Assembly: GCF_001612665.1 (NCBI RefSeq)
Contig: NZ_BDAX01000002.1
Coordinates: forward strand, 1,054,001-1,118,000
DNA length: 64,000 nucleotides
Direction: 5' to 3'
Source: Nocardia alba NBRC 108234
Lineage (GTDB): Bacteria; Actinomycetota; Actinomycetes; Mycobacteriales; Mycobacteriaceae
A program made the translations under genes and the position numbers. Of the stretch, positions 1 to 64,000 are shown piece by piece. Under the pieces are notes generated by a model. It saw nothing but the letters and a program-made list of their open reading frames with translations. It had not been told where the DNA came from and made no database searches. Every line of letters begins with the position of its first letter. Within the stretch, counting starts at the first letter, position 1.

Positions 1-24
1 AGCCCCGAACGGGCACTACGCCCG

Positions 25-65
25 CGGGGGTCCCCGCGCGATCACCAGTCGCGCGGAGACCCCCG
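25..65 (-). terminator. Hairpin terminator after the acyl-CoA ligase
   Basis: Inverted repeat with 17-bp arms (25-41 and 49-65, one mismatch) around a 7-base loop. It lies directly past the ligase stop codon at 69 and would end the doxX-ligase transcript. Confidence 0.75.
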
Positions 66-68
66 AAA

Positions 69-1568
69 TCAACGCCCGGTGTACAGGGCGGCCACCGCGT
101 CCGTCCTGGCCTTCAGCGCGGCATTACGCGGAAGATCGTCGACGACGGCGATCGCGACGGGCACATGGTGGCTCGGCAGCTGATCCCGCAGGTGTGCGAT
201 CAGCTCCGCTTCCGTGGGTTTCGGCATTTCGCGACGCGGCTGCACGGCGGCGAAAGGAACCTGACCCAGTCGGCTGTCCGGGACGCCGACAACACACGCG
301 TCCCGAACCGCGGGATGGGCGAGCGGGGCGGCACGCACGGTTTCGGGCAGGATCTTGAAACCGCCACGATTGATCGCGCCATCGGCTCGCCCGTGTACCG
401 TCACGAAACCGTCGGCATCCACAGAGGCGAGATCGGTGGTCCGGACCCAGGTGGCGCCGAGCGCGGCCACCTCGGCCTCGAGCAGTCCCGTCTCGCCGAC
501 GCCCATCTGCGCACCGGTCACCGCGTCGACGATGCGCACCCTTACCCCGGGCAGCGGCACACCGACGCTGCCGGCCTTGGTCGCGCCGAATCGCTCGTAC
601 AACTGCGGCGTCCACGCGCACACCGAACCGGCGAACTCGGTGGCACCATAGGCCCACAGCAGTGGAATGCCGTAGCGGCGTTCGAATTCCGCGCGCAGTT
701 CCGGCTCGAGCGGGCCGGAACCACCCGGCAGATACTTCAGGGTCGACAGGTCCTCGCGTGGCACATCGGCTTCCAGCAGCATGCGAAGGATCGTCGGCTG
801 CACGCCGGTCCGAGTGACCCGGTAGGTCTTGACCGCCCGCACCCATTCCTCGACCGTGAATTTCTCCAGCAACACCATGCGCTTACCGAGGAAGGGGGCC
901 GCGAGCAGTTGGCAGATACCGATGCTGCCGAACGGCCAGTACACCAGTTCCGGCGGATCGTCCGGATCGGCGACGGTCGCCCCGCCGGTCATGGTGCGGA
1001 CCGTATGCCCCAACGCCGACAGGGGAATCGGCACCCGCTTGGGTGGGCCGGTCGTTCCGCTGGTCAGGATGTGCAGTCCGGGCACGGTTGTCACCCGATC
1101 GGCGACTCGGCCGATCGACCGGTCACCGCGCACGATGGTCTCGACCGAGGGGTCGTCCAGTGACACCGCGATCCCGGCAGCGCCGACCCGCTCGCAGGCG
1201 GCCAGAACCGGCGCCGTCCAGTCCCCCCGATCGGCGATCACCGCGACCGGGCGTGTCTGTTCGATGTCGCGGGCGATACCGGCGGCCGACTGATACGAGT
1301 TGATCATCGTGACCGGGCGACGCTGAGTGATGAATCCGAGGATCGCGGCCGCGTGCGGCACCCGATTGCGGACAACGATGCCGATCGACTCCTCGGCGCG
1401 CACGCCGGCACGGTCCAGCTCCGCGGTGATCCGGCGGACGTATCCCTCCACGTCGTCGCCGGAATACCAGCGCCGCTCGAACTCGATGCACGGCCGGTCG
1501 CCGAAGCCGGCGAGGCCGTCGGCGAGTGTCGTCACGAGCTCGGTCGCGGCGTGGTCCTGTACCGACAT
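69..1568 (-). CDS. Class I adenylate-forming acyl-CoA ligase
   Basis: 499-residue AMP-binding enzyme, expected to convert a carboxylic acid, ATP and CoA to an acyl-CoA in the cytoplasm. Visible motifs are the P-loop TSGTTGPPK near residues 169-177, the A5-type WAYGATE, the A7/A8 region (RTTDLASVDADGF, then GRADGAINRGGFKI) and a C-terminal lysine in NAALKAR. The ATG at 1568 is chosen because the N-terminus then matches the family; a longer reading frame upstream would run into doxX. It sits 20 bp downstream of doxX and probably shares its transcript. The substrate is not predictable; the context suggests a catabolic organic acid. Confidence 0.9.
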   Translation of the reverse strand: MSVQDHAATELVTTLADGLAGFGDRPCIEFERRWYSGDDVEGYVRRITAELDRAGVRAEESIGIVVRNRVPHAAAILGFITQRRPVTMINSYQSAAGIARDIEQTRPVAVIADRGDWTAPVLAACERVGAAGIAVSLDDPSVETIVRGDRSIGRVADRVTTVPGLHILTSGTTGPPKRVPIPLSALGHTVRTMTGGATVADPDDPPELVYWPFGSIGICQLLAAPFLGKRMVLLEKFTVEEWVRAVKTYRVTRTGVQPTILRMLLEADVPREDLSTLKYLPGGSGPLEPELRAEFERRYGIPLLWAYGATEFAGSVCAWTPQLYERFGATKAGSVGVPLPGVRVRIVDAVTGAQMGVGETGLLEAEVAALGATWVRTTDLASVDADGFVTVHGRADGAINRGGFKILPETVRAAPLAHPAVRDACVVGVPDSRLGQVPFAAVQPRREMPKPTEAELIAHLRDQLPSHHVPVAIAVVDDLPRNAALKARTDAVAALYTGR

Positions 1569-1588
1569 TCGTCTGCCCTCCGCTTCGC

Positions 1589-2098
1589 TCAGGACCCGGC
1601 CGGAGCCGGCGGCCGGTAGAACAGCGCGAGCTGGCCGATACCGGCCGCGAGTCCGACGCCCACGGCGAGGCCGAATCCCCACCAGCCGTCCACCCGATCG
1701 GTGCCGAAGATCAGCTGGTCGAGGCTGATCCGGCCAGGACCGAGGGTGGCCACACTCACCGCGCCCACCGCCAGCACCAGGTTGTACTCCCAGCCCTCAC
1801 CCACGATGAAGAAGCCCTTGGACCTGTGCACCGTCCACGCGGCGACCAGCATGAGCGCGACGAAACCCGCGGCCGCGAGCGGGGTGAGGAACCCGAAGGC
1901 CAGCGCGAGGCCGACGCCGACCTCACTGCTCGCGGCCAAGCGCGCGTGCAGGATGCCCGGCCGCATCCCGATGCTGTCGAACCAGCGGGCCGTGCCCGGT
2001 ATCCGACCACCCCCGAAGAATTTCTGGTAGCCGTGCGCGGCCATGGTGAGGCCGAGGCACACCCGCAGGATCAGCACACCCGTGTCGTACGCAGTCAT
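1589..2098 (-). CDS. DoxX family integral membrane protein
   Basis: 169-residue protein with about four hydrophobic helices. It begins MTAYDTGVLILRVCLGLTMA and carries the DoxX-type AHGYQKFFGG segment after helix 1. DoxX proteins are small membrane proteins linked to quinone or thiol redox systems, but the role of most members is unproven. It is the first gene of a two-gene unit with the acyl-CoA ligase and is divergent from the acyl-CoA dehydrogenase at 2291; a TAC-W-GTA operator lies between the two starts. A redox accessory role in the ligase pathway is inference from position only. Confidence 0.85.
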   Translation of the reverse strand: MTAYDTGVLILRVCLGLTMAAHGYQKFFGGGRIPGTARWFDSIGMRPGILHARLAASSEVGVGLALAFGFLTPLAAAGFVALMLVAAWTVHRSKGFFIVGEGWEYNLVLAVGAVSVATLGPGRISLDQLIFGTDRVDGWWGFGLAVGVGLAAGIGQLALFYRPPAPAGS

Positions 2099-2166
2099 CG
2101 TTTTACCGCCCTGTCCATCGAGTTCCGCGCCGTGAGCACGACCCTCGACACATCTCCCGTATTACT

Positions 2167-2185
2167 TACCGCTGGCATTACAGTA
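2167..2185. promoter_or_regulatory. TAC-W-GTA operator between doxX and acyl-CoA dehydrogenase
   Basis: TACCGCT-GGCAT-TACAGTA: two boxes with centres 12 bp apart. The second box is embedded in the perfect 13-bp palindrome CATTACAGTAATG at 2176-2188. It lies about 70 bp from the doxX start and 105 bp from the dehydrogenase start, so it could serve both directions. It is one member of a 13-site family in this window. Confidence 0.65.
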
Positions 2186-2290
2186 ATGTTAGACATAACG
2201 CGCGTCCGGTCAATCCGGCGCATCGGGCCATGCCCACGAGACATATCGAACACGACGGCGACACCACGCCGTGAACGAGGAGGCCCTGTC

Positions 2291-3478
2291 ATGACGAGCG
2301 CATCCACCGCCACCAGCGCGGTCACCGCGGAGGACTTCCGCGAAATACTCGCCCAGACCAAGGCTTTCGTCCGCGACGCGGTCGTGCCGCGAGAGCGCGA
2401 GATCGCCGAACAGAACAAGATGCCCGACGAGATCGTGCGTCAGGCCAAGGCCATGGGACTGTTCGGCTACGCGATTCCCCAGGAGTGGGGCGGCCTCGGT
2501 CTCGACCTCGCCCAGGACGTCGAACTGGCCATGGAACTCGGCTACACCACGCTCGCGCTGCGCTCGCTGTTCGGCACCAACAACGGTATCGCCGGTCAGG
2601 TACTGGTCGGGTTCGGCACCGAAGACCAGAAATCCCGATGGCTCGAACACATCGCCTCCGGCGCCGTCGTCGCGTCGTTCGCGCTCACCGAGTCCGGCGC
2701 GGGCTCCGATCCCGCGGCGCTGCGCACCACCGCGGCCAGGTCGGGCGAGGACTGGATCATCAACGGCGAGAAGCGCTTCATCACCAACGCGCCGGTCGCC
2801 GATCTGTTCGTCGTGTTCGCCCGCACCCGCCCCGCCGACGAGGACGGCGCGGGCATCTCGGTGTTCTTGGTCCCCGCCGACACCCCCGGCGTGGAAGTCG
2901 GCCCGAAGGACCGCAAGATGGGCCAGGAAGGCGCCTGGACCGCCGAGGTGTATTTCCGCGATGTCCGCGTCGGCGCCGACGCGCTCGTCGGTGGCAACGA
3001 GGACATCGGCTACCGCGCGGCCATGACCTCGCTGGCTCGGGGTCGTGTCCACATCGCCGCACTCGCGGTGGGCACCGCGCAGCGGGCGCTCGATGAATCC
3101 GTCACCTACGCCGCGACCGCCACGCAGGGCGGTACCCCCATCGGACGATTCCAGTTGGTCCAGGCGCACCTGGCGGATATGCAGACCGGGGTGATGGCGG
3201 GCCGCGCGCTGGTCCGCGACGCCGCGCGGGCGTGGGTGGCGGGCGAGGACCGGCGGGTCGCGCCCTCGGTGGCCAAGCTGTTCTGCACCGAAATGGCAGG
3301 GCGGGTAGCCGATTCGGCCGTGCAGGTGCACGGCGGTACCGGGTATATGCGCGATGTGGCCGTGGAACGGATCTACCGTGATGTCCGGCTGCTGCGGTTG
3401 TACGAGGGCACCAGCGAGATCCAGCGCCTGATCATCGGCGGCGGGCTGATCCGCAATGCCGAGCGGGCCGCGAGGTAA
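2291..3478 (+). CDS. Acyl-CoA dehydrogenase (FadE type)
   Basis: 395-residue FAD-dependent acyl-CoA dehydrogenase that would introduce the alpha-beta double bond into an acyl-CoA. Visible are the flavin/substrate signature FALTESGAGSD in the middle domain and, near residue 371, YEGTSEIQ, where the glutamate is the usual catalytic base position. The length is typical. The ATG at 2291 is preceded by GAGGAGG at good spacing. It is divergent from doxX-ligase with a shared operator between them, and a strong hairpin follows the stop. Chain-length or branched-chain specificity cannot be read from the sequence. Confidence 0.93.
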   Translation: MTSASTATSAVTAEDFREILAQTKAFVRDAVVPREREIAEQNKMPDEIVRQAKAMGLFGYAIPQEWGGLGLDLAQDVELAMELGYTTLALRSLFGTNNGIAGQVLVGFGTEDQKSRWLEHIASGAVVASFALTESGAGSDPAALRTTAARSGEDWIINGEKRFITNAPVADLFVVFARTRPADEDGAGISVFLVPADTPGVEVGPKDRKMGQEGAWTAEVYFRDVRVGADALVGGNEDIGYRAAMTSLARGRVHIAALAVGTAQRALDESVTYAATATQGGTPIGRFQLVQAHLADMQTGVMAGRALVRDAARAWVAGEDRRVAPSVAKLFCTEMAGRVADSAVQVHGGTGYMRDVAVERIYRDVRLLRLYEGTSEIQRLIIGGGLIRNAERAAR

Positions 3479-3483
3479 CAGGC

Positions 3484-3515
3484 GGGTCGGCCACCACCTG
3501 GGTGGTGGCCGACCC
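3484..3515. terminator. Bidirectional hairpin terminator
   Basis: Perfect 15-bp arms (3484-3498 and 3501-3515) with a 2-base gap, placed between the convergent acyl-CoA dehydrogenase (+) and hydroxyisobutyrate dehydrogenase-like gene (-). Confidence 0.8.
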
Positions 3516-3526
3516 GGTCGCCGATG

Positions 3527-4336
3527 TCAGTTCAAGTCGAACGGACCGTCGGCGATCACGGCTCCCAAGCCGCCGAGGTCGATACCCAGCTCGGCGGTCG
3601 CGCTCACGCAGGCCGCGACGTCCTTACGCAGGAACGGCGCGGCGCGTTTCTCGAACTTCGCCAGACCACCGGTACGCCGGATGGAATCGGCCGCGTAGCT
3701 GTTGCCGCTGGCCACCGACAGCGCCTGCAGCAGCTGGTCCTCCTCGATGCCCAGCTTGCGGCCGACCTCGGCCGCCACGGCCACCAGTTGCGCGTTCGCG
3801 GCGAACAGGGCGTTGTTGACCAGTTTCACGCCGAGCGCACTGCCGAGCGCACCCGTGGCCAGCACCGAACTCGAGTAGGCGGACAGTACCGGCCGGACGG
3901 CTTCGACGGCCGCCGACGGTCCACCGAGCAATACCGTGAGCCGCCCGGCGGCGATGTCCTCGGCCGACCCACTGACCGGCCCATCGAGCAGGACCGGACC
4001 GTCGGGTCGCACGGCGGCGAGCTCGGTGATCGTCGAGACCGTGCCGGTCGTGTGCGAGACCATCACCGCGTCGCCTCGCGCCGACGCCAACACCCCGTCC
4101 GGGCCCGAGAGCACCTCACGCAACTGCTGATCCGAGAACAGGCAGGCGATGATCACCTCGCTGGATGCCGCGGCTTCCCGCACCGAGTCGACGACCTCGG
4201 CCCCCGCGGCCCGCAGGCGGTCGCGCACCGCGTCCTGGCGCGCGTAGACCACGGTCCGATGACCCGCCGCCACAAGCCGAACCACCATCGGCTCGCCCAT
4301 CTGGCCCGCTCCGATGAACCCGACAACCTTCGACAT
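3527..4336 (-). CDS. 3-hydroxyisobutyrate dehydrogenase-like NAD(P) oxidoreductase
   Basis: 269-residue beta-hydroxyacid dehydrogenase. The N-terminal Rossmann motif VGFIGAGQMG (residues 5-14) binds NAD(P), and the C-terminal helical domain carries GVKLVNNALF with the family's catalytic lysine. The segment DGPVSGSAEDIAAGRLTVLLGG matches the family substrate-binding signature. It would oxidise a 3-hydroxy acid such as 3-hydroxyisobutyrate, or reduce the semialdehyde. It is transcribed alone, convergent with the upstream acyl-CoA dehydrogenase. Its promoter, leader and first codons closely resemble those of the unrelated aldehyde dehydrogenase at 34220. Confidence 0.9.
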   Translation of the reverse strand: MSKVVGFIGAGQMGEPMVVRLVAAGHRTVVYARQDAVRDRLRAAGAEVVDSVREAAASSEVIIACLFSDQQLREVLSGPDGVLASARGDAVMVSHTTGTVSTITELAAVRPDGPVLLDGPVSGSAEDIAAGRLTVLLGGPSAAVEAVRPVLSAYSSSVLATGALGSALGVKLVNNALFAANAQLVAVAAEVGRKLGIEEDQLLQALSVASGNSYAADSIRRTGGLAKFEKRAAPFLRKDVAACVSATAELGIDLGGLGAVIADGPFDLN

Positions 4337-4409
4337 CCGCGCCGCTCCTCACTCGCGTTGAACCCGTTCGCTACCGAGAACGATGCGACGAGCCACTGAT
4401 AGACAGCCA

Positions 4410-4428
4410 TCCAGTAATGACAACTGTA
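4410..4428. promoter_or_regulatory. TAC-W-GTA operator upstream of the hydroxyisobutyrate dehydrogenase-like gene
   Basis: TCCAGTA-ATGAC-AACTGTA, box centres 12 bp apart, 74 bp upstream of the ATG at 4336. The flanking bases match the site at 34286-34304 closely, including CAACTGTAACAG followed by GTC after one differing base. Confidence 0.65.
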
Positions 4429-4500
4429 ACAGCGTCTACCAGCACGGCGCAGCCGCTTCTTGTGCCGTGGACACCCCGACAACAGGGTAACGCGACACAG

Positions 4501-4531
4501 TACTGTTGCCTTTACGATAAAACATACGATA
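4501..4531. promoter_or_regulatory. Triple operator-like array upstream of the SDR operon
   Basis: Three 7-bp boxes at exact 12-bp period: TACTGTT (4501-4507), TACGATA (4513-4519) and TACGATA (4525-4531). The first matches the window-wide TAC-W-GTA box. The last two are an exact repeat of a variant box. It lies about 90 bp before the GTG start at 4620. The adjacent palindrome ACAGTACTGT (4497-4506) overlaps the first box. Confidence 0.5.
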
Positions 4532-4619
4532 ATAAGCTTCCGGCGCGCTGGTACACGGACATGGGATCGCGACCGCTGTCCCACACTCCAGCGATCGCCC
4601 GACAGCTCGAGGAGACAAC

Positions 4620-5441
4620 GTGACCGGCCGACACAGCGACAAAGTCGCCTTCATCACCGGCGCAGCGCGCGGACAGGGCCGCGCGCACGCCGTGCGACTG
4701 GCGCGTGAGGGCGCCGACATCATCGCTGTCGACCTCGCGGGCCCGCTGCCCGAGGCGGTTCCCTACGATTCGGCCACGCCGCAGGACTTCGAGGAAACGG
4801 TGCGCCTGGTCGAGGCGACCGGCCGCCGGATCGTCGCCGCGACCGTCGACACCCGGGACCTGGACGGGCTGCGCACAGCGGTCGACGAGGGTGTCGCCAC
4901 CCTGGGACGACTCGACATCATCGTCGCCAACGCCGGCATCTGCATCCCGCAGCGGTGGAACGAGATCACCCCCGAGTCGTTCCGCGACGTCATCGACGTC
5001 AACGTCACCGGCACCTGGAATACCGCGATCGCCGGCGCCGACCACATCATCGACGGCGGACGCGGCGGCTCGATCATCCTGATCAGCTCCGCCGCCGGGA
5101 TCAAGATGCAGCCCTTCATGGTCCACTACACCGCCAGCAAGCACGCGGTGACGGGCATGGCCAGGGCGTTGGCCGCCGAACTGGGCAAACACCGGATCCG
5201 GGTCAACAGCGTGCATCCGGGCGCCGTGCTGACCCCGATGGGCAGCGGGGACATGGTCGCCGCGCTCGGCCGCTCCCTCGAGTCCAATCCCCAGCTCGGA
5301 CACATGACGACACCGTTCCTGCCGGACTGGGTGGCCCAACCCGAGGATGTCGCCGCCACGGTCAGCTGGCTCGCCGACGACGACTCCCGCTACATCACCG
5401 CCGCCCAGATCGCGGTAGACCTGGGTTCGACCCAGTACTGA
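4620..5441 (+). CDS. Mycofactocin-type short-chain dehydrogenase/reductase
   Basis: 273-residue SDR with the nicotinamide cofactor motif TGAARGQGRAHA at residues 14-25, the NAG motif (VANAGI), catalytic Ser in LISSAAG and YTASK (Tyr-x-x-x-Lys). The TGAARGQGR wording and the long insertion before the NAG motif are typical of mycofactocin-dependent SDRs, which hold NAD tightly and pass electrons to the peptide-derived cofactor mycofactocin. No mycofactocin biosynthesis genes are in the window. The start is GTG at 4620, preceded by GAGGAG. It is the first gene of the operon running to 10007. The substrate is probably an alcohol or hydroxyacyl intermediate. Confidence 0.88.
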   Translation: MTGRHSDKVAFITGAARGQGRAHAVRLAREGADIIAVDLAGPLPEAVPYDSATPQDFEETVRLVEATGRRIVAATVDTRDLDGLRTAVDEGVATLGRLDIIVANAGICIPQRWNEITPESFRDVIDVNVTGTWNTAIAGADHIIDGGRGGSIILISSAAGIKMQPFMVHYTASKHAVTGMARALAAELGKHRIRVNSVHPGAVLTPMGSGDMVAALGRSLESNPQLGHMTTPFLPDWVAQPEDVAATVSWLADDDSRYITAAQIAVDLGSTQY

Positions 5442-5471
5442 ATGCCCGCCATGCCGAAAGGATCAACACCA

Positions 5472-6200
5472 ATGTCACTACTCGAGGGCCGCGTCGCGGT
5501 CGTCACCGGCGGGGCGCAGGGCATCGGCCTGGCTATCGCGTCGACCTTCCTGCGCGAGGGCGCGCGGGTGGTCGTCGGCGACCTGAATCCCGATGCGGCG
5601 CTGGAGGCGCTGGACTCGGACGACGTCCGCGCGGTGCGCTGCGATGTGACGAGCGCCGCCGATGTCTCGGCGCTGCTCGCCACCGCGGGCGCCGAGTTCG
5701 GTTCGGTCGACGTCATGGTCAACAACGCGGGCATCACCCGCGACGCCTCGATGCGAAAGATGAGCGAGGAGGACTTCGACCAGGTCATCGCGGTGCACCT
5801 GAAAGGCAGCTGGCACGGGACCCGACTCGCGTCCGCGATCATGCGCGAGCAGGAGCGGGGCAGCATCATCAACATCTCCTCGCTCTCGGGCAAGGTGGGC
5901 ATGGCCGGGCAGACCAACTATTCGGCCGCGAAGGCGGGCATCATCGGTCTCACGAAGGCGGCGGCCAAGGAGACGGCCCGATTCGGGGTGCGGGTCAACG
6001 CGATCCAGCCCGGCCTGATCCGATCCCCAATGACCACGGCGATGCCCGCCCACGTCTGGGACCAGAAGATGGCGGAGATCCCGATGTCGCGAGCGGGGGA
6101 GCCGGAAGAGGTCGCCGGCGTCGCGCTGTTCCTCGCCTCGGACCTGTCCTCGTACATGACGGGTACCACCATGGAAGTGACCGGCGGGCGGTTCATGTGA
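5472..6200 (+). CDS. FabG-like 3-oxoacyl reductase / 3-hydroxyacyl-CoA dehydrogenase (SDR)
   Basis: 242-residue classical SDR with TGGAQGIG near the N-terminus, NNAG, catalytic Ser in INISSLSGK and YSAAK. FabG-like members in catabolic operons usually oxidise 3-hydroxyacyl-CoA. The ATG at 5472 is chosen because AAAGGA precedes it; an in-frame ATG at 5442 adds only ten unconserved residues. It lies 30 bp after the first SDR and overlaps the next gene by GTGA at 6197-6200, so it is translationally coupled. Confidence 0.9.
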
Positions 6201-7081
6201 CCGGCTGGCAGGCCCATACCGTCGTCACCGAGGAATACGTCGATCCGGCACCCGTCGCGGCGCTGAGCGCGGTTCTCGATTCCGGCGCGCCCCCGCTCGG
6301 GGTGGGCGATCCGCTACCACCGCTGTGGCATTGGGCGGCGCTGGCCCGCTGGCCCGTGTCGTCCTCGATCGGGGCCGACGGACACCCGGCCCGTGGCACC
6401 TTCCTGCCTCCCGTCGATCTACCGCGACGCATGTTCGCCGGCGGTGACGTGGTGCTGCACGAGGCAGTGGCGATCGGGTCGACGGTGCGGCGCGAAGCGC
6501 GCGTCGTCGCGGTGACGCCCAAGAACGGGAGGACAGGGCCGCTGGTGGTGGTCGATGTCGAGATCCGGCTCTACACCGCGGCAGACACGCTCGCCGTGGT
6601 GGAACGCCAGAACCTGATCTATCGAGAGGCCGCGCAGCGCGGTGCCGACGTCGCGACACCGCCCGCACCCGAGGCCGCGGGCACTCCCCTGCGCCGCGTG
6701 GCCGAGTGGGACTGGGAATTGCGCACCGATCCCACCGTCTTGATGCGGTTCAGCGCCGCCACGGCCAATTCCCACCGTATCCACTACGACTGGCCCTACG
6801 CGACCGGCGTCGAGGGGTACCCCGGACTGGTGGTGCACGGACCGCTCATGACCCTGGCGATGGCGGAGACCCTGCGGCGGGAGCGGCCGGAATCGATGCC
6901 GACCCGGCTACGCCACCGCAACCTCGCGCCGTTGTTCTGCGCCGAACCGGCCCGCATCCAGCGTCGCGACACCACCGGTATCGAACTCGCCGTCCGCACC
7001 GGTGACGGCACCGACCGAACTGTCGAACACACCGTTCTGACCGCCTCTTTCGACCATGACGGAGACCGAACCCATGCGTGA
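6197..7081 (+). CDS. MaoC/HTD2-type (FAS1-like) acyl-CoA dehydratase
   Basis: 294-residue double-hotdog protein of the HTD2/mesaconyl-C4-CoA hydratase-like group. Recognisable are the N-terminal substrate domain ([10 protein letters not shown]) and a C-terminal hydratase segment with [14 protein letters not shown] and [12 protein letters not shown], where the Asn/His/Asp cluster and VVHGP form the hydratase site. It would hydrate an enoyl-CoA reversibly. The GTG at 6197 overlaps the preceding stop. The neighbouring dehydrogenase, thiolase and second MaoC gene make a beta-oxidation role likely. Confidence 0.82.
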
Positions 7082-8285
7082 AGCTGTGATCTGCGAACCT
7101 GTCCGTACGCCCATCGGACGCTACGGCGGGGTGTTCGCCTCGCTCACCGCGGTCGACCTCGGCGTCACCGCGCTGCGCGGACTGCTCGAGCGCACCGGGA
7201 TCGACCCCGGCGTCGTGGACGACGTGGTCCTCGGCCATTGCTACCCCAACAGCGAGGCCCCCGCTATCGGCCGGGTCGTCGCCCTCGACGCCGGATTGCC
7301 CGTGACCGTCGGCGGAATGCAGATCGACCGGCGCTGCGGGTCCGGGTTGCAGGCGGTCATCCAGGCCGTGATGCAGGTCGCCGCCGGCGCCAGCGACGTG
7401 GTGGTGGCCGGCGGCGTGGAGAGCATGACCAACGTCCCGTTCTACTCGCTCGACATGCGCTGGGGCGGCGCACGCGGTGGCGTTCGGGTCCACGACGCAC
7501 TGGCGCGCGGACGCGAGACCGCAGGCGGCAGGGACTACCCGGTGCCCGGCGGCATGCTCGAGACCGCCGAGAACCTGCGCCGGACCTATTCGATTCCCAG
7601 GGAGGAACAGGATCAGCTGGCCGTGACCTCGCATCAGCGCGCGGTCGAGGCCGCGCGCAGCGGTGCCAGCGCCGAGCAGATCATTCCGGTCACGGTGACA
7701 TCCCGTCGGGGGGACTCGGTGATCGACACCGACGAGCACCCCCGCGCCGATACCACTCTGGAATCACTCGCCCAGCTGAAAGCGGTTCGCGCGAAGATCG
7801 ATCCGGAGTCGACGGTCACCGCGGGCAACGCCAGCGGGCAGAACGACGCGGCGTCGATGTGTCTGGTGACCACCAGGGAGAACGCCGAGCAACTCGGCCT
7901 CACCCCGTTGGTCACCTTGAAGTCGTGGGCAGTGGCCGGCGTGCGACCCGATGTCATGGGGATCGGACCGGTCCCCGCGACCGAGGCCGCCCTCCGGCAA
8001 GCGGGACTGTCCCTCGCCGACATCGACCTGATCGAACTCAACGAAGCGTTCGCGGCGCAGGCGCTCGCCGTCATGCGGGACTGGAAGTTCGGCGAGCGCG
8101 ATCTCGACCGCACCAATGTGCACGGTTCCGGCATCTCCCTCGGACATCCGGTGGGCGCCACCGGCGGACGGATGCTGGCAACCCTGGCCAGGGAACTGCA
8201 CCGGCGTGAGCTGCGCTACGGACTGGAAACGATGTGCATCGGCGGTGGCCAGGGCCTGGCCGCTGTCTTCGAGCGGGTGGTGTGA
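7074..8285 (+). CDS. Thiolase (acetyl-CoA acyltransferase)
   Basis: 403-residue thiolase. The acyl-accepting cysteine lies in MQIDRRCGSGLQA, the active-site His in GSGISLGHPVGATGGR, and the second cysteine in TMCIGGGQGLA close to the C-terminus. The enzyme cleaves 3-oxoacyl-CoA with CoA to release acetyl- or propionyl-CoA. The ATG at 7074 has GGAGA eight bases before it and overlaps the dehydratase by 8 bp; an in-frame ATG at 7056 is possible. It overlaps the next MaoC gene at 8282-8285. Confidence 0.93.
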   Translation: MREAVICEPVRTPIGRYGGVFASLTAVDLGVTALRGLLERTGIDPGVVDDVVLGHCYPNSEAPAIGRVVALDAGLPVTVGGMQIDRRCGSGLQAVIQAVMQVAAGASDVVVAGGVESMTNVPFYSLDMRWGGARGGVRVHDALARGRETAGGRDYPVPGGMLETAENLRRTYSIPREEQDQLAVTSHQRAVEAARSGASAEQIIPVTVTSRRGDSVIDTDEHPRADTTLESLAQLKAVRAKIDPESTVTAGNASGQNDAASMCLVTTRENAEQLGLTPLVTLKSWAVAGVRPDVMGIGPVPATEAALRQAGLSLADIDLIELNEAFAAQALAVMRDWKFGERDLDRTNVHGSGISLGHPVGATGGRMLATLARELHRRELRYGLETMCIGGGQGLAAVFERVV

Positions 8286-8746
8286 TCGTGGTCGAGCGCT
8301 GCTTCACCTCACTCGATGAGCTGACGGCCGCGATCGGTGAAACCGTCGGCCCCGGGCCGTGGTGCACCATCGACCAGAGCCGTGTCGACGCGTTCGCCGA
8401 ATGTACCGGCGACGATCAGTGGATCCACGTGGACCCCGCCCGCGCCGTCGACGGCCCCTACGGCACCACCATCGCGCACGGCTACCTGACATTGTCGATG
8501 CTGCCCTTCCTGGGCCGCGACCTCTACGCCATCGACTTCGGCACTGCACGAATCAACTACGGCAGCAACAAGGTTCGATTCCCCGCTGCCGTGCGCGTCG
8601 GCACCCGAGTGCGAGCTTCGGCAACCCCGGTCGACCTGTCCGTCGACACATCGCGGTGCCTGCTCACTGTTCGATGGGTCATCGAGGACGAGCAGCAGGA
8701 CAAACCGGTGCTGGTGGCCGAAACCCTCACGGCGGTGGTGTTGTGA
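8282..8746 (+). CDS. MaoC-like (R)-enoyl-CoA hydratase
   Basis: 154-residue single-hotdog hydratase. The active-site segment FAECTGDDQWIHVD supplies the Asp/His pair and GTTIAHGYLTLSMLP is the overhang region of the NodN/MaoC group. It would hydrate trans-2-enoyl-CoA. The GTG start at 8282 overlaps the thiolase stop; a second GTG at 8288 is a possible alternative. With the HTD2-type gene two positions upstream, the operon encodes two hydratases, perhaps for different rounds or chain lengths. Confidence 0.88.
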   Translation: MIVVERCFTSLDELTAAIGETVGPGPWCTIDQSRVDAFAECTGDDQWIHVDPARAVDGPYGTTIAHGYLTLSMLPFLGRDLYAIDFGTARINYGSNKVRFPAAVRVGTRVRASATPVDLSVDTSRCLLTVRWVIEDEQQDKPVLVAETLTAVVL

Positions 8747-8820
8747 CCCGCGCCGAGCCCGCCGCAGCCGCCGATCCCCGCCACGCAGGTACCGATTCCA
8801 CCGAACGGATTTCCCGATGA
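8743..8820 (+). CDS. Possible 25-residue coupling ORF
   Basis: A 26-codon frame starts with GTG overlapping the MaoC stop (GTGA, 8743-8746) and ends with TGA overlapping the acyl-CoA dehydrogenase start (ATGA, 8817-8820). The product would be VTRAEPAAAADPRHAGTDST followed by five residues, with no recognised family. The exact overlaps at both ends suggest ribosomes may bridge the otherwise untranslated 70-bp gap. It could also be chance. Confidence 0.3.
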   Translation: MTRAEPAAAADPRHAGTDSTERISR

Positions 8821-10007
8821 AACTCGGACAAACTCACGGCCTCACCGAGGTGCAGACCGAAATACTGGCCACTGTGCGCACATTCGTGGACAAGGAGATC
8901 ATTCCCGTCGCACAGGAGCTCGAACACGCCGATGCCTATCCGGGCGAGATCGTCGACCGGATGGCCGAGATGGGGCTGTTCGGGTTGATGATTCCCGAGG
9001 AGTACGGCGGCCTCGGCGAATCACTGCTGACCTACGCCCTGTGCGTCGAGGAACTGGCGCGCGGCTGGATGAGCATCTCCGGTGTCATCAACACCCACTT
9101 CATCATGGCCTATCTGCTCGCCCAGCACGGCACGGCGGCCCAGCGGCAACATTTCCTGCCGCGTATGGCGGCCGGCGAGGTGCGCGGTGCGTTCTCCATG
9201 TCCGAACCCGAACTCGGTTCGGACGTGGCCGCCATCCGTACCAAGGCGGTTCGCGGGGAATCGGGCGAGTACACGCTCAACGGTCGCAAGATGTGGCTGA
9301 CCAACGGTTCCACGGCCACGGTCGTCGCCACCCTGGTCCGCACCGACGAGGGCCACGAACGCCCGCACGACAATCTCACCACCTTCCTGCTCGAGAAACC
9401 CGCCGGATTCGGCGAGGTCGTTCCCGGACTGAACATTCCCGGCAAGATCCACAAAATGGGTTACAAGGGCATCGACACCACCGAGATGCTGCTCGACGAT
9501 CACGTCGTCCCGGCGGAAGCGGTCCTCGGCGGCGAACCCGGTCAGGGTTTCAAGCAGATGATGGACGGCATCGAGGTCGGGCGGGTCAATGTGGCGGCCC
9601 GCGCCTGCGGAATCGCGCTGCGCGCGTTCGAACTCGGCGCGCGCTACGCCCAGCAGCGCTCGACTTTCGGCAAGCCCATCGTCGAACATCAGGCGATCGG
9701 ATTCTCGCTGGCCGAAATGGCCACCAAGGTCGAGGCGGCTCATCTCATGATGGTCAACGCGGCACGTCTGAAGGATTCCGGGTTGCGCAACGATGTCGCG
9801 GCGGGCATGGCCAAGTATCTGGCCAGTGAGTTCTGCAACGAGGTCACCCAGGCCAGCTTCCGCATCCATGGCGGCTACGGATACTCCACCGAGTACGAGA
9901 TCGAACGTCTGATGCGGGAGGCGCCGTTCATGCTGATCGGCGAGGGAACCAGCGAGATCCAGAAGCGGATCATCAGCAAGGGTGTGCTGCGCGACTATCG
10001 GATCTGA
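8817..10007 (+). CDS. Acyl-CoA dehydrogenase (FadE type)
   Basis: 396-residue flavoprotein. Visible are FSMSEPELGSDVAAI (flavin contact region), KMGYKGIDTTEM, RIHGGYGYSTEYEIERLMR and a C-terminal GEGTSEIQKRI, whose first Glu is the usual catalytic base position. It closes the operon that starts at 4620 and provides the oxidation step for the hydratases, dehydrogenases and thiolase upstream. The start codon has only a weak ribosome site, which fits coupling from upstream. A clear hairpin follows. Confidence 0.93.
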   Translation: MKLGQTHGLTEVQTEILATVRTFVDKEIIPVAQELEHADAYPGEIVDRMAEMGLFGLMIPEEYGGLGESLLTYALCVEELARGWMSISGVINTHFIMAYLLAQHGTAAQRQHFLPRMAAGEVRGAFSMSEPELGSDVAAIRTKAVRGESGEYTLNGRKMWLTNGSTATVVATLVRTDEGHERPHDNLTTFLLEKPAGFGEVVPGLNIPGKIHKMGYKGIDTTEMLLDDHVVPAEAVLGGEPGQGFKQMMDGIEVGRVNVAARACGIALRAFELGARYAQQRSTFGKPIVEHQAIGFSLAEMATKVEAAHLMMVNAARLKDSGLRNDVAAGMAKYLASEFCNEVTQASFRIHGGYGYSTEYEIERLMREAPFMLIGEGTSEIQKRIISKGVLRDYRI

Positions 10008-10025
10008 GGTCGCCGAGGACCCGAC

Positions 10026-10050
10026 GGCCGGACCCCTCAAGGGTCCGGCC
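10026..10050. terminator. Hairpin terminator between convergent operons
   Basis: Perfect 10-bp arms (10026-10035, 10041-10050) with loop CTCAA, between the acyl-CoA dehydrogenase (+) and the SDR (-). Confidence 0.8.
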
Positions 10051-10065
10051 GAAACCAGCAGTGGC

Positions 10066-10863
10066 TCAGACGAAGTCGGAGCCGCCGTCGACGTTCACGT
10101 TGGCACCGGTCATGTACGAATTGCGGCGCGAGGCCAGGAACGCGGCGACCGGGCCGATCTCCTCGGGCAACCCGGCTCTCGGCATCTGCGCGGGGTGGCC
10201 GAAGTGCGTGCCGATCGCCTCCATGAGCCGGTAGGGATCATCGTCGTCGATGCCGACCGAACGTGCCCAGCCGGTGAGCGCGGGCGTGACGAAAGTACCC
10301 GGCGACACCACGTTGACCAGGATCTCCTCCTCGGCCAGCAACAGCGAGAGATTCTTCGAAATGCTGGTCACCATCGCCTTCGCCGCGGTGTAGGCGACCA
10401 GGGATGTGGTCTGGCGCTGGGTCGAATGCGCGGAGAAGTTCACGATCCGTCCCCATTCAGCCTTGCGTAGCAGCGGCAGCGCCGCGTTGACGCAGTGCAC
10501 GATGCCGAGGGCACCGTGGTCGACCGCCTCGTGCCACTGATCGTCGGACAGTTCCTCGACCGTGCCCTGGACGTTCGGCCCGACGGTGGTGATCAGCGAG
10601 TTGAGTTCGCCACCCCATCGTTTCCCCAGTTCGGCGAAGACCGAGGCCACCTGGCCGGTATCGCGCACGTCGGCGACGAGACCGATCGCGTCGGCACTGC
10701 CTCGCTGCGCCAGGTCGGCGCTCGCCCGCTCGACATCGTCGGCCGAGCGGCCGACCACCGCGACCCTGGCCCCTTCTTCCGCCAGGCAGCGTGCTGTGGC
10801 CAGCCCCATTCCACGGCTACCGCCGACAACGACCGTCGCCGCGCCACGCAATCCCAAATCCAT
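10066..10863 (-). CDS. Short-chain dehydrogenase/reductase
   Basis: 265-residue SDR. The glycine motif is VGGSRGMG (residues 13-20), the catalytic Ser region is NFSAHSTQ, and the active-site Tyr-Lys pair is in YTAAK. The C-terminus has the usual NVDGG. The NAG motif is replaced by TTVGPN, a mild departure. The ATG at 10863 has GAGGTGG seven bases upstream. It is transcribed alone from a promoter holding a near-perfect operator at 10959-10977. The substrate is unknown. Confidence 0.88.
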   Translation of the reverse strand: MDLGLRGAATVVVGGSRGMGLATARCLAEEGARVAVVGRSADDVERASADLAQRGSADAIGLVADVRDTGQVASVFAELGKRWGGELNSLITTVGPNVQGTVEELSDDQWHEAVDHGALGIVHCVNAALPLLRKAEWGRIVNFSAHSTQRQTTSLVAYTAAKAMVTSISKNLSLLLAEEEILVNVVSPGTFVTPALTGWARSVGIDDDDPYRLMEAIGTHFGHPAQMPRAGLPEEIGPVAAFLASRRNSYMTGANVNVDGGSDFV

Positions 10864-10958
10864 TCCGCAACCACCTCACTCGAGAGAACCGCCGTTTCCA
10901 GTGGGACCCCGCTGCGGACTGTTGACAGCCGACACCGCGACACGATCCTACGAAGCAT

Positions 10959-10977
10959 TACTGTAATGCATTCAGTA
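10959..10977. promoter_or_regulatory. TAC-W-GTA operator upstream of the SDR at 10863
   Basis: TACTGTA-ATGCA-TTCAGTA, box centres 12 bp apart. The first box is inside the perfect 15-bp palindrome GCATTACTGTAATGC (10955-10969). The site is almost the same sequence as the one at 16128-16146 read on the other strand. Confidence 0.7.
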
Positions 10978-11015
10978 TGACTGACGGGAGTGGTTGTGGA
11001 CGGCGATCCACCAGA

Positions 11016-12056
11016 TCATTCGATGGCGTCGACAAGCCCCCACCGCAACGCGGTACCGGTATCGATGGGATCGCCGGTCAGCATCATCCAGGCCGCCCGC
11101 CAACGTCCGATTCGCCGCGGGACGCTGACGGTGCCGCCCGCTCCGGGAACCAGCCCCATCGCGATCTCGGGCAGCCGGAAGTACGTGTCCGGCGCCGCGA
11201 CCAGCCGGTGCGCGAAAGCCGACAGCTCGATGCCCGCCCCGATGCAGGCGCCGTGGACCTGAGCCGAGACCCGCTCGCCCAGCCGGTCGATGACCCGCCA
11301 CGGCCCCCGCTCGAGCCGCACCTGATACGCGGCGACCACATCGACGGCGGTGCCGAATTCATCGAGATCGCCGCCGCTGCAGAACACCGGACCCGCACCG
11401 CGCAGGAGCACCCGGTCGATGCTGTCGTCGAGTTCGGCGAGCCGCAGCGCCTCCAGAAGTTGTTCACGCAGTGGGGCGCTCAGTGCGTTGCGGCGCTCAG
11501 GGTAGTCGAGGGTCACCGACAGCAGGTCGGCTTCGCGGTCCAGCCGTACCAGGGGACGATCGGGGAAGTTCACCGGTTTCGGCCCACCGCGTTCGGTGAG
11601 CCACCGCCGAAACTCACTGCCCGCCAGCAGCATCGAGTAGACCGCCGCTTCCGCGCCGAGGGCCGCGGTCGTATCGGGCACCGCGGTCTGGCGCAGCAGT
11701 CGCCCCAGCGCCACGCTCGCTTGCGGATTGCGCCGCACAGCGTCCGTCAGGTGCCGCACCGCCGCCTCGGGGTCGGGATGGTCGACGATCATCGGCGAGT
11801 TCGCGCCGTCCTCGGCCAGCGTCAGGGTGAGCGCGCGCAGCAGCGGCTCCAGACGCGGGGAGACCGCTCCACGCAACACCCCGACAGACAGACGCAGCGA
11901 GCCCGCCAAGGCTTCGGCGACCCGGGCGATCCGCTCGGGCGATTCCCCTGCCCACCCGTCGAGCGCAACGACCAGCACCGGATTTCGCGGCGTCCCCTGC
12001 GGGCTGATGTCGAGTTCCATGGCATCCGAGGCCAGATCAGTCGCTTCACGGCTCAC
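11016..12056 (-). CDS. Enoyl-CoA hydratase/isomerase with an N-terminal extension
   Basis: 346 residues. The C-terminal half (about 165-346) is a crotonase fold: DYPERRNALSAPLREQLLEA, oxyanion loop GAGPVFCSGGDLDEFG, HGACIGAGIELSAFA and PEIAMGLVPGAGGT with the acidic residue of the active site. The first 160 residues are not a standard crotonase and resemble a degenerate second domain (LVVALDGWAG, SVGVLRGAV). The start is GTG at 12056, 61 bp from the divergent CoA-transferase. Co-location with a CaiB-type transferase and an amidohydrolase suggests one pathway. Confidence 0.8.
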   Translation of the reverse strand: MSREATDLASDAMELDISPQGTPRNPVLVVALDGWAGESPERIARVAEALAGSLRLSVGVLRGAVSPRLEPLLRALTLTLAEDGANSPMIVDHPDPEAAVRHLTDAVRRNPQASVALGRLLRQTAVPDTTAALGAEAAVYSMLLAGSEFRRWLTERGGPKPVNFPDRPLVRLDREADLLSVTLDYPERRNALSAPLREQLLEALRLAELDDSIDRVLLRGAGPVFCSGGDLDEFGTAVDVVAAYQVRLERGPWRVIDRLGERVSAQVHGACIGAGIELSAFAHRLVAAPDTYFRLPEIAMGLVPGAGGTVSVPRRIGRWRAAWMMLTGDPIDTGTALRWGLVDAIE

Positions 12057-12105
12057 CGCGCAATAGTGACACGGTGGTGACGGAGACCGGGTAGGCCCCG
12101 CGACC

Positions 12106-12111
12106 TACTAT
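12106..12111 (+). promoter_or_regulatory. -10 box of a leaderless promoter for the CoA-transferase
   Basis: TACTAT followed by six bases and then the GTG start at 12118, so the expected transcription start coincides with the start codon. No ribosome site is visible. The same spacing is seen at 54314, 54773 and 55314. Confidence 0.5.
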
Positions 12112-12117
12112 CGAACG

Positions 12118-13359
12118 GTGCAGGCAACGACAGCGTCGGTGCCCGGTCCGCCCGCGGCGGACTGGGCGGCGAGCGGCGTGGTCGCCCTGTCCGGCCGCCC
12201 GGACGGACCAGCTCTGGTGCCGCCGGGGCACGCGGCCACCAGGGCCAGAGAGCTGTCCTCGACGCTGGCCGCGGTCTCGGCGCAGGCGATCGCTGTCGAC
12301 GGCGCTCAGCTATTGGGCGAACGCGCCGCACTCATGGATTTGCGCCGTCGGGGAACGGTGTCGGCGGGCGGCCACTGCCGACTGCTGCCCAGCGCGGACG
12401 GGTGGGCAGCGGTCTCCTGCGCCCGGCCCGATGATCCACTCCTGCTCGGCGCGCTGATCGGCGACGATCTCGACGCGGCGGATCCGTGGCCCGCACTCGC
12501 CGACTGGGTACGCGCGCATCGCGGCGACGATCTCCTCGAACGCGCCGAACTCCTCGGCGTGGCGGCGGGTCCGGTGCGGCCCGCCGCGCCTGCGCGCTGT
12601 CCGGCACCGCTGACACCGCGGTCGGTCGAAGGGCTGCTCGTCGTCGACTTCAGCGCCCTGTGGGCGGGCCCGCTGTGCGCCCACCTGCTCGGGCTGGCAG
12701 GCGCGCGCGTGGTCAAGGTCGAGACCCCGGCACGGCCCGACGGCGCCCGACGCGGCAGCCCGCAGTTCTACGCGCTCCTGCATCACGGACACGAATCGGT
12801 GGTTCTCGATCCCACCGACAGCACCGGACGGTCGGCGCTGCGGGCTCTGGTCGACGCCGCCGACATCGTCATCGAGGCGTCGCGGCCCCGTGCGCTCGCC
12901 GGTTTCGGGATCGACGCCGAGGCGGCGGTCGGGCGCGGGGCGTGCTGGGTGTCGATCACCGCCGCGGGTCGAGCGTCGAACCGTATCGGTTTCGGGGACG
13001 ACATCGCCGCGGCCGCCGGACTGGTCGCCTTCGATACCCATTCGGGCACACCGGCTTTCGTCGGCGACGCCATCGCCGATCCACTCACCGGCCTGACCGC
13101 CGCCGTACTCGCGGTGTCGGCACCGGCCGATGGGCGCGGCGTGCTGTGGGACATCTCGATGACCGATGTCGTCGCGAGCACACTGACCGCCGATCCGGTC
13201 CCGCCTACGTCGCGGCGCGGCGATACCTGGTTCGTCGAGTCCGCGGACGGACCGATTCCGGTCGCGAAACCAGTGTCCCGCAAGCCGATCGGCCCCGCCG
13301 CGGACTCCGGTGCCGATACAGCGCGCGTACTCGAGTCGCTGAGGATTCCGGTGCCGTGA
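12118..13359 (+). CDS. CaiB/BaiF family (class III) CoA-transferase
   Basis: 413 residues. The family core begins near residue 175 with VVDFSALWAGPLCAHLLGLA and VVKVETPARPDGARRG, followed by HHGHESVVLDPTD. The first 170 residues are extra and poorly conserved, and the C-terminal part is shorter than in single-domain CaiB proteins, so this looks like a fused or rearranged half-enzyme. CaiB enzymes move CoA between organic acids. The GTG start at 12118 appears leaderless. It overlaps the amidohydrolase downstream by 4 bp. Confidence 0.8.
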   Translation: MQATTASVPGPPAADWAASGVVALSGRPDGPALVPPGHAATRARELSSTLAAVSAQAIAVDGAQLLGERAALMDLRRRGTVSAGGHCRLLPSADGWAAVSCARPDDPLLLGALIGDDLDAADPWPALADWVRAHRGDDLLERAELLGVAAGPVRPAAPARCPAPLTPRSVEGLLVVDFSALWAGPLCAHLLGLAGARVVKVETPARPDGARRGSPQFYALLHHGHESVVLDPTDSTGRSALRALVDAADIVIEASRPRALAGFGIDAEAAVGRGACWVSITAAGRASNRIGFGDDIAAAAGLVAFDTHSGTPAFVGDAIADPLTGLTAAVLAVSAPADGRGVLWDISMTDVVASTLTADPVPPTSRRGDTWFVESADGPIPVAKPVSRKPIGPAADSGADTARVLESLRIPVP

Positions 13360-14804
13360 CCGACGATTCCAGCCGGACTCGCCGACCCGCGCGTGGCCGG
13401 GTCGTCATCGTGCTCGACGCGGAGATCGACGGCGTCCCCGGTCTCGCTCTCCGTATCAGCGACGGCAGGATCGACGACATCGGACTGTCGCTGTCCGCAG
13501 ACGGGGCGACGGAGGTGATCGACGCGCGCGGTGGTGCCGTCATTCCCGGTCTGCACGACCATCATCTGCACTTGCACGCCACGGCCGCCGACGCGGCATC
13601 GGTGCGCTGCGGCCCGCCGGCCGTCCTGAACCGCCGCGCGCTGAGCACAGCCCTGGCCGAGGCGTCGGCCGACGAGCACGGCTGGGTTCGCGGCGTCGGC
13701 TACGTCGACACCGTCGCCGGCGATCTCGACGCGGTCGCCCTCGACGCCCTGCATGCGAGCCGACCGGTACGGGTACAGCACCGCAGTGGCGCGATGTGGA
13801 TTCTCAACACCGCCGCGCTCGTCGCCGCGCACATCACCGACGCGGCCCATCCCGGCGTCGAATGTAGTGCCGATGGTGTTCCGACAGGCCGGATCTGGCG
13901 CGCGGACACCTGGTTACGCAGCCGGCTACCACTCACGACGCCGCCACCTCTCGGTTCGCTCGGCGCCACCCTCACCGGCTACGGCATCACCGGCGTCACC
14001 GACGCGACCCCCGATCTGTCGACCGGTTCGCAAGCCGCGCTGGTCACCGCTGCGCTCGAAGGCGACCTGCCTCAGCGGTTGCACCTGCTCGGGGTCCCCC
14101 TGCGCGGCGCGTCTGCGCACAACAGCGCGCCACTGCCCGAACAGGTCAGTGTCGGACCGTACAAGATCGTCATCGCCGACTCCGGACTCCCGCCGTTCGA
14201 CGCGCTGGTGGATCGGATTCGCGCGGCCCACCGCGACGGGCGGGCCGTGGCCGTCCACTGCGTCAGCCGTGCGGCGCTGCTCCTGCTGCTCGCGGCCCTG
14301 GATGTGGCAGGGGATTTCCCGGGCGACCGCGTCGAGCACGCGGCCCTGGTGCCCGCCGACAGCATCGCCGATCTGCGCCGCCACGGCCTACGGGTGATCA
14401 CCCAACCGGGTTTTCTGTCCCAGCGCGGTGACTACTACCTCGACCACGTCGAACCCGACGACCTCGACGATCTGTATCGCTGCCGAAGCCTGCTCGCGGA
14501 CGGTGTCCCCCTCGCCATGTCCAGCGATTCGCCCTATGGTCCGCTCGACCCGTGGGCGGTGATCGCCGCGGCCAGTCGCCGGGCCACCGAAACGGGCACG
14601 ACCCTCAATGCGGGCGAATGCCTCACGCCCGCACAGGCACTCGCGGGCTACCTCACCCCCGCCGACGACCCGGGTGGGCGCCCGCGCCGGATCCGGCGGG
14701 GCTCGCCCGCGGATCTCGTGATCCTGCGAGCGCCGCTGGAACAGGTACTACGCGAACCGTCGGCCGATGCCGTCGATCGCACGCTGTTCGCGCGAGCGCG
14801 GTGA
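13356..14804 (+). CDS. Amidohydrolase family 3 (YtcJ-like) metal-dependent hydrolase
   Basis: 482 residues. The metal-binding HDHHLHLHA motif follows GGAVIPGL near residue 65. Further family features are VAVHCVSRAALLLLL, DRVEHAALV, and AMSSDSPYGPLDPW with the conserved aspartate of the metal site. It should hydrolyse an amide, ester or cyclic imide bond. The GTG overlaps the CoA-transferase stop (GTGA), so the two are co-translated. The nearest convergent gene ends only six bases away, and no terminator is visible between them. Confidence 0.85.
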   Translation: MTDDSSRTRRPARGRVVIVLDAEIDGVPGLALRISDGRIDDIGLSLSADGATEVIDARGGAVIPGLHDHHLHLHATAADAASVRCGPPAVLNRRALSTALAEASADEHGWVRGVGYVDTVAGDLDAVALDALHASRPVRVQHRSGAMWILNTAALVAAHITDAAHPGVECSADGVPTGRIWRADTWLRSRLPLTTPPPLGSLGATLTGYGITGVTDATPDLSTGSQAALVTAALEGDLPQRLHLLGVPLRGASAHNSAPLPEQVSVGPYKIVIADSGLPPFDALVDRIRAAHRDGRAVAVHCVSRAALLLLLAALDVAGDFPGDRVEHAALVPADSIADLRRHGLRVITQPGFLSQRGDYYLDHVEPDDLDDLYRCRSLLADGVPLAMSSDSPYGPLDPWAVIAAASRRATETGTTLNAGECLTPAQALAGYLTPADDPGGRPRRIRRGSPADLVILRAPLEQVLREPSADAVDRTLFARAR

Positions 14805-14810
14805 TCGGCG

Positions 14811-15128
14811 CTACCGAGTGGGGAGCGCGACCGCCGCGACCGCATCGGCGACCTGCGCAGACGAATCGTGCCAACCGCACGGCATCCCACACGTGCGATA
14901 CAGCCTGCGCTCGACCAACCCGCTGGAGAAGGCCCGGACCGTTTCCGATGCCTGCGCCGCGTAACCGCACTGTGGGCATTTCGCGAAGTAGTCGAGCAGG
15001 TCGTGGCTCATGGTGCGAACCACTTCGCCGGGAATCGACCCATCTCGCCCCTCGGCGGCGGAAGGTGCCGCCGATCGCCGGTCGGCGATCGTCAGCGACC
15101 TGCGCCGAACACCCTTGTAGTTCGTCAT
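14811..15128 (-). CDS. Small CxxC zinc-ribbon-like protein, unknown function
   Basis: 105 residues. A possible metal site is formed by CPQCGYA and, further on, RTCGMPCGWHDS. The N-terminal 40 residues are basic (MTNYKGVRRRSLTIADRR) and the C-terminus ends AVAAVALPTR. The ATG at 15128 is preceded by GAGGTG with seven bases between; an internal ATG in front of SHDLLDYF would give only 66 residues. It is divergent from the thioesterase and may share the operator at 15223. I do not recognise the family. Confidence 0.55.
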   Translation of the reverse strand: MTNYKGVRRRSLTIADRRSAAPSAAEGRDGSIPGEVVRTMSHDLLDYFAKCPQCGYAAQASETVRAFSSGLVERRLYRTCGMPCGWHDSSAQVADAVAAVALPTR

Positions 15129-15222
15129 CGACCAGCACCTCGACATCCGCAAGAACCTGAAAATCATACTGTTGCCACAACCATAGGTGAGACAATTCGA
15201 TCCCGAGTGCAGATCAGAGATA

Positions 15223-15241
15223 TACTGTAACTATTACCGTA
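15223..15241. promoter_or_regulatory. TAC-W-GTA operator at the thioesterase start
   Basis: TACTGTA-ACTAT-TACCGTA, box centres 12 bp apart. The last base is the A of the thioesterase ATG. AACTAT six bases before that ATG could be the -10 box of a leaderless promoter, so a bound protein would block transcription directly. Confidence 0.65.
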
Positions 15242-16116
15242 TGACGTACAATCCTCCCGTGGAAGACACCTGGAACAACCTCGCGGCCTGCCTCGATCTC
15301 CGCTCGATACCCACTGCGCCCACCGATGGCCAGGGATCGAGCCCGACCGGTCCGCCACACATCTTCGAGGGGTCGAACCAGCACCTGCCCCATCGGCGTC
15401 TTTTCGGCGGCCAGCTGCTGGGCCAGTTCGTGCGCACGGCGAACGCGGTGAACCCGAACAAAGCGGTCAAATCCCTCCATGCGTCGTTCCTCCGGGAGGG
15501 CACCTCCGACACCCCCGTTCACTATCTCGCCGATTCGCTGCACGACGGACGCTCGTTCGGCGCACTGACAGTGACCGCGACGCAAGGACGTCGCCCCATC
15601 GCCACCTGCGCCGTCTCGCTCCACGCCGCCGAATCGGGCCCGTCCTTCCAGCCGCTCCACCTCGCCACCACGCCGCCGGGCCCCGAGCACCGTGTCCGGT
15701 TCGAACTACTCCCCTGGGACACCAGGTCGGTCACCGATCTCGACGCCCCCGACCACGGATCGACCGACTACGACCTGTGGATGCGGATGCCCGTCCTCAA
15801 CGAAGGCCCGGCCGCGGCGCTGCTGGCCTATTCCACCGACCTGAACGTGATCGGCACGGCGCTGCGCCCGTTCGACGGCATCGACCAACGCGGAAACGGC
15901 ACCGCGTTCACCTCGGCGACGACCTCACACACGATCTGGTTCCACCGCCCGTTCGTCACCGACGACTGGCTGCTGCTGCGCCACTACGGCGCGACGGTCG
16001 CACACGGGCGCTGCTTCGGACGCGGGGACGTCTTCACAGCGGACGGCACGCTGGTCGCCTCATTCGCCCAGGAGGCCCTCCTCAGGTTCCATGTCGACGC
16101 CGTCCCGACCAGTTGA
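15241..16116 (+). CDS. TesB-type acyl-CoA thioesterase II
   Basis: 291-residue double-hotdog thioesterase that hydrolyses acyl-CoA to free acid and CoA. Family signatures are RLFGGQLLGQFVRTA in the first hotdog, SLHASFLREG, then STDLNVIGTALRP (catalytic Asp), TSATTSHTIWFHRPF and the C-terminal SFAQEALLR (catalytic Gln). The ATG at 15241 overlaps the operator and looks leaderless; a GTG at 15259 is the alternative. It is followed by an amidohydrolase with its own operator. It may release CoA from dead-end acyl-CoAs in the pathway. Confidence 0.9.
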   Translation: MTYNPPVEDTWNNLAACLDLRSIPTAPTDGQGSSPTGPPHIFEGSNQHLPHRRLFGGQLLGQFVRTANAVNPNKAVKSLHASFLREGTSDTPVHYLADSLHDGRSFGALTVTATQGRRPIATCAVSLHAAESGPSFQPLHLATTPPGPEHRVRFELLPWDTRSVTDLDAPDHGSTDYDLWMRMPVLNEGPAAALLAYSTDLNVIGTALRPFDGIDQRGNGTAFTSATTSHTIWFHRPFVTDDWLLLRHYGATVAHGRCFGRGDVFTADGTLVASFAQEALLRFHVDAVPTS

Positions 16117-16127
16117 ACCACAACTTA

Positions 16128-16146
16128 TACTGTATGCATTACAGTA
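16128..16146. promoter_or_regulatory. TAC-W-GTA operator upstream of amidohydrolase (best copy)
   Basis: TACTGTA-TGCAT-TACAGTA is the only site where both boxes match the consensus without a mismatch. It is a perfect inverted repeat with 7-bp arms and a 5-bp spacer. It lies 30 bp before the ATG at 16177. Confidence 0.75.
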
Positions 16147-16176
16147 ATTAAGACTGCAGTGATGGAAGGGAACCAG

Positions 16177-17433
16177 ATGACGAACACCGCCGACCCGACC
16201 GCGAGCCGGACCGAGGAACAATTCCGCGATGCGCCGATCTTCGACGCCGACCAGCACATGTACGAGACCCCGGACTCGCTGACGAAGTACCTGCCGGAGC
16301 GGTACGCGCGTGCGGTGCAGTTCGCGCAGATCGGGCGGCAGACCCGGATCGTGATCAACAACAAGGTCACCGACTTCATCCCCAACCCGACCTTCGAGCG
16401 GGTCGCCGCGCCCGGCGCGCACGAGAAGTTCTTCGCGGGCGAGAACTCCGACGGGCTCACGCTGCGCGAGATGCAGGGGCCCGCGATCGAGGCACCCGCG
16501 GCCACCCGCAATCCGGTGGACCGCATCACCGAACTCGACCGCCAGGGAGTCGTCGAGGCCCTCAACTATCCGACACTGGCCAGTCTGGTCGAGCATTCGG
16601 CCGCCGACGATCCGCAGCTCACCCTCGCGATCATCCACGCGCTCAACCAGTGGATGGCCGAGCACTGGTCCTACAACTACGCCGACCGGATCTACTCGAC
16701 GCCGATCATCAACCTCTCCGAGGTGGACGCGGCCCAGCGCGAACTGGAATACATCCTCGACAACGGCGCGAAGGTCGCCCTGATCAAGCCGGGTCCGGTG
16801 AACGGCCTGCACGGCTGGCGTTCGCCCGCGCTGCCCGAATTCGATCCGTTCTGGCGTGATGTCGAAGCCGCGGGTCTGCCGATCGTGCTGCACGCCAGCT
16901 ACCCACCGCTCGACGGCTACATCGCGTCCTGGGAACCGCCGCACACAGCGAACTTCATGGCGCAGAGCCCGTTCCGCTGGATGGCGCTGGGACACCGCGA
17001 GATCACCGACATGATCACGAGCCTCATCTGCCACGGCACCCTGACGCGTTTCCCGAAGCTGCGCGTCGCCAGCGTCGAGAACGGCAGTTCGTGGATCCAT
17101 CCGCTGTTCCACGACTTCGAAGACCTGTACAAGAAGATGCCGCAGAACTTTCCCGAGCACCCGCACGAGGTGTTCCGCCGCAATATCTGGGTCAGCCCGT
17201 TCTGGGAAGGGTGCGTGGCCGACGTCGTCGACACCGTCGGCTGGGACAAAGTCCTCTTCGGCTCGGACTACCCGCATCCGGAGGGTCTGGCCGAGCCGAA
17301 GGGCTTCTGGAAATACGCGGAGGGCATGGACGTGCGGCGCACCTACGACTTCATGGGCGACAACGCCCGCCGCTTCCTCGGGCTGCCCATCGCCAACCCC
17401 GACCCGAGCGCCGCTACCACGACCACCCGCTGA
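16177..17433 (+). CDS. Amidohydrolase family 2 (decarboxylase-like) metal-dependent hydrolase
   Basis: 418 residues. The N-terminal metal motif is FDADQHMYE (Asp-x-x-His spacing as in ACMSD-like proteins), then HWSYNYADRIY, PIVLHASYPPLDGY (second metal His) and the C-terminal LFGSDYPHPEG (catalytic Asp). Family members decarboxylate or hydrolyse aromatic, heteroaromatic or cyclic acids. The ATG at 16177 has AAGGGA six bases upstream; an upstream GTG at 16159 is less likely. It is a single-gene unit under the best operator copy, ended by a strong hairpin. Confidence 0.88.
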   Translation: MTNTADPTASRTEEQFRDAPIFDADQHMYETPDSLTKYLPERYARAVQFAQIGRQTRIVINNKVTDFIPNPTFERVAAPGAHEKFFAGENSDGLTLREMQGPAIEAPAATRNPVDRITELDRQGVVEALNYPTLASLVEHSAADDPQLTLAIIHALNQWMAEHWSYNYADRIYSTPIINLSEVDAAQRELEYILDNGAKVALIKPGPVNGLHGWRSPALPEFDPFWRDVEAAGLPIVLHASYPPLDGYIASWEPPHTANFMAQSPFRWMALGHREITDMITSLICHGTLTRFPKLRVASVENGSSWIHPLFHDFEDLYKKMPQNFPEHPHEVFRRNIWVSPFWEGCVADVVDTVGWDKVLFGSDYPHPEGLAEPKGFWKYAEGMDVRRTYDFMGDNARRFLGLPIANPDPSAATTTTR

Positions 17434-17445
17434 CCCAGCGACTTG

Positions 17446-17476
17446 TGCTGCCGCCGAATCGGATTCGGCGGCAGCA
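17446..17476. terminator. Hairpin terminator between convergent genes
   Basis: Perfect 15-bp arms (17446-17460, 17462-17476); the central bases would form the loop. It separates the amidohydrolase (+) from the phosphotransferase (-). Confidence 0.8.
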
Positions 17477-17496
17477 GCCTTCCGGCGCGCTCGGCC

Positions 17497-18654
17497 TCAG
17501 ACGCGGCTGCCATCGAGGAACGCGGCGAGAAGTGCCAGGCTGTTGTGCGCCTCGACGCCCGCGACGGCCCGCGCGACGCCGCAGCGGGTCACCGCGCTCG
17601 ACTGCATTCTTTCGCCCGCCTCCGCGGTACAGACGATGGCGAGCAGCAACTCGGTGATGCCGACCTGGTACAGCGTCCACAACCGCTCGGGATCGGCCGT
17701 GATGCCGGCCGCGGCGAGTCGGGCGGCGTAGCGCTCGACGAGTCCGCGTTCGATCTCGCGCAACAGCTCCGGCTCCACCGACGCGTTCGCGAAGTAGGCG
17801 ACATCGCGGATGCCACAACCTGTTGTCGAGATCTGCCAGTCCAGGAAGCCGGGTCTCGCGCCCTCGAAGAACAGGTTGCCCAGATGCGGGTCCCCATGGA
17901 TCAAGGTCTGCGGTTGGCGCGCCCAGAAGGCATCGATCTCCCTGCCGCGCTGGTAGAAGATCCGGATCTGTTCCCGGATCGTCGCCGGGACCAGGTCCGC
18001 GGCGGGTCCGGTGAGCTCACCGAGCAAACGGCGCCGGATCAGCAGCCCCAGTTGGGTTTCCACGTCCGACCGTGGGCCCGTCGAGGTGTCCGTCTCCCCC
18101 GTCGGGTCGCGCCAGAAGGTGGCATGCAGATCCGCCATGGCGTCGACGACGGCCTCCGCTTCGTCGCGGCCGAGTGGCTCGACGACCGTACGAAAACGCG
18201 CGGTCGGCGACAGATCCTCCAAGACCAGAACATCGCGACCCCGCACCCGGTCGGAACGGGTCGCATAGCAGCGCGGCACCCGGATCGGCGGCGCGTCGCC
18301 CAGGACGCGATAGGCGCTGACCTCACGCGACCCGAGACTGAACAGGTTCATCAGCACGTGCTGGAGATAATTGCGCGGCGGTAGTTTCAGGAACAGGAAC
18401 TCGGGAATATCGGCGTCCGCGCTCACCTCGATGCGTGCTCGGGCCGCGGTCCCGGAGTGGGATTCCACTACACGTATCGCATGGATGTCTTCCGGTGCCA
18501 CCCCGAAGATCTCGCCGAGCCAGGCCGGGGTGACGTCCTCCACACGCAGCGGCACGCGCGCCGCGCCTCCCGGCACGGCGCGGTCCATCGCGACCCGCAA
18601 CGCCTGTCCGACCGCCGACCCGACGGCGCGGACAGAGAGTAACCGATCGCGCAC
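17497..18654 (-). CDS. APH-family phosphotransferase
   Basis: 385-residue kinase-like protein. The catalytic loop is LIHGDPHLGNLFF (His-x-Asp-x-x-x-x-Asn) and the metal motif is GFLDWQ. An upstream lysine lies in FLFLKLPPRNY. Such APH-like proteins are common near acyl-CoA dehydrogenases in actinomycetes and act on unknown hydroxylated substrates. The GTG at 18654 shares one base with the preceding TAG stop (TAGTG), so it is the coupled last gene of the TetR-NorD-NorQ operon. Antibiotic resistance is not implied. Confidence 0.85.
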   Translation of the reverse strand: MRDRLLSVRAVGSAVGQALRVAMDRAVPGGAARVPLRVEDVTPAWLGEIFGVAPEDIHAIRVVESHSGTAARARIEVSADADIPEFLFLKLPPRNYLQHVLMNLFSLGSREVSAYRVLGDAPPIRVPRCYATRSDRVRGRDVLVLEDLSPTARFRTVVEPLGRDEAEAVVDAMADLHATFWRDPTGETDTSTGPRSDVETQLGLLIRRRLLGELTGPAADLVPATIREQIRIFYQRGREIDAFWARQPQTLIHGDPHLGNLFFEGARPGFLDWQISTTGCGIRDVAYFANASVEPELLREIERGLVERYAARLAAAGITADPERLWTLYQVGITELLLAIVCTAEAGERMQSSAVTRCGVARAVAGVEAHNSLALLAAFLDGSRV

Positions 18655-19079
18655 TATCCGCCCCCGCCTTCTCGAGCGATCCGCTCGTTGTGGCGATGGA
18701 CGAGTTCCCGGAATCCGATATGGTCCCAACCGGGTTTGGGCTGGACGCCCCATTCGTCACGTGCGGTGGTCTGCCCGGCCGCTTCGGCCTGCCCACCGAG
18801 CGGCGGTGCGTTGAAATCGGCGGGATACTGGCATTCCAAGGTGTCGTCGTCGTAGCGGACCTTGATCATCTCGTCGCAGATCTCCTGCAGCGACAGGGTC
18901 GGCCAGCCGTACCAGAGCGCGAGCGCGGGTACGGTGAAAGCCCCTTCGACCACCAGCGCGACCAGGCAGATCATGATGCCCCGTTTGAGCCATCGATGCA
19001 TGCGCGCGAACGGTGGCGTGGTTCCCAGCGGAAGTTCCTCCGGTGGAGCCGATCCCGATTCGGACGATGGTGTGCTCAT
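18654..19079 (-). CDS. Single-pass membrane protein of unknown function
   Basis: 141 residues with a short cytoplasmic N-terminus, one transmembrane helix at about 33-56 ([20 protein letters not shown]) and an acidic exterior domain holding [20 protein letters not shown] and [13 protein letters not shown]. The two cysteines in the first part of that domain could pair or bind metal. GGAGAG precedes the ATG. It is coupled to the phosphotransferase and follows the polytopic protein. I do not recognise a family. By position it could be a small subunit of a membrane complex. Confidence 0.75.
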
Positions 19080-19122
19080 CGCGAAAACTCTCCTTCAGCA
19101 GATAAATCGAGTCGAACCGCGG

Positions 19123-19860
19123 TCAGTCGGCGAATATCTCGCGATTGACCGTGTGCAGGTAGGGAATTGCCAGGAATGGCGTGATGTAGAAGATGTCGTA
19201 CAACCACCAACCGAACACCGGCAGCACGACACCGTCGAAGCGGATATCGGCGTACACGGTCATGTTCACGATGTAACCGACCCAGATGACCACACCGAAC
19301 CAGCAGGTGACGATCAGCCACTGATGACCCCACCGCTTCATCTGCAGGAAGGCGATCGCGGCGGCGATCCGCATCGGGAAGACGATGAGCACACCGGCGA
19401 ACTCCCAGCCCTTCTCACCGGGCGCGCCCGCCCCGCCGACCCACAGCTCGTTGTAGTGCCACCAGTAGCCCGCGTCGAAGAAATTGCCCCATGCGGTGAA
19501 GAAGACCCGCGTGACCAAGGTGTGGCTGGCGAAAACATCGAGCACCCAGCCGACACTGTTGAGGAAGGCATCGAGAATGACGAGATACCCGATCAGCGTG
19601 ACGATGAGCGGTCGCACGGACAATCCCTCTTGCTGCGCTCGGCGCTGCAACCAGACGCCGCGCAGAAAGATGGGTAGTCCGAACGGGCCAAGGATGTAGG
19701 TGCCCATCAGGGCCGTGCCCGCGGTAAGCCAGATGTCGGCGCGGCGTTGACTCGCCCGGCTTTCCGCTTCGTGCTCGTCATAGCTTCCGGCGGTCCGGAT
19801 CTCGGCGCTGGGCGGTTTTCCTGATCCGGCACCGCGCCTGACGAATGTCGGCAGATTCAT
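19123..19860 (-). CDS. Polytopic membrane protein of unknown function
   Basis: 245 residues with about five transmembrane helices after a 40-residue charged N-terminus. It is unusually rich in Trp, Tyr and His near the membrane edge, for example FDAGYWWHYNELWVGG, KRWGHQWLIVTCWFG and WWLYDIFYITPFLAIPYLH. These could supply metal or substrate ligands. A relation to AveC-like membrane proteins is possible but not shown. GGAGAAAAT lies before the ATG. Its operon includes a NorQ/NorD-like activation pair, which makes this protein the most plausible client in the set; that is inference. Confidence 0.75.
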   Translation of the reverse strand: MNLPTFVRRGAGSGKPPSAEIRTAGSYDEHEAESRASQRRADIWLTAGTALMGTYILGPFGLPIFLRGVWLQRRAQQEGLSVRPLIVTLIGYLVILDAFLNSVGWVLDVFASHTLVTRVFFTAWGNFFDAGYWWHYNELWVGGAGAPGEKGWEFAGVLIVFPMRIAAAIAFLQMKRWGHQWLIVTCWFGVVIWVGYIVNMTVYADIRFDGVVLPVFGWWLYDIFYITPFLAIPYLHTVNREIFAD

Positions 19861-19869
19861 GATTTTCTC

Positions 19870-19989
19870 CTACCAGTCATTGGTCATCAGCATCCGCAAC
19901 TGGATGAGGAACATCAGCAGCAGAAACCCATAGATGGTGAATTGGAAGACGATCAGCGCATGCTTGCGTCTACGGTCTTGCTCGTTCAT
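19870..19989 (-). CDS. 39-residue single-helix membrane peptide
   Basis: MNEQDRRRKHALIVFQFTIY starts the protein; residues 12-33 form one hydrophobic helix and the end is MLMTNDW. The basic N-terminus predicts a cytoplasmic N-terminus. GAGGAGAA lies eight bases before the ATG. It fits exactly between the AAA+ gene (22 bp gap) and the polytopic protein (9 bp gap), all on one strand, so it is very likely translated. A small assembly or stabilising subunit is likely by analogy with other membrane complexes. Confidence 0.7.
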   Translation of the reverse strand: MNEQDRRRKHALIVFQFTIYGFLLLMFLIQLRMLMTNDW

Positions 19990-20011
19990 GGCAGCGTTCT
20001 CCTCGAGGTGG

Positions 20012-20806
20012 TCACACGGGTTCTTCGCCGGCGAGCAGACCGGCGGTGGCGATCTGGCGCAGGCCGTCACCGATGGCGGTATCGGTGCTCAGCGGCGCCA
20101 GCACACAGGCCTGCACCGCGTCGATCTCGCGCGCGCCCGCAGCGATGAGCCTGGCCGCGGCCACCAGTACGCGCGTCGACGGTGGCTCGAAGTGGAATAT
20201 CTCGTCCGCGCCACGAATAGTGTTCGCGCAGTGCACCAATCGCGTCGCCACGGCTCGATCGACGCCGGATTCCGTTACCACCACGTCGGCTTCGCGCTCG
20301 GGTGCCAGGTAGTCCATGGCGATGGTGACGAAGCGCTGCCGGAACGACGGTTTCAGAACCTTGAGCGAACTGCGGTAGGCCGGGTTGTAGGAACAGACGA
20401 GCATGAACGATTCCGGGGCTTGCACTACCTCATCGGCGCGGTCGAGGTAGAGCGCGCGCCGGTGGTCGGCGAGCGAATGCAGCACGGCCAGCGAATCGTG
20501 GCGTGCCTCGATCACCTCGTCCAGATAGCAGATGGCCCCGCCCTTCACGGCCCTGGTGAGCGGGCCGTCGTTCCAGACCACATCACCGCCGGTGACGAGC
20601 AATCGCCCGACCAGATCCGAGCTGGTGATGTCGTCGTGGCAGCTGACGGTGACCACCGGGCGACCCAGCAGCGAGCCCATGTGCTCGACGAATCGGGTCT
20701 TGCCGCAGCCGGTCGGTCCGGTGAGCATGACCGGAAGGTGTTGCTGGAACGCTCGTTCGAACAGTTCGACCTCGCCGCCCCCGGCGAAATAGGAATCAGA
20801 TGTCAT
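20012..20806 (-). CDS. MoxR/NorQ/CbbQ-type AAA+ ATPase
   Basis: 264 residues. Walker A is GPTGCGKT near residues 31-38, Walker B is ICYLDEVIEA, and sensor 1 is LVCSYNPAY. The C-terminal domain follows FRQRFVTIAMDYL. NorQ and CbbQ proteins remodel a partner metalloenzyme together with a VWA protein (NorD or CbbO). The ATG overlaps the stop of the VWA gene (ATGA, 20803-20806), showing tight coupling of the pair. No nitric oxide reductase or Rubisco gene is present, so the client is different. Confidence 0.9.
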   Translation of the reverse strand: MTSDSYFAGGGEVELFERAFQQHLPVMLTGPTGCGKTRFVEHMGSLLGRPVVTVSCHDDITSSDLVGRLLVTGGDVVWNDGPLTRAVKGGAICYLDEVIEARHDSLAVLHSLADHRRALYLDRADEVVQAPESFMLVCSYNPAYRSSLKVLKPSFRQRFVTIAMDYLAPEREADVVVTESGVDRAVATRLVHCANTIRGADEIFHFEPPSTRVLVAAARLIAAGAREIDAVQACVLAPLSTDTAIGDGLRQIATAGLLAGEEPV

Positions 20807-22329
20807 AGATCGACCAACTCTCGGTGAATATGTGCGAGAACGCGGGGAAGTTCCTCCACCCGCCGAATCCGTTGCGAGCGGGTGGGTCCGAAGACTTCGG
20901 GCAATGGATCGACACGGACGGGTCCGATGCCGATGTAGTAGACAGCGATCCCGGCGGTGACGGCCTCCTCTACGGCGTGTGCCACATCGGCCCACGCGTA
21001 GCGGCCCTCGTACCCTTCGTCGGAGATGAGGCCGTCGCCGATGATGATGAGCTGGCGACGTTGCGCGGGTTGGTCGAGCAGCCGACTGGTCAGGTGCCGC
21101 AGTGGCGCGCCGAGGCGGGTGTAGCCACCGGCCGCCAGCCCGAGCCCACCGACATCGACGAAGGTCCGGTCGTCGAAGTCCTTCAGGCACCGGACTTCCA
21201 CGCGATGGCGCGTATTGCCGGTGAACACGAAGATCGCGTGCCGTTCCCTGGCGACCGTCATGGCCCGCGAGAGAGCGTCCGCGCAGTCCAACTCCAACCG
21301 GAAGGTCGCGCCCCCGTTGATGCCGAGCGAGGAACTGCCGTCGAGCAGGACCGCGGTCGTGACATCGCGGGCACTGGGCAGCAGTTCACGGAACACCCGT
21401 GGTTGCGGAGTCGCGCCGACCTGAGTGTCGACGTAGTGACTGATGTAGCGGTCGATGTCGATGTCGGACCCGTCGACGAGGCCACCGCGCATGGACCGAT
21501 GGGTGAGTTCTTCGAACCAGCGCCGCACCTCGGGTGCGGCGGGCGCGATCGGGCTCGACGAGGTGGGTTGGCGGCGCTCCAGGACCGCGACGTGGTCGGG
21601 CAGGAAACTCGATGTCCACTGGTTCCACTCCGGATAGGGGATCCCCGCGCGCTGGTCGGCGCGGATCTCGATGTCCTCGTTCTCGGGTCGGCTCGGTGGC
21701 GGCAGATTCGAGGCCCGGCTGCCGCCTTCACCGCCGACCGGTACCGACCAGACGCGGTAGCTGTCGGTGCGGGTGGAAGTCCAGGGCATCCGGCCGTAGA
21801 TCCGCCGTGCCGCGATCGACACGCGACTACGCGGCGCGGTGGCCAGCGGCAAACTCCCGAGCAGCGGGTACTGCCCCACCGAACCCGGTGACCGGGCGAG
21901 CGCGACGGCGCGCTCGATCATGTCCTCGCCCGACAGATCGGGATCAGTGGACTCGAGGGGGCGCAGCCATCGGCGCAACTCGGGTAGCAGTCCGGGATAT
22001 CGCTCACCGGCCCACGTCGCGGCGACGTCACCCTCCACGATCGAGAGCGCACCGCGCTCCCGCGGTGACAACTCGTGGAGCGGATACCGCGCGATCCGGT
22101 CCTTGGAAGGCGAGCACTGTAGGGCGATGCCGCAGGTCACGGTGGTGCGGTTCCAGTCGGGAACCGGTGGTGGATAAGGCACATGGACGACGCCGAGTCC
22201 AGGGCTCAAGCCGAAGCCGCGCCGCTCGCCGGTCACCAGGCGGACACCTTCGCGGCGGCGACCCGATAGCGCGACCGCCGTCACCGCACAGCTGCGTTCG
22301 ACCGACGCGGCGGGCTGGGCGGCGGTCAT
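20803..22329 (-). CDS. NorD/CbbO-like von Willebrand factor A domain protein
   Basis: 508 residues. The C-terminal VWA domain starts near residue 335 with the metal-site motif LLDGSSSLG (Asp-x-Ser-x-Ser), followed by YTRLGAPLRHL and IIIGDGLISDEGYEGRYAWAD. The YEGRY segment matches NorD proteins. The N-terminal two thirds are helical and less conserved. It is the adaptor partner of the AAA+ protein encoded next. The ATG at 22329 has GGAGA six bases upstream. Confidence 0.88.
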   Translation of the reverse strand: MTAAQPAASVERSCAVTAVALSGRRREGVRLVTGERRGFGLSPGLGVVHVPYPPPVPDWNRTTVTCGIALQCSPSKDRIARYPLHELSPRERGALSIVEGDVAATWAGERYPGLLPELRRWLRPLESTDPDLSGEDMIERAVALARSPGSVGQYPLLGSLPLATAPRSRVSIAARRIYGRMPWTSTRTDSYRVWSVPVGGEGGSRASNLPPPSRPENEDIEIRADQRAGIPYPEWNQWTSSFLPDHVAVLERRQPTSSSPIAPAAPEVRRWFEELTHRSMRGGLVDGSDIDIDRYISHYVDTQVGATPQPRVFRELLPSARDVTTAVLLDGSSSLGINGGATFRLELDCADALSRAMTVARERHAIFVFTGNTRHRVEVRCLKDFDDRTFVDVGGLGLAAGGYTRLGAPLRHLTSRLLDQPAQRRQLIIIGDGLISDEGYEGRYAWADVAHAVEEAVTAGIAVYYIGIGPVRVDPLPEVFGPTRSQRIRRVEELPRVLAHIHRELVDL

Positions 22330-22375
22330 GGAGGATCTCCGCGGGTGCACGCTGGTTCACGAACCGTACACATGA

Positions 22376-22474
22376 TCAGAATGTCCCGATGTTGCTCATG
22401 ATCCAGTACCAGAAGGCGATGATGAGAACCACCGCGCCCCAGGCCAGGAGAAGTCGGACGATATCGAGAAGCAT
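22376..22474 (-). CDS. 32-residue single-helix membrane peptide
   Basis: The frame encodes MLLDIVRLLLAWGAVVLIIA and then FWYWIMSNIGTF, which is almost entirely one membrane helix with a Trp/Tyr belt at its end. The ATG at 22474 follows AGGGA at usable spacing. It lies between tetR (45 bp) and the VWA gene (46 bp) on the same strand. The hydrophobic pattern and placement support translation. Function unknown; with the 39-residue peptide it gives the operon two mini-membrane proteins. Confidence 0.6.
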   Translation of the reverse strand: MLLDIVRLLLAWGAVVLIIAFWYWIMSNIGTF

Positions 22475-22519
22475 GATCGGGTTTCCCTATCTGTCGGCGG
22501 ATCGTGTTGTGCGGCAGCA

Positions 22520-23128
22520 TCATCGGGGCTCCAGGCTGCGCAGCGTCGTCGTCACGTAGTCGGCGAGCACCGCGGTGCGCAGCGCTTTCGAGCCGCTCGT
22601 AGTGGTGAGCAGGGCGTACAAGCCGATGAGAAAGAACACGGCGCTGTGATACGACTCGACGACGAGTTGCGCTTCACCGCGCTCGGCGGCCTGTTCGATC
22701 TCCTGGGCGACCAGAGCGATCACGGAATGCTCTCGCCAGGTGTCGTCCAACGGTCTGGTCGGTGAGAAGTGCACGGCGAGTAGGTCTTTGAACAACTTGC
22801 TACCCAATCGCCGCTCCAACGCCGCGATCAGCCGGACGACCTTCGCCAGCACTCCCGCGAGATCGTGCGGTGTCCGGAGGTACCGTTCGAGCTCTCCGGC
22901 GATGCGCGCCTCCTCGCGCTGTTCGAGTTCGAGCAGCACGTGCTCTTTGGTCGGGAAGTGGAAGTAGAAGGTTCCGCGCGCCACGCCCGCGTCCTCGACG
23001 ATCGTGGCGATGTCGGCCTCGGCCGCGCCCGCTCTACCGAATTCCGCAACCGCCGCATCGAGCACTCGCTTCCGTGTGTGGAGACGTTGGGCCTGTCGCC
23101 CCTGAGGCTTGTCCTGGATTTCGCTCAT
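22520..23128 (-). CDS. TetR family transcriptional regulator
   Basis: 202 residues. The N-terminal DNA-binding domain is typical: RVLDAAVAEFGRAGAAEADI, then ATIVEDAGVARGTFYFHFPT and KEHVLLELE (residues 21-70). The C-terminal ligand domain is variable. It is the first gene of the NorD/NorQ operon and is divergent from the fused acyl-CoA dehydrogenase. Two dyads lie upstream (23149-23164 and 23258-23276), as expected for autorepression. The ligand is unknown. Confidence 0.92.
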   Translation of the reverse strand: MSEIQDKPQGRQAQRLHTRKRVLDAAVAEFGRAGAAEADIATIVEDAGVARGTFYFHFPTKEHVLLELEQREEARIAGELERYLRTPHDLAGVLAKVVRLIAALERRLGSKLFKDLLAVHFSPTRPLDDTWREHSVIALVAQEIEQAAERGEAQLVVESYHSAVFFLIGLYALLTTTSGSKALRTAVLADYVTTTLRSLEPR

Positions 23129-23148
23129 GCGGCGAGCTAACTCCCGTC

Positions 23149-23164
23149 ATTGACTCGCGTCAAT
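23149..23164. promoter_or_regulatory. Inverted repeat immediately upstream of tetR
   Basis: ATTGACTCGCGTCAAT, 6-bp arms around TCGC, centred about 28 bp before the tetR ATG. It may be a TetR operator or part of the promoter. Confidence 0.4.
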
Positions 23165-23257
23165 CAGGCGCGCACAGAGCTCGTGGGGTGTTCACCGAAT
23201 CCCCTCTCCCCCTTATCAATTCAGGAGAGTAGGTCGCTGATCATCCTGCCAGTGACC

Positions 23258-23276
23258 ATGTCGGTAATACTGACAT
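23258..23276. promoter_or_regulatory. Candidate TetR operator between tetR and the fused acyl-CoA dehydrogenase
   Basis: ATGTCGGTAATACTGACAT is a 19-bp dyad with two mismatched pairs and central A. The size and symmetry fit a TetR dimer site and the place fits autoregulation. The same stretch has a weak resemblance to the TAC-W-GTA element, so the two systems may overlap here. Confidence 0.5.
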
Positions 23277-23368
23277 ATGTCATTGAACCACGTCAACGAA
23301 TTCGCGAACCGTGATCCACGTTGCCCCGGCGCTCGAAGGCGCCGATCAGCATTTCCCCACGTCAGAGA

Positions 23369-23387
23369 TACCGAAAGATATACTGTA
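23369..23387. promoter_or_regulatory. TAC-W-GTA operator upstream of the fused acyl-CoA dehydrogenase
   Basis: TACCGAA-AGATA-TACTGTA; the second box is perfect and the first is degenerate, with the 12-bp centre spacing kept. It lies 80 bp before the ATG at 23467. Confidence 0.5.
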
Positions 23388-23466
23388 AATACCTCTTCGT
23401 TCGCGTCACGATCACAGCCTCCCTGCCCGCGAACGCTCGATCGACTCAGCCCCAGAGGACGTATGC

Positions 23467-25635
23467 ATGGGTATCGCACTGACCGAAGAACACCGCGCGC
23501 TGGCCGAGGTCACTCGGAGGTTCGCCACCGACCGCGCGGTGAGACAGGCGGCGCGCGAACTGCTCGACGCCGCGACAGAGGACCCGCCCGCGTTCTGGGC
23601 ACAACTGGCCGAGCTGGGCTTGCTCGGTCTGCATGTGGACCCGGCGTACGGCGGTTCCGGATACGGGTTGCCCGAATCGGTGGTGGTCGTCGAGGAGTTG
23701 GGCCGTGCGATCGCACCAGGATTGTTCGTCTCGACCGTGATCACCTCGGCGGTGGTGGCGGCCGTCGGCAGTGCCGAACAGCGCGAACGTTTCCTGCCCG
23801 GACTCGTCGACGGAACAGTCACCGCCGCAGTGGGCTTCGGGGATGAGGTCACCATCGACAACCGGGGGCGCGCGCACGGTCGGGCGGGAGTCGTGCTCGG
23901 TGCCGGTTCGGCGGATCTGCTGCTGATCTGTGCCGGAGACGACGTAGTGATCCTGGAACGCACCGCCGCGGGCATCTCGATACAGACGCCGTCGAATATG
24001 GACCCGACCCGCCGGAGCGGACGCGTCACCCTCCGCGACGTTACCGTCGCACCGCACCAGGTTCTGGTCGGAGCACGCGCCGCCGCTGTGGCGCGGGCGC
24101 GGCTGCTGTTCGCCGCCGAGGCGGCCGGCGGGGCAGGCGATTGTGTCGATGCCGCTGTCGGCTACGCCGCGATCCGCACTCAGTTCGGGCGACCCATCGC
24201 GACGTTCCAGGCGGTGAAGCACCATTGCGCGAACATGCTGGTGGAGGCGGAGTCCGCGGTCGCGACCGTCTGGGACGCCGCACGCGCGGCAACCGATGAC
24301 GAGCGTCAGTTCCAGCTGATGGCCGCGGCCGCCGCGACGATCGCGCTGCCCGCCTATGTCCACAACGCCGAACTGAACATCCAGGTGCACGGTGGCGTCG
24401 GGTTCACCTGGGCCCACGACGCTCACCTGCATCTGCGGCGGGCAGTGACGCTGCGAGCCCTCATCGGCGGTGACGCGCCCGCCACCGATGTCTTCACCCT
24501 GACGTCGGCCGGGGTCGGCCGCACCAGCACCGTCGACCTGCCCGCGGCAGCCGACCAGGTGCGCGCCGGGATCCGCGCGGACGTCGAGCGCATCGCCGCG
24601 ATGGACGAATCGATCCGCCTGCCGGAATTGATCACCACCGGCTACGTCATGCCGCACTGGCCGAAGCCATGGGGCCGCTCGGCCACCGCGGTCGAACAGG
24701 TGGTGATCGACGAGGAGTTCACCCGGGCCCGACTCACGCGCCCCGACTATTCGATCACCGGATGGGTCGTCCTGACCCTGATCCAGCACGGAACGCCAGG
24801 GCAGATCGACAGGTTCGTCGAACGGGCGCTGCGCCAGGAGGAGGTGTGGTGTCAGTTGTTCTCCGAGCCGGACGCCGGTTCCGACGCGGCCGCCGTGAAG
24901 ACCACGGCGATGCGGGTCGACGGAGGCTGGCGAATCACTGGTCAGAAAGTGTGGACCAGCGGCGCACACTACAGCCGACGCGGTCTGGCGACCGTTCGCA
25001 CCGACCCCGGTGTCGCCAAACACGCGGGCATCACGACGATGATCATCGACATGGCGGCCCCCGGCGTACAGGTGCGACCACTACGCATGCTTCTGGGCAG
25101 TTCGGAATTCAACGAGGTGTTCTTCGACGAGGTCTTCGTGCCGGACGCCGACGTGGTCGGTGCCGTGAACGACGGCTGGGCAGTCGCGCGGGCGACGCTG
25201 GGCAACGAGCGGGTCAGCATCGGCGGCGGTTCGGGCACCGGCAACGCCGACTCCGGCACGCTGTTGCGCCTGGTCGAGCGACACCGATCCCGCTCGGCCG
25301 ACACCGATGCCCGCGTCGGCCGATATCTGGCGCAAGCCCACGCCCTGCGCCTGCTCAACCTGCGCCGAGCGGTCCGTAGCATCGAAGGAACGGGCGCGGG
25401 CCCCGAGGGCAACATCACCAAACTCAAAGTGGCGCAAAACCTCAGCGAATACGCAGCCATCACAGCGATGCTGCTCGGCCCCGATATCGCGCTGGCCGAC
25501 GGTGACGCCGCCATGGCGGGACTCATGGTGCTCGGTGCCCGAGCGATGAGCATCGCGGGCGGCACCTCCGAGGTGACCCGGAATCAGATCGCCGAACGCA
25601 TTCTCGGAATGCCGCGCGATCCGCTCCTACGCTGA
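23467..25635 (+). CDS. Fused two-domain acyl-CoA dehydrogenase, FadE34-like
   Basis: 722 residues, about twice the normal length, with two acyl-CoA dehydrogenase domains in tandem. Domain 1 (about 1-340) has GLHVDPAYGGSGYGLPESVV and NIQVHGGVGFTWAHDAH but lacks the usual catalytic GTSE. Domain 2 (about 375-722) has FSEPDAGSDAAAVKTTAMRV, GQKVWTSGAHY and the C-terminal GGTSEVTRNQIAERILGMPR. The layout and length match mycobacterial FadE34, which acts on steroid side-chain CoA thioesters; that substrate is suggested, not proven, here. AGAGGACG precedes the ATG. A hairpin follows. Confidence 0.9.
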   Translation: MGIALTEEHRALAEVTRRFATDRAVRQAARELLDAATEDPPAFWAQLAELGLLGLHVDPAYGGSGYGLPESVVVVEELGRAIAPGLFVSTVITSAVVAAVGSAEQRERFLPGLVDGTVTAAVGFGDEVTIDNRGRAHGRAGVVLGAGSADLLLICAGDDVVILERTAAGISIQTPSNMDPTRRSGRVTLRDVTVAPHQVLVGARAAAVARARLLFAAEAAGGAGDCVDAAVGYAAIRTQFGRPIATFQAVKHHCANMLVEAESAVATVWDAARAATDDERQFQLMAAAAATIALPAYVHNAELNIQVHGGVGFTWAHDAHLHLRRAVTLRALIGGDAPATDVFTLTSAGVGRTSTVDLPAAADQVRAGIRADVERIAAMDESIRLPELITTGYVMPHWPKPWGRSATAVEQVVIDEEFTRARLTRPDYSITGWVVLTLIQHGTPGQIDRFVERALRQEEVWCQLFSEPDAGSDAAAVKTTAMRVDGGWRITGQKVWTSGAHYSRRGLATVRTDPGVAKHAGITTMIIDMAAPGVQVRPLRMLLGSSEFNEVFFDEVFVPDADVVGAVNDGWAVARATLGNERVSIGGGSGTGNADSGTLLRLVERHRSRSADTDARVGRYLAQAHALRLLNLRRAVRSIEGTGAGPEGNITKLKVAQNLSEYAAITAMLLGPDIALADGDAAMAGLMVLGARAMSIAGGTSEVTRNQIAERILGMPRDPLLR

Positions 25636-25668
25636 CGGCCTGTTCGTGCGGTCCCACGACCCGAACAG

Positions 25669-25707
25669 CCCATGACCGCCGCTCCGTGTCGGAACGGCGG
25701 TCATGGG
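25669..25707. terminator. Hairpin terminator between convergent genes
   Basis: Perfect 13-bp arms (25669-25681, 25695-25707) with a 13-base loop, between the fused dehydrogenase (+) and the P450 operon (-). A second short stem (CTGTTCG/CGAACAG) lies just before it. Confidence 0.8.
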
Positions 25708-25735
25708 TTATCCACCGGAAGTAACGGTGGCGGAT

Positions 25736-26506
25736 CTACTTCGGCTGGAAACGCTGCCCACCGTCGATACGCACGACCTCGCCATTGATATACGGATTCT
25801 CGAGCAGGTGCTGAGCAAGGAACGCGTATTCGGCCGGCTGGCCCAGTCGCTTCGGGAACGGTACCGCCGCAGCGAATTTCGAGAGCTTCTCCTCGCCCAG
25901 GAAATCCATGATCGGGGTGTGCATCGTGCCCGGAGCGATACTGTTCACCCGGATGCCGACCGCACTGAGATCGCGAGCGCCGGTCAGGGTCAGCGCGATC
26001 ACGCCGCCCTTGGCCGCCGCGTAGGCCGACTGGCCGATCTGGCCCTCGTAGCCGGCGATGGAGCTGGTCATGACGATCGCGCCGCGCTCGCCACTGTCCT
26101 TCGGCTCCAGCTTGGCGATCTTCGCCGCGGTGAGCCGGAGCACGTTGTAGGTACCGGTGAGGTACAGCCCGATCGTGTCGGTGAAGCCCTTCAACGTGTG
26201 CGGCGTGCCGTCCCGGTTGACGACCTTCTCGAGCACCCCGAAACCACCGTGCGCGATCACCGCGTAGCGCAGCGTGCCCAGCTTGTCGGCCGCGGCGAAC
26301 GCTTCCTCGATGGTCGAGTCGTCGAGCACGTCGGTGCGTACATAGACGGCCTTGTTGCCCAGCTCCTCGGCCAGCGCCTTGCCCTTGTCGTCGTTGACAT
26401 CGGCGATGACAACGGCCGCGCCTTCGGCGTGCAACTTGCGCACCGTCGCGTCACCGAGACCACCGGCACCACCGGTCACCAGAACTACTTCACCTTCGAA
26501 TGACAC
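25736..26506 (-). CDS. 3-hydroxyacyl-CoA dehydrogenase type II-like SDR
   Basis: 256-residue SDR with TGGAGGLG, an IADVNDDKG segment giving NAD preference (Asp after strand 2), MTSSIAGYEGQIGQSAYAAAKGG (Ser-Tyr-Lys triad) and C-terminal RIDGGQRF. The pattern, including the LYLTGTYNVLRL helix, resembles 17-beta-hydroxysteroid dehydrogenase type 10 proteins, which oxidise 3-hydroxyacyl-CoAs. The GTG start has GGAGA five bases before it. It is the last gene of the P450-thiolase-hydratase-SDR operon. Confidence 0.9.
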   Translation of the reverse strand: MSFEGEVVLVTGGAGGLGDATVRKLHAEGAAVVIADVNDDKGKALAEELGNKAVYVRTDVLDDSTIEEAFAAADKLGTLRYAVIAHGGFGVLEKVVNRDGTPHTLKGFTDTIGLYLTGTYNVLRLTAAKIAKLEPKDSGERGAIVMTSSIAGYEGQIGQSAYAAAKGGVIALTLTGARDLSAVGIRVNSIAPGTMHTPIMDFLGEEKLSKFAAAVPFPKRLGQPAEYAFLAQHLLENPYINGEVVRIDGGQRFQPK

Positions 26507-26555
26507 TGCGTCTCCTTCACTTCATGGGTTGTTGATGGGTGGGCGGCTCGTCGGC

Positions 26556-27317
26556 CTAGGTGCCCGTCCAGTTGGGGGTGCGCTTCTCGGCGAACGCCTG
26601 CGCGCCTTCCTGCGCGTCCTTCGTCCCGAAGACCGGGGCGATGAGTTCGAGCTGCTTCTGCCACATCTCGGCGGTGCTCCACTCGGCCGCCTTGACGATG
26701 ACCTCCTTGGTCACCGCGACCGCGATCGGCCCGTTGGCGGTGATCCGGTCGGCCAGAGCCAGCGCCCGGTCCAGCGCCTCCCCCGACTCGGCCACCTCGT
26801 TGACCAAGCCCCACGCGGCGGCATCCTCGGCCGTGAAGGTGTCACCGGTGAGGGCCAATTCGAGCGCCTTCTGGTAAGGAATGCGCTGTGGCAGTCGCAA
26901 CAGCGCACCGCCGCCCGCGACCAGACCGCGCTTGACCTCGGGGACCCCGAACCGCGCGGTCTTGGACGCGACGACCAGATCCGTGGCCAGCACCAGTTCG
27001 GTACCGCCGGCCAGCGCGTAGCCTTCCACGGCGGCGATGATCGGCTTGACCGGTGGCTTCTCGGTGAAGCCGAGGCCCCGACCGGCGACATAGGGGTACT
27101 CCCCCGCCGCGAATGCCTTCAGATCCATTCCGGCGCTGAAGTTTCCGCCGCTGCCGGTCAGGACCGCGACGGACAGCTCCGGACTTTCGTCGAGCTCGTC
27201 GACGGCGTCGGCGAGCCCCTGACTGACGGCGAGATTGACCGCGTTGCGCGCGTCCGGCCGGTTGATCGTGATCACCAGCGTTCGCCCGCGCCGTTCCACT
27301 AGCACTGCGTCCGACAC
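26556..27317 (-). CDS. Enoyl-CoA hydratase/isomerase (crotonase family)
   Basis: 253 residues. Crotonase signatures: INRPDARNAVN, oxyanion loop GSGGNFSAGMDLKAFAAGE, VEGYALAGGTELVLATDLVV, and PEVKRGLVAGGGALLRLP. The GTG at 27317 is chosen since GGAGA lies five bases upstream; the ATG at 27329, four codons earlier, has poor spacing to its own site. It sits between thiolase (29 bp gap) and SDR (49 bp gap), giving hydration-oxidation-thiolysis in one transcript. Confidence 0.9.
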   Translation of the reverse strand: MSDAVLVERRGRTLVITINRPDARNAVNLAVSQGLADAVDELDESPELSVAVLTGSGGNFSAGMDLKAFAAGEYPYVAGRGLGFTEKPPVKPIIAAVEGYALAGGTELVLATDLVVASKTARFGVPEVKRGLVAGGGALLRLPQRIPYQKALELALTGDTFTAEDAAAWGLVNEVAESGEALDRALALADRITANGPIAVAVTKEVIVKAAEWSTAEMWQKQLELIAPVFGTKDAQEGAQAFAEKRTPNWTGT

Positions 27318-27346
27318 AGATATCTCCATTCTCTCGGTGAAAGCAC

Positions 27347-28528
27347 TCAGACTTCGATGACGAGGGCGCCGCCCATGCCGCCACCCGCGCACATCGCACT
27401 GACGCCGATGCCGCCGCCACGACGGCGGAGCTCGTAGATCAGGGTCGCCACCTGCCGGGCGCCCGAAGCCGAAATGGGATGGCCGAGACTGCATCCGCTG
27501 CCGGAGAAGTTGACCAGCTCCTCGTCGATGTTGTGCGCGCGGCACGCGGCGATCGGCACCGAGGCGAACGCTTCGTTGATCTCCCACAGCGCCACGTCAC
27601 CGACGGACAGCCCGGCACGGTCGAGCACCTTGCCGATCACATTCACCGCGGCGATGCCGTTGTCGGCCGGGGTCACGCCCACGTTCGCCCAGGCACGCAC
27701 TGTCGCGAGAACTTCCAGGCCCGCGCTCGCGGCGTAGTCGTCAGCGGTCACTGTGACCGCGGCGGCGGCGTCGTTGATGCCGCTGCTGTTGCCCGCTGTG
27801 ACCGAGAACCCCTCGATCTCGGGATGCAGCACGGGCAGCGCCGCCAATCGCTCGGCGGTTGTCTCCCGGCGCGGGTGCTCGTCCACGGCGAAATCGAGGA
27901 CCGAGCCGTCGGCTCGGGCGACCTTCAACGGCAGGATCTCGTCGGTGAACCTGCCCTCGTCGATCGCGGCGATGGCGCGCTGATGCGACCGCAGCGCCCA
28001 GTCGTCCATTTCCTGACGGCTGATCCCGACCTTCTTCGCGGTGTTCCAACCGACGGTGATCGACATGTCCATGGTGGGCGCGTCCGGGGTCTCCGGGTGC
28101 GACGGGGGAATCCACGGCTCCTTGAATTCGAGCTCAGGCCCCGACCCCGGCACCCGCCACTTCATCAGGGGAGCCGTCGACAGCGATTGCACGCCGCCGG
28201 CCACGATCACCCGTTCCATCCCGACGCCGACGTGGGCGGCCGCGTTCGCGATCGCGGTGAGACTGCCCGCGCAGTGCCGATTGACCGCTTGGCCTGGCAC
28301 ATTCAGCATCCCCGAGGCCACGGCCGCGTGCCGCGCGAGGTCGCCGCCGCCGTAGTTCAGTTCGGCGAGGATCACGTCGTCGACGTGGGTCGGGTCGATG
28401 CCCGAGCGCCGAACGGCCTCGGTGAGGATCTCGATGGCGAGCGTCTCCGAGGCCACGTTCACGAGCGCGCCCTTGAACGATCGCGCGATCGCGGTGCGGA
28501 CCGCACTGACGATGACTGGTTTGGGCAT
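27347..28528 (-). CDS. Thiolase (acetyl-CoA acyltransferase)
   Basis: 393 residues. The nucleophilic cysteine is in VNRHCAGSLTAIANAA, the active-site His in SGSGCSLGHPISASGAR, and the second Cys in SAMCAGGGMGGALV. It would release acetyl- or propionyl-CoA from a 3-oxoacyl-CoA. The ATG at 28528 follows GAGG by nine bases; an in-frame TTG lies three codons earlier. It is the second gene of the P450 operon. Confidence 0.93.
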   Translation of the reverse strand: MPKPVIVSAVRTAIARSFKGALVNVASETLAIEILTEAVRRSGIDPTHVDDVILAELNYGGGDLARHAAVASGMLNVPGQAVNRHCAGSLTAIANAAAHVGVGMERVIVAGGVQSLSTAPLMKWRVPGSGPELEFKEPWIPPSHPETPDAPTMDMSITVGWNTAKKVGISRQEMDDWALRSHQRAIAAIDEGRFTDEILPLKVARADGSVLDFAVDEHPRRETTAERLAALPVLHPEIEGFSVTAGNSSGINDAAAAVTVTADDYAASAGLEVLATVRAWANVGVTPADNGIAAVNVIGKVLDRAGLSVGDVALWEINEAFASVPIAACRAHNIDEELVNFSGSGCSLGHPISASGARQVATLIYELRRRGGGIGVSAMCAGGGMGGALVIEV

Positions 28529-28654
28529 ATTTCTCAACCTCTGCGTTCCGGTCGCACCCTTCGGTGCGGCCTCGTGTGTATTCCGATGAATTTCGAGTCG
28601 TGTTCTGTGCGCACGGCGCCGGTATCGGCGGCTACGCGCAGCACAGGTATTCGG

Positions 28655-29896
28655 TCAGTCGATGGTGAAACGGATCGGCAAATGCTTCAACCCACCCACG
28701 AACGTCGTCGCCGTCAACTCCGGCTCCCCCGCCAACTCGATCGACCGCAAACGCGGCAACAACTCCCCCAAGAACTTACTGATCTCCATCCGCGCCAACC
28801 CCGCACCCAAACAAAAATGCACACCATAACCGAACGCCACGTGCTTGTTCGGCTCACGCCCGATATCGAACCGGAACGGATCTTCGAAAACATCCTCATC
28901 ACGATTCGCCGAAGCGTAGGACAGCAACAACGAATCCCCCGCCGGGATTGCGACCCCGTTGACGACCGAGTCCTCAGCAGCGGTTCGCATGAACGCCTTC
29001 ACCGGCGTCACCCACCGAATGATCTCTTCGACAGCACCCGGCATCAGCCCCGGATCAGCCCGCAAACGATCCAACTGATCAGGATGCTCGATCAGCGCCC
29101 GCACACCACCCGAAATACTGCTACTCGTCGTATCGTGGCCCGCCGTCGCGATAATCGCGTAATACGACACAATGTCCACATCCGACAAAGGTTCGCCGTC
29201 GATCTTCGCGTTCGCGATCATCGACGCCAGATCATCGGTCGGGTTCGCCCGCCGCGATTCGGTCAGCGCCTGGAAGAAGGTGAACATCTCGACCAACGCG
29301 TTCATCGCCTCGTCCGGCGGCGTCGACCGCTTCAACTCGTCGTCGTCACTACCGACCAATTCCTGAGTCAACTTCAACATCAACGGAAAATCCGACTCCG
29401 GCACCCCGAGCAACGACATGATCACATACAGCGGGAAATTCACCGCGATCTCGGACACGAAATCACACTCACCCCCGGTGTCTCGCATCCGATCCACATA
29501 TCGCTTCGCGAGCTCCTCGATCCGCTCACCCATCGCCTTCATCGCCTTGGGCGCGAACCACTCCGCCGCGATCGCCCGCACCACACGGTGCTGCGGGTCG
29601 TCCATATGGATCAGCGTCCGAATCCCCACGGCGGCTTGCATCTCATCGGACTCCGCCGTCATCAACACCGGACGCGGCCAGTTCGTGAACCGACGATTCG
29701 CCCGCTCCACCGCCATCACATCCGCGTGCTTGGTGATCGCCCAGAACGGTTTGTATCCCGCCACTTCCACGCGCGCGACCGGCTTGTCCGCCCGCAACGC
29801 GGCCAATGCGGCATGCAAGCGCGGCTCGTCGGCGTAGGCGGCAGGTTCGGCCAGAACGTTCGCGGCCTCATCAACGATCGGCATTCCTATCAGCAC
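28655..29896 (-). CDS. Cytochrome P450
   Basis: 413 residues. The I-helix oxygen-binding motif is AGHDTTSS, the K-helix ExxR is in EEIIRW, and the heme loop is AFGYGVHFCLGAGLARMEI with the Cys thiolate ligand. Such P450s hydroxylate lipidic or cyclic substrates with electrons from a ferredoxin. The GTG at 29896 has GAGGAA eight bases before it; the ATG at 29884 is an alternative. From about 28655 to 29700 the codons lean to TTG, GGG, GCG and GTG, unlike the C-ending codons of the neighbours, so the gene may be a recent arrival. It is the first gene of a four-gene operon. Confidence 0.93.
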   Translation of the reverse strand: MLIGMPIVDEAANVLAEPAAYADEPRLHAALAALRADKPVARVEVAGYKPFWAITKHADVMAVERANRRFTNWPRPVLMTAESDEMQAAVGIRTLIHMDDPQHRVVRAIAAEWFAPKAMKAMGERIEELAKRYVDRMRDTGGECDFVSEIAVNFPLYVIMSLLGVPESDFPLMLKLTQELVGSDDDELKRSTPPDEAMNALVEMFTFFQALTESRRANPTDDLASMIANAKIDGEPLSDVDIVSYYAIIATAGHDTTSSSISGGVRALIEHPDQLDRLRADPGLMPGAVEEIIRWVTPVKAFMRTAAEDSVVNGVAIPAGDSLLLSYASANRDEDVFEDPFRFDIGREPNKHVAFGYGVHFCLGAGLARMEISKFLGELLPRLRSIELAGEPELTATTFVGGLKHLPIRFTID

Positions 29897-29997
29897 CTTT
29901 TCCGTTCCTCGGCCGGCATCCCGGCACTCGCCCCAGCCCACACACAGAGCGTGCCGAGGACGTTGTCTCGCCCACAAGACTGATTTATAGTTACCCT

Positions 29998-30016
29998 TAC
30001 TGTCAAGCTTTCTGTA
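29998..30016. promoter_or_regulatory. TAC-W-GTA operator between P450 operon and SDR
   Basis: TACTGTC-AAGCT-TTCTGTA, 12-bp centre spacing. It is 37 bp from the SDR start at 30053 and about 100 bp from the P450 start, so it may serve both. Confidence 0.6.
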
Positions 30017-30052
30017 ACAGATGCCGTATCGGGCATCAGAACGGTGGAACCC

Positions 30053-30838
30053 ATGGTCGCCCAGCAGCGCAGGATCGTCGTCGTCGGAGCAGGGTCCGGC
30101 ATCGGAGCGGCGACCGCGACGCACTTCCACGAGCGGGGAGACCACGTCCTCGCGGTCGACCTGAACGCGAACGACACGCCCGCCAGTCAGCACGAACAGT
30201 GCGATCTGCGCGATGCGGGCGAGATCGCGGCCCTGCTGGGGCGCATCGGGGCGGACTGGGACGCGCTGGCCTACGTCGCGGGCGTGCCCGGCACCGCGCC
30301 CGTGGCCGATGTCCTCGGGGTGAACTATCTCGGTATGCGGTTGTTCACCATCGGCATGCTGCCGCTGTTGCGCCAGGGCGGCGCGATCGTCACCGTGGCC
30401 TCGGTCGCCGCCCTCGGCTGGGAGCAGCGAATCAACGATCTCGCGGGCCTGCTGGCGGCCGGCGATGCCGATACCGTGGCGCAGTGGCAGGCGACGCAGG
30501 ACCCCGCCTACCCCGTCTACAGCACGTCGAAGCAGGCATCGATCATCTTCACCAAGCGCCTGGCCCCCGCCGCCTGGCAGAAGTTCGGCGTCCGGGTCAA
30601 CTCCGTCAGCCCCGGCCCCACCGAGACCCCGATTCTCACCGACTTCGAAGCGTCGATGGGCAAGGAAGTGCTCGACTCGGTCAAGGCCACCATCGGCAGG
30701 CACGCCGGCGTGGCCGACATCGTTCCCGTGATCGCGTTCCTCGCCAGTCCTGAATCCCGTTGGGTCAACGCCCAAGACATTCACGTCGACGGTGGATTCG
30801 TTGCCCCGCTGACCGTCGGTCCGGCCATCGAACTCTGA
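30053..30838 (+). CDS. Short-chain dehydrogenase/reductase (3-alpha-HSD-like)
   Basis: 261-residue SDR with VVGAGSGIG (residues 9-17), the TVASVAALGWEQRI catalytic Ser region, VYSTSKQASIIF (Tyr-x-x-x-Lys) and HVDGGF. The short segment between cofactor and catalytic motifs and the insertion after the Ser motif resemble 3-alpha-hydroxysteroid dehydrogenase/carbonyl reductase-type SDRs. The ATG at 30053 has GGTGGAA before it; a GTG at 30044 is possible. It is a single gene divergent from the P450 operon, followed by two hairpins. Confidence 0.87.
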   Translation: MVAQQRRIVVVGAGSGIGAATATHFHERGDHVLAVDLNANDTPASQHEQCDLRDAGEIAALLGRIGADWDALAYVAGVPGTAPVADVLGVNYLGMRLFTIGMLPLLRQGGAIVTVASVAALGWEQRINDLAGLLAAGDADTVAQWQATQDPAYPVYSTSKQASIIFTKRLAPAAWQKFGVRVNSVSPGPTETPILTDFEASMGKEVLDSVKATIGRHAGVADIVPVIAFLASPESRWVNAQDIHVDGGFVAPLTVGPAIEL

Positions 30839-30847
30839 CCCGTCGCA

Positions 30848-30882
30848 CCTGTGCGGCACCACGCGTCGTGGTGCCGCACAGG
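30848..30882. terminator. Strong hairpin terminator
   Basis: Perfect 16-bp arms (30848-30863, 30867-30882) with loop CGT, between the convergent SDR (+) and acyl-CoA synthetase (-). Confidence 0.85.
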
Positions 30883-30908
30883 CGGTGGAGCCCGAATATC
30901 GTGCCGAA

Positions 30909-30946
30909 ACCTCGGACGCCACAACGAGATCGGTGCCGTCCGAGGT
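30909..30946. terminator. Second hairpin, terminator of the acyl-CoA synthetase unit
   Basis: Perfect 10-bp arms (30909-30918, 30937-30946), seven bases past the synthetase stop codon. Confidence 0.65.
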
Positions 30947-30953
30947 CGTTCGA

Positions 30954-32621
30954 TCAGAGTTCGGTGACCTGTTCACGCGCCCAGCGATAGTCCGCTTTCC
31001 CGGCCGGGCTACGGCTGATCGCGGAACGGAAGACCACGGCCTTGGGCAGTTTGTAGCGGGCGAGCGACTGCGCGGCGTGACCTACCAGCTCGGCGAAATC
31101 GGCGGTCGCGTCGGGCACGAGTTCCACGACCGCGACAACCTCTTGACCCCATCGCTCGTTCGGACGCCCGACCACCAGCACGTCGGCGACCGCGGGATGG
31201 GAGACGATCGCCGACTCGACTTCCTCGGCGAAGATCTTCTCACCGCCGGAGTTGATGGTGACGGCATCGCGACCGAGCAGTTCGATCGTGCCGTTCTCGA
31301 GGTGGCGCGCACGATCACCGGGCAGCACGAAACGCACGCCGTCGATGACAGGGAACGTCGCCGCGGTCTTGGCCGCGTCGTCCTTGTAGCCGAGCGGGGT
31401 GAACTGACGCTTCGCGAGCCAGCCGAGACCGTCATGGCCGGCTTCCAGAACGGTGCTGAAATCCTCGGCGACGACCCTGGTGTCCAGGCCCGCCGAGAAT
31501 GTTCCGGTCGAGACGAAGCCCGCCGCCGAGACATGATGCAACTGGGTTCCGGTTTCCGACGACCCGACGCCGTCGAGCACCACCAAACCCGGCACCGCCT
31601 CGATCCACTGCTGCTTGAGCTGCGGAGTGAGCACCGCGCCACCGTTGGCGATTGCCGCCAGCGAGGAGACATCGGCGGTCTTCGATTCCACCGCGGCGAG
31701 CAGCGGCCTGGCCATGGCATCACCCACCACGATGGCGATCGCGACGCGTTCGCGTTCGATCGTCCGCACGATCTCCGCGCCATCGATCCGATCCACCACC
31801 GGGGAGAACACAATGGATTGACCGGTCGTCATGGCGGTGAGCACCGCCCACTGCGCCGCACCGTGGATCAGCGGCGGCAACAGCATGAGTTTGACGCCGG
31901 GATTCGCCGCCGCGCGCGCGCCGATCTCCTCGTAGGAACTCACCTGCGTACCGGTGTTGATGTCGCGCCCGCCGCAGGCCGCCATGTAGATGTCGTGCTG
32001 GCGCCACAGCACGCCCTTCGGCATCCCTGTGGTGCCACCGGTGTAGAGCACGTAGAGATCATCCGGCGAGGGTGTCACCGGCAGGTCCACCGGTTCCGTC
32101 GCGGCGATGATCGTTTCGTAATCGACGGCCCCGTCGAGCAATTCGTTGCCGGATTCGTCGGCGATCTGGATGAGGACGCGCAGGTGCGGCAGATCGGACC
32201 GGATCTCGGCCACGCGCGGCGCGAAGGTCGCGTGATAGACCAGCGCGGTGGCGCCTGCGTCGGCCAGCAGGTGCTGGAGTTCGCTCTTGACGTAGCGGTA
32301 GTTCACATTGAAAGGCGCCACGCGCGCGCGAAACGCCCCGATCAAACTCTCGACGTACTCGTTGCCGTTGTAGGCGTAGATGCCGAGCAGGTCCTGGCCG
32401 ACCTCGTGGGGTTCGAGCTCGGAACGCTCGGTGTGACACCCCAGCCCCTGAGCATGCAGGTAGGCCGCGAGCCGACGAGACCGTTCGGCCACTTGCGCGT
32501 AGGTGTGCCGGTGGTCGCCCTGGATGATGATGTCGCGATCCGGGAGCGCCGCGGCGGCGGCGTCGGCGGCGCCGACAAGAGTCAATTGCGTCGAGTCGGA
32601 CCCGGTCGCGGAAGGGGACAA
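30954..32621 (-). CDS. Long-chain/steroid-type acyl-CoA synthetase (FadD19-like)
   Basis: 555 residues. The AMP-binding P-loop is VLYTGGTTGMPKGV, followed by MLLPPLIHGAAQW, the DGVGSSETG A5 region, LPGDRARHLENGTIELLGRD, and the C-terminal RSPAGKADYRWA with the catalytic lysine. Wording and length fit the FadD17/FadD19 group that activates steroid or branched side-chain acids; this is by resemblance only. The TTG start at 32621 is preceded by GAGGAG at five bases. It is 75 bp downstream of the aldehyde dehydrogenase and probably in its operon: aldehyde to acid to acyl-CoA. Confidence 0.88.
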   Translation of the reverse strand: MSPSATGSDSTQLTLVGAADAAAAALPDRDIIIQGDHRHTYAQVAERSRRLAAYLHAQGLGCHTERSELEPHEVGQDLLGIYAYNGNEYVESLIGAFRARVAPFNVNYRYVKSELQHLLADAGATALVYHATFAPRVAEIRSDLPHLRVLIQIADESGNELLDGAVDYETIIAATEPVDLPVTPSPDDLYVLYTGGTTGMPKGVLWRQHDIYMAACGGRDINTGTQVSSYEEIGARAAANPGVKLMLLPPLIHGAAQWAVLTAMTTGQSIVFSPVVDRIDGAEIVRTIERERVAIAIVVGDAMARPLLAAVESKTADVSSLAAIANGGAVLTPQLKQQWIEAVPGLVVLDGVGSSETGTQLHHVSAAGFVSTGTFSAGLDTRVVAEDFSTVLEAGHDGLGWLAKRQFTPLGYKDDAAKTAATFPVIDGVRFVLPGDRARHLENGTIELLGRDAVTINSGGEKIFAEEVESAIVSHPAVADVLVVGRPNERWGQEVVAVVELVPDATADFAELVGHAAQSLARYKLPKAVVFRSAISRSPAGKADYRWAREQVTEL

Positions 32622-32696
32622 CGTAACTCCTCGATAATCGGTGGCGCGCTCACGCACGCCCGTAAGTTGTGGTGGAAGAAGGTGGAGACGGGCGTC

Positions 32697-34220
32697 TCAG
32701 CTGGTCGGCTCACGTCGCGGCAGGCGTCCACGCACTCGACGTCCCGTCCGCCAGCGCGCGGCCCGCAGCGCCAGATCGATGAATTGCACCGTTCGACGAT
32801 CAAAGGGCGGCGCCGCGATCCCGGTGATGGCGAAGGGGAGATCGGTCCCCGCCACCGTGCGCAGGTGGCTGAACGTATCGAAACCGGTCTTCCCGTGATA
32901 GGCGCCCATCCCGCTGTTCCCGACACCGCCGAAGGGCGCGTTCTCGGAGAACATGTGGATCGCGAATTCGTTGCGCGCGATCCCGCCACTGCGGGTGCCG
33001 TCGACGAACTTGCGGAAGTCCTTGCGGTCGGGACCGAACCAGTAGGCGACCAAGGGCGAAGGCCGCGCGTTGATGTAGTCGATGACATCGGCGAGGTCGG
33101 TGTAGGGCTTGATCAACAGAACTGGACCGAAGACCTCTTCGTCAGCGATGCGCATGTCGTCGGTGACGTCACGGATCAGCGTCGGCGCGATCTTCCGCGC
33201 GACCGGATCGGGCAACTCCTCCCCCGCCGGTGCGAGTGATTCCACGCTGGCCCCGCGAGCGCGGGCATCCTCGATGAGTGCGACAACCCGCTCGTAGTTG
33301 GCGGTGTCGACCGAGGTCGTGTAGTCGTCGTTGGCCAGGATCGACGGGAACATGCCGCGCAATTCGGTGCGCAGGCTGTCGGTGAATTGCTCGATCCGGC
33401 TCGCCGGAACGAAAACATAGTCGGGACACACACAGACCTGGCCACCATTGACCATTCTGGCGCGCGCGATCCGATTCGCGGCCCGGTCGAAATCAGCGTC
33501 CGGCCCGACCACGATGGGATTCTTGCCGCCGAGTTCGAGGGTGACCGGAACCAGATTCTCGGCGGCGGCGCGCTGCACCAGCCGACCGACGCCAGTCGAA
33601 CCGGTGAAGAACAGGTGGTCCAGCGGCAGTCGGGTGAACGCCGCGCCGATGTCGGGTCCGCCGGTCACCACCGCGAGTTCGTCCTGGTGGAAATAGCGCC
33701 CGGCCAGTGAACGGGTCAGTTCGGCGGTGTGCGCGGTGATCTCCGACATCTTGATCATCACGCGATTGCCCGCGGCGAACGCCGAAGCGGCGGGCACCAC
33801 GACCAGTTGCAGCGGGAAGTTCCACGGGCCGATGATGCCGACCACCCCGAGGGGCGAGGGATGGATTTCGGTGCGGATGCCGTACAGCCGCGCGAGGCGG
33901 TTCGGCCGGATCGGACGCATCCAACGCTCGGTATGTGAGCGGGTGTGCTCGAACGCGGTGAGCATCCCCATGATCTCGGCGAACAGCATCCCGGTCCGCG
34001 ATCGCGTCCCGAAATCGCGGGACATCGCCTCGACGAAGTCGTCGATATTGTCCAGGACCATGGCCAGCAGCCGGTCGATCCGGTCGCGCCGCACGGCCGC
34101 CGATGCCGGGCCCTCACGCAGGAATGCCTGGCGTTGCCGCTCCAGGATCGCGACCAGCTCATCCGGGTCTGTCGTTTCACCGGTTCGATCGGCCTTGTCC
34201 AACCCGACAACCTGTGACAT
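32697..34220 (-). CDS. Aldehyde dehydrogenase (ALDH3/coniferyl-aldehyde type)
   Basis: 507 residues. NAD-binding and catalytic features: GIIGPWNFPLQL, FFTGSTGVGRLVQ, VTLELGGKNP (general-base Glu), MVNGGQVCVCPDYVFV (nucleophilic Cys) and EEVFGPVLLIKPY. The ALDH3-like C-terminus has SENAPFGGVGNSGMGAYHGK and a basic tail. It would oxidise a fatty or aromatic aldehyde for the FadD gene that follows. The ATG at 34220 has GGAGGCG upstream. Its promoter, leader and first codons are a near copy of those of the gene at 4336. Confidence 0.9.
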   Translation of the reverse strand: MSQVVGLDKADRTGETTDPDELVAILERQRQAFLREGPASAAVRRDRIDRLLAMVLDNIDDFVEAMSRDFGTRSRTGMLFAEIMGMLTAFEHTRSHTERWMRPIRPNRLARLYGIRTEIHPSPLGVVGIIGPWNFPLQLVVVPAASAFAAGNRVMIKMSEITAHTAELTRSLAGRYFHQDELAVVTGGPDIGAAFTRLPLDHLFFTGSTGVGRLVQRAAAENLVPVTLELGGKNPIVVGPDADFDRAANRIARARMVNGGQVCVCPDYVFVPASRIEQFTDSLRTELRGMFPSILANDDYTTSVDTANYERVVALIEDARARGASVESLAPAGEELPDPVARKIAPTLIRDVTDDMRIADEEVFGPVLLIKPYTDLADVIDYINARPSPLVAYWFGPDRKDFRKFVDGTRSGGIARNEFAIHMFSENAPFGGVGNSGMGAYHGKTGFDTFSHLRTVAGTDLPFAITGIAAPPFDRRTVQFIDLALRAARWRTGRRVRGRLPRREPTS

Positions 34221-34285
34221 CCGCGCCTCCGCACTCACATCGAACCCGCTGCCGCTCACACAGTTACACGTACAACAGATATCGT

Positions 34286-34304
34286 TCCAGTAATACCAAC
34301 TGTA
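34286..34304. promoter_or_regulatory. TAC-W-GTA operator upstream of aldehyde dehydrogenase
   Basis: TCCAGTA-ATACC-AACTGTA, 66 bp before the ATG. Both boxes equal those at 4410-4428; only the spacer differs. Confidence 0.65.
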
Positions 34305-34318
34305 ACAGTGTCACTCCT

Positions 34319-34341
34319 GCCCGCGTAGTGTTTGCGCGGGC
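34319..34341 (-). terminator. Hairpin after the mce operon
   Basis: Perfect 7-bp arms GCCCGCG/CGCGGGC around a 9-base loop, 22 bp past the stop of the Mce-associated gene. Confidence 0.55.
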
Positions 34342-34362
34342 TGGGCGTGACCAGCGGGCAGG

Positions 34363-35031
34363 TCAGGGCAGCGCCACCCGGCTCGCGAGCCAGCGACCAT
34401 CGACGAGCTCCATCGTCATCATCACCCGGCTGCGGTCCACCCGAGGATCGGGCGAGGCCGTGTTGGTCACCGTCTGGTCGACGAACAGGATCGCCTCGAC
34501 CTTCGTCGGGGTCGCCGACTTCACCGCCGCGTCGAGCACCGTCCCCTTGCCGGTCGCCTTGTTCTCCAGCAGCAGCTGACGCAACTGCCCGCTCGACCGC
34601 GTATAGGTGTCCTTGAACTCCCCCGTCGATCCATTGAGCACCGCGGTGAAATCGCGGTCGAGGTTGCCGGAGTCGACGCTGGTCAAGGTGACCGCGTACG
34701 CCCGCGCGGCGTCGAGTCCGGCCGCGGCCGCGGCATCGGTGTCGTTGTCCTGCTTCAGCTTCCAGCCGAGAATCGCCGCGGTGATCACGGCCACCACCGC
34801 CACCAGCACGAGCAGTGGGATGCGGATCTTCTTCCAGATCAATGCCACGATCATCCGACGGATCGCCCACTTGGACGGCATCACGAATTCGGGTTCGGCG
34901 GCCGGGGTCGTCGCGTCCGCGGCGGGCTCCGCGGCCTTGTCGGCGGACTGCACCTGGCTCGTCTCCATGGGGACCTCGGTGGTCGGCTCGTCAGCGGTCG
35001 GGCTATCGGCGGAGTCGGTCTTCTGGTTCAT
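34363..35031 (-). CDS. Mce-associated membrane protein
   Basis: 222 residues: an acidic, Ala/Glu/Thr-rich N-terminus, one transmembrane helix at about 72-95 (IPLLVLVAVVAVITAAILGW) and an exported NTF2-like domain with YAVTLTSVDSGNLDRDFTAV. This is the layout of Mam proteins, which stabilise Mce transport complexes. GAGGAA lies six bases before the ATG. It is the only such gene here, where many mce operons have two or more. It is last in the operon, 10 bp after mceF. Confidence 0.85.
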   Translation of the reverse strand: MNQKTDSADSPTADEPTTEVPMETSQVQSADKAAEPAADATTPAAEPEFVMPSKWAIRRMIVALIWKKIRIPLLVLVAVVAVITAAILGWKLKQDNDTDAAAAAGLDAARAYAVTLTSVDSGNLDRDFTAVLNGSTGEFKDTYTRSSGQLRQLLLENKATGKGTVLDAAVKSATPTKVEAILFVDQTVTNTASPDPRVDRSRVMMTMELVDGRWLASRVALP

Positions 35032-35041
35032 CTCGGATTCC

Positions 35042-36349
35042 TCATCGGGGTGGAGCGGGAACCGTCTGGCCGGACTCGGCCAGCGGCAACGGCAGGGGCA
35101 ACGACCGGGGGCCGATCGGCGTGGGGTCGGCGGTGCGATCGGCCGGCTCGCCCGCGGGCGGACGGCCGGGCAGGCGTTCTCCCGGCGGGCGCGGCGCATT
35201 GTCCGCGCCGCGGACCAGGATCCCCGGATTGTCGTCCGGGCAGTACGTATAGAGATACGGTTCGGAATAGTCGCCCACCGACGGCGGCTTGCGCGGTAGG
35301 TCGTAGACGCAGGTGTAGCGCGGGTAAAGGCTGACCAGCCCCCAGAATCCGCCGTCGTGCATCACCGTCGCCAACGCGTCGAGGGCCGATCCGGCGCGCT
35401 GGGTCGGGAAGAAGAACTCCCGCATCGCCGGTACCCGGGTGTTCGTCACCTGGGCCACTGTCGAGAGGTTGGTCAACAACCCGACCATCGCGGCGGAATT
35501 GTCCGCCAGCACGGTGTCCAGGGCGGTGAGCGTCCCCGGTGCCGCGTCGAGGAACTCCGCGAAACCGCCGGTCTTAACCTCGACGCCACGCATGAAGTGC
35601 GCGGCGTCGGCGGAGAACCGTCGCAGCCCTGTCGATCCACCGCCCAGGGTCGAGAGCACGGTCTTGCTGTCGTGTATCAGTGCGACGGTCTGTGGGAGCA
35701 CAGCATCCAGCGTCGATACCAGAAAGATCCCGCCGTCGAGGATGTCGGTGAGCTTGCGCGGCCCCTCCGGCCCGACGCCGAGCTCCGCGACCACGGAGGC
35801 GAGCTGGGCCGGATCCACCTGCGCCAAGCTCGAATCGAGCGTGCCGAGCATTTGCCACAGCGGTGTAGGTGTCGAGGTCTTGTCCGCGGAGATCTCCGCG
35901 CCGTCGCTCAGATACGGTCCGGTCGAGCGCGTGGGCCGGAAGTCGAGGAACTGCTCGCCGGCCGTGGACAAACTCGTCACGTCGACCGTACCGTCGGCGG
36001 GCACCCGGATATCGGCGTCGATGCCGGCCACCGCGACCACGCCGCCCGGCTCGAACTCGACCGAGCGGACTTCACCGATCGGCACACCCCGCAAGGTGAC
36101 GTCCTGGCCGGGCAACAGCCCACCGGACTGGGTCAGATGCACCCGCACCGCGATCGTCGAGGCCGAGGGATCGAAGCCGAGCGCACCGAACACCAGATAG
36201 GTCGCACCGACGACCGCGACCAGCGCCAACGCCACCGCGGAGAGCGCGAGTCGATAGGGATGCCCCCCGCGCACCCCACCGACCAGCAGTCGCGCGGGCA
36301 GATCCGCTACCGCCGAGCCGAATGCGGCGAGCCCGCCGACGGCGCTCAT
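35042..36349 (-). CDS. mceF: MceF family lipid-import subunit
   Basis: 435 residues. One N-terminal helix (LALSAVALALVAVVGATYLV) precedes the MlaD/MCE domain, seen as IAVRVHLTQSGGLLPGQDVT and LRGVPIGEVRSVEFEP. A long helical region and a Pro-rich tail follow. MCE proteins form a hexameric periplasmic tunnel that carries lipids towards the YrbE permease. The ATG overlaps the mceE stop. The sixth position in the operon defines it as MceF. Confidence 0.9.
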   Translation of the reverse strand: MSAVGGLAAFGSAVADLPARLLVGGVRGGHPYRLALSAVALALVAVVGATYLVFGALGFDPSASTIAVRVHLTQSGGLLPGQDVTLRGVPIGEVRSVEFEPGGVVAVAGIDADIRVPADGTVDVTSLSTAGEQFLDFRPTRSTGPYLSDGAEISADKTSTPTPLWQMLGTLDSSLAQVDPAQLASVVAELGVGPEGPRKLTDILDGGIFLVSTLDAVLPQTVALIHDSKTVLSTLGGGSTGLRRFSADAAHFMRGVEVKTGGFAEFLDAAPGTLTALDTVLADNSAAMVGLLTNLSTVAQVTNTRVPAMREFFFPTQRAGSALDALATVMHDGGFWGLVSLYPRYTCVYDLPRKPPSVGDYSEPYLYTYCPDDNPGILVRGADNAPRPPGERLPGRPPAGEPADRTADPTPIGPRSLPLPLPLAESGQTVPAPPR

Positions 36350-37455
36350 CGGCCGGGTCCGAGGACGCGCTCGCGCAGTGCGAGCAGGGTGTAGGTGAGC
36401 GAACCGACCAGTGCCTGCCAATCGCTCGCGTCGGGTATCCGGTTGCCGGGATCGGCCTGATGGCCGGGGTCGGCGAGCGCCCCGATCGCGAAGTCCTGCA
36501 GGTCGACATTGCCGTGCGCCGACGTACCGCTGGAGAGCCTGATGATGGTCGGCAGCATGGCGTTCATCGCGGCCAGGCTCGCGTTCGGATTCAGGATGGC
36601 GTCGTTGAGCCCCGCGGAGATCCGGTCGAGATTCGCGATCAGCCCGCCGATCTCACCACCGCGAAGAACCGGGAACTTCGCCAGTGCGGTGCTCACATCG
36701 TCGACCTGCCGAACGAGTGCGAGCGCCTGCTGCGCGTTCGCCTCGATGACCGTGGACGCGGGGCCGGCCGCGCTGACGAACTCGTCGATCACGGTGCGGT
36801 TCGCGGCCAGTTCACTGACCAGCCGATCGGTTTCGGTCAGCGCGAGCCGGATGTCGTCGGATCGGGCGGCCAGGGCCGTGACCAGCTGGGTGGACTGATC
36901 CAGCAGCCCACCGAGGTTGTCGCCTCGATCACCGACCGCGCGCCCGAGTCCGTTCACGACGCTGGTCAGATTGCGGATCGCGCCGCCGTTGACCAGCAGC
37001 GAGGCTGTGGTGAGCAATTCCTCGACAGTCGCCGCCGCCGAGGTCTCCGCCAGCGCGATGGTATCTCCGTCGCGCAGGGCGGCGGTCGAGGGTGTGGCAT
37101 CGAGCGGCGCGTCGAGCGCCACATAGACATCGCCGAGCGGGGTCGCGGTGCGCAGCTGCGCCCGAGTGCCGACCGGCAGCTCGACCTCGGCCCGAATGCG
37201 CAGCGCCACCTTGGCCCGATAGTCGGCGACCGACATCTCGGCCACCTCGCCGACATCGGCGCCCGCCAGCCGGACCTTCGCCTTCGCGGGCAGATTCAGC
37301 GCGTTCGCGAACGTCGCGTTGATCGTGTAGCCGGACTCGCCCGCCCCGGGTGCCGACAGCGGCAGGTCGTCGAGCCCGACGCCGCATCCGGTGGTCACCG
37401 TGACCACGGCGAGCGCCAGCGCCGCCATCGTCAACACGGAATTCCTGGTTCTCAT
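36346..37455 (-). CDS. mceE: MceE family lipoprotein-like lipid-import subunit
   Basis: 369 residues with a signal peptide ending VTTGC, a plausible but not ideal lipobox, so it is probably lipid-anchored like LprK. The MCE domain includes GYTINATFANALNLPAKAKV and RLAGADVGEVAEMSV. The helical coiled region contains repeated leucine-rich stretches. The ATG overlaps the mceD stop. It forms part of the mce hexamer. Confidence 0.9.
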   Translation of the reverse strand: MRTRNSVLTMAALALAVVTVTTGCGVGLDDLPLSAPGAGESGYTINATFANALNLPAKAKVRLAGADVGEVAEMSVADYRAKVALRIRAEVELPVGTRAQLRTATPLGDVYVALDAPLDATPSTAALRDGDTIALAETSAAATVEELLTTASLLVNGGAIRNLTSVVNGLGRAVGDRGDNLGGLLDQSTQLVTALAARSDDIRLALTETDRLVSELAANRTVIDEFVSAAGPASTVIEANAQQALALVRQVDDVSTALAKFPVLRGGEIGGLIANLDRISAGLNDAILNPNASLAAMNAMLPTIIRLSSGTSAHGNVDLQDFAIGALADPGHQADPGNRIPDASDWQALVGSLTYTLLALRERVLGPGR

Positions 37456-38558
37456 CGAGGCAACCTACTCATCGCTTCCAACATGTCGGTGATACCGAAA
37501 TCCGGTCCGAAATCCTGCAGAGTTCCTGTGCTGCAACCGAGTTGGCGCAACCCGAGGATGTTGCACACCTCCTTGACCATCTGCCCGTCGAAGGCGACCC
37601 GGTCCAGGAGCGCGTGAATGCGCGCACCGCCTGTCTCCTGGTCGACCGCGTTGTAGCCGTTGGCCAGCAACATCGGCGTCAGGTCGAGGAATTCGGCCAA
37701 CTGGTCGCGGTAGTCGGCGAGCGCCTTGACGACGGTTCCCGTGTCGGCGACCGCGGTGCGCAACGGCTCCCGGTTGGCCATCAGCAGATCGTCGGCTTGG
37801 CGCATCACCGTGGTGATCTGCGCGCCGGTAGCGCCCGATCCGATCTCGAGCTGGGTCAACATCTCACCCAATTGCCCCGAGGCAGCCCCGAATTCACGGA
37901 TTGTCTGATCACCGTCGGCGGCCGCCGCGACCAGCACCGACAGCTCCTGCGTGATCTGGGTGACCGCGTCTCGGGTCCCCGCTCCCGCGTCATCGCCCAG
38001 GCGCAGCGCCCGCGACAACTCGTCCATAGTCGCGCGCAGCTGCTGCCCGTTGCCGCCGGTCGCCGACGAGGCGACGGCGAGCATCCGTGCGATCGGTCCG
38101 TCACCGGGTTTCTCGCCGCCCAGCTCACCGGACAGGCCGTCGGCCATGGCCAGCAACCGATCCACGCCGACCGGTGTTCTGGTGCGCTCCACACCGAGTG
38201 TCGTACCGTCGCGCAGCGTTTCCCCGCCCCGGTACACGGGGGTGAACTCCACGTGCCGGTCGGTCAGGACCGAGGTCGACACCGTCACCGCCATCGCGTC
38301 CGCGGGAATCTTCGCTTCGCCGTCGACCCGCATGGTCACCTCTACGTAGGCTCCCCGCGGCACGATCGTGGTGACCTCACCGACCGGCATCCCGAGTATC
38401 GCGACCGTGTTGTCGACGTAGAGTCCCGCGGCGCTGTCGAAATGGGCCACCACCGTGATGTCGTCGGGTCCGCTCCGCATCGGCGCGCTCGCGCAACCGA
38501 CGAACCCCAGGACCGCGAGCACCGTGGTGACCCGCGCCAGCTTCAACACTGTTCTCAT
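37452..38558 (-). CDS. mceD: MceD family lipid-import subunit with lipoprotein-like signal
   Basis: 368 residues. The N-terminus MRTVLKLARVTTVLAVLGFV is followed by GCAS, which reads as a lipobox (FVGC). The MCE domain contains DITVVAHFDSAAGLYVDNTV and AILGMPVGEVTTIVPRG. It is much shorter than the MceD of the classical mce1 operon (about 500 residues), lacking a long Pro-rich tail. A lipoprotein signal in both MceD and MceE is unusual. The ATG overlaps the mceC stop. Confidence 0.85.
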   Translation of the reverse strand: MRTVLKLARVTTVLAVLGFVGCASAPMRSGPDDITVVAHFDSAAGLYVDNTVAILGMPVGEVTTIVPRGAYVEVTMRVDGEAKIPADAMAVTVSTSVLTDRHVEFTPVYRGGETLRDGTTLGVERTRTPVGVDRLLAMADGLSGELGGEKPGDGPIARMLAVASSATGGNGQQLRATMDELSRALRLGDDAGAGTRDAVTQITQELSVLVAAAADGDQTIREFGAASGQLGEMLTQLEIGSGATGAQITTVMRQADDLLMANREPLRTAVADTGTVVKALADYRDQLAEFLDLTPMLLANGYNAVDQETGGARIHALLDRVAFDGQMVKEVCNILGLRQLGCSTGTLQDFGPDFGITDMLEAMSRLPR

Positions 38559-39610
38559 CGACAATCTCCGAAATACTGTGGCAACTGGGCCAACTCGGCG
38601 TGTCCGCTCAGGGCGCACATCCACGAGTCGACGAGAACGCCGCCGGGCGCGTTGAAGTCCACCGAGTTTCCGTTGCCGGAGGCATTGGTCAGGTTGCGGA
38701 CCGCGACGGGCAGGATCTGCAAGGTATTGCGCAGCAGGTCGTCGTGACGGGCGAGGCTGCCGAGCAGCCCGTTGAGTCCGGTGAGTAGCTGGTCGACATT
38801 CGCCCGATCGTCGACGACGATGCCGCGGACCTGCTCGACCAGCCGCGTCGTCGCCGACATCAGCAGCTCGATCGCCTGTCGCCGGGAAGCTATGTCGGTC
38901 AACAGGTCTCGACCCATACCGACGATCACCCCGACATCGGACCGCTGATCATTGACCATGGCGGTCAGCTCACGCACGCCGGTCAGCAGTGAACCCAATT
39001 CGCCGCGGCGGCTACCCAGAATGCTCGACAACGTCCTGATGTTGGTCAGCACGCCGGGAAGGACCGCGGGCACGCCGTCGAGCTGCGTGGCCAGGGTGTC
39101 GAGGGAGCGGCTGATCTGCGCGGCGTCGACCTGTTCGAAGGTGGTGGTGGCGTTCTCCAGCGACTGCTGAAGGTCATAGGGAACAGCGGTGTGCGACAGC
39201 ATGATCCGGCGATCGCGCAGCTCGCCGGGACCGGCCGGGCGCACCTCGACATAGCGGGCGCCGAGCAGTGTGGTCAGTTTGATCGCGGCGGTGGTCTCGG
39301 CGCCGAGCGGTACGTCGTCGGCGATCCGTATCCGCACCACGACGCGGTCACCCACCAGCGTCTGGCCGGTCACCGCACCGACCTGGACGCCGGCGACCGT
39401 GACGCTGTCACCGACGCGCAGCCCGGCCGCCTGGGCGAACTCGGCCTCGTAGCTGCGCTCGCCGACACCGAGGCTGTTCCAGCCCAGCGCGCACGCCAGC
39501 AACACGACCAGTACGGCCAGCGCCACGAGCCCGAGCGCGCGCGGGCTCTGTTCTTCGATCGGCCGGGCGTACGAGACGCTGAGCCGCCGAATTCGAGTCG
39601 ATAGTGTCAT
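38555..39610 (-). CDS. mceC: MceC family lipid-import subunit
   Basis: 351 residues. A transmembrane helix near residues 26-44 (ALGLVALAVLVVLLACALGW) precedes the MCE domain YEAEFAQAAGLRVGDSVTVA followed by GVQVGAVTGQTLVG. A helical domain with many Leu/Val heptads follows; the C-terminus ends LPQYFGDCR with no long tail. The ATG at 39610 has GAGG six bases upstream; a GTG at 39622 overlapping the mceB stop is the alternative. Confidence 0.88.
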   Translation of the reverse strand: MTLSTRIRRLSVSYARPIEEQSPRALGLVALAVLVVLLACALGWNSLGVGERSYEAEFAQAAGLRVGDSVTVAGVQVGAVTGQTLVGDRVVVRIRIADDVPLGAETTAAIKLTTLLGARYVEVRPAGPGELRDRRIMLSHTAVPYDLQQSLENATTTFEQVDAAQISRSLDTLATQLDGVPAVLPGVLTNIRTLSSILGSRRGELGSLLTGVRELTAMVNDQRSDVGVIVGMGRDLLTDIASRRQAIELLMSATTRLVEQVRGIVVDDRANVDQLLTGLNGLLGSLARHDDLLRNTLQILPVAVRNLTNASGNGNSVDFNAPGGVLVDSWMCALSGHAELAQLPQYFGDCR

Positions 39611-39618
39611 GAATTGCC

Positions 39619-40659
39619 TCACCTACAGATCGGCGATTGCTGAACGGTTCCGGCCGGGGTGGCCATTCTGACGATCGCCGGGATCAATTCCGAGAGCGCT
39701 GGGATCGCGGTGAAGCCGAGATTGCAGAGATAGACATTGAGGTTCGCGCCTTCCTGGCTGACGCGGGCGATGCCCTTCAACAGCGCGGGCAGGTTGAAAC
39801 CCAGGTAGGCGAACTGATCCTTGTTCTGCTCGAAATGCCGGGTGAACCCAGGTTCCCGGTTCATCAGTCGCTCGAGCGCGGGCCGGTCCTCGGCGACGAC
39901 GGTCGCCATCCGGTCCGCGACTCCCGAGACCTCGGTCAACGTCGTCATCAGTTCGTCACGGTGACGCGCCAGCCCTTCGACGATGGTCCGGGTTCGGCTC
40001 AGCAATGTGCTGAGTTCGGCCCGTCGACCCGCCAGGTTCTGCACGACCTGGTTGAGATTGGTGATGACCGCGCCGAGCACCTGATCCGGACCGGCCAAAG
40101 ACTGTGCCAGCGTGGACATCTGCTCGATCAGCCGGGTCAGCGAGCCGACGTCGCCCTGCAACGCTTGCACGAGTGCGGCGGTGACATTGTCGACCTGCTG
40201 GGGGTCGAGACCACTGAACAGTGGTTCGAATCCGTTGAGCAGCGCCGAGAGGTCGAAGGACGGCTCGGTGCGCTCCACCGGGATCTCCCCGTCGCTCGCG
40301 AGTACGGAGTCCACGCGGTTCTCGCCACGGGACAAACCGAGATAGCGCTGTCCGATGACGTTCTGATAGGTGATGGCGGCCACGGTGTCGCCGTAGAGGT
40401 GCTGGGCATCTTGAACCCGAAACCGAACCCGGGCTCGAGTGCCGGCGAGTTCCACCGCGTCGACACGTCCGACGCGTACCCCCGCCATTCGCACGTCGTC
40501 GCCGACCCGCAACCCGGTGGCATCGGTGAAGATCGCCGAATACGGCTTCGTCGAGCCGTCGATGCCGCGATTCAGGGTCACGAAGGTCATGGAGATGAGG
40601 GCGAACGCCACGACGAGAAAAACACTGAGTCCGGCCACCGAACGACGATGCTGGTTCAT
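39619..40659 (-). CDS. mceB: MceB family lipid-import subunit
   Basis: 346 residues, the usual MceB size. One helix (LSVFLVVAFALISMTFVTL), then the MCE domain YSAIFTDATGLRVGDDVRMA and GVRVGRVDAVELAGT. The MceB-type segment AAITYQNVIGQRYLGLSRGE is clear. The C-terminus has the paired Cys typical of the family (NLNVYLCNLGF, QQSPICR). The ATG overlaps the mceA stop. Confidence 0.9.
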   Translation of the reverse strand: MNQHRRSVAGLSVFLVVAFALISMTFVTLNRGIDGSTKPYSAIFTDATGLRVGDDVRMAGVRVGRVDAVELAGTRARVRFRVQDAQHLYGDTVAAITYQNVIGQRYLGLSRGENRVDSVLASDGEIPVERTEPSFDLSALLNGFEPLFSGLDPQQVDNVTAALVQALQGDVGSLTRLIEQMSTLAQSLAGPDQVLGAVITNLNQVVQNLAGRRAELSTLLSRTRTIVEGLARHRDELMTTLTEVSGVADRMATVVAEDRPALERLMNREPGFTRHFEQNKDQFAYLGFNLPALLKGIARVSQEGANLNVYLCNLGFTAIPALSELIPAIVRMATPAGTVQQSPICR

Positions 40660-41921
40660 CGTGGAGCACCTCCTGTTCCGGGGACACCGGTGGTGAGTAG
40701 TTGGGCCAGCACCTGTTCCGCGCTGTTGGCGCCGCCCGCGAGCACCCGGCCGATGAGGTCTTGCATCTGCGGAGTCAGCACGGGTTTCGGTATGGAGCGA
40801 GGATCGAGCGACGCGGGCAGCGGCTCGGCCGAGGTCGTCAGCGGCGCTGTCGCGCAGCTCGGGCCCGCGAGGTCGCCGTAGCGGGGGCAGTCCGCCCGTG
40901 TGTACGCGGTGTCGGGGGTCAGCCTGATCTGGAACTTTCCGGTCCCGTTCTTGGTCTCCTCGTTCCAGAATTCGGCGAACCACACGTCGGAGAGGTGCTT
41001 GATGCTGCCCACGATGGGACCGAAGTTCGAACTACCCGCGGCGAAGACATCCAGGACCGGAGTGAGCTGGTCGGTGACTGTCACCATCTCCTCGACGTGA
41101 CGGTCCAATCCGCCGCCGACGGTCGACAACGTGGCGGTGCCCGCCGAGAGCAGGTTGCGCAGCTCGGCCTCCTGCTCGACGACAGCACGCATCGGGACGA
41201 CCGCGGAATGCAGGACATCGAGGAGATCCGGTGCCGCCGAGGCCAATCCCTGCACCGATTCGGTCAGCGCGGTCATCGTCGACGGCTCCCCCGGCGGCGC
41301 GATCTGGGCGGCGAGTTCGGTGGTGATGCGGTCGAGCTGGGCACCGGCGCGCACGAGGTCGGCGCCGCGCCGGTCGGTGGCCTTGGCGACCGCGGCGAGC
41401 ACTCCCACCGTGTCACTCGTGCTGATCCGCGCCGTCGCCGCCACGATGGTCCGCAGCTTGGTCAGCGCCGTCTGCAATTGCACCGTCGACAGACTCGTAT
41501 CCTGCTGGATCTGCGCGCCGGCCCGCAGCGGTCGTCCGGGACCGTTGTCGACCAGCTGCACCGAGGACACCGCGAAGATGTTGCTGGGGACAACCCGTGC
41601 GGTCACCGAGTCCGGAATGCTCACCAGCAGATGAGGTTCGAGCTCCAGTTTGGCTCGATTGCGGCCACCGTTGATCGATGGCGTCACTTCGGCGACAGTC
41701 CCCACCAACACACCGCGGAACTTCACGTCCGAGTTGGGCGGGAGCCCATCGCCCACCTGCTCGAGCAGGGCAGTGATCTCGGCCTTCTCTTCGAAGGACC
41801 CGGTCGATTTCATGTACACGAGGGTGAGCCCACCGACGATCAGCGCGAATGCAACCAATCCACGCAACAGCAGGGACAATTTCGACGGACCGCGTCCGTC
41901 CTTGTCGAACAAGACCGACAT
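40656..41921 (-). CDS. mceA: MceA family lipid-import subunit
   Basis: 421 residues. One N-terminal helix (LSLLLRGLVAFALIVGGLTL) and an MCE domain (EITALLEQVGDGLPPNSDVK, FRGVLVGTVAEVTPSINGG). A helical domain and a tail with TRADCPRYGDLAGPSCAT follow. It is the first mce gene after the two permeases, one base after the yrbEB stop. It is expected to be anchored in the cell membrane and to project to the mycomembrane. Confidence 0.9.
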   Translation of the reverse strand: MSVLFDKDGRGPSKLSLLLRGLVAFALIVGGLTLVYMKSTGSFEEKAEITALLEQVGDGLPPNSDVKFRGVLVGTVAEVTPSINGGRNRAKLELEPHLLVSIPDSVTARVVPSNIFAVSSVQLVDNGPGRPLRAGAQIQQDTSLSTVQLQTALTKLRTIVAATARISTSDTVGVLAAVAKATDRRGADLVRAGAQLDRITTELAAQIAPPGEPSTMTALTESVQGLASAAPDLLDVLHSAVVPMRAVVEQEAELRNLLSAGTATLSTVGGGLDRHVEEMVTVTDQLTPVLDVFAAGSSNFGPIVGSIKHLSDVWFAEFWNEETKNGTGKFQIRLTPDTAYTRADCPRYGDLAGPSCATAPLTTSAEPLPASLDPRSIPKPVLTPQMQDLIGRVLAGGANSAEQVLAQLLTTGVPGTGGAPR

Positions 41922-41922
41922 C

Positions 41923-42777
41923 TCACCCTCCCAGCCGTGCGCTGGCCCCGATGCCCCACACGGCGATGGTCAGCATGAGATTGACGACGATCATCACCGA
42001 GATCGCCGAGCGCATGGCCCGGCCCGCCGCGATGCCGACACCCTGTGGCCCACCCGCCGCGTAGTACCCGTAGTAGCACTGGATCGTGGTGGTGATCAGT
42101 ACGAAGACGATCGCTTTGCCGAGCGAGTAGATGATGTCGGGCCCGTTCAAGACGAGCTGGAAGTAGTGACGATACGTCCCGATCGACAGCCCACCCGACA
42201 TACCGACCACCATTTCGACGGCCACGTAGTTGGCCGCCAAACAGAGCAGATACAGCGGCACGATCGCTACCACGGAGGCCAAGAGCTTGGTGCTGACCAG
42301 GTAGGGGATGGATCGGATCGCCATCGATTCCATGGCGTCGATCTCCTCGGAGATACCCATCGCGCCGAGCTGTGCGGTGAACCGGCAACCCGCCTGGGCC
42401 GCGAAGGCCAGTGAGGCCATGATCGGCGCCAACTCGCGCGTCGAGGCCGTCGAGGCGACCAAACCGATCGCGGGCTCCATGCCGAGCAGGTGCAGGGCGT
42501 TATAGCCTTCCAGCCCGATAATCGCGCCACCGGCGGCGCCCAGGATGATGATGACTCCCGCGGTTCCACCGCCGACGACGATCGATCCGTTTCCCCACGC
42601 GATATCGGACAGGGTCCGCATGAACTCGATACGGTAATTTCGGAGCATCACCGGAATCGATGCGGCGGCACGTACGAAGAAGGTGAACATATGCCCGAGC
42701 CGCATGAATACGACGCCGAACTTCTTCGCATATGTCGTCACCAACCTGGTGCCGAACGGATGATAGGTGGATGCCAT
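41923..42777 (-). CDS. yrbEB: YrbE/MlaE-type permease, second subunit
   Basis: 284 residues with about five to six membrane helices. The cytoplasmic coupling motif is EEIDAMESMAIRSIPYLVST, which contacts the ATPase (MceG/MlaF type) in this transporter family. No ATPase gene is in the window, as expected since MceG is usually encoded elsewhere. It overlaps yrbEA by one base. Confidence 0.93.
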   Translation of the reverse strand: MASTYHPFGTRLVTTYAKKFGVVFMRLGHMFTFFVRAAASIPVMLRNYRIEFMRTLSDIAWGNGSIVVGGGTAGVIIILGAAGGAIIGLEGYNALHLLGMEPAIGLVASTASTRELAPIMASLAFAAQAGCRFTAQLGAMGISEEIDAMESMAIRSIPYLVSTKLLASVVAIVPLYLLCLAANYVAVEMVVGMSGGLSIGTYRHYFQLVLNGPDIIYSLGKAIVFVLITTTIQCYYGYYAAGGPQGVGIAAGRAMRSAISVMIVVNLMLTIAVWGIGASARLGG

Positions 42778-43694
42778 TACAAGCCCTGCCTGGGAAACAA
42801 CATCATGAACAGCTGCGTGAACAAAACATTGACGATCATGAGCAACAGAATCGAGGAGACCACCGTTGAATTCACCGAATTCGCGACCCCGGCGGATCCC
42901 CCCTTGGTAGTCAGACCCTTATGACAGGCGACCACCGCGACGATCGCGCCGTAGACCACCGCCTTCACGAGAGTCAAGACCAGATCCCCGACCGTGGCGA
43001 ACGAGGCGAACGTCGCGACGAAACTTCCGGGCGCACCGCCCTGAGCGAAGACATTGAAGGCATAGCCCGCCACGAAACCGACGAAGCATACGACCCCGGT
43101 GAGCGAAACGCCGATGACGATCGCGGCCAGGAACCGGGGAACCACCATGCGCCGGATCACCGAGACGCCCATGATCTCCATGGCGTCCAGTTCCTCCCGA
43201 ATCTTGCGCGATCCCAGGTCAGCGCAGATGGCAGACCCGACTGCCGCGGCCATCAGCAGCGCCGCCACCATCGGGGCGCCCTGCCGGATGACGGCCAACC
43301 CGCTGGCGGCCCCCGCCAGCGAGGTCGCACCGACTTGGCCTGCCAGCAGCCCGAACTGAATGGAGAGTGTGACCCCGATCGGCAAAGCGACAAAGATTGT
43401 CGGCAGCACCGCCGCGGAAGCCATGAAAGCTCCCTGCGCCAGGGTTTCCCGCACAGCCAGCTTTCCGGTGAAGAGGTCGATCAGCAGATATTGCACCGTA
43501 CGAACACCGAGGACGAATTGGCCACCGACCGTATCGATGGCGACACCGGGATGCCGACCGAGATATCCACGAAACCATGCGGCGACCTCCCTGCTCGCCG
43601 GCATGGCAGACCGCTCGGAGCTCACCGCTCGCCTTTCACGGCCCTTGCCTGCTGCCGGATCGAATCCGTTTACCATCGGTTCGCGCGTCTCCAT
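42777..43694 (-). CDS. yrbEA: YrbE/MlaE-type permease, first subunit
   Basis: 305 residues. A 45-residue basic N-terminal extension precedes the usual YrbE start (VGGQFVLGVRTVQYLLIDLF). The coupling motif EELDAMEIMGVSVIRRMVVP and about five helices follow. The ATG at 43694 may be too early; an in-frame ATG at 43676 is equally possible. It is the first gene of the nine-gene mce operon. The nearest operator is about 460 bp upstream at 44158. Confidence 0.92.
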   Translation of the reverse strand: METREPMVNGFDPAAGKGRERRAVSSERSAMPASREVAAWFRGYLGRHPGVAIDTVGGQFVLGVRTVQYLLIDLFTGKLAVRETLAQGAFMASAAVLPTIFVALPIGVTLSIQFGLLAGQVGATSLAGAASGLAVIRQGAPMVAALLMAAAVGSAICADLGSRKIREELDAMEIMGVSVIRRMVVPRFLAAIVIGVSLTGVVCFVGFVAGYAFNVFAQGGAPGSFVATFASFATVGDLVLTLVKAVVYGAIVAVVACHKGLTTKGGSAGVANSVNSTVVSSILLLMIVNVLFTQLFMMLFPRQGL

Positions 43695-44342
43695 TCGGGT
43701 AACACCACCTATTTGCCATCCCGAGTGTGCGGGACGTCACAGGGTCTAGTCAATGAAATTCCGAAATAAATTTTCAGGCCATTTTATGGGCATAATTGAA
43801 ATGCACGACAATATGCCCGCCTACAAAATAGGCGAGCTTCATCGTCGCGTCGGCGCGTATTTCCGATCGACAAATAATATGTAGAAAATTCAGGTCTATT
43901 GGACTGCCCGATCAGTCGGGCACCCCTCCTATCGCGGCGTCGCAGGAATTTCCGGGTCGCGTCCAGCAGCGCGCGGACGGAGTCCACCGTCGATACCAGC
44001 TCCGGCGAACCATCCCGCTCCCTCCGACCTTCACGCTACGACCACCATTCGCCCACCAACCCTCGCGGTTGCCACTCGAGATCGGCTACCCGGTCAGCCT
44101 CGGACCCACGGGCGGCGTACGCTGTTCGCAGCTGCCCGATACCAACGTGTGCAAGCATACTGTATAGCTTACAGTTAGTCACGCAGAAGGGTCGGCTCCG
44201 GCCTGCTGGTGTCCGCCGAGACGTCGGCGAGCGCGAACTGCCCGGCCGACTGCACCAGTGGATCGCGTGGGAACGGAACGTGGTCTCCACTACAGCTGCT
44301 GGAGCCGCGAGGCGCGTGACTCGATTACAGCAACGACCCCGG
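43695..44342. other. 648-bp stretch without a convincing gene; long leader of the mce operon
   Basis: No frame has family similarity or a good ribosome site. The part at 43745-43900 is AT-rich for this genome and holds a small hairpin (CGCCTA/TAGGCG at 43818-43834). From the operator at 44158 leftwards a 40-codon frame (MLAHVGIGQLRTAYAARGSE and on) ends at 44036; it could be a leader peptide or a remnant. Confidence 0.5.
44158..44176. promoter_or_regulatory. TAC-W-GTA operator upstream of the mce operon
   Basis: TACTGTA-TAGCT-TACAGTT, an inverted repeat with one terminal mismatch. The MFS gene reads towards it from the right and ends at 44343, so the only unit it can start is the leftward mce operon. 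Confidence 0.65.
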
Positions 44343-45950
44343 CTAGGGGTTGATCTCGATCGCTTTCCCGGTGACGTGGACCGGCGCGACGTCCGAGGCG
44401 AGCTCGGACGTCTGCGGGCCCGCCTCGACGTCGGCTGCGGCGAGGCGCACCCGACCGGGCGCCCAGAAGACGACGACCGCGGCCGCGGCGAGCACTCCAG
44501 CCGCCAGCACCATCGCCGCCGCGCCCGACCCGTGCACGAAGGCCTCCTCGATCCGCTCGACGAGCGGACGCGCCGCGGGCCCGATAGCCTCCGCTGCCGC
44601 CAGCGCCGCGGCGGGCGAGGCCACCACGGGGGCGCGTAGCTCGAGCGGCAAGGCGGCCACCACCGGCTCGATCCGCTCCCGATACCCGGCGGCGAGCAGA
44701 CTCCCGACAACCGCGATCCCGATCGCGGCGCCCACCTCACGAGTCGCGTCGTTGACAGCCGCGGCGACGCCGTGTTTGTGCGCAGGCACCGCCCCGACAA
44801 TGGCCGCCGTGGCCGGTGTCGCGGACAAGGCGATACCGAGGCCGATCACGACCAACGCCCACACCAGCTCGGAGTACCCACCGTGTACCGACAGACGGGC
44901 CAAGCCGTACATGCCCACCGCGGTGACGGCCAGTCCCGACGCCATCATCGCGCGCAACCCGATGCGTTCCGACAGCCAGGGGGCGACCGGCGAGACCAAC
45001 ACGAGCGGCACCATGATCGGCGACACCGCCAGCGCCGCGCCCAGCGGACCGTATCCGAGTACCAGCTGCAAATACTGCACGACCAGCATGAAAACGCCGA
45101 ACACCACCAGAAACTGCGCGGTGATGGTGAACGCGCCCGAGCCGAACTTCCGGTCGGCGAAGAGCCGCACATCCAGCATCGGCGCATCGGCCCGCAATTC
45201 CACCGCGACGAACAGCGCACTCGAACCCAGACCGACCGCGAGGAGAACGAGCACGAGCGGATCGCCCCACCCGACCAACGGCACCTCCGACGCCGCGACG
45301 ACCACCGAGCCGACGGCCACCGCCCCGACCACCGCGCCTGCCGTATCGAACCGGACCCGCGACTCCTCGACGGATTCGGCCACCGTGCACGCGGCGACCG
45401 CCAGGACCAGCCCGGCACCCGCCATCGCGATGAGAATGGCCGTCCACGACCACCACATGAGCAGGACACCCGCACCCAGCAGACCGATCGCACCACCACT
45501 GGCCACTGCCGCCGCCCAGACTCCGACCGCCAGCCCACGACGCGATGCGGGAAATCCCGCGGTCAGCAACGACAAGGTCGACGGCATGACCAGCGCGGCG
45601 CCGACACCGGTGACCGCACGCGCGGCGATGAGCCAGACCGGCCCCGACACCACCAGCGGGATCAGCGAACCGGCGGCGAGAACGAGCAAACCCGCCACCA
45701 TCATCCGGCGGCGCCCGTACCGATCCCCGAGCGCGCCACCCGGCAGCACCAGGCACGCCAGCGCGAGGGTGTAGGAATCGGTGATCCAGGTCAATTGCTG
45801 CTGCGACGCGCCGGTCGCGGTCGCGATGCTCGGCAGGGCCCCATAGAGCGCGACCATGCCCGCGATCACGAGCCCGACCGCGAGGCACGCCACGATCAGC
45901 GCCCAGACACGGGCGGCTCCGAGCCCGGCCGAATCGTGATTCCCTGCCAT
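44343..45950 (-). CDS. MFS transporter of the DHA2 (14-helix) drug exporter type
   Basis: 535 residues with 14 predicted helices. Motif A is PGGALGDRYGRRRMMVAG after helix 2, and motif C of antiporters is seen as ALVMPSTLSLLTAGFPASRR. The start ATG at 45950 has GGAGG upstream. It is a single-gene unit with an operator 33 bp upstream, divergent from the molybdenum enzyme. By family it exports organic compounds with proton influx. Here it may pump out the pathway substrate or a toxic intermediate. Confidence 0.92.
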   Translation of the reverse strand: MAGNHDSAGLGAARVWALIVACLAVGLVIAGMVALYGALPSIATATGASQQQLTWITDSYTLALACLVLPGGALGDRYGRRRMMVAGLLVLAAGSLIPLVVSGPVWLIAARAVTGVGAALVMPSTLSLLTAGFPASRRGLAVGVWAAAVASGGAIGLLGAGVLLMWWSWTAILIAMAGAGLVLAVAACTVAESVEESRVRFDTAGAVVGAVAVGSVVVAASEVPLVGWGDPLVLVLLAVGLGSSALFVAVELRADAPMLDVRLFADRKFGSGAFTITAQFLVVFGVFMLVVQYLQLVLGYGPLGAALAVSPIMVPLVLVSPVAPWLSERIGLRAMMASGLAVTAVGMYGLARLSVHGGYSELVWALVVIGLGIALSATPATAAIVGAVPAHKHGVAAAVNDATREVGAAIGIAVVGSLLAAGYRERIEPVVAALPLELRAPVVASPAAALAAAEAIGPAARPLVERIEEAFVHGSGAAAMVLAAGVLAAAAVVVFWAPGRVRLAAADVEAGPQTSELASDVAPVHVTGKAIEINP

Positions 45951-45982
45951 CCGACCCTCCACAAACACACTGTTGAAGCTAT

Positions 45983-46001
45983 TACTGTAATAGTTCCAGT
46001 A
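45983..46001. promoter_or_regulatory. TAC-W-GTA operator upstream of the MFS exporter
   Basis: TACTGTA-ATAGT-TCCAGTA, 33 bp before the ATG at 45950. The first box is within ATTACTGTAAT, a perfect dyad. Confidence 0.65.
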
Positions 46002-46258
46002 ACCGTAGCATCTGTCGGTTGCCGACACCTCGAATGATCCGATCACCGGGCCCGGACCTGCACGAACCGGCCCATGTGCGGACCACGGATCTTCGGCCCC
46101 GAGCACATCGCCACAGCTCTACTCAGCACTCGAATGCACCACGCCCGGCAAGCGGACAGGACCCCGGTCGAGATGCCCGAGAGGCCCGGGTGACGCGGCG
46201 CGGACAGCCGGAACCGAAACGCCTGCGCGACAACCATATCGACCAAAGTTGTCGCATC

Positions 46259-46277
46259 AACTGTAATTCCAACTGTA
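46259..46277. promoter_or_regulatory. TAC-W-GTA operator upstream of the molybdopterin oxidoreductase
   Basis: AACTGTA-ATTCC-AACTGTA: here the two boxes are an exact direct repeat at 12-bp period. It is 135 bp before the chosen GTG at 46412 and 48 bp before an upstream ATG at 46325. It is separate from the MFS operator in the same 460-bp divergent region. Confidence 0.6.
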
Positions 46278-46411
46278 CTATTGTCGACGCAACGACTCGA
46301 TGCTAGGGTTCGCAGCTACGCGCAATGGTGACCACGGCCGGTTCGGGACTCACCGAATCTTGCGCCGGAGGCGTCGAAGTCGCTCATGAATCTCACGTGG
46401 ACGGAGCGTTC

Positions 46412-48625
46412 GTGACTACCAGATCCGATTCCGAGGTCACGTCGAGAGCATCGATGACCAGTGGCACGGCCCCCCTGCCGGTAGTCGAGGCGAAGACCTT
46501 CTGTGGCATCTGCGAGGCATCGTGCGGCCTGATCGCCACGATCGACAACGACAGAGTGACCGAACTGCGCCCCGATCCGGATCACCCGACATCGCGCGGC
46601 TTCGCCTGTTCGAAGGGCGTGATGTTCCATCACGTGGCGGCCGACCCGGACCGGGTATTGCACCCGATGCGCAGAAAGACCGATGGGTCCTTCGCGCGAG
46701 CGACATGGGAAGAGGCACTCGACGATGTCGGCCGCCGACTCGAGTCGATCCAACGGGCACATGGAAATGAATCGATCGGTATCGCCTACGGCAACCCGGT
46801 CGCATGGAGTTTCGCCGCGGCCGTGACAGCGAGCGGTTTGGCTACGAGCCTCGGAACCCGACATCTTTACTCGTCGGCCTCCGTTGACGTCAACAACTAC
46901 TTCGCGGCAGCCGACCTGCTCTACGGCAACACGCTGATCTATCCGCTGCCGGATTTCGTCGCGACCGACTTCGCGTTGATCATTGGGGCCAATCCTGTTG
47001 TCTCCCACGGCAGTATGGTCACCACCGGACGTATCCGCGATGTACTCGTCGGAATACCCGAGCGCGGAGGCCGGGTGGTGGTCGTCGACCCGCGCCGTTC
47101 CGAAACAGCACAACTGTTCGAGCATCTCCCGATCCGAGCGGGTGCCGATCCGTGGTTGTTGGCCGCGATGCTGCGGGTGATCTTCGATGAAGACCTCATC
47201 GACGTCTCGGTTGTTCGCGCGCAGACCTCGGGAATCGCGGGACTGCGAGACATGGTCGCGCGCTTCGACCTCGACCGTGCCGCGGTGGAGACCGGCATCG
47301 ACGCCGCAGTGATCGCCGAGCTGGCGCGGGCACTCGCGACGGCGCGAACCGCGTGCGTGTACGGCCGCTGCGGCGCCTCGCTCGGCCGGTATTCGACGCT
47401 GACCAAATTCCTGCTCGACGCGTTGGCGATCGTCACCGGAAACCTGGACAGACGTGGAGGTATGGTGTTCGGTCACTCCATGATCGAGGCAAAGGGCACC
47501 GGCGATCTGGGTGGCTCGGGACGCAACCGCTGGAAAACGCGCGTGCGCGGGGTCGGCGAGGTGAACGGGACCGCACCGATGGCCTGCATGGCCGAGGAGA
47601 TCACCACGCCGGGCAAGGGGCGATTGCGCGCGCTGATCGCGCTCTCGACCAACTTCGTGAGTAGTGCACCCGGTAGCAGTCAGACGATTGCCGCGCTAGA
47701 CGAACTCGAGCTGATGGTGTCGCTGGATCCCTACCTCACCGAGACGAGCAGCCGTGCGCATTGGGTTCTTCCACCCACCGTCTGGCTGGAACGCGAACAC
47801 CTGCCGATCTTCACCCAGACACAGTCCACGGTTCCCAATGCCCAGTGGGTCGCTCCGCTGGTACCGGCGCCCGGCGAAGCACGCGACGACGCGTGGATTC
47901 TCGAGCAGATCGCTCATCGGATAGGTGAGACGACACTCGGCATACCCGGCGCGAAGCTGCTGGCGAGAATCGGAATTCGATTCAGCCCTGCGCAACTCAT
48001 CGATCTTGCCGTTCGTCTGGGTCCCCACGGCGATCTGTTCGGCCTGCGCAGGAAGGGACTCAGTCGGCGTAAGTTGATGGCGACCGAAGGCGCGGTGAAA
48101 CTGGCCGATGACTGCCCGGTCGGGGTATTCGACGCGAAGATCCAACATACCGATCGACGCGTTCACCTTCTCCACGCCGAGATCGGGTCGGAGATCGACC
48201 GGCTGATCGACGGAATCGATGACCCCCGGTATCCGCTGCGACTGTTCAGCGTCAGGGAATTACGGTCGCACAACTCGTGGCTGCACAACATCCCCAGATT
48301 GATGTCCGGAGATCGCCGTTGCCGCGCGCTGATGTCGCCCACCGATGCCGCGGCGGCCGGTTTACACGACCGCGACGACGTCACGATCGTCTCCGCGTGG
48401 GGCGAGGTACGGGTCCCGATGGTGGTCACCGATGAGATCGCCGATGGGTCGGTCGGCCTGACCCACGGGTGGGGACACGAGGGCGGTTGGCGCACCGCGA
48501 TCGCGGCCGGCGGTGCCAACTACAACGTTCTGACTCCCAACGACACGAACCAGATCGACCGGCCCTCCGGCAACGCGTTCCTCAACGGAATTCCGGTCAC
48601 CGTCACTCGATCGGACGAGCGATGA
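46412..48625 (+). CDS. Molybdopterin (bis-MGD) oxidoreductase
   Basis: 737 residues. The N-terminal 4Fe-4S motif is FCGICEASCGLI with the fourth Cys in GFACSKG. The molybdopterin-binding regions follow (FALIIGANPVVSHGSM, VVVVDPRRSETAQLFEHLPI), and the C-terminal domain has ELRSHNSWLHNIPRLMSG and NDTNQIDRPSGNAFLNG. The position usually giving a Cys or Sec ligand to Mo reads SSASVDVNNYF, so the ligand may be Ser or Asp. Its size resembles mycobacterial Rv0197. The GTG at 46412 has GGAG five bases upstream; an ATG at 46325 would add 29 residues. It overlaps the reductase gene next door. Confidence 0.88.
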   Translation: MTTRSDSEVTSRASMTSGTAPLPVVEAKTFCGICEASCGLIATIDNDRVTELRPDPDHPTSRGFACSKGVMFHHVAADPDRVLHPMRRKTDGSFARATWEEALDDVGRRLESIQRAHGNESIGIAYGNPVAWSFAAAVTASGLATSLGTRHLYSSASVDVNNYFAAADLLYGNTLIYPLPDFVATDFALIIGANPVVSHGSMVTTGRIRDVLVGIPERGGRVVVVDPRRSETAQLFEHLPIRAGADPWLLAAMLRVIFDEDLIDVSVVRAQTSGIAGLRDMVARFDLDRAAVETGIDAAVIAELARALATARTACVYGRCGASLGRYSTLTKFLLDALAIVTGNLDRRGGMVFGHSMIEAKGTGDLGGSGRNRWKTRVRGVGEVNGTAPMACMAEEITTPGKGRLRALIALSTNFVSSAPGSSQTIAALDELELMVSLDPYLTETSSRAHWVLPPTVWLEREHLPIFTQTQSTVPNAQWVAPLVPAPGEARDDAWILEQIAHRIGETTLGIPGAKLLARIGIRFSPAQLIDLAVRLGPHGDLFGLRRKGLSRRKLMATEGAVKLADDCPVGVFDAKIQHTDRRVHLLHAEIGSEIDRLIDGIDDPRYPLRLFSVRELRSHNSWLHNIPRLMSGDRRCRALMSPTDAAAAGLHDRDDVTIVSAWGEVRVPMVVTDEIADGSVGLTHGWGHEGGWRTAIAAGGANYNVLTPNDTNQIDRPSGNAFLNGIPVTVTRSDER

Positions 48626-50304
48626 CCTATGTGATTGCCCAGAACTGTTGCAACGACGCGAGTTGTGTTGCCGCGTGCCCTGTCGGTTGTATCCACCCGA
48701 CACCCGACGAGAAGGGCTACGCGACCGCGGAGATGCTGTACATCGACCCGGCCGCCTGTATCGATTGCGGCGCCTGCGTGGATGTCTGCCCGGTCGACGC
48801 GGTGGTCCCCGCGGATCAGTTGACCGGCTCGCTGCTTCGCTTCGCGGAGATGAACGCCCAGTACTACCAAGCGAATCCGGTGCGGCACCGTCCGGTGCGA
48901 CTGGCCGAGAGACCTACGGTGAACGCCGCTGTCGAACCCTTTCGGGTGGCTATCGTCGGCGCGGGGCCGAGTGGGTTCTACGTGGCACAGGCCCTGCTCG
49001 CCTCAGCACCCGGCCCGGTCGAAATATCGATGTTCGACAAGCTGCCCACTCCGTTCGGACTCGTCCGATCCGGCGTCGCACCCGACCACCCGAACACGAA
49101 AAAGGTGACCGACCTGTTCCGCTGGGTCGCCGCCCACCCCGATGTACACAGTTTCTACAACGTCGAAATCGGTACGCACATCAGCCACGACGAGTTACGG
49201 ACCCGTCATCATGCCGTCGTGTATACGGTCGGCGCCGCGACAGCGCGCAATCTGGACATTCCCGGCGAGAACCTACCCGGGAGTTACTCCGCCACCGACT
49301 TCGTCGCCTGGTACAACGGCCACCCGGACCATGCCGACCTCCCTGTCGAGCTGAGTGGCACGCGAGCGGTCATTATCGGAAACGGCAACGTCGCACTCGA
49401 CATCGCGCGAATTCTCCTACGAAACGTCGACGACCTAGTCGAGACCGACATCGCCGATCACGCTCTCGCCGCGCTGGCCGAAAGCAGTATTCAGGAGGTG
49501 GTGCTGCTCGGACGCCGCGATCTCACCGGCGCCGCCTACACCACCCCGGAACTTCTCGGACTCGATTCACTCGACGATGTCGACGTCGTTGTCGACCCCC
49601 GCGACCGGAACGAACATCTCGAGCCGAACAGCCTCGAGACAGACGAACTCGACCAGCTGATCTCCCGCACGAACGGCAGTAAGCGGCTCGTACTGCGCTT
49701 CCTGACTTCTCCCTTGGAGATCACCGGCACCGACAGAGTTCGTGGTCTGCGGGTTGGTCGCAATCGTATAGTTGTCGCCGACGGCACAGCGGTCGTGGAG
49801 CAGACCGGCCGAACCGAGACAATCGAAACGACTCTGGTTGTGCGCGCGATCGGCTATCGAGGCCAACGGTTACCTGGCTTGCCGTTCGATGAACGCAGCG
49901 GCACTATTCCCAACCATCAAGGCAGGGTCGTGGATCCCGCTACTGGCGAAGCGGTGATAGGCGTATACACCTCCGGCTGGATCAAGCGGGGAGCATCGGG
50001 AGCAATAGGCACCAACCGTGCCGACGCCGCCGAAACCGTGTCCGCGCTACTCGAGGATCACCGAAACGCGAAGCTGAGCAAGCCAACGGTGACCCCGAGC
50101 GATTTCCGCGCACTCGTGCGGGAGCGACAACCGCACCGCTTCGATCGTCAACACTGGCAGCGACTCGACGAGCACGAGCTGGAACTCGGACTTTCCCGTG
50201 GTCGGCCTCGCCAGAAGGTTACAGATCGTGATGCCATGATCCGCATAGCGGACCTGTGGCAGCGCCCGGCGCCTCGAATCGATCACATGATCGGCGGGGC
50301 GTGA
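48622..50304 (+). CDS. FprB-type ferredoxin / ferredoxin-NADP reductase fusion
   Basis: 560 residues. The N-terminal 75 residues are a 7Fe-type ferredoxin (CCNDASCVAACPVGCIHP and CIDCGACVDVCPVDAV). From residue 105 an adrenodoxin-reductase-like flavoprotein starts: VAIVGAGPSGFYVAQALL (FAD), KLPTPFGLVRSGVAPDH, VIIGNGNVALDIARILL (NADP) and GWIKRGASGAIGTNRADA. It exchanges electrons between NADP(H) and the iron-sulphur partner. The ATG overlaps the molybdoenzyme stop (ATGA), so the pair is a dedicated electron chain. Confidence 0.92.
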   Translation: MTYVIAQNCCNDASCVAACPVGCIHPTPDEKGYATAEMLYIDPAACIDCGACVDVCPVDAVVPADQLTGSLLRFAEMNAQYYQANPVRHRPVRLAERPTVNAAVEPFRVAIVGAGPSGFYVAQALLASAPGPVEISMFDKLPTPFGLVRSGVAPDHPNTKKVTDLFRWVAAHPDVHSFYNVEIGTHISHDELRTRHHAVVYTVGAATARNLDIPGENLPGSYSATDFVAWYNGHPDHADLPVELSGTRAVIIGNGNVALDIARILLRNVDDLVETDIADHALAALAESSIQEVVLLGRRDLTGAAYTTPELLGLDSLDDVDVVVDPRDRNEHLEPNSLETDELDQLISRTNGSKRLVLRFLTSPLEITGTDRVRGLRVGRNRIVVADGTAVVEQTGRTETIETTLVVRAIGYRGQRLPGLPFDERSGTIPNHQGRVVDPATGEAVIGVYTSGWIKRGASGAIGTNRADAAETVSALLEDHRNAKLSKPTVTPSDFRALVRERQPHRFDRQHWQRLDEHELELGLSRGRPRQKVTDRDAMIRIADLWQRPAPRIDHMIGGA

Positions 50305-50374
50305 AGACATGCGATCCGGGATCGAGAAACGCGAGCGGCCCGGAAAACTTCCAATATCGAGATAGGTGTGGCCA

Positions 50375-51457
50375 GTGCGCAGAATAGTCCAGTTCTCCAC
50401 GGGAAACGTCGGACGGCATTCACTGCGGGCCGTCATCGGCCGACCCGACCTGGAACTTGTCGGGGTGCACGCATCCAGCCCCGCCAAAATCGGGCGTGAC
50501 GCTGCCGAGTTGTGCGATTGGAGCGAACCGACGGGTGTGATCGCGACCGACGACATCGACGCGCTGATCGGGCTCCGGCCGGATTGTGTGGTCTACACCG
50601 CGCTCGCGGAGACGCGACCGATGGAAGCCCTCGAACAGTTGACGCAGATCCTGGCAGCGGGCATCAACGTGGTCGGTACCTCGTTCGTGTGGCTCGCCGC
50701 ACCGCGATACGCCGGAGACTGGGTGCGCGAACCCTTGGAGAAGGCTTGCGCCGCAGGAGGTTCCTCGCTCTATATCAACGGAGTCGACCCGGGCTACTCC
50801 GGAGACACCCTGGTACACACCGCGCTGAGCCTGGCAACCCGGGTCGACTCGATCACCGTCCAGGAGATCTTCGACTACGCCAACTACGATGACGCCGAGT
50901 ACACCGGTGCCGCCATGGGGTTCGGTGTCGCCGAGGACGAGGAACTACCGCCACTGTTCCTGCCGGGCGTCGTGGAGTCCATGTGGGGCGGACCGGTGCG
51001 AGCCCTGGCCGACGGCCTCGGCATCGTGCTCGACGAGGTCCGGCAACGCACCGAACGCTGGTTCACGCCCGAACGTATCGACTGCACGATGATGACTGTG
51101 CTTCCCGGACAAATGGCAGCGGTCCGATTCGCCGCCGAGGGTGTGCTGGACGGCGAACCGGTCATCACAGTCGAGCATGTCAATCGGCTCACCGCTGCCG
51201 CCGCACCCGGCTGGATCTTCCCGCCCGACGGGCACGTCGGCGTCCACCGTGTCGTCATCGAGGGCGACCCCCGGGTGGAGATCAACACCCACGTCTCCCA
51301 CCCTCTGCTGGACCCGACCGACGCCGCCTGCATTTCGACCGCGGCCCGCGTGGTCAACGCGATCGAGTGGGTGTGCAACGCCCCGAACGGCATCATCGCC
51401 GTCGAGGACATACCTCAGGCCGCGATCATGAATGGGCTGATGTGGCGCGCGAAGTAG
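50375..51457 (+). CDS. Dihydrodipicolinate reductase-like / amine dehydrogenase-family NAD(P) oxidoreductase
   Basis: 360 residues. The N-terminal Rossmann motif is VQFSTGNVGRHSLRAV with the VGVHAS turn, followed by VVYTALAETRP. The C-terminal dimerisation domain has GVDPGYSGDTLVHTALSLAT and FDYANYDD, as in 2,4-diaminopentanoate dehydrogenase-like proteins common in actinomycete lipid and steroid clusters. The true substrate is unknown. The GTG at 50375 follows an AGG eight bases earlier; a GTG at 50366 is possible. It lies 70 bp after the reductase and may be in the same transcript. Confidence 0.83.
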   Translation: MRRIVQFSTGNVGRHSLRAVIGRPDLELVGVHASSPAKIGRDAAELCDWSEPTGVIATDDIDALIGLRPDCVVYTALAETRPMEALEQLTQILAAGINVVGTSFVWLAAPRYAGDWVREPLEKACAAGGSSLYINGVDPGYSGDTLVHTALSLATRVDSITVQEIFDYANYDDAEYTGAAMGFGVAEDEELPPLFLPGVVESMWGGPVRALADGLGIVLDEVRQRTERWFTPERIDCTMMTVLPGQMAAVRFAAEGVLDGEPVITVEHVNRLTAAAAPGWIFPPDGHVGVHRVVIEGDPRVEINTHVSHPLLDPTDAACISTAARVVNAIEWVCNAPNGIIAVEDIPQAAIMNGLMWRAK

Positions 51458-51597
51458 CTCCGGGCACCTACCGGGTCGACAGCGTTCATTCGTGCTCGGT
51501 CACTACACCGATTATTTCGGTGAGCCGTTCAACCGTGAGATCTTCGGACCGTCGACGGCGGCGGTGTCCATATTTTCCGACATGCGTGGGTACCGAA

Positions 51598-52644
51598 TCA
51601 GCTTTCACCGCGGCGATATCGACCGATGATGGGCTCGAGTTCGGCGGGAGTCGCACCGTGCAGGATCACCGCGTCGGCCCCGTATTCGAATTCCTCGCGG
51701 ATACGATCCACACATTGTTGAGCGGACCCCCTGGCAGAAGGTTCCAGCCACTCGTCCGGGATCAAGGTCGCGATGTGCTCGATCTGATCGGCGGTAGCCT
51801 TGTGGTCTATGCCGCCGGGTATCGAATTGACCACCGGATCCTCGCGAAAGCGCTGTAGTACAGCACGATCCCAACCGTTGGTATCGACCAGCAGGTCACC
51901 ATAGCCCTGTAGGTAAGTGGCCAGTCTCGCGACCGTCTTCTTCAGTCGTAGTGCCTCTGGCAGGTGGTCACCGACGGTGGCAAAGCACGACCATACCTTC
52001 ACGCTGTCAGGATCTCGGCCCGCCTTCTCGGCGGCGTTCTTCACGATATCGACGCTGCGCCGCAATGTCTCCGGGGTGAAGTAGGTGTGCAGGATGACAT
52101 CGTCGAACTCCCGACCGCCCAGGGCGAGTGTCTGTGGTCCGAATGCCACCAGGCCCAGCCTGATATCTTCGTCGAAGTCTGGATCCAGGAACAGGACCGG
52201 GTACTTTCCGATCGGTCCGTCGTGGTTCAAGACGATCTCGCCGTGCCAGAGTCTGCGCATCACCTGCGCGAAATCCTCCATCTGAGCGGTCGTCACCGCC
52301 GGCACTCCGAAGGCGGAATACATGGCCGCGACACCGCGCCCCAGTCCGAGAGTGAATCTACCGCCGGACAACCGGTGCATCGTGGTGGCCCACGATGCGG
52401 TGATCAACGGATGGCGTGTGTTGTGATTCGTCGCGGCGGTGGCGATCTGCATGCGGCTGGTGACCGCGCAGGCCGCGCCGACGAGCGAGGATGCCTCCTT
52501 GACATTCCATCGCTCCGAGATGAACGCAGTGCCGAACCCGAGTTCCTCACCCTGCCGAGCCTCGTCCATCAAGGTGGCGGGACCCTGACCTCCCGCGCCC
52601 GCCAACAGGTAATACCCGAGTTCGTTCAGTACTCGTTCACTCAC
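51598..52644 (-). CDS. F420-type luciferase-like (LLM) oxidoreductase
   Basis: 348 residues with a TIM-barrel LLM fold. It starts LNELGYYLLAGAGGQGPATL and has GFGTAFISERWNVKEASSL, RHPLITASWATTMHRLSGGR and FTLGLGRGVAAMYSAFGVPA, the usual deazaflavin-site regions of mycobacterial F420 oxidoreductases. It would transfer a hydride between F420 and an organic substrate. It is convergent with the gene before it. No terminator is evident. Confidence 0.9.
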   Translation of the reverse strand: MSERVLNELGYYLLAGAGGQGPATLMDEARQGEELGFGTAFISERWNVKEASSLVGAACAVTSRMQIATAATNHNTRHPLITASWATTMHRLSGGRFTLGLGRGVAAMYSAFGVPAVTTAQMEDFAQVMRRLWHGEIVLNHDGPIGKYPVLFLDPDFDEDIRLGLVAFGPQTLALGGREFDDVILHTYFTPETLRRSVDIVKNAAEKAGRDPDSVKVWSCFATVGDHLPEALRLKKTVARLATYLQGYGDLLVDTNGWDRAVLQRFREDPVVNSIPGGIDHKATADQIEHIATLIPDEWLEPSARGSAQQCVDRIREEFEYGADAVILHGATPAELEPIIGRYRRGES

Positions 52645-52937
52645 TGATTCACTGTCCTTTCGACGTGACTACCGGGCGAACCCGGTATGGCTCCTGATGA
52701 GCGGCAGGGTGGCGGGCGACGCAAAACCGGGTGGCGCCTGACAGACCGCCGGTACCGCGTTGAGGGCTTTCCTGGATTGACGCCGCAGGCATGCAGACTG
52801 GTTCCACCCGGCTCGACACGCTGCCGTCAACCGTTCCTGGTCGTGTACGGGAAGTACCGGCGGGGAGAACAAGAACACCGTGGTGGCGACATTCTTCCCA
52901 CTGGCAAGCTCGTCGCCTCGAAGCCCAAGCCGTGGCA
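52645..52937. other. Gene-poor stretch with possible remnants
   Basis: Open frames on both strands lack family features, ribosome sites and consistent codon use. It may be a decayed gene or an old insertion. No terminal inverted repeats were found by eye. Confidence 0.4.
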
Positions 52938-53231
52938 TCAGGGGATCACCCAATTTCGTTCACAAGGGAGTCGCGGCAGCAAGAGCGCGTCGGTTCTGCC
53001 GCGCACAGTGGCGTTGCCGTTGGCGTGCTCAGCATTGAACGCGATGATGAACCTGCGTGCGGCACTGGCACAGGCCTCATAGAACAGATCCAGACACTCA
53101 CCACCGACGTCGGTCCAATGTATTTGGATCACAACATCAGGCTCTGTTGTGCGCAGGATGAAGCCCTCGGACATGAGATCGACCAAACGATAGGTGCCGA
53201 AGAGAAATTCCGTCGCGCTCGAGCAACGCAC
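52938..53231 (-). CDS. Hypothetical protein, low support
   Basis: A frame from GTG 53231 gives 97 residues (VRCSSATEFLFGTYRLVDLM, then SEGFILRTTEPDVVIQIHWT, and ending CERNWVIP). The middle looks like a normal small globular protein (alternating hydrophobic strand, then FYEACASAARRFIIAFNAEH). No clear ribosome site. It reads away from the operator at 53349, which is the only reason to expect expression. An internal ATG before SEGF would give 78 residues. Confidence 0.3.
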   Translation of the reverse strand: MRCSSATEFLFGTYRLVDLMSEGFILRTTEPDVVIQIHWTDVGGECLDLFYEACASAARRFIIAFNAEHANGNATVRGRTDALLLPRLPCERNWVIP

Positions 53232-53348
53232 CCATTGACGGGGTCCACATTGCCGCAGCCGATCGGTGGACGCGGACGCCGCAGTACGTGACGCCGGACG
53301 ATCACCGCCGGACGACAGCGAAGCGACAAACGATATTTCGATCCGAAC

Positions 53349-53367
53349 TACTGGATTACTTACAGTA
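53349..53367. promoter_or_regulatory. TAC-W-GTA operator in the gene-poor stretch
   Basis: TACTGGA-TTACT-TACAGTA, one mismatch in the first box, correct 12-bp spacing. The gene it controls is unclear: the leftward hypothetical protein is the only candidate, because the esterase on the right ends here. Confidence 0.5.
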
Positions 53368-53416
53368 AGCGATACCATACCAAAGACTGATGCGTGCGAC
53401 AACGCCGAGAGGTCGG

Positions 53417-54307
53417 CTAGCGCGGGTGCGCGGCGAAGAACTGCCAGATGGTGTGCGTGGCGCCGGGTGGCCAGGCATGACCACCGCCGGCGATCGTCAC
53501 CAGTTCGACAGAGCGGCCCCCGGGGCACTCGGCGACCGAAGTGGTGGCCGCACCGACCGAAGTCACCACCGGCGGCGCGCACCCGTCGATACTTCTCCAG
53601 GTGGCGTTGAGATCAGGGACGGATGGCCCGTCGATCCGCGCGACGCCGCGGCCCGGCGTGCCGTCGTAGGTGATGTTCGCATCGGCGGTGCCGTGGTGAT
53701 GAATCACCGAAAGTGGCTGCGGTGAAGAACATTCGCCGAGCTGGGTGCCCGCCACCGGGCCGATCCCCGCGAACAGGCTCGTCCGACACGCCAAGGTGTA
53801 GGCCATCACCGCACCGTTGCTCATCCCGGTCACGTATCTGCGCCGCGCATCGATGGGCACCTCGTGCTCCACGGCCGCCACGACCTGCGAAAGGAAACCG
53901 ATGTCATCGACGTTCGTGCGTTCGGGTACGCCGCAACAGCCGCCGCCGGTGTTCCAAGCGCGGTTGAGCCCATCCGGGTACGCGACGACGAAACCACCCG
54001 CGTCGGCCTCGTCGTCCCAGCCGTACGCGCGCTCGGCCTGCGCACCCGACCCGAAGCCACCGTGCAACACCACGACCAGTGGAGCGGGACCGCTCAGATT
54101 CTCGGGCACATACAGCCGGAAAGTCCGCGAGACACCCCCGACGTCGATCGTGCGGACCGACGATTCCGACGCAGCCGCCGACGGTCCACAACTCGCGACG
54201 AAGAGTAGGCCGACCACTACCGACAACGCACGAAGGAGTGTCACAGCGCCGACCGCACCTCTGATCACCTCCGCGCACCGTGGTTCCAGATCGTCCGCAA
54301 CTGCCAC
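53417..54307 (-). CDS. Esterase/PHB-depolymerase family lipoprotein (LpqC-like)
   Basis: 296 residues. A signal region ends in the lipobox VASC. The mature part is an alpha/beta hydrolase of the polyhydroxybutyrate depolymerase/feruloyl esterase type: VVVLHGGFGSGAQAERAYGW, YVTGMSNGAVMAYTLACR (nucleophilic Ser in GMSNG), VIHHHGTADANITYDG (acid residue) and GGGHAWPP (His). It is expected to be a cell-envelope esterase. The GTG at 54307 is chosen because a -10 box TATCCT lies six bases before it; later GTGs at 54265 or 54244 would still keep the signal peptide. Confidence 0.85.
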   Translation of the reverse strand: MAVADDLEPRCAEVIRGAVGAVTLLRALSVVVGLLFVASCGPSAAASESSVRTIDVGGVSRTFRLYVPENLSGPAPLVVVLHGGFGSGAQAERAYGWDDEADAGGFVVAYPDGLNRAWNTGGGCCGVPERTNVDDIGFLSQVVAAVEHEVPIDARRRYVTGMSNGAVMAYTLACRTSLFAGIGPVAGTQLGECSSPQPLSVIHHHGTADANITYDGTPGRGVARIDGPSVPDLNATWRSIDGCAPPVVTSVGAATTSVAECPGGRSVELVTIAGGGHAWPPGATHTIWQFFAAHPR

Positions 54308-54313
54308 GAAGCG

Positions 54314-54319
54314 AGGATA
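54314..54319 (-). promoter_or_regulatory. -10 box of leaderless promoter (esterase)
   Basis: TATCCT on the minus strand, six bases before the GTG at 54307. Confidence 0.4.
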
Positions 54320-54359
54320 GCGCCCGGCCGCGTTCGGCGACGCGCACACAGTCCGCTCA

Positions 54360-54381
54360 GCACGTTCATAGCTGAACGTGC
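54360..54381 (-). terminator. Hairpin after the glyoxalase-like gene
   Basis: Perfect 9-bp arms GCACGTTCA/TGAACGTGC with loop TAGC, 19 bp past the stop. It could also be an operator for the esterase gene. Confidence 0.5.
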
Positions 54382-54400
54382 GCTGCGTTGTCCGGGCGGT

Positions 54401-54766
54401 TCAGTCGAGACAGAACTCGTTGCCCTCGACGTCCTGCATCACCAGGCACGACTCGTTGACACCATCGGCGCGCAGTAGTCGTACGCGTACCGCGCCGAGT
54501 GGGATAAGTCGCGCGCATTCGGACTCGAGCGCGGCCACGCGCTCGTCACCCACCAGCCCGGTACCGACCCGCACATCCAGGTGCAGCCGATTCTTCACGA
54601 CCTTGCCTTCGGGCACCCGCAGGAATAACAAGCGCGGGCCCACACCTGACGGATCGACACACGATGAGCCCCGGAACTCGTACCCCAATACCTGCGACCA
54701 GAAGCGCGCGAGACGTTCGGGTTCCGCGCAGTCGAAGGTGACCTGGATCGTTTTGACCACTGCCAT
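54401..54766 (-). CDS. Glyoxalase/VOC family protein
   Basis: 121 residues with the two-repeat VOC fold: VVKTIQVTFDCAEPERLARF, WSQVLGYEFRG, NRLHLDVRVG and the C-terminal VMQDVEGNEFCLD. It resembles the actinomycete glyoxalase-like group of unknown substrate; a metal-binding Glu and His are present in the expected places. The ATG at 54766 has -10 box TATCGT six bases upstream, so it appears leaderless. Confidence 0.85.
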   Translation of the reverse strand: MAVVKTIQVTFDCAEPERLARFWSQVLGYEFRGSSCVDPSGVGPRLLFLRVPEGKVVKNRLHLDVRVGTGLVGDERVAALESECARLIPLGAVRVRLLRADGVNESCLVMQDVEGNEFCLD

Positions 54767-54772
54767 CGGTTC

Positions 54773-54778
54773 ACGATA
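54773..54778 (-). promoter_or_regulatory. -10 box of leaderless promoter (glyoxalase)
   Basis: TATCGT on the minus strand, exactly six bases before the ATG at 54766. Confidence 0.5.
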
Positions 54779-54842
54779 GGGAAGGCATCGAACGCGGTCC
54801 ACAGTTCGAATCTTCACGCGCACAACGCAATACAGGCTCCGA

Positions 54843-55307
54843 TCAGTTCGGTATCGCGAGGTGCGTCGGATTCGGGAACGCAGCGGCCAGCTCGGTGCAG
54901 AGCGCATCCAATCCGGTCGCGGGGATCTGTGGCGCGGCCGCAGAATCTGCGTTGTGCCACGCTACATCTGGCGCGGTGTCGGCTGGTCGGGTGAAGACAT
55001 GCTGGTGGAGGTGGACACCGGCCGCACTGAGCCCGGCCACGAACGTGAAGACGTGGGCAGGTTCGAGCACTCGGCGCAGCGCACCCATCGACGCGCGGAC
55101 AGCACGAGCGAATGCCACTGTCTCAGCGTCTTCGAGCAGATCGAGGCTCGCGACATGACGGCGAGGTTCGACGAACAGGTAGCCGGGCCGGACCCACTCG
55201 TCACGGGCAGGACGGTGGGTCACCATCACCAGGTCGTCGAGATAGACCACCGGACTCACCAGTGGTCCGGTCCCGTTGTGTTTGTCGCAGATCACGCAGC
55301 CCCGCAT
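54843..55307 (-). CDS. HIT family nucleotide hydrolase/transferase
   Basis: 154 residues. The histidine triad is GVHLHQHVF, and the N-terminus has the paired cysteines MRGCVICDKHNG of HIT proteins with a zinc site. GYLFVEPRRHVASLDLL is the usual strand before the triad. It would hydrolyse a nucleotide phosphoester or phosphoramidate. The ATG at 55307 has TATCGT six bases upstream and no ribosome site. Confidence 0.85.
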   Translation of the reverse strand: MRGCVICDKHNGTGPLVSPVVYLDDLVMVTHRPARDEWVRPGYLFVEPRRHVASLDLLEDAETVAFARAVRASMGALRRVLEPAHVFTFVAGLSAAGVHLHQHVFTRPADTAPDVAWHNADSAAAPQIPATGLDALCTELAAAFPNPTHLAIPN

Positions 55308-55313
55308 GCGCCG

Positions 55314-55319
55314 ACGATA
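55314..55319 (-). promoter_or_regulatory. -10 box of leaderless promoter (HIT protein)
   Basis: TATCGT on the minus strand, exactly six bases before the ATG at 55307, the same arrangement as at 54773. Confidence 0.5.
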
Positions 55320-55495
55320 CCGATGCTCCGGCAACCACCGTGTGCGTCCGACTCGACGCATCGAGCAGGCGCCGATCACGTAGTCGTCGTGACCGAGAAA
55401 GCGATGGCAGCCGAGTGCCTTCGGACGAGCGAAGAACCGCGGAAGTCGAAGAAATTCGATTGACGGTGCGGATCATTCGGTGTTCGTCTGAGTAG

Positions 55496-56392
55496 ATGGT
55501 CGAGATGCACGCGGACGAGCCGGATACCGATGCGGGCCTCGTCCGGCGGCTGTTGCGCGCTCAGTTCCCGCACTGGGCGGACCTACCGGTCGATCGCCTC
55601 GTTTCGGGCGGGACCGTCAACGCCGTCTACCGGCTCGGCGACACATTGACGGTCCGGCTTCCACTCACACGAGCAGGCGCTCGCGATCTGGATCGGGAGC
55701 GTCGATGGCTCCCGAAGCTCGCGTCCGTGCTGCCGGTCACCATCCCCACCGTGGTCGCCATGGGTGAGCCCGCCGAGGGATACCCCTGGTCCTGGACGGT
55801 GCACGAGTGGATCGACGGTGAACCTCCGGTCGAAGGTCGCCTCACCCGACCGGAGCATCTCGCCCACGACGTGGCCGAGTTCGTGACAGCGATGCGCGAG
55901 GTCGGCCTCGACGCCGGACCGACCGCCTACCGGGGTGCCCCGCTGGCCACCGTCGACCGTCATACGCGAGCCGCGATCGTGGACCTGAGCCACACCGACG
56001 AGTCGTTCGACGCGAACGCGGCCACCATCGCATGGAACGAAGCGCTGGCCGCACCGGCCTGGACCGCGGCTCCCCGCTGGGTGCATGCCGACCTGATGCC
56101 GAGCAACCTGCTCCTCACCGCAGGCAGGCTGACCGGAGTACTCGACTTCGCCACCGTCGGAGTCGGCGACCCCGCCTGCGACCTCATTCCCGCGTGGAAC
56201 CTGCTGTCCACCTCTGCCAGAGAGGTTTTCCGCGACGCCGTCGACGTCGACGACGCCACCTGGCTGCGCGGCCGCGGTTGGGCGCTGTCCATGGCCGTCA
56301 TCCAGCTCCCGTACTACCGGACCACCAATCCGATCATCTCCGCCAACGCCCGCCACACCATCGGCGAAATCCTCGCCGCTTCGGATACCTGA
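55496..56392 (+). CDS. Aminoglycoside phosphotransferase-family kinase
   Basis: 298 residues. The catalytic loop is WVHADLMPSNLLL and the metal motif is GVLDFATVGVGDPACDLIPA. VNAVYRLGDTLTVRLPL is the nucleotide-binding start. It belongs to the broad APH/choline kinase superfamily; many such chromosomal genes have no resistance role. The ATG at 55496 is the first in frame. It is a lone gene, convergent with the MerR fusion. Confidence 0.85.
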   Translation: MVEMHADEPDTDAGLVRRLLRAQFPHWADLPVDRLVSGGTVNAVYRLGDTLTVRLPLTRAGARDLDRERRWLPKLASVLPVTIPTVVAMGEPAEGYPWSWTVHEWIDGEPPVEGRLTRPEHLAHDVAEFVTAMREVGLDAGPTAYRGAPLATVDRHTRAAIVDLSHTDESFDANAATIAWNEALAAPAWTAAPRWVHADLMPSNLLLTAGRLTGVLDFATVGVGDPACDLIPAWNLLSTSAREVFRDAVDVDDATWLRGRGWALSMAVIQLPYYRTTNPIISANARHTIGEILAASDT

Positions 56393-56436
56393 TCTCGAAT
56401 CGAGGGCCATACCGATCATGCGCTGAGACAACAGTT

Positions 56437-57552
56437 TCAGGCAATCAGCAGGCGGAGACCGAGATCTGCCGCGTCGAGCCCGATGAGATCACCATTGCGC
56501 TCGGCCCACTCCCCCGAAGCCAGGTCGTCGCGGAGGCGTCGCACCGCCCGCAGCTCGGCGTCCTGCCCCACTCGCGTCCAGGTCGATACGGCACGGCGCA
56601 CGTGTTCCTCCAGATACGCCTTCGGCCGGCGCCAGTACGCCTCGAAAAGCCCGTCCGCGCAGTCGAACGGAATGGGCACCGGCTCCGCGACAGCGCCGAT
56701 CGGCTCGGCCATATCGGCCGGCGCGGGAAAGTCCGCGAGGAGGTCCCCGAACTCGGGCAGATAGTCGCGAGTCAGCCAGAACCGGTCCTGCCAGCCCGGC
56801 TCGCCCGCATCGAAAGTGAGCACGACCACGCGCCGGGCCACGCGCCGCATCTCGCGCAGCCCACCGATCGGGTCGCGCCAATGATGGACCGTGGACACGG
56901 CCATGGCCGCATCGAACGACTGGTCAGGGAACGGCAGACTCTCGGCCGCGCCGGCTACGCAGCGCGCCGAGCCGGCGGGACGCTGCGCGCGCATGACCGC
57001 CGAGGGTTCGACCGCGGTCACCTCCCGATCGTAGGGCTCATAGGACCCGGTTCCGGCCCCGACGTTCAGCACTGTCCGCGCGTCACCGAGCCCCTCCCAG
57101 ATCTGCGCGGCGATCCGAGGGTCCGTGCGCCGCGTTGTGGTGTACGCGCCGCCGATCGTGTCGTACAGGCGCGCACCGAACATCCCCAGTCGCTCCGCTG
57201 TCCCCACCGTGGCTCCCCTCGCCCGCGCTTCGAGTTCTGTGTCGATGGCAGCGACCATGGCCTGGGTCCGATCACGCTTTTCCAGCAGCAGGCCACGTAG
57301 TCGATGCAGATGCGCGATCGCGTCGGTCGACGGGTCGGTGATCAGATCCGCGATCTCCCGTAGCCCGAAGCCCAAGCGCCGGTAGACCAGGACCTCGCGG
57401 AGCTGCTCGACCTCGTCAGCCGAGTACGCTCGATACCCGCCTGACGTGCGCGCCGACGGACGGACGAGCCCGATCTCGTCGTAATGATGCAGTGTACGAA
57501 CGCTCACGCCCGCCAACTCGGCCACGCGTCCCACGGTCAGATGCTCCTCCAT
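56437..57552 (-). CDS. MerR-type regulator fused to a SAM-dependent methyltransferase
   Basis: 371 residues. The N-terminal 75 residues are a MerR DNA-binding domain (LTVGRVAELAGVSVRTLHHY, then DEIGLVRPSARTSGGYRAYS), followed by a coiled-coil helix to about residue 110. The rest is a class I methyltransferase: motif I VLNVGAGTGSYEP, GAAESLPFPDQSFDAAMAV, and HHWRDPIGGLREMRRV. In ordinary MerR proteins this part is a small effector domain. It may sense SAM or a methyl acceptor. The ATG at 57552 gives the conserved MerR start. Confidence 0.9.
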   Translation of the reverse strand: MEEHLTVGRVAELAGVSVRTLHHYDEIGLVRPSARTSGGYRAYSADEVEQLREVLVYRRLGFGLREIADLITDPSTDAIAHLHRLRGLLLEKRDRTQAMVAAIDTELEARARGATVGTAERLGMFGARLYDTIGGAYTTTRRTDPRIAAQIWEGLGDARTVLNVGAGTGSYEPYDREVTAVEPSAVMRAQRPAGSARCVAGAAESLPFPDQSFDAAMAVSTVHHWRDPIGGLREMRRVARRVVVLTFDAGEPGWQDRFWLTRDYLPEFGDLLADFPAPADMAEPIGAVAEPVPIPFDCADGLFEAYWRRPKAYLEEHVRRAVSTWTRVGQDAELRAVRRLRDDLASGEWAERNGDLIGLDAADLGLRLLIA

Positions 57553-57834
57553 GGCATCGACTATGCGGCCTGACGCCACGTGAGGGTCAAGCACCGGCGT
57601 CCGTGGCGAGATAGACCGTCCAGGCAACGGCATGACAGCGGGTCTGGTGCCGCTCTGCCCCATACGAATCGGTACCCGGTGTGACCGAGGCTACTTCGCG
57701 AATTGGGCGAATTGACCGGATCGTTGCGTGGCGGTTTGGACGAAACGTCCTATCGGCCCAGGTCGGCTGGCGGTAAGACTGCGCGAGGATTATCGGCACT
57801 CGGTCCGGATTCACACGCCGGCGATCGGATATTG
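57553..57834. other. Divergent promoter region, MerR fusion and sensor kinase
   Basis: 282 bp without a gene. It holds a tandem repeat of GCGAATTGG (57698-57706 and, with one change, 57707-57715), a possible regulator site. No classical long-spacer MerR promoter was recognised. Confidence 0.4.
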
Positions 57835-59949
57835 ATGGTGATTACTAGAAGGGCCCTCAGGGGTCTGCTCGCATGGCGGCCCGAAAGCGCCGCCGCGACG
57901 GGGAAATTCGGCGTTCGCGCCAGTTTGATAGCGATCGTTCTGGTGCCCAGCCTCGCGCTGCTCGCCGTGGGGGTCGGCGCGGCGGCGTATCTGGTCGCGG
58001 CAGGACGAGATGCCCGGCAGTGGGCCGAACTGGCCGCCGGAACCACCGGCCCCGCGGTGCAGATGGTGCAGGCATTCCAGGAAGAGCGGCGCTTGTCGGT
58101 GCTGCACATCGCCGGGGAGCCCACCGGTGGCGGATCGCTGATCGCGGCCCGTCAGCGGTCCAACGGTGCGCTGGGGGATGTCAAGACAAAGGGTCAGGAA
58201 GCCAGTCGCATGCGCGCGGACTTCGCCACCGACATCGCCGGCTACGACAAGCTGTACGCCTTGCTGCCGGATCTCCGCGCACAGATCGACTCCCGCAAAC
58301 TGCCGGTCGAGATAGTGGTCGCGACCTTCGGGTCGATCATCGATGTCATCGTGGCCGCGTCGGTGTTGGCCGCGCGGGCGGCGCCGTCGTCGGATGTGTC
58401 CATCGAGCTGTTCAAGGGCATCGCGGTACTGCGAGCCTCGGAGGCGTTGTCGCGGGCCAATGCTCTTGCGACCGTGGCCGACACCATCACCGGAGAGCAG
58501 TTCATCGCGTTCGCCGCCGCGGTGGGCGAACAGCGTTCGGAAACAGCGTTCGCGACAGCGATCTTGCAAGATCGACAACTCGGTGAATTGCAGGCGATCG
58601 TCGCCGGATCAGCCTGGGCGCTCTTGAGTCGGCACCAGCAGGAAACTCTGCTCGCCGGACCGGCGGAGTCCGCTCCCGGCAGGTCCGGTGCCCGCTCCAC
58701 CGCGGCGACGGTCCGCGCGGAGGTGCAGGCCGCGGCGGTGCAGGCCGGATCGGAACTGGCGGTGTTGTGGGAAGCCCAAACCCGCCGAGCACAGGCGATC
58801 GCGGTGCGCGACGCGGACCGAACGGCGCGAGACTCGTTGCTGGGCGGGCTGGCGGTTCTGGCCGCCGCGGTCCTCGGCTTCCTCGCCGTCGTGCTGGTGG
58901 CCAACCGGCTCATCGGCCGTATGCGTCAGTTGCGTGCGCAAACCTTGGCGCTCTCGGATGAGCACCTTCCCGAGGCGATGCGACGCCTCGATGCCGGGGA
59001 GGATCTCGATATCGATGCCGAGCTGGAGCGACTGCAGTTCGGAACCGACGAGATCGGGCAGGTGGCAGACGCTTTCAACCGGGCACACGGTGCTGCGGTG
59101 ACCGCCGCGGTCGCCGAGGCGAAATTGCGCGCGGGGGTCAACACCGTGTTCGTCAATATGGCGCAGCGCAGCCAGAGCATCGTGCAGCACCAGCTGGAAT
59201 TGCTCGATCCGGCCGAGCAGAACGAGCGCGATCCCGCCCGGCTCGATCTGCTGTTCAAACTCGACCACCTCGCCACCCGTGGGCGCCGCAACGCGGAGAA
59301 CCTCATCATCCTCGGCGGCGGACAGCCGGGACGACGGTGGCGAAACCCGGTGCCGCTCAATGACATAGCTCGCGGTTCGGTCGCGGAGAGTCTGGACTAC
59401 CGGCGGATCGCGGTGCATCGCCTGCCACAGGTCTTCGTCGTGGGCGCGGTGGTGGCCGATCTCATCCACGTGCTGGCCGAACTCATGGACAACGCGACCG
59501 CGTTCTCGCGCCGACAGACCCAGGTGGAGGTCACAGGTCGCATCGTCGGCAACGGCGCGGTGCTCGAGATCATCGATCAAGGTTCGGGAATGAACGACGA
59601 CGAACTGGCGGCGCGCAACGCGCTCTTGGCCGAGCCTGCGAGCTTCAGCCTGGAAACGCTCGCTGAGAACGGTCGTCTGGGGCTGTTCGTCATCGCCTCG
59701 CTCGCCGCGCGGCATCAGATTTCCGTGCAGTTGAGGGAATCGGCCTACGGTGGCATCCACGCACTGGTGTTGATTCCGTCGAGGTATCTCACGAACGAGC
59801 CGAACAACGCGGAGGTATCCGCTCGGCACGCCCTGCCACCGGGACCCGTTCCGCCGGTCCCCGTGGCGGTTCCGACGCCACCTTCGATCCCGGTCGCGAC
59901 CTTCGGCCCGAGCGGCCCGTCCGACTCGGCGCCATCCACCGTTCGGTAA
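57835..59949 (+). CDS. NIT-domain sensor histidine kinase-like protein (CvnA type)
   Basis: 704 residues. Helix 1 (ASLIAIVLVPSLALLAVGVG) is followed by a nitrate/nitrite-sensing-type extracellular domain (QEERRLSVLHIAGEP is the NIT signature), helix 2 near residue 350, a HAMP-like segment, a region with FVNMAQRSQSIVQHQLELLD and an HATPase domain (ELMDNATAFSRRQTQVEVTG, DQGSGM, GRLGLFVIASLAARH). The C-terminus is Pro-rich. This is the architecture of CvnA in actinomycete conservons. The cvnB, C, D partners (roadblock, DUF742, GTPase) are absent downstream. GGAT lies before the ATG. Confidence 0.88.
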   Translation: MVITRRALRGLLAWRPESAAATGKFGVRASLIAIVLVPSLALLAVGVGAAAYLVAAGRDARQWAELAAGTTGPAVQMVQAFQEERRLSVLHIAGEPTGGGSLIAARQRSNGALGDVKTKGQEASRMRADFATDIAGYDKLYALLPDLRAQIDSRKLPVEIVVATFGSIIDVIVAASVLAARAAPSSDVSIELFKGIAVLRASEALSRANALATVADTITGEQFIAFAAAVGEQRSETAFATAILQDRQLGELQAIVAGSAWALLSRHQQETLLAGPAESAPGRSGARSTAATVRAEVQAAAVQAGSELAVLWEAQTRRAQAIAVRDADRTARDSLLGGLAVLAAAVLGFLAVVLVANRLIGRMRQLRAQTLALSDEHLPEAMRRLDAGEDLDIDAELERLQFGTDEIGQVADAFNRAHGAAVTAAVAEAKLRAGVNTVFVNMAQRSQSIVQHQLELLDPAEQNERDPARLDLLFKLDHLATRGRRNAENLIILGGGQPGRRWRNPVPLNDIARGSVAESLDYRRIAVHRLPQVFVVGAVVADLIHVLAELMDNATAFSRRQTQVEVTGRIVGNGAVLEIIDQGSGMNDDELAARNALLAEPASFSLETLAENGRLGLFVIASLAARHQISVQLRESAYGGIHALVLIPSRYLTNEPNNAEVSARHALPPGPVPPVPVAVPTPPSIPVATFGPSGPSDSAPSTVR

Positions 59950-59989
59950 CAGCCACGGCGGGCAGTGAGTACTGCGCGCTGTCGAACAG

Positions 59990-60050
59990 ACGGTGGCGGC
60001 CCTCCGGCTACCCGCGGCTTGCCGCGAGTAGCCGAAAGGGCCGCCACCGT
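59990..60050. terminator. Long bidirectional hairpin terminator
   Basis: Outer perfect 14-bp arms (59990-60003, 60037-60050) and an inner GGCTAC/GTAGCC stem, between the sensor kinase (+) and aldehyde dehydrogenase (-). Confidence 0.85.
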
Positions 60051-60066
60051 CGAGATCGGGCCCGGC

Positions 60067-61647
60067 TCAGTGCTTACTGTTGGAGCCCAGACGACGTCGT
60101 CCCCGTGCCGAGACCGCGCGCATCGCCGACTCCATGAAGCCGAACTTCGACGGCGAGTACGGGAACCACAGCAGTTCCTTCTTCTGGGTGGGCATCGAGG
60201 GCGCGGTGATCGCCTGCACCCGGCAGTACTTGCGCAGGCCACTGGCACCGCCCCAGCGATAGCCGGTGCCCGACTGTCCCCAACCACCGTGCGGGATGGA
60301 CGGATTGAACAGGTTGATCACCGAGTCGTTGATGTTCACCGCGCCCGCGTTGATCAACCGAGCCACGCGCTGACCCCGCGAACGGTTGCCCGTCCACACC
60401 GAGGCCGACAGGCCGAAGATGGAGTCGTTGGCCAACCGGATCGCTTCGGCCTCGTCGGCGACTTTCATCACCGGGATGGTGGGGCCGAAGGTCTCCTCGA
60501 CGATGCACGACATCGTGTGATCGACATCGACGAGAACCGTCGGTTCGAAGAACGTTCCAGGTCCGAAGGCTTTTCCGCCCGTCAGCACCTTGGCTCCGGC
60601 GGCGACTGCCTCCTCGACATGGCGGGTGACGATATCGAGCTGGGCCTGGTTCGCGAGGGGGCCGAGGTCGAAGGAGTTGCTGCGGTCATCCCGACCCTGC
60701 CGCAGTTCCTTCACGTGGGCGACGAGCTTGGCGAGGAATTCGTCGTACACCGGCGCCTCGACGTACACCCGTTCGATCGAGATGCACAGCTGCCCGGTGT
60801 TGACCAGCGCGCCGTAGGCGATGCCGTAGGCCGCCCGATCGAGGTCGGCGTCCGACAACACGATGGCGGGGTCCTTGCCACCCAGCTCGAGGCTGTAGGG
60901 AGTCATCTGTTCGGCGCATTTGACGCCGATCCTGCGACCGGTCGGTACCGAACCGGTGAACTGCACATAGTCCACGTTCTCGATCACCGCGGCGCCGGTC
61001 TCGCCGGCGCCGGAGACCACGGACAATACCGGCGGCGCGCCGATCTCGGCCCAGCCGCGCGCGAGCACCAGCGGGGTCAGCGGGGTCACCTCCGACGGCT
61101 TGTGCATCACCGCGGCACCGGCGGCGAGCGCGGGAACCACATCCGCGATGCCCATGCCCAACGGGAAGTTCCACGGCGTGATGATCCCGACGACCGCGTA
61201 CGGCTTGTACACCGTTGCCAGTCGCTTGACCCGCATGAGTGGGGTGTGCGGGGCGGGGTGCTGCTCGGCGAGGAACTTCGCGGCGTTGCGGGCCCAGTAT
61301 CCGAGCTGGTCGACCGTGAACGCCACTTCCACTCGCGCGTCGATGCGGGTCTTGCCCGATTCGGCCTGAATCGTGTCCGCCAGTTCCTCGGCGTTGTCGA
61401 CGACCCAGTCCTGCAGTTTGAGCAGCCACTCCTTACGCCCGCGCGGGCCGATCGCCTCCCACGCGGGCTGCGCCGCGCGCAAGGCCGCTACGTCGGCGGC
61501 CACTTCCTCGCGTGAGGCGAACACCACTGTTCCCGCCAGTTCGCCGGAGGCTGGATTCCGTACCTCGACAGGGGTATTCGGAGAGCCAGCGGTGGCGCTG
61601 CCCTCTGCCCCCGTGGTCGCCTTCGTCGTGGTTCCGGTATTGGTCAC
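60067..61647 (-). CDS. NAD(P) aldehyde dehydrogenase (succinate-semialdehyde DH-like)
   Basis: 526 residues. Motifs: GIITPWNFPLGMGIADVVPA, FTGSVPTGRRIGVKCAEQM, YSLELGGKDP (Glu), GALVNTGQLCISIERVYVE (nucleophilic Cys) and VEETFGPTIPVMKV. The C-terminal 25 residues after FPYSPSKFG are an added basic tail seen in actinomycete members. GGAG lies five bases before the GTG at 61647. A PucR-type regulator gene lies just upstream on the same strand. Confidence 0.92.
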   Translation of the reverse strand: MTNTGTTTKATTGAEGSATAGSPNTPVEVRNPASGELAGTVVFASREEVAADVAALRAAQPAWEAIGPRGRKEWLLKLQDWVVDNAEELADTIQAESGKTRIDARVEVAFTVDQLGYWARNAAKFLAEQHPAPHTPLMRVKRLATVYKPYAVVGIITPWNFPLGMGIADVVPALAAGAAVMHKPSEVTPLTPLVLARGWAEIGAPPVLSVVSGAGETGAAVIENVDYVQFTGSVPTGRRIGVKCAEQMTPYSLELGGKDPAIVLSDADLDRAAYGIAYGALVNTGQLCISIERVYVEAPVYDEFLAKLVAHVKELRQGRDDRSNSFDLGPLANQAQLDIVTRHVEEAVAAGAKVLTGGKAFGPGTFFEPTVLVDVDHTMSCIVEETFGPTIPVMKVADEAEAIRLANDSIFGLSASVWTGNRSRGQRVARLINAGAVNINDSVINLFNPSIPHGGWGQSGTGYRWGGASGLRKYCRVQAITAPSMPTQKKELLWFPYSPSKFGFMESAMRAVSARGRRRLGSNSKH

Positions 61648-61792
61648 GTTAACTCCTATTCGCGGCGTCTCGGGCGATCGGCCCGAAGAGATTCACCTCC
61701 CCGCCGGTCGGATCGTGACACAACGCGGCCGTTTCGGCTTGGACGTTCGATCCGAAATGCGACCGATGGATCTGGTCGATCAGTCCAATCAC

Positions 61793-62944
61793 TCAGCTGG
61801 TGGCCCGTTGATGTTTGATCGCCCACCAGACCCGGGCGGCCGTCACCGGAGAACGCAGGTCGGCGTCGGTGAGCTCCTCGAAACGGCTGATCCGATAGCG
61901 AATCGTATTGGGATGGACCACGAGCATCTCGGCGGTGGTCTCGATATGCATGCCGGTGTCGAGATGGCGTTCGACCGTGCCGATGATGGTGCGTGCCGCC
62001 GAACCGGTACCCACCGGCTCCAAATATTGTTTCACCAGTTCAGAGCCTATATCGGCGTCACCGACGACGGCCGCCAGCAGCCCCACCCTGGTCAGCTCGG
62101 TCGGTCCTTGCAGGTCGAAGACGTCCGCGGTCAGCAGGAGTCTGCTCGCCAGCCGAAACGAGCGTCCGAGATCTTCGAGTCGGCACGCGGGCCCGAGGCC
62201 GAGCGGGGCCTCGGTGCGCAGCGTCGCGGGCGCGGAAGTGAACCCGGCGATGTCATCGTCGATCGTGGTGGTGAAGACGACCTTGTGCCTGTCCGACCGC
62301 AGCAGCTGCAGTAGCTCGGTATCGGAATCACGCGATTCCGAACGGGCGCGGAACGCCTGATAACTTCCGTCGATGTCGAGCCCGTATTGGTGGGCTTGCA
62401 CCCGGATTCCGGCGGGGCCGAGCGTGCCGTGCAGTACCCGCCGCACGAACTCCGCCCGTACCTGGTGGTCCAGTCGCGCGATCTCGAGTTCGACTTCGCG
62501 ATGGCCCTGGCCGTAGACGAGCGCGGCCTGATCGACCAGATCCAGCATCGCGTGGCTCAGTTCCAGCAGAACGTCGTCGGCGACCAGATGTGCTCGGCCA
62601 TCGGCTACCAGTGCGGCACGAAAGCTGCGCAGCGCGATTCTCCAGCCGTGTTGCACATCGACCAGCGAGACACCCTGCTGCGCACGAGCTTCCCCGTATT
62701 CACGCAGTTCACGACAGTCATCGCTGTTCAGGTCACGTTCTTCCGACAGCGCGGCGAGCATCCGGCCGATAAGAGTGGCCGCGTACGTCGTCACGGCCGC
62801 ATGGCCCATTGCCGCATAGGAGGGCATCTGAGCTCTGGCCTCACTGACGACCTGGCCGGTCACATCGGGGATGCGGGCCCTGATGCGCGAGACGACGCCG
62901 TGGCGAGCGGAGATCGACGCCGGGGATGCTGGAAATTCGGTCAT
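61793..62944 (-). CDS. PucR/CdaR-type transcriptional regulator
   Basis: 383 residues. The N-terminal part is a sensor domain (YGEARAQQGVSLVDVQHGWR). The C-terminal HTH of the PucR family is clear: VERHLDTGMHIETTAEMLVV, HPNTIRYRISRFEELTDADL and AARVWWAIKHQ. Such regulators usually control the neighbouring catabolic gene; here that is the aldehyde dehydrogenase 145 bp downstream. The ATG at 62944 is preferred. Another at 62968 is possible. Confidence 0.85.
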   Translation of the reverse strand: MTEFPASPASISARHGVVSRIRARIPDVTGQVVSEARAQMPSYAAMGHAAVTTYAATLIGRMLAALSEERDLNSDDCRELREYGEARAQQGVSLVDVQHGWRIALRSFRAALVADGRAHLVADDVLLELSHAMLDLVDQAALVYGQGHREVELEIARLDHQVRAEFVRRVLHGTLGPAGIRVQAHQYGLDIDGSYQAFRARSESRDSDTELLQLLRSDRHKVVFTTTIDDDIAGFTSAPATLRTEAPLGLGPACRLEDLGRSFRLASRLLLTADVFDLQGPTELTRVGLLAAVVGDADIGSELVKQYLEPVGTGSAARTIIGTVERHLDTGMHIETTAEMLVVHPNTIRYRISRFEELTDADLRSPVTAARVWWAIKHQRATS

Positions 62945-63146
62945 GAACAACAGGCCTTCGATCTCCATTTGGAGGTGGTCACAAATCATGGGTCACAGAT
63001 TCGACATGAGGTCCATGGCGTCGCGGTGTTGCCCGTCACTAAAGTTCAGTAACTTACAGCACCGGGTCGACAAGATCCGGTGTCCACTACCGATGAGCAC
63101 CACCGCGGCTGCCGACACCACAATCCGACATACCCTCGGGGGGGAA

Positions 63147-64000
63147 ATGACGACGTTGACCGTGGGATCCGAAGCCGAAGCCTGGCTTCATCGTCTGGTG
63201 CCCGATCTCCTCGACAGCAACCAACTCGAGTCGATCGTCAGCTACACCGATACCCAGATTCTTCGGGACGTGCCAGAGATCGACACCCACGTTCTCCGTA
63301 CCAACCTGCACGCCAGTTCCGCGGCGTTGGGGCGGGTCATGCTGCCGTCGCTGGTCACCGGCGTCACGCCGAGCGAGCTGCCGGACGAGGCGCACGTGTT
63401 GGCGGAGTCGATCGCGTACGCGGGTCTGGATCTGAAGGTGCTGTTGCGGATCTACCGTTCCGGGCAGCAGGCGATGATCCGGACCCTGTCCGAGCAGATC
63501 GAGCTTTCGGCATCAGAGGTGGGCCAGACGCGTGAGCTGGTGATGCATTCGGCCGCCTGTGTCGCGGACTGGTCGGGTACGGCGGTCGAGATTCTCAGTG
63601 GCACTTTCGCTTTCGATCGAGACCCCGATCCGGCGGGCCGCTTCTCCCGGCGGCGCGAGACGGTGCGTTCGATCATCGCCGGTTCACCGGTCGATCCGGC
63701 CATCGCGCAGATGCGGTTGGGCTACGTACTCGACGACTCGCATCTGGCATTCGTGCTGCGCCTAGAGGACAACGCCAGTGGTGGCCTACCCGACCTCGAG
63801 CGGGCCGCGCAGCGCATCGTTTCCCAGCTCGAGGCCCGCGGCAGCTTCACCTTGGCGTGCGGTCATCGAGCCCTGTGGGGCTGGGCACGTACTCATCGCA
63901 GTCCCACCGCGGAGCTCACGGCCTGCCTGGCGGGCAGCTCGATCCACGCGGCCTTCGGGCTGCCCGCGCACGGGGCGGCGGGCTTTCGGCGTAGCCATTT
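63147..64000 (+). CDS. Second PucR/CdaR-type regulator, cut off by window end
   Basis: An open frame runs without stop from the ATG at 63147 to the window end (an in-frame ATG at 63093 is possible; a G-rich run lies three bases before 63147). It encodes MTTLTVGSEAEAWLHRLVPD, then SIAYAGLDLKVLLRIYRSGQ, ELVMHSAACVADWSG and RLGYVLDDSHLAFVLRLED. The domain order equals the first two thirds of the divergent regulator, so it is probably a paralogue; the C-terminal HTH would lie outside. It is transcribed away from its neighbour with about 200 bp between starts. Confidence 0.8.
   Translation, partial: MTTLTVGSEAEAWLHRLVPDLLDSNQLESIVSYTDTQILRDVPEIDTHVLRTNLHASSAALGRVMLPSLVTGVTPSELPDEAHVLAESIAYAGLDLKVLLRIYRSGQQAMIRTLSEQIELSASEVGQTRELVMHSAACVADWSGTAVEILSGTFAFDRDPDPAGRFSRRRETVRSIIAGSPVDPAIAQMRLGYVLDDSHLAFVLRLEDNASGGLPDLERAAQRIVSQLEARGSFTLACGHRALWGWARTHRSPTAELTACLAGSSIHAAFGLPAHGAAGFRRSH

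Follow-up and report, generated by a model that had tools for sequence, protein, structure and literature searches.

A 64-kb stretch of the Nocardia alba genome, the whole of which we analysed and call the window, carries paired 7-bp boxes ahead of catabolic genes, raising the question of whether these boxes form an operator and, if so, which regulator reads it. The motif, TACWGTA-N5-TACWGTA, spans 19 bp overall with its two 7-bp boxes at 12-bp spacing, and each of the 13 coordinates listed for it in a preliminary description contains sequence as described there. Counting site starts at ≤2 mismatches to TACWGTAN5TACWGTA, we found 13 in the window against 0.005 expected from a first-order Markov control (200 runs, maximum 1); these comprise 11 of the listed sites and third boxes that open new pairs at 16140 and 53361, the weakest listed sites, at 2167 and 4501, having 3 mismatches each. 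A 108-kb stretch of the same contig, hereafter the island, contains 32 starts against 0.02 expected, and the island flanks (50 kb) contain no motif at ≤2 mismatches. Across the 7.28-Mb genome, 32 of 33 matches fall inside C2:1000898-1107379 (~107 kb). A reversed control pattern gives 35 matches genome-wide against 33 for the motif, and therefore the operator signal lies in clustering and promoter position, and not in the genome total. The sole match elsewhere in the genome, at C19:113338 with 2 mismatches, closely follows an enoyl-CoA-hydratase-like ORF and seems a chance occurrence. The constant spacing claimed in the preliminary description proved to be the sole enriched distance: of the distances from 7 to 45, 12 yields 25 island box pairs with ≤2 total mismatches, and no other yields more than 2. 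Its term "window-wide", however, gave the system too small an extent, since the window contains 11 of the 25 site places in the island.

The sites avoid coding DNA: although 92.5% is called coding, called ORFs include 4 of the 32 site centres. All four exact sites are inverted repeats, TACTGTA-N5-TACAGTA; where both box centres are A or T (21 sites), 11 are T/A as in the exact sites, 4 are A/T and 6 are direct, and three-box arrays occupy 7 of the 25 site places in the island. The operator is real. That the sites merely reflect duplication or the copying of a small repeat element, and play no part in regulation, is very improbable: two P450 promoters do have in common ≥35 bp of identical sequence that includes a site, but the flanks of the remaining sites are unrelated and low in information, and the sites stand at promoters and are retained across genera while adjacent DNA diverges. 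Actinobacterial LexA boxes differ from that of E. coli. The palindrome here is similar to the E. coli box, for which the available text of PMC4576408 gives the consensus TACTGTATATATATACAGTA, yet a set of LexA-like SOS boxes is scarcely credible either: the gap from CTGT to ACAG is 7 in all four exact sites, against 8 in CTGT-N8-ACAG, the E. coli form with which we compared them, the sites form 12-bp arrays, and we saw no SOS gene in the named set.

All sites except the one at 53349 had been placed upstream of a catabolic, transport or redox gene, which fits the gene calls when some over-extended starts are allowed for. A weak operator with 3 mismatches (2167-2185) precedes the likely true start of the acyl-CoA-dehydrogenase-like g068, whose called start looks over-extended. 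Between the divergent g069 (3527-4336, - strand), a NAD_binding_2 protein resembling 3-hydroxyisobutyrate dehydrogenase, and g070 (4620-5441, + strand), SDR-like by reading and BLAST cluster, lies an operator with 2 mismatches (4410-4428), and a weak three-box array, TACTGTT/TACGATA/TACGATA, occupies 4501-4531, with 3 mismatches in its first pair; the TACGATA box is also the variant that precedes the mycobacterial TetR gene. Upstream of the SDR-like g076 (10066-10863, - strand) is an operator with 1 mismatch (10959-10977). Another with 1 mismatch (15223-15241) sits at the 5' end of g080 (15187-16116, + strand), an acyl-CoA thioesterase (4HBT_3); an in-frame ATG begins on its last base, 15241, which is probably the true start of g080. 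The three-box array at 16128-16158, whose first pair is the exact TACTGTA-N5-TACAGTA (0 mismatches), is followed by g081 (16159-17433, + strand), which clusters by BLAST with the Amidohydro_2 protein g020.

Further along, an operator with 2 mismatches (23369-23387) separates the divergent g087 (22520-23128, - strand), a TetR_N protein, from g088 (23467-25635, + strand; 722 aa), both halves of which match acyl-CoA dehydrogenase models. The same number of mismatches is found in the operators at 29998-30016, between a P450 within an over-extended call (28655-30862, - strand) and an SDR-like ORF (30044-30838, + strand), and at 34286-34304, 27 bp before g094 (32697-34259, - strand), ALDH-like by reading. 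An operator with 1 mismatch (44158-44176) occupies the gap preceding the yrbE/mce-type operon g095-g103 (34363-43694, - strand), so identified by reading and BLAST clusters, with g095 giving no Pfam match. The MFS_1 transporter gene g104 (44343-46046, - strand) has an operator with 1 mismatch at its 5' end (45983-46001), and one with 2 mismatches (46259-46277) stands between it and the molybdopterin oxidoreductase gene g105 (46325-48625, + strand). The last site in the window, a three-box array with 1 mismatch in its first pair (53349-53379), is without a clear target gene. The preliminary description's central proposal, a single regulatory system over a dispersed catabolic regulon, is supported.

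Which protein reads the sites is a separate matter. The preliminary description likened the gene mix to that of Mce3R, a double-TetR protein, and stated that no such gene is present; this holds for the window, where the only TetR found is g087, but single-domain TetR candidates lie just outside it, within the same island: g025 (C2:1006093-1006806) and g033 (C2:1016648-1017568), which precede the window by 48 and 37 kb, respectively. These are paralogues, 61% identical with near-identical HTH, and both contain TetR_N and TetR_C_1 above curated cut-offs. Each has a palindromic operator near its own gene, an exact inverted-repeat site lying 205 bp before g033 and an exact site preceding the gene run g023-g024-g025, in which g025 is third. 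Among solved structures, g033 is best matched by tetracycline repressors; g025 and g033 score 78.5 and 71.8 bits with the TetR equivalog model (cut-off 265) and 23.3 and 17.3 bits with the KstR model (cut-off 280).

With one TetR_N match each, g025 and g033 do not have the two TetR units per polypeptide of Mce3R. An Mce3R-type double-TetR protein encoded elsewhere is highly unlikely to control the regulon: the gene mix is reminiscent of Mce3R targets, and at least four reading frames in the genome code for double-TetR proteins, the two tested matching Mce3R (9b7y; E 2e-32 and 9e-33), but the four frames lie far from the island, with no site at ≤2 mismatches in 1.7-2.2 kb around each, and only one genome-wide match of the motif falls outside the island. 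Furthermore, the Mce3R sites, as described in the accessible part of PMC11667970, are asymmetric, 25 bp long and 53 bp apart, whereas the sites here favour an inverted repeat and the exact ones are 19-bp inverted repeats, a distinction drawn from the description of the Mce3R sites and not from operator letters.

Conservation in relatives, a check put forward at the outset, bears the operator out, with sites recurring in Nocardia and Mycobacterium at many promoters of orthologous genes. A site is present in 56 of 70 orthologous g033-type promoters, in 39 of 47 for g076 (mostly one shared with the adjacent TetR gene), in 6 of 10 for g094, in 3 of 4 for g070 and in 1 of 2 for g069, and directly before 0 of 13 g025-type genes; other genes seldom keep their own sites (g020, 4/54; g023, 0/7; g027, 0/6; g054, 5/57; g063, 10/56). 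In a set of 80 related loci we counted the motif 190 times and the reversed motif 8 times; L036, L039 and L046 lack any site at ≤2 mismatches. Of 50 mycobacterial loci, 48 have a site (≤2 mismatches) no more than 350 bp ahead of the TetR gene, where it forms the conserved block of the upstream region; in M. lepraemurium (L055) this site is lost. Within the genus, 59 genomes divide into 8 that have both these TetR genes and the exact operator and 51 that have neither. All 8 also have g087, which, together with the site between g087 and g088, is what would be expected if another island regulator, most simply g087, read the operator and g025 and g033 were only its targets. We consider this unlikely: g087 also occurs in 3 of the 51 genomes without the exact operator, it lies on a different contig from the sites in G003, G014 and G031, the operator precedes the g033-type gene as counted above, and no mycobacterial locus has a g087 match (up to 10 kb each side), though those loci keep the operator.

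Among 121 genomes of the family, the operator is found in 12 of 14 that are TetR-positive and in 3 of 107 that are TetR-negative. One of the latter (G176) has an exact site that precedes, by ~120 bp, a TetR gene of 36% identity with the VGVTSIYW helix in common. Individual genomes vary: G077 has the TetR gene and not the family operator pattern, G088 has the TetR gene with weaker sites only, G084 has site and TetR gene on different contigs, no island TetR protein was matched within 5 kb of the exact site present in G101, and the helix of the TetR that adjoins the G085 sites is a different one. Because sites and TetR genes share one island, their joint presence across genomes links the motif to the island no less than to the TetR genes.

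Taking the operator, its fixed spacing, promoter location and conservation, and its adjacency to and co-occurrence with a TetR family together, we judge with good confidence that the boxes serve as the operator for a local, autoregulated catabolic regulon of the TetR-family type, with g025 and g033 as their most likely readers. Both paralogues would bind the same TACTGTA-N5-TACAGTA sites directly as dimers, with one helix-turn-helix per 7-bp box, and would block rather than activate transcription at about 25 places over 107 kb until released by an inducer, perhaps a CoA thioester or other intermediate of a degraded lipid-like substrate. Three-box arrays would give two overlapping dimer positions. 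More tentatively, the pair, with near-same DNA-reading helices and diverged ligand domains, might share the 12-bp-period box code as competing homodimers or as a heterodimer; one operator code would then integrate signals from two metabolites, and three-box sites would set the logic.

The genes of the island include a Rieske enzyme with a KshA_C domain, ChsH2-like domains with thiolases, P450s and CoA-transferases, which suggest a polycyclic or branched lipid as the substrate; none of 10 proteins tried reached the cut-off of an NCBIfam model among the matches listed (E ≤1e-30). An idea of rubber degradation (LcpR) led nowhere in the literature. Among the results listed from largely open-access literature we found no description of this operator or of g025/g033-type regulators, and the available portions of PMC11667970, PMC4482099, PMC1995591, PMC3511530, PMC2277422 and PMC4576408 do not describe them, the logos in Table 2 of PMC4482099 aside. 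Our best reading is a regulon without a name in the searched literature, distinct from those of Mce3R, KstR and KstR2. These results provide an operator code and a specific candidate regulator pair for a large catabolic island that is common in parts to some Nocardia and many mycobacteria. The code tells which genes form one pathway, and a paralogue pair on one operator offers a clean case of how duplicated TetR repressors split sensing.

Among known systems, the tetracycline repressor (TetR_C_1 class) resembles g025 and g033 in its TetR_N and TetR_C_1 domains and palindromic operator; it controls one pump gene, whereas here two paralogues would serve about 25 operators of a catabolic island, with box centres 12 bp apart and three-box arrays. 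The KstR2 operator is like AnCAAGnnCTTGnT. Neither this pattern nor the KstR operator has a copy in the 108-kb island, in agreement with the earlier statement that the motif matches neither. KstR, which governs cholesterol catabolism in mycobacteria and relatives, is comparable as a TetR-family repressor with a large lipid-degradation regulon and a conserved autoregulatory palindrome, the consensus of which, TnnAACnnGTTnnA, is unlike the operator here (PMC1995591, as far as its accessible text goes). QacR, according to the available part of PMC4482099, binds a 28-bp palindrome as a tetramer and likewise has an operator exceeding one dimer site, unlike the regular 12-bp arrays of two or three boxes found here. 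Mce3R of M. tuberculosis parallels the proposed system in TetR-type control of an mce operon and lipid-metabolism genes and in placing two HTH units on each operator, but there a single double-TetR polypeptide acts on its two sites, and here two separate single-TetR genes accompany 19-bp sites that favour an inverted repeat. If the two paralogues do share the box code, they would amount to the double-TetR Mce3R design in unfused form.

We found the boxes described in the preliminary description at all 13 places it gave in the window for TACWGTA-N5-TACWGTA, a 19-bp motif of two 7-bp boxes (2167, 4410, 4501, 10959, 15223, 16128, 23369, 29998, 34286, 44158, 45983, 46259 and 53349). One place matched exactly, five had one mismatch and five had two, the weakest being 2167 and 4501 with three each; because 16128 and 53349 each carry a third box, the window holds 13 operator starts at ≤2 mismatches, against a mean of 0.005 and a maximum of 1 in 200 runs of a first-order Markov control. 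Across the whole genome (7.28 Mb, 62 contigs), this threshold gave 33 places, 32 in C2:1000898-1107379 (C2, contig NZ_BDAX01000002.1) and one at C19:113338. The window itself spans C2:1054001-1118000. The reversed control pattern gave 35, so the total alone is no signal; the signal is the clustering. Within C2:1000001-1108000, a 108-kb island of operators and catabolic genes, there were 32 starts versus 0.02 expected (4 exact, 15 with one mismatch, 13 with two), and 43 versus 0.43 expected at three mismatches, with none in the flanks (20 kb before, 30 kb after) even allowing three mismatches. The 32 starts group into 25 places, of which the window contains 11; the other 14 lie upstream of it. 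The fixed spacing held throughout the island, where 25 box pairs lie 12 bp apart and no other distance between 7 and 45 bp has more than two.

Position counts over the 32 sites on both strands gave TACWGTA, with a preference for A following the left box and for T preceding the right one. Both box centres are A or T in 21 sites, T/A in 11, A/T in 4 and direct in 6, and all four exact sites read TACTGTA-N5-TACAGTA; the main form is thus a 19-bp inverted repeat, as for a dimer. Three-box arrays occupy 7 of the 25 places (two-mismatch rule), and flanking 7-mers with at least five matches occurred in 10/32 cases at −12 and 9/32 at +24, counts that include these seven arrays and hence are not independent of them, and in 0 to 2 at 22 other offsets. 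All but the site at 53349 had been described as lying upstream of genes, a reading that hits as frequent in coding sequence as in promoters would have refuted, and no such parity was seen: four of the 32 site centres fall inside called ORFs, though called coding makes up 92.5% of the island. Three of these are near the starts of g040, g080 and g104, as placed by a simple gene caller whose starts are uncertain, and the fourth is inside g092, a 735-aa call overrunning a P450 with paralogues of 402 and 426 aa. At 15223-15243 in the window, the in-frame ATG of a thioesterase gene begins on the operator's last base, an arrangement compatible with a transcript lacking a leader or with blocking at the start itself. 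Two P450 genes that fall in one BLAST cluster, g092 and g058, are preceded by the same ≥35 bp, the site TACTGTCAAGCTTTCTGTA included, at window 29984-30018 and C2:1045881-1045915: a duplicated promoter.

To the best 80 of 301 related loci (Nocardia, Mycobacterium and Mycolicibacterium; 1.52 Mb), some of which overlap (e.g., L022, L038) so that some sites are counted twice, the search assigned 42 operators at ≤1 mismatch and 190 at ≤2, versus 2 and 8 for the reversed motif; three loci (L036, L039, L046) had none at ≤2. In orthologous promoters from 83 loci (these 80 plus L109-L111; genes with <4 orthologues dropped), the site was present in 187/381 for the 12 genes with their own site (reversed motif 0) and in 30/459 for the 21 genes without (reversed motif 1), several of the 30 being in promoters common to a divergent gene. 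Retention was high for the g033 type (56/70), g055 (51/54), g059 (12/14) and g076 (39/47) and low for g020 (4/54), g023 (0/7), g027 (0/6), g054 (5/57) and g063 (10/56), probably in part because these genes are operon-internal elsewhere. In 48/50 mycobacterial loci the 350 bp ahead of the TetR gene contain a site at ≤2 mismatches, counts that overstate independence since many species are close relatives; of the exceptions, L039 has a site with three mismatches and L055 none. When 22 of the 50 were aligned, conservation outside the gene start was concentrated in one main block, reading TACGATAGGTATTACAGTA or nearly so.

A TetR_N search of the genome, scoring 150 of 394 first-look candidates, returned at least 150 matches, and among the matches listed three are inside the island: g087 (window 22520-23128, minus) and the paralogues g025 and g033, 48 and 37 kb upstream of the window. 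The paralogues are 61% identical, share TetR_N and TetR_C_1 domains, and have no further close relative among the genome's proteins (E 1.3e-10 for the next best); their nearest named relatives are from Nocardia, and the nearest solved structures to g033 are tetracycline repressors. One exact site, 1016443, starts 205 bp before g033, and another, 1003961, is followed by the run g023-g024-g025. Comparing paralogue with paralogue in the 12 genomes with both, the HTH-covering stretch (residues 39-74) has 32 to 35 of 36 residues identical and the C-terminal part 81 to 101 of 152 to 154. VGVTSIYWYFR is invariant in 82/82 sequences, partly by construction, as loci were partly selected by the pattern IYWYFRK. 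At L017:16648-17568, g033 bears a lysine/alanine-rich C-terminal tail absent from g025.

Among 59 genomes of the genus, the one studied here included, 8 carry the TetR genes; these 8 also have exact TACTGTAN5TACAGTA, which occurs in 0/51 of the others. Across 121 genomes of the family, the TetR occurs in 14, TACKRTAN5TACAGTA in 15 and both in 12. The Fisher values (5e-10 genus, 3e-12 family; 7e-8 for g087 in the genus, present in 11/59 genomes including 8/8 operator genomes) ignore the tree and the location of sites and genes on the same island. Two genomes have the TetR without the family pattern, G077 and G088, the latter with three weaker sites near the TetR gene. Three have the pattern without the island TetR: G176, with an exact site ~120 bp upstream of a TetR match (36% identity) bearing the same VGVTSIYW helix; G085, with two sites before a 26%-identical TetR with a different helix; and G101, where no island TetR protein matched within the 5 kb fetched. 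In G084, TetR gene and site are on different contigs. Exact or near-exact palindromes precede distant TetR genes at L104:2483-2523 and L103:2549-2567, in genomes where no island TetR passed the cut-off, and the operator type may therefore extend beyond the g025/g033 subfamily.

Scanning 40 of 139 called island proteins with Pfam (3 without match), we found in the regulon Amidohydro_2, Bac_luciferase, CoA_transf_3, HpcH_HpaI, an ABC branched-chain-type transporter, a Pyr_redox_2 reductase, Isochorismatase, Rieske with KshA_C, thiolases with ChsH2-type domains, acyl-CoA and alcohol dehydrogenases, Carboxyl_trans, P450s, thioesterases, MaoC, MFS and a molybdopterin oxidoreductase; other genes owe their yrbE/mce, SDR, ligase and ALDH names to reading and local BLAST clusters instead of a family scan. 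The substrate is likely lipid, steroid-like or terpenoid. One block, window 19123-23128, contains no operator and comprises a VWA protein, a CbbQ-type AAA ATPase, two Pfam-less proteins and g087; L024, L038 and L042 have related blocks next to the TetR island.

In silico, the operator is conserved, promoter-located, tied to the island and adjoining the g025/g033 TetR family. By established TetR biology, a dimer would bind it with one HTH per box, repress the operator-marked genes, be released by a pathway intermediate and regulate its own gene. Most uncertain are the use of the same sites by both paralogues and the filling of three-box sites.

The preliminary description had set the operator apart from those of KstR and KstR2, and neither has a copy in the island, which rules out both; KstR is also excluded by the scores of g025 (23.3 bits) and g033 (17.3 bits) against its cut-off of 280. 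The Mce3R-like control suggested by the gene mix gained no support; the genome has at least four double-TetR reading frames (C1:32039, C2:823521, C6:175699, C10:161362), those on C6 and C2 matching Mce3R 9b7y. We found no name for this regulon in the open-access literature searched and know of none. Judged from sequence, it would be a truly new regulon, though the kind of regulation is known, with an unusual regulator pair, and its likeness to KstR-type catabolic regulons lies in its way of working.
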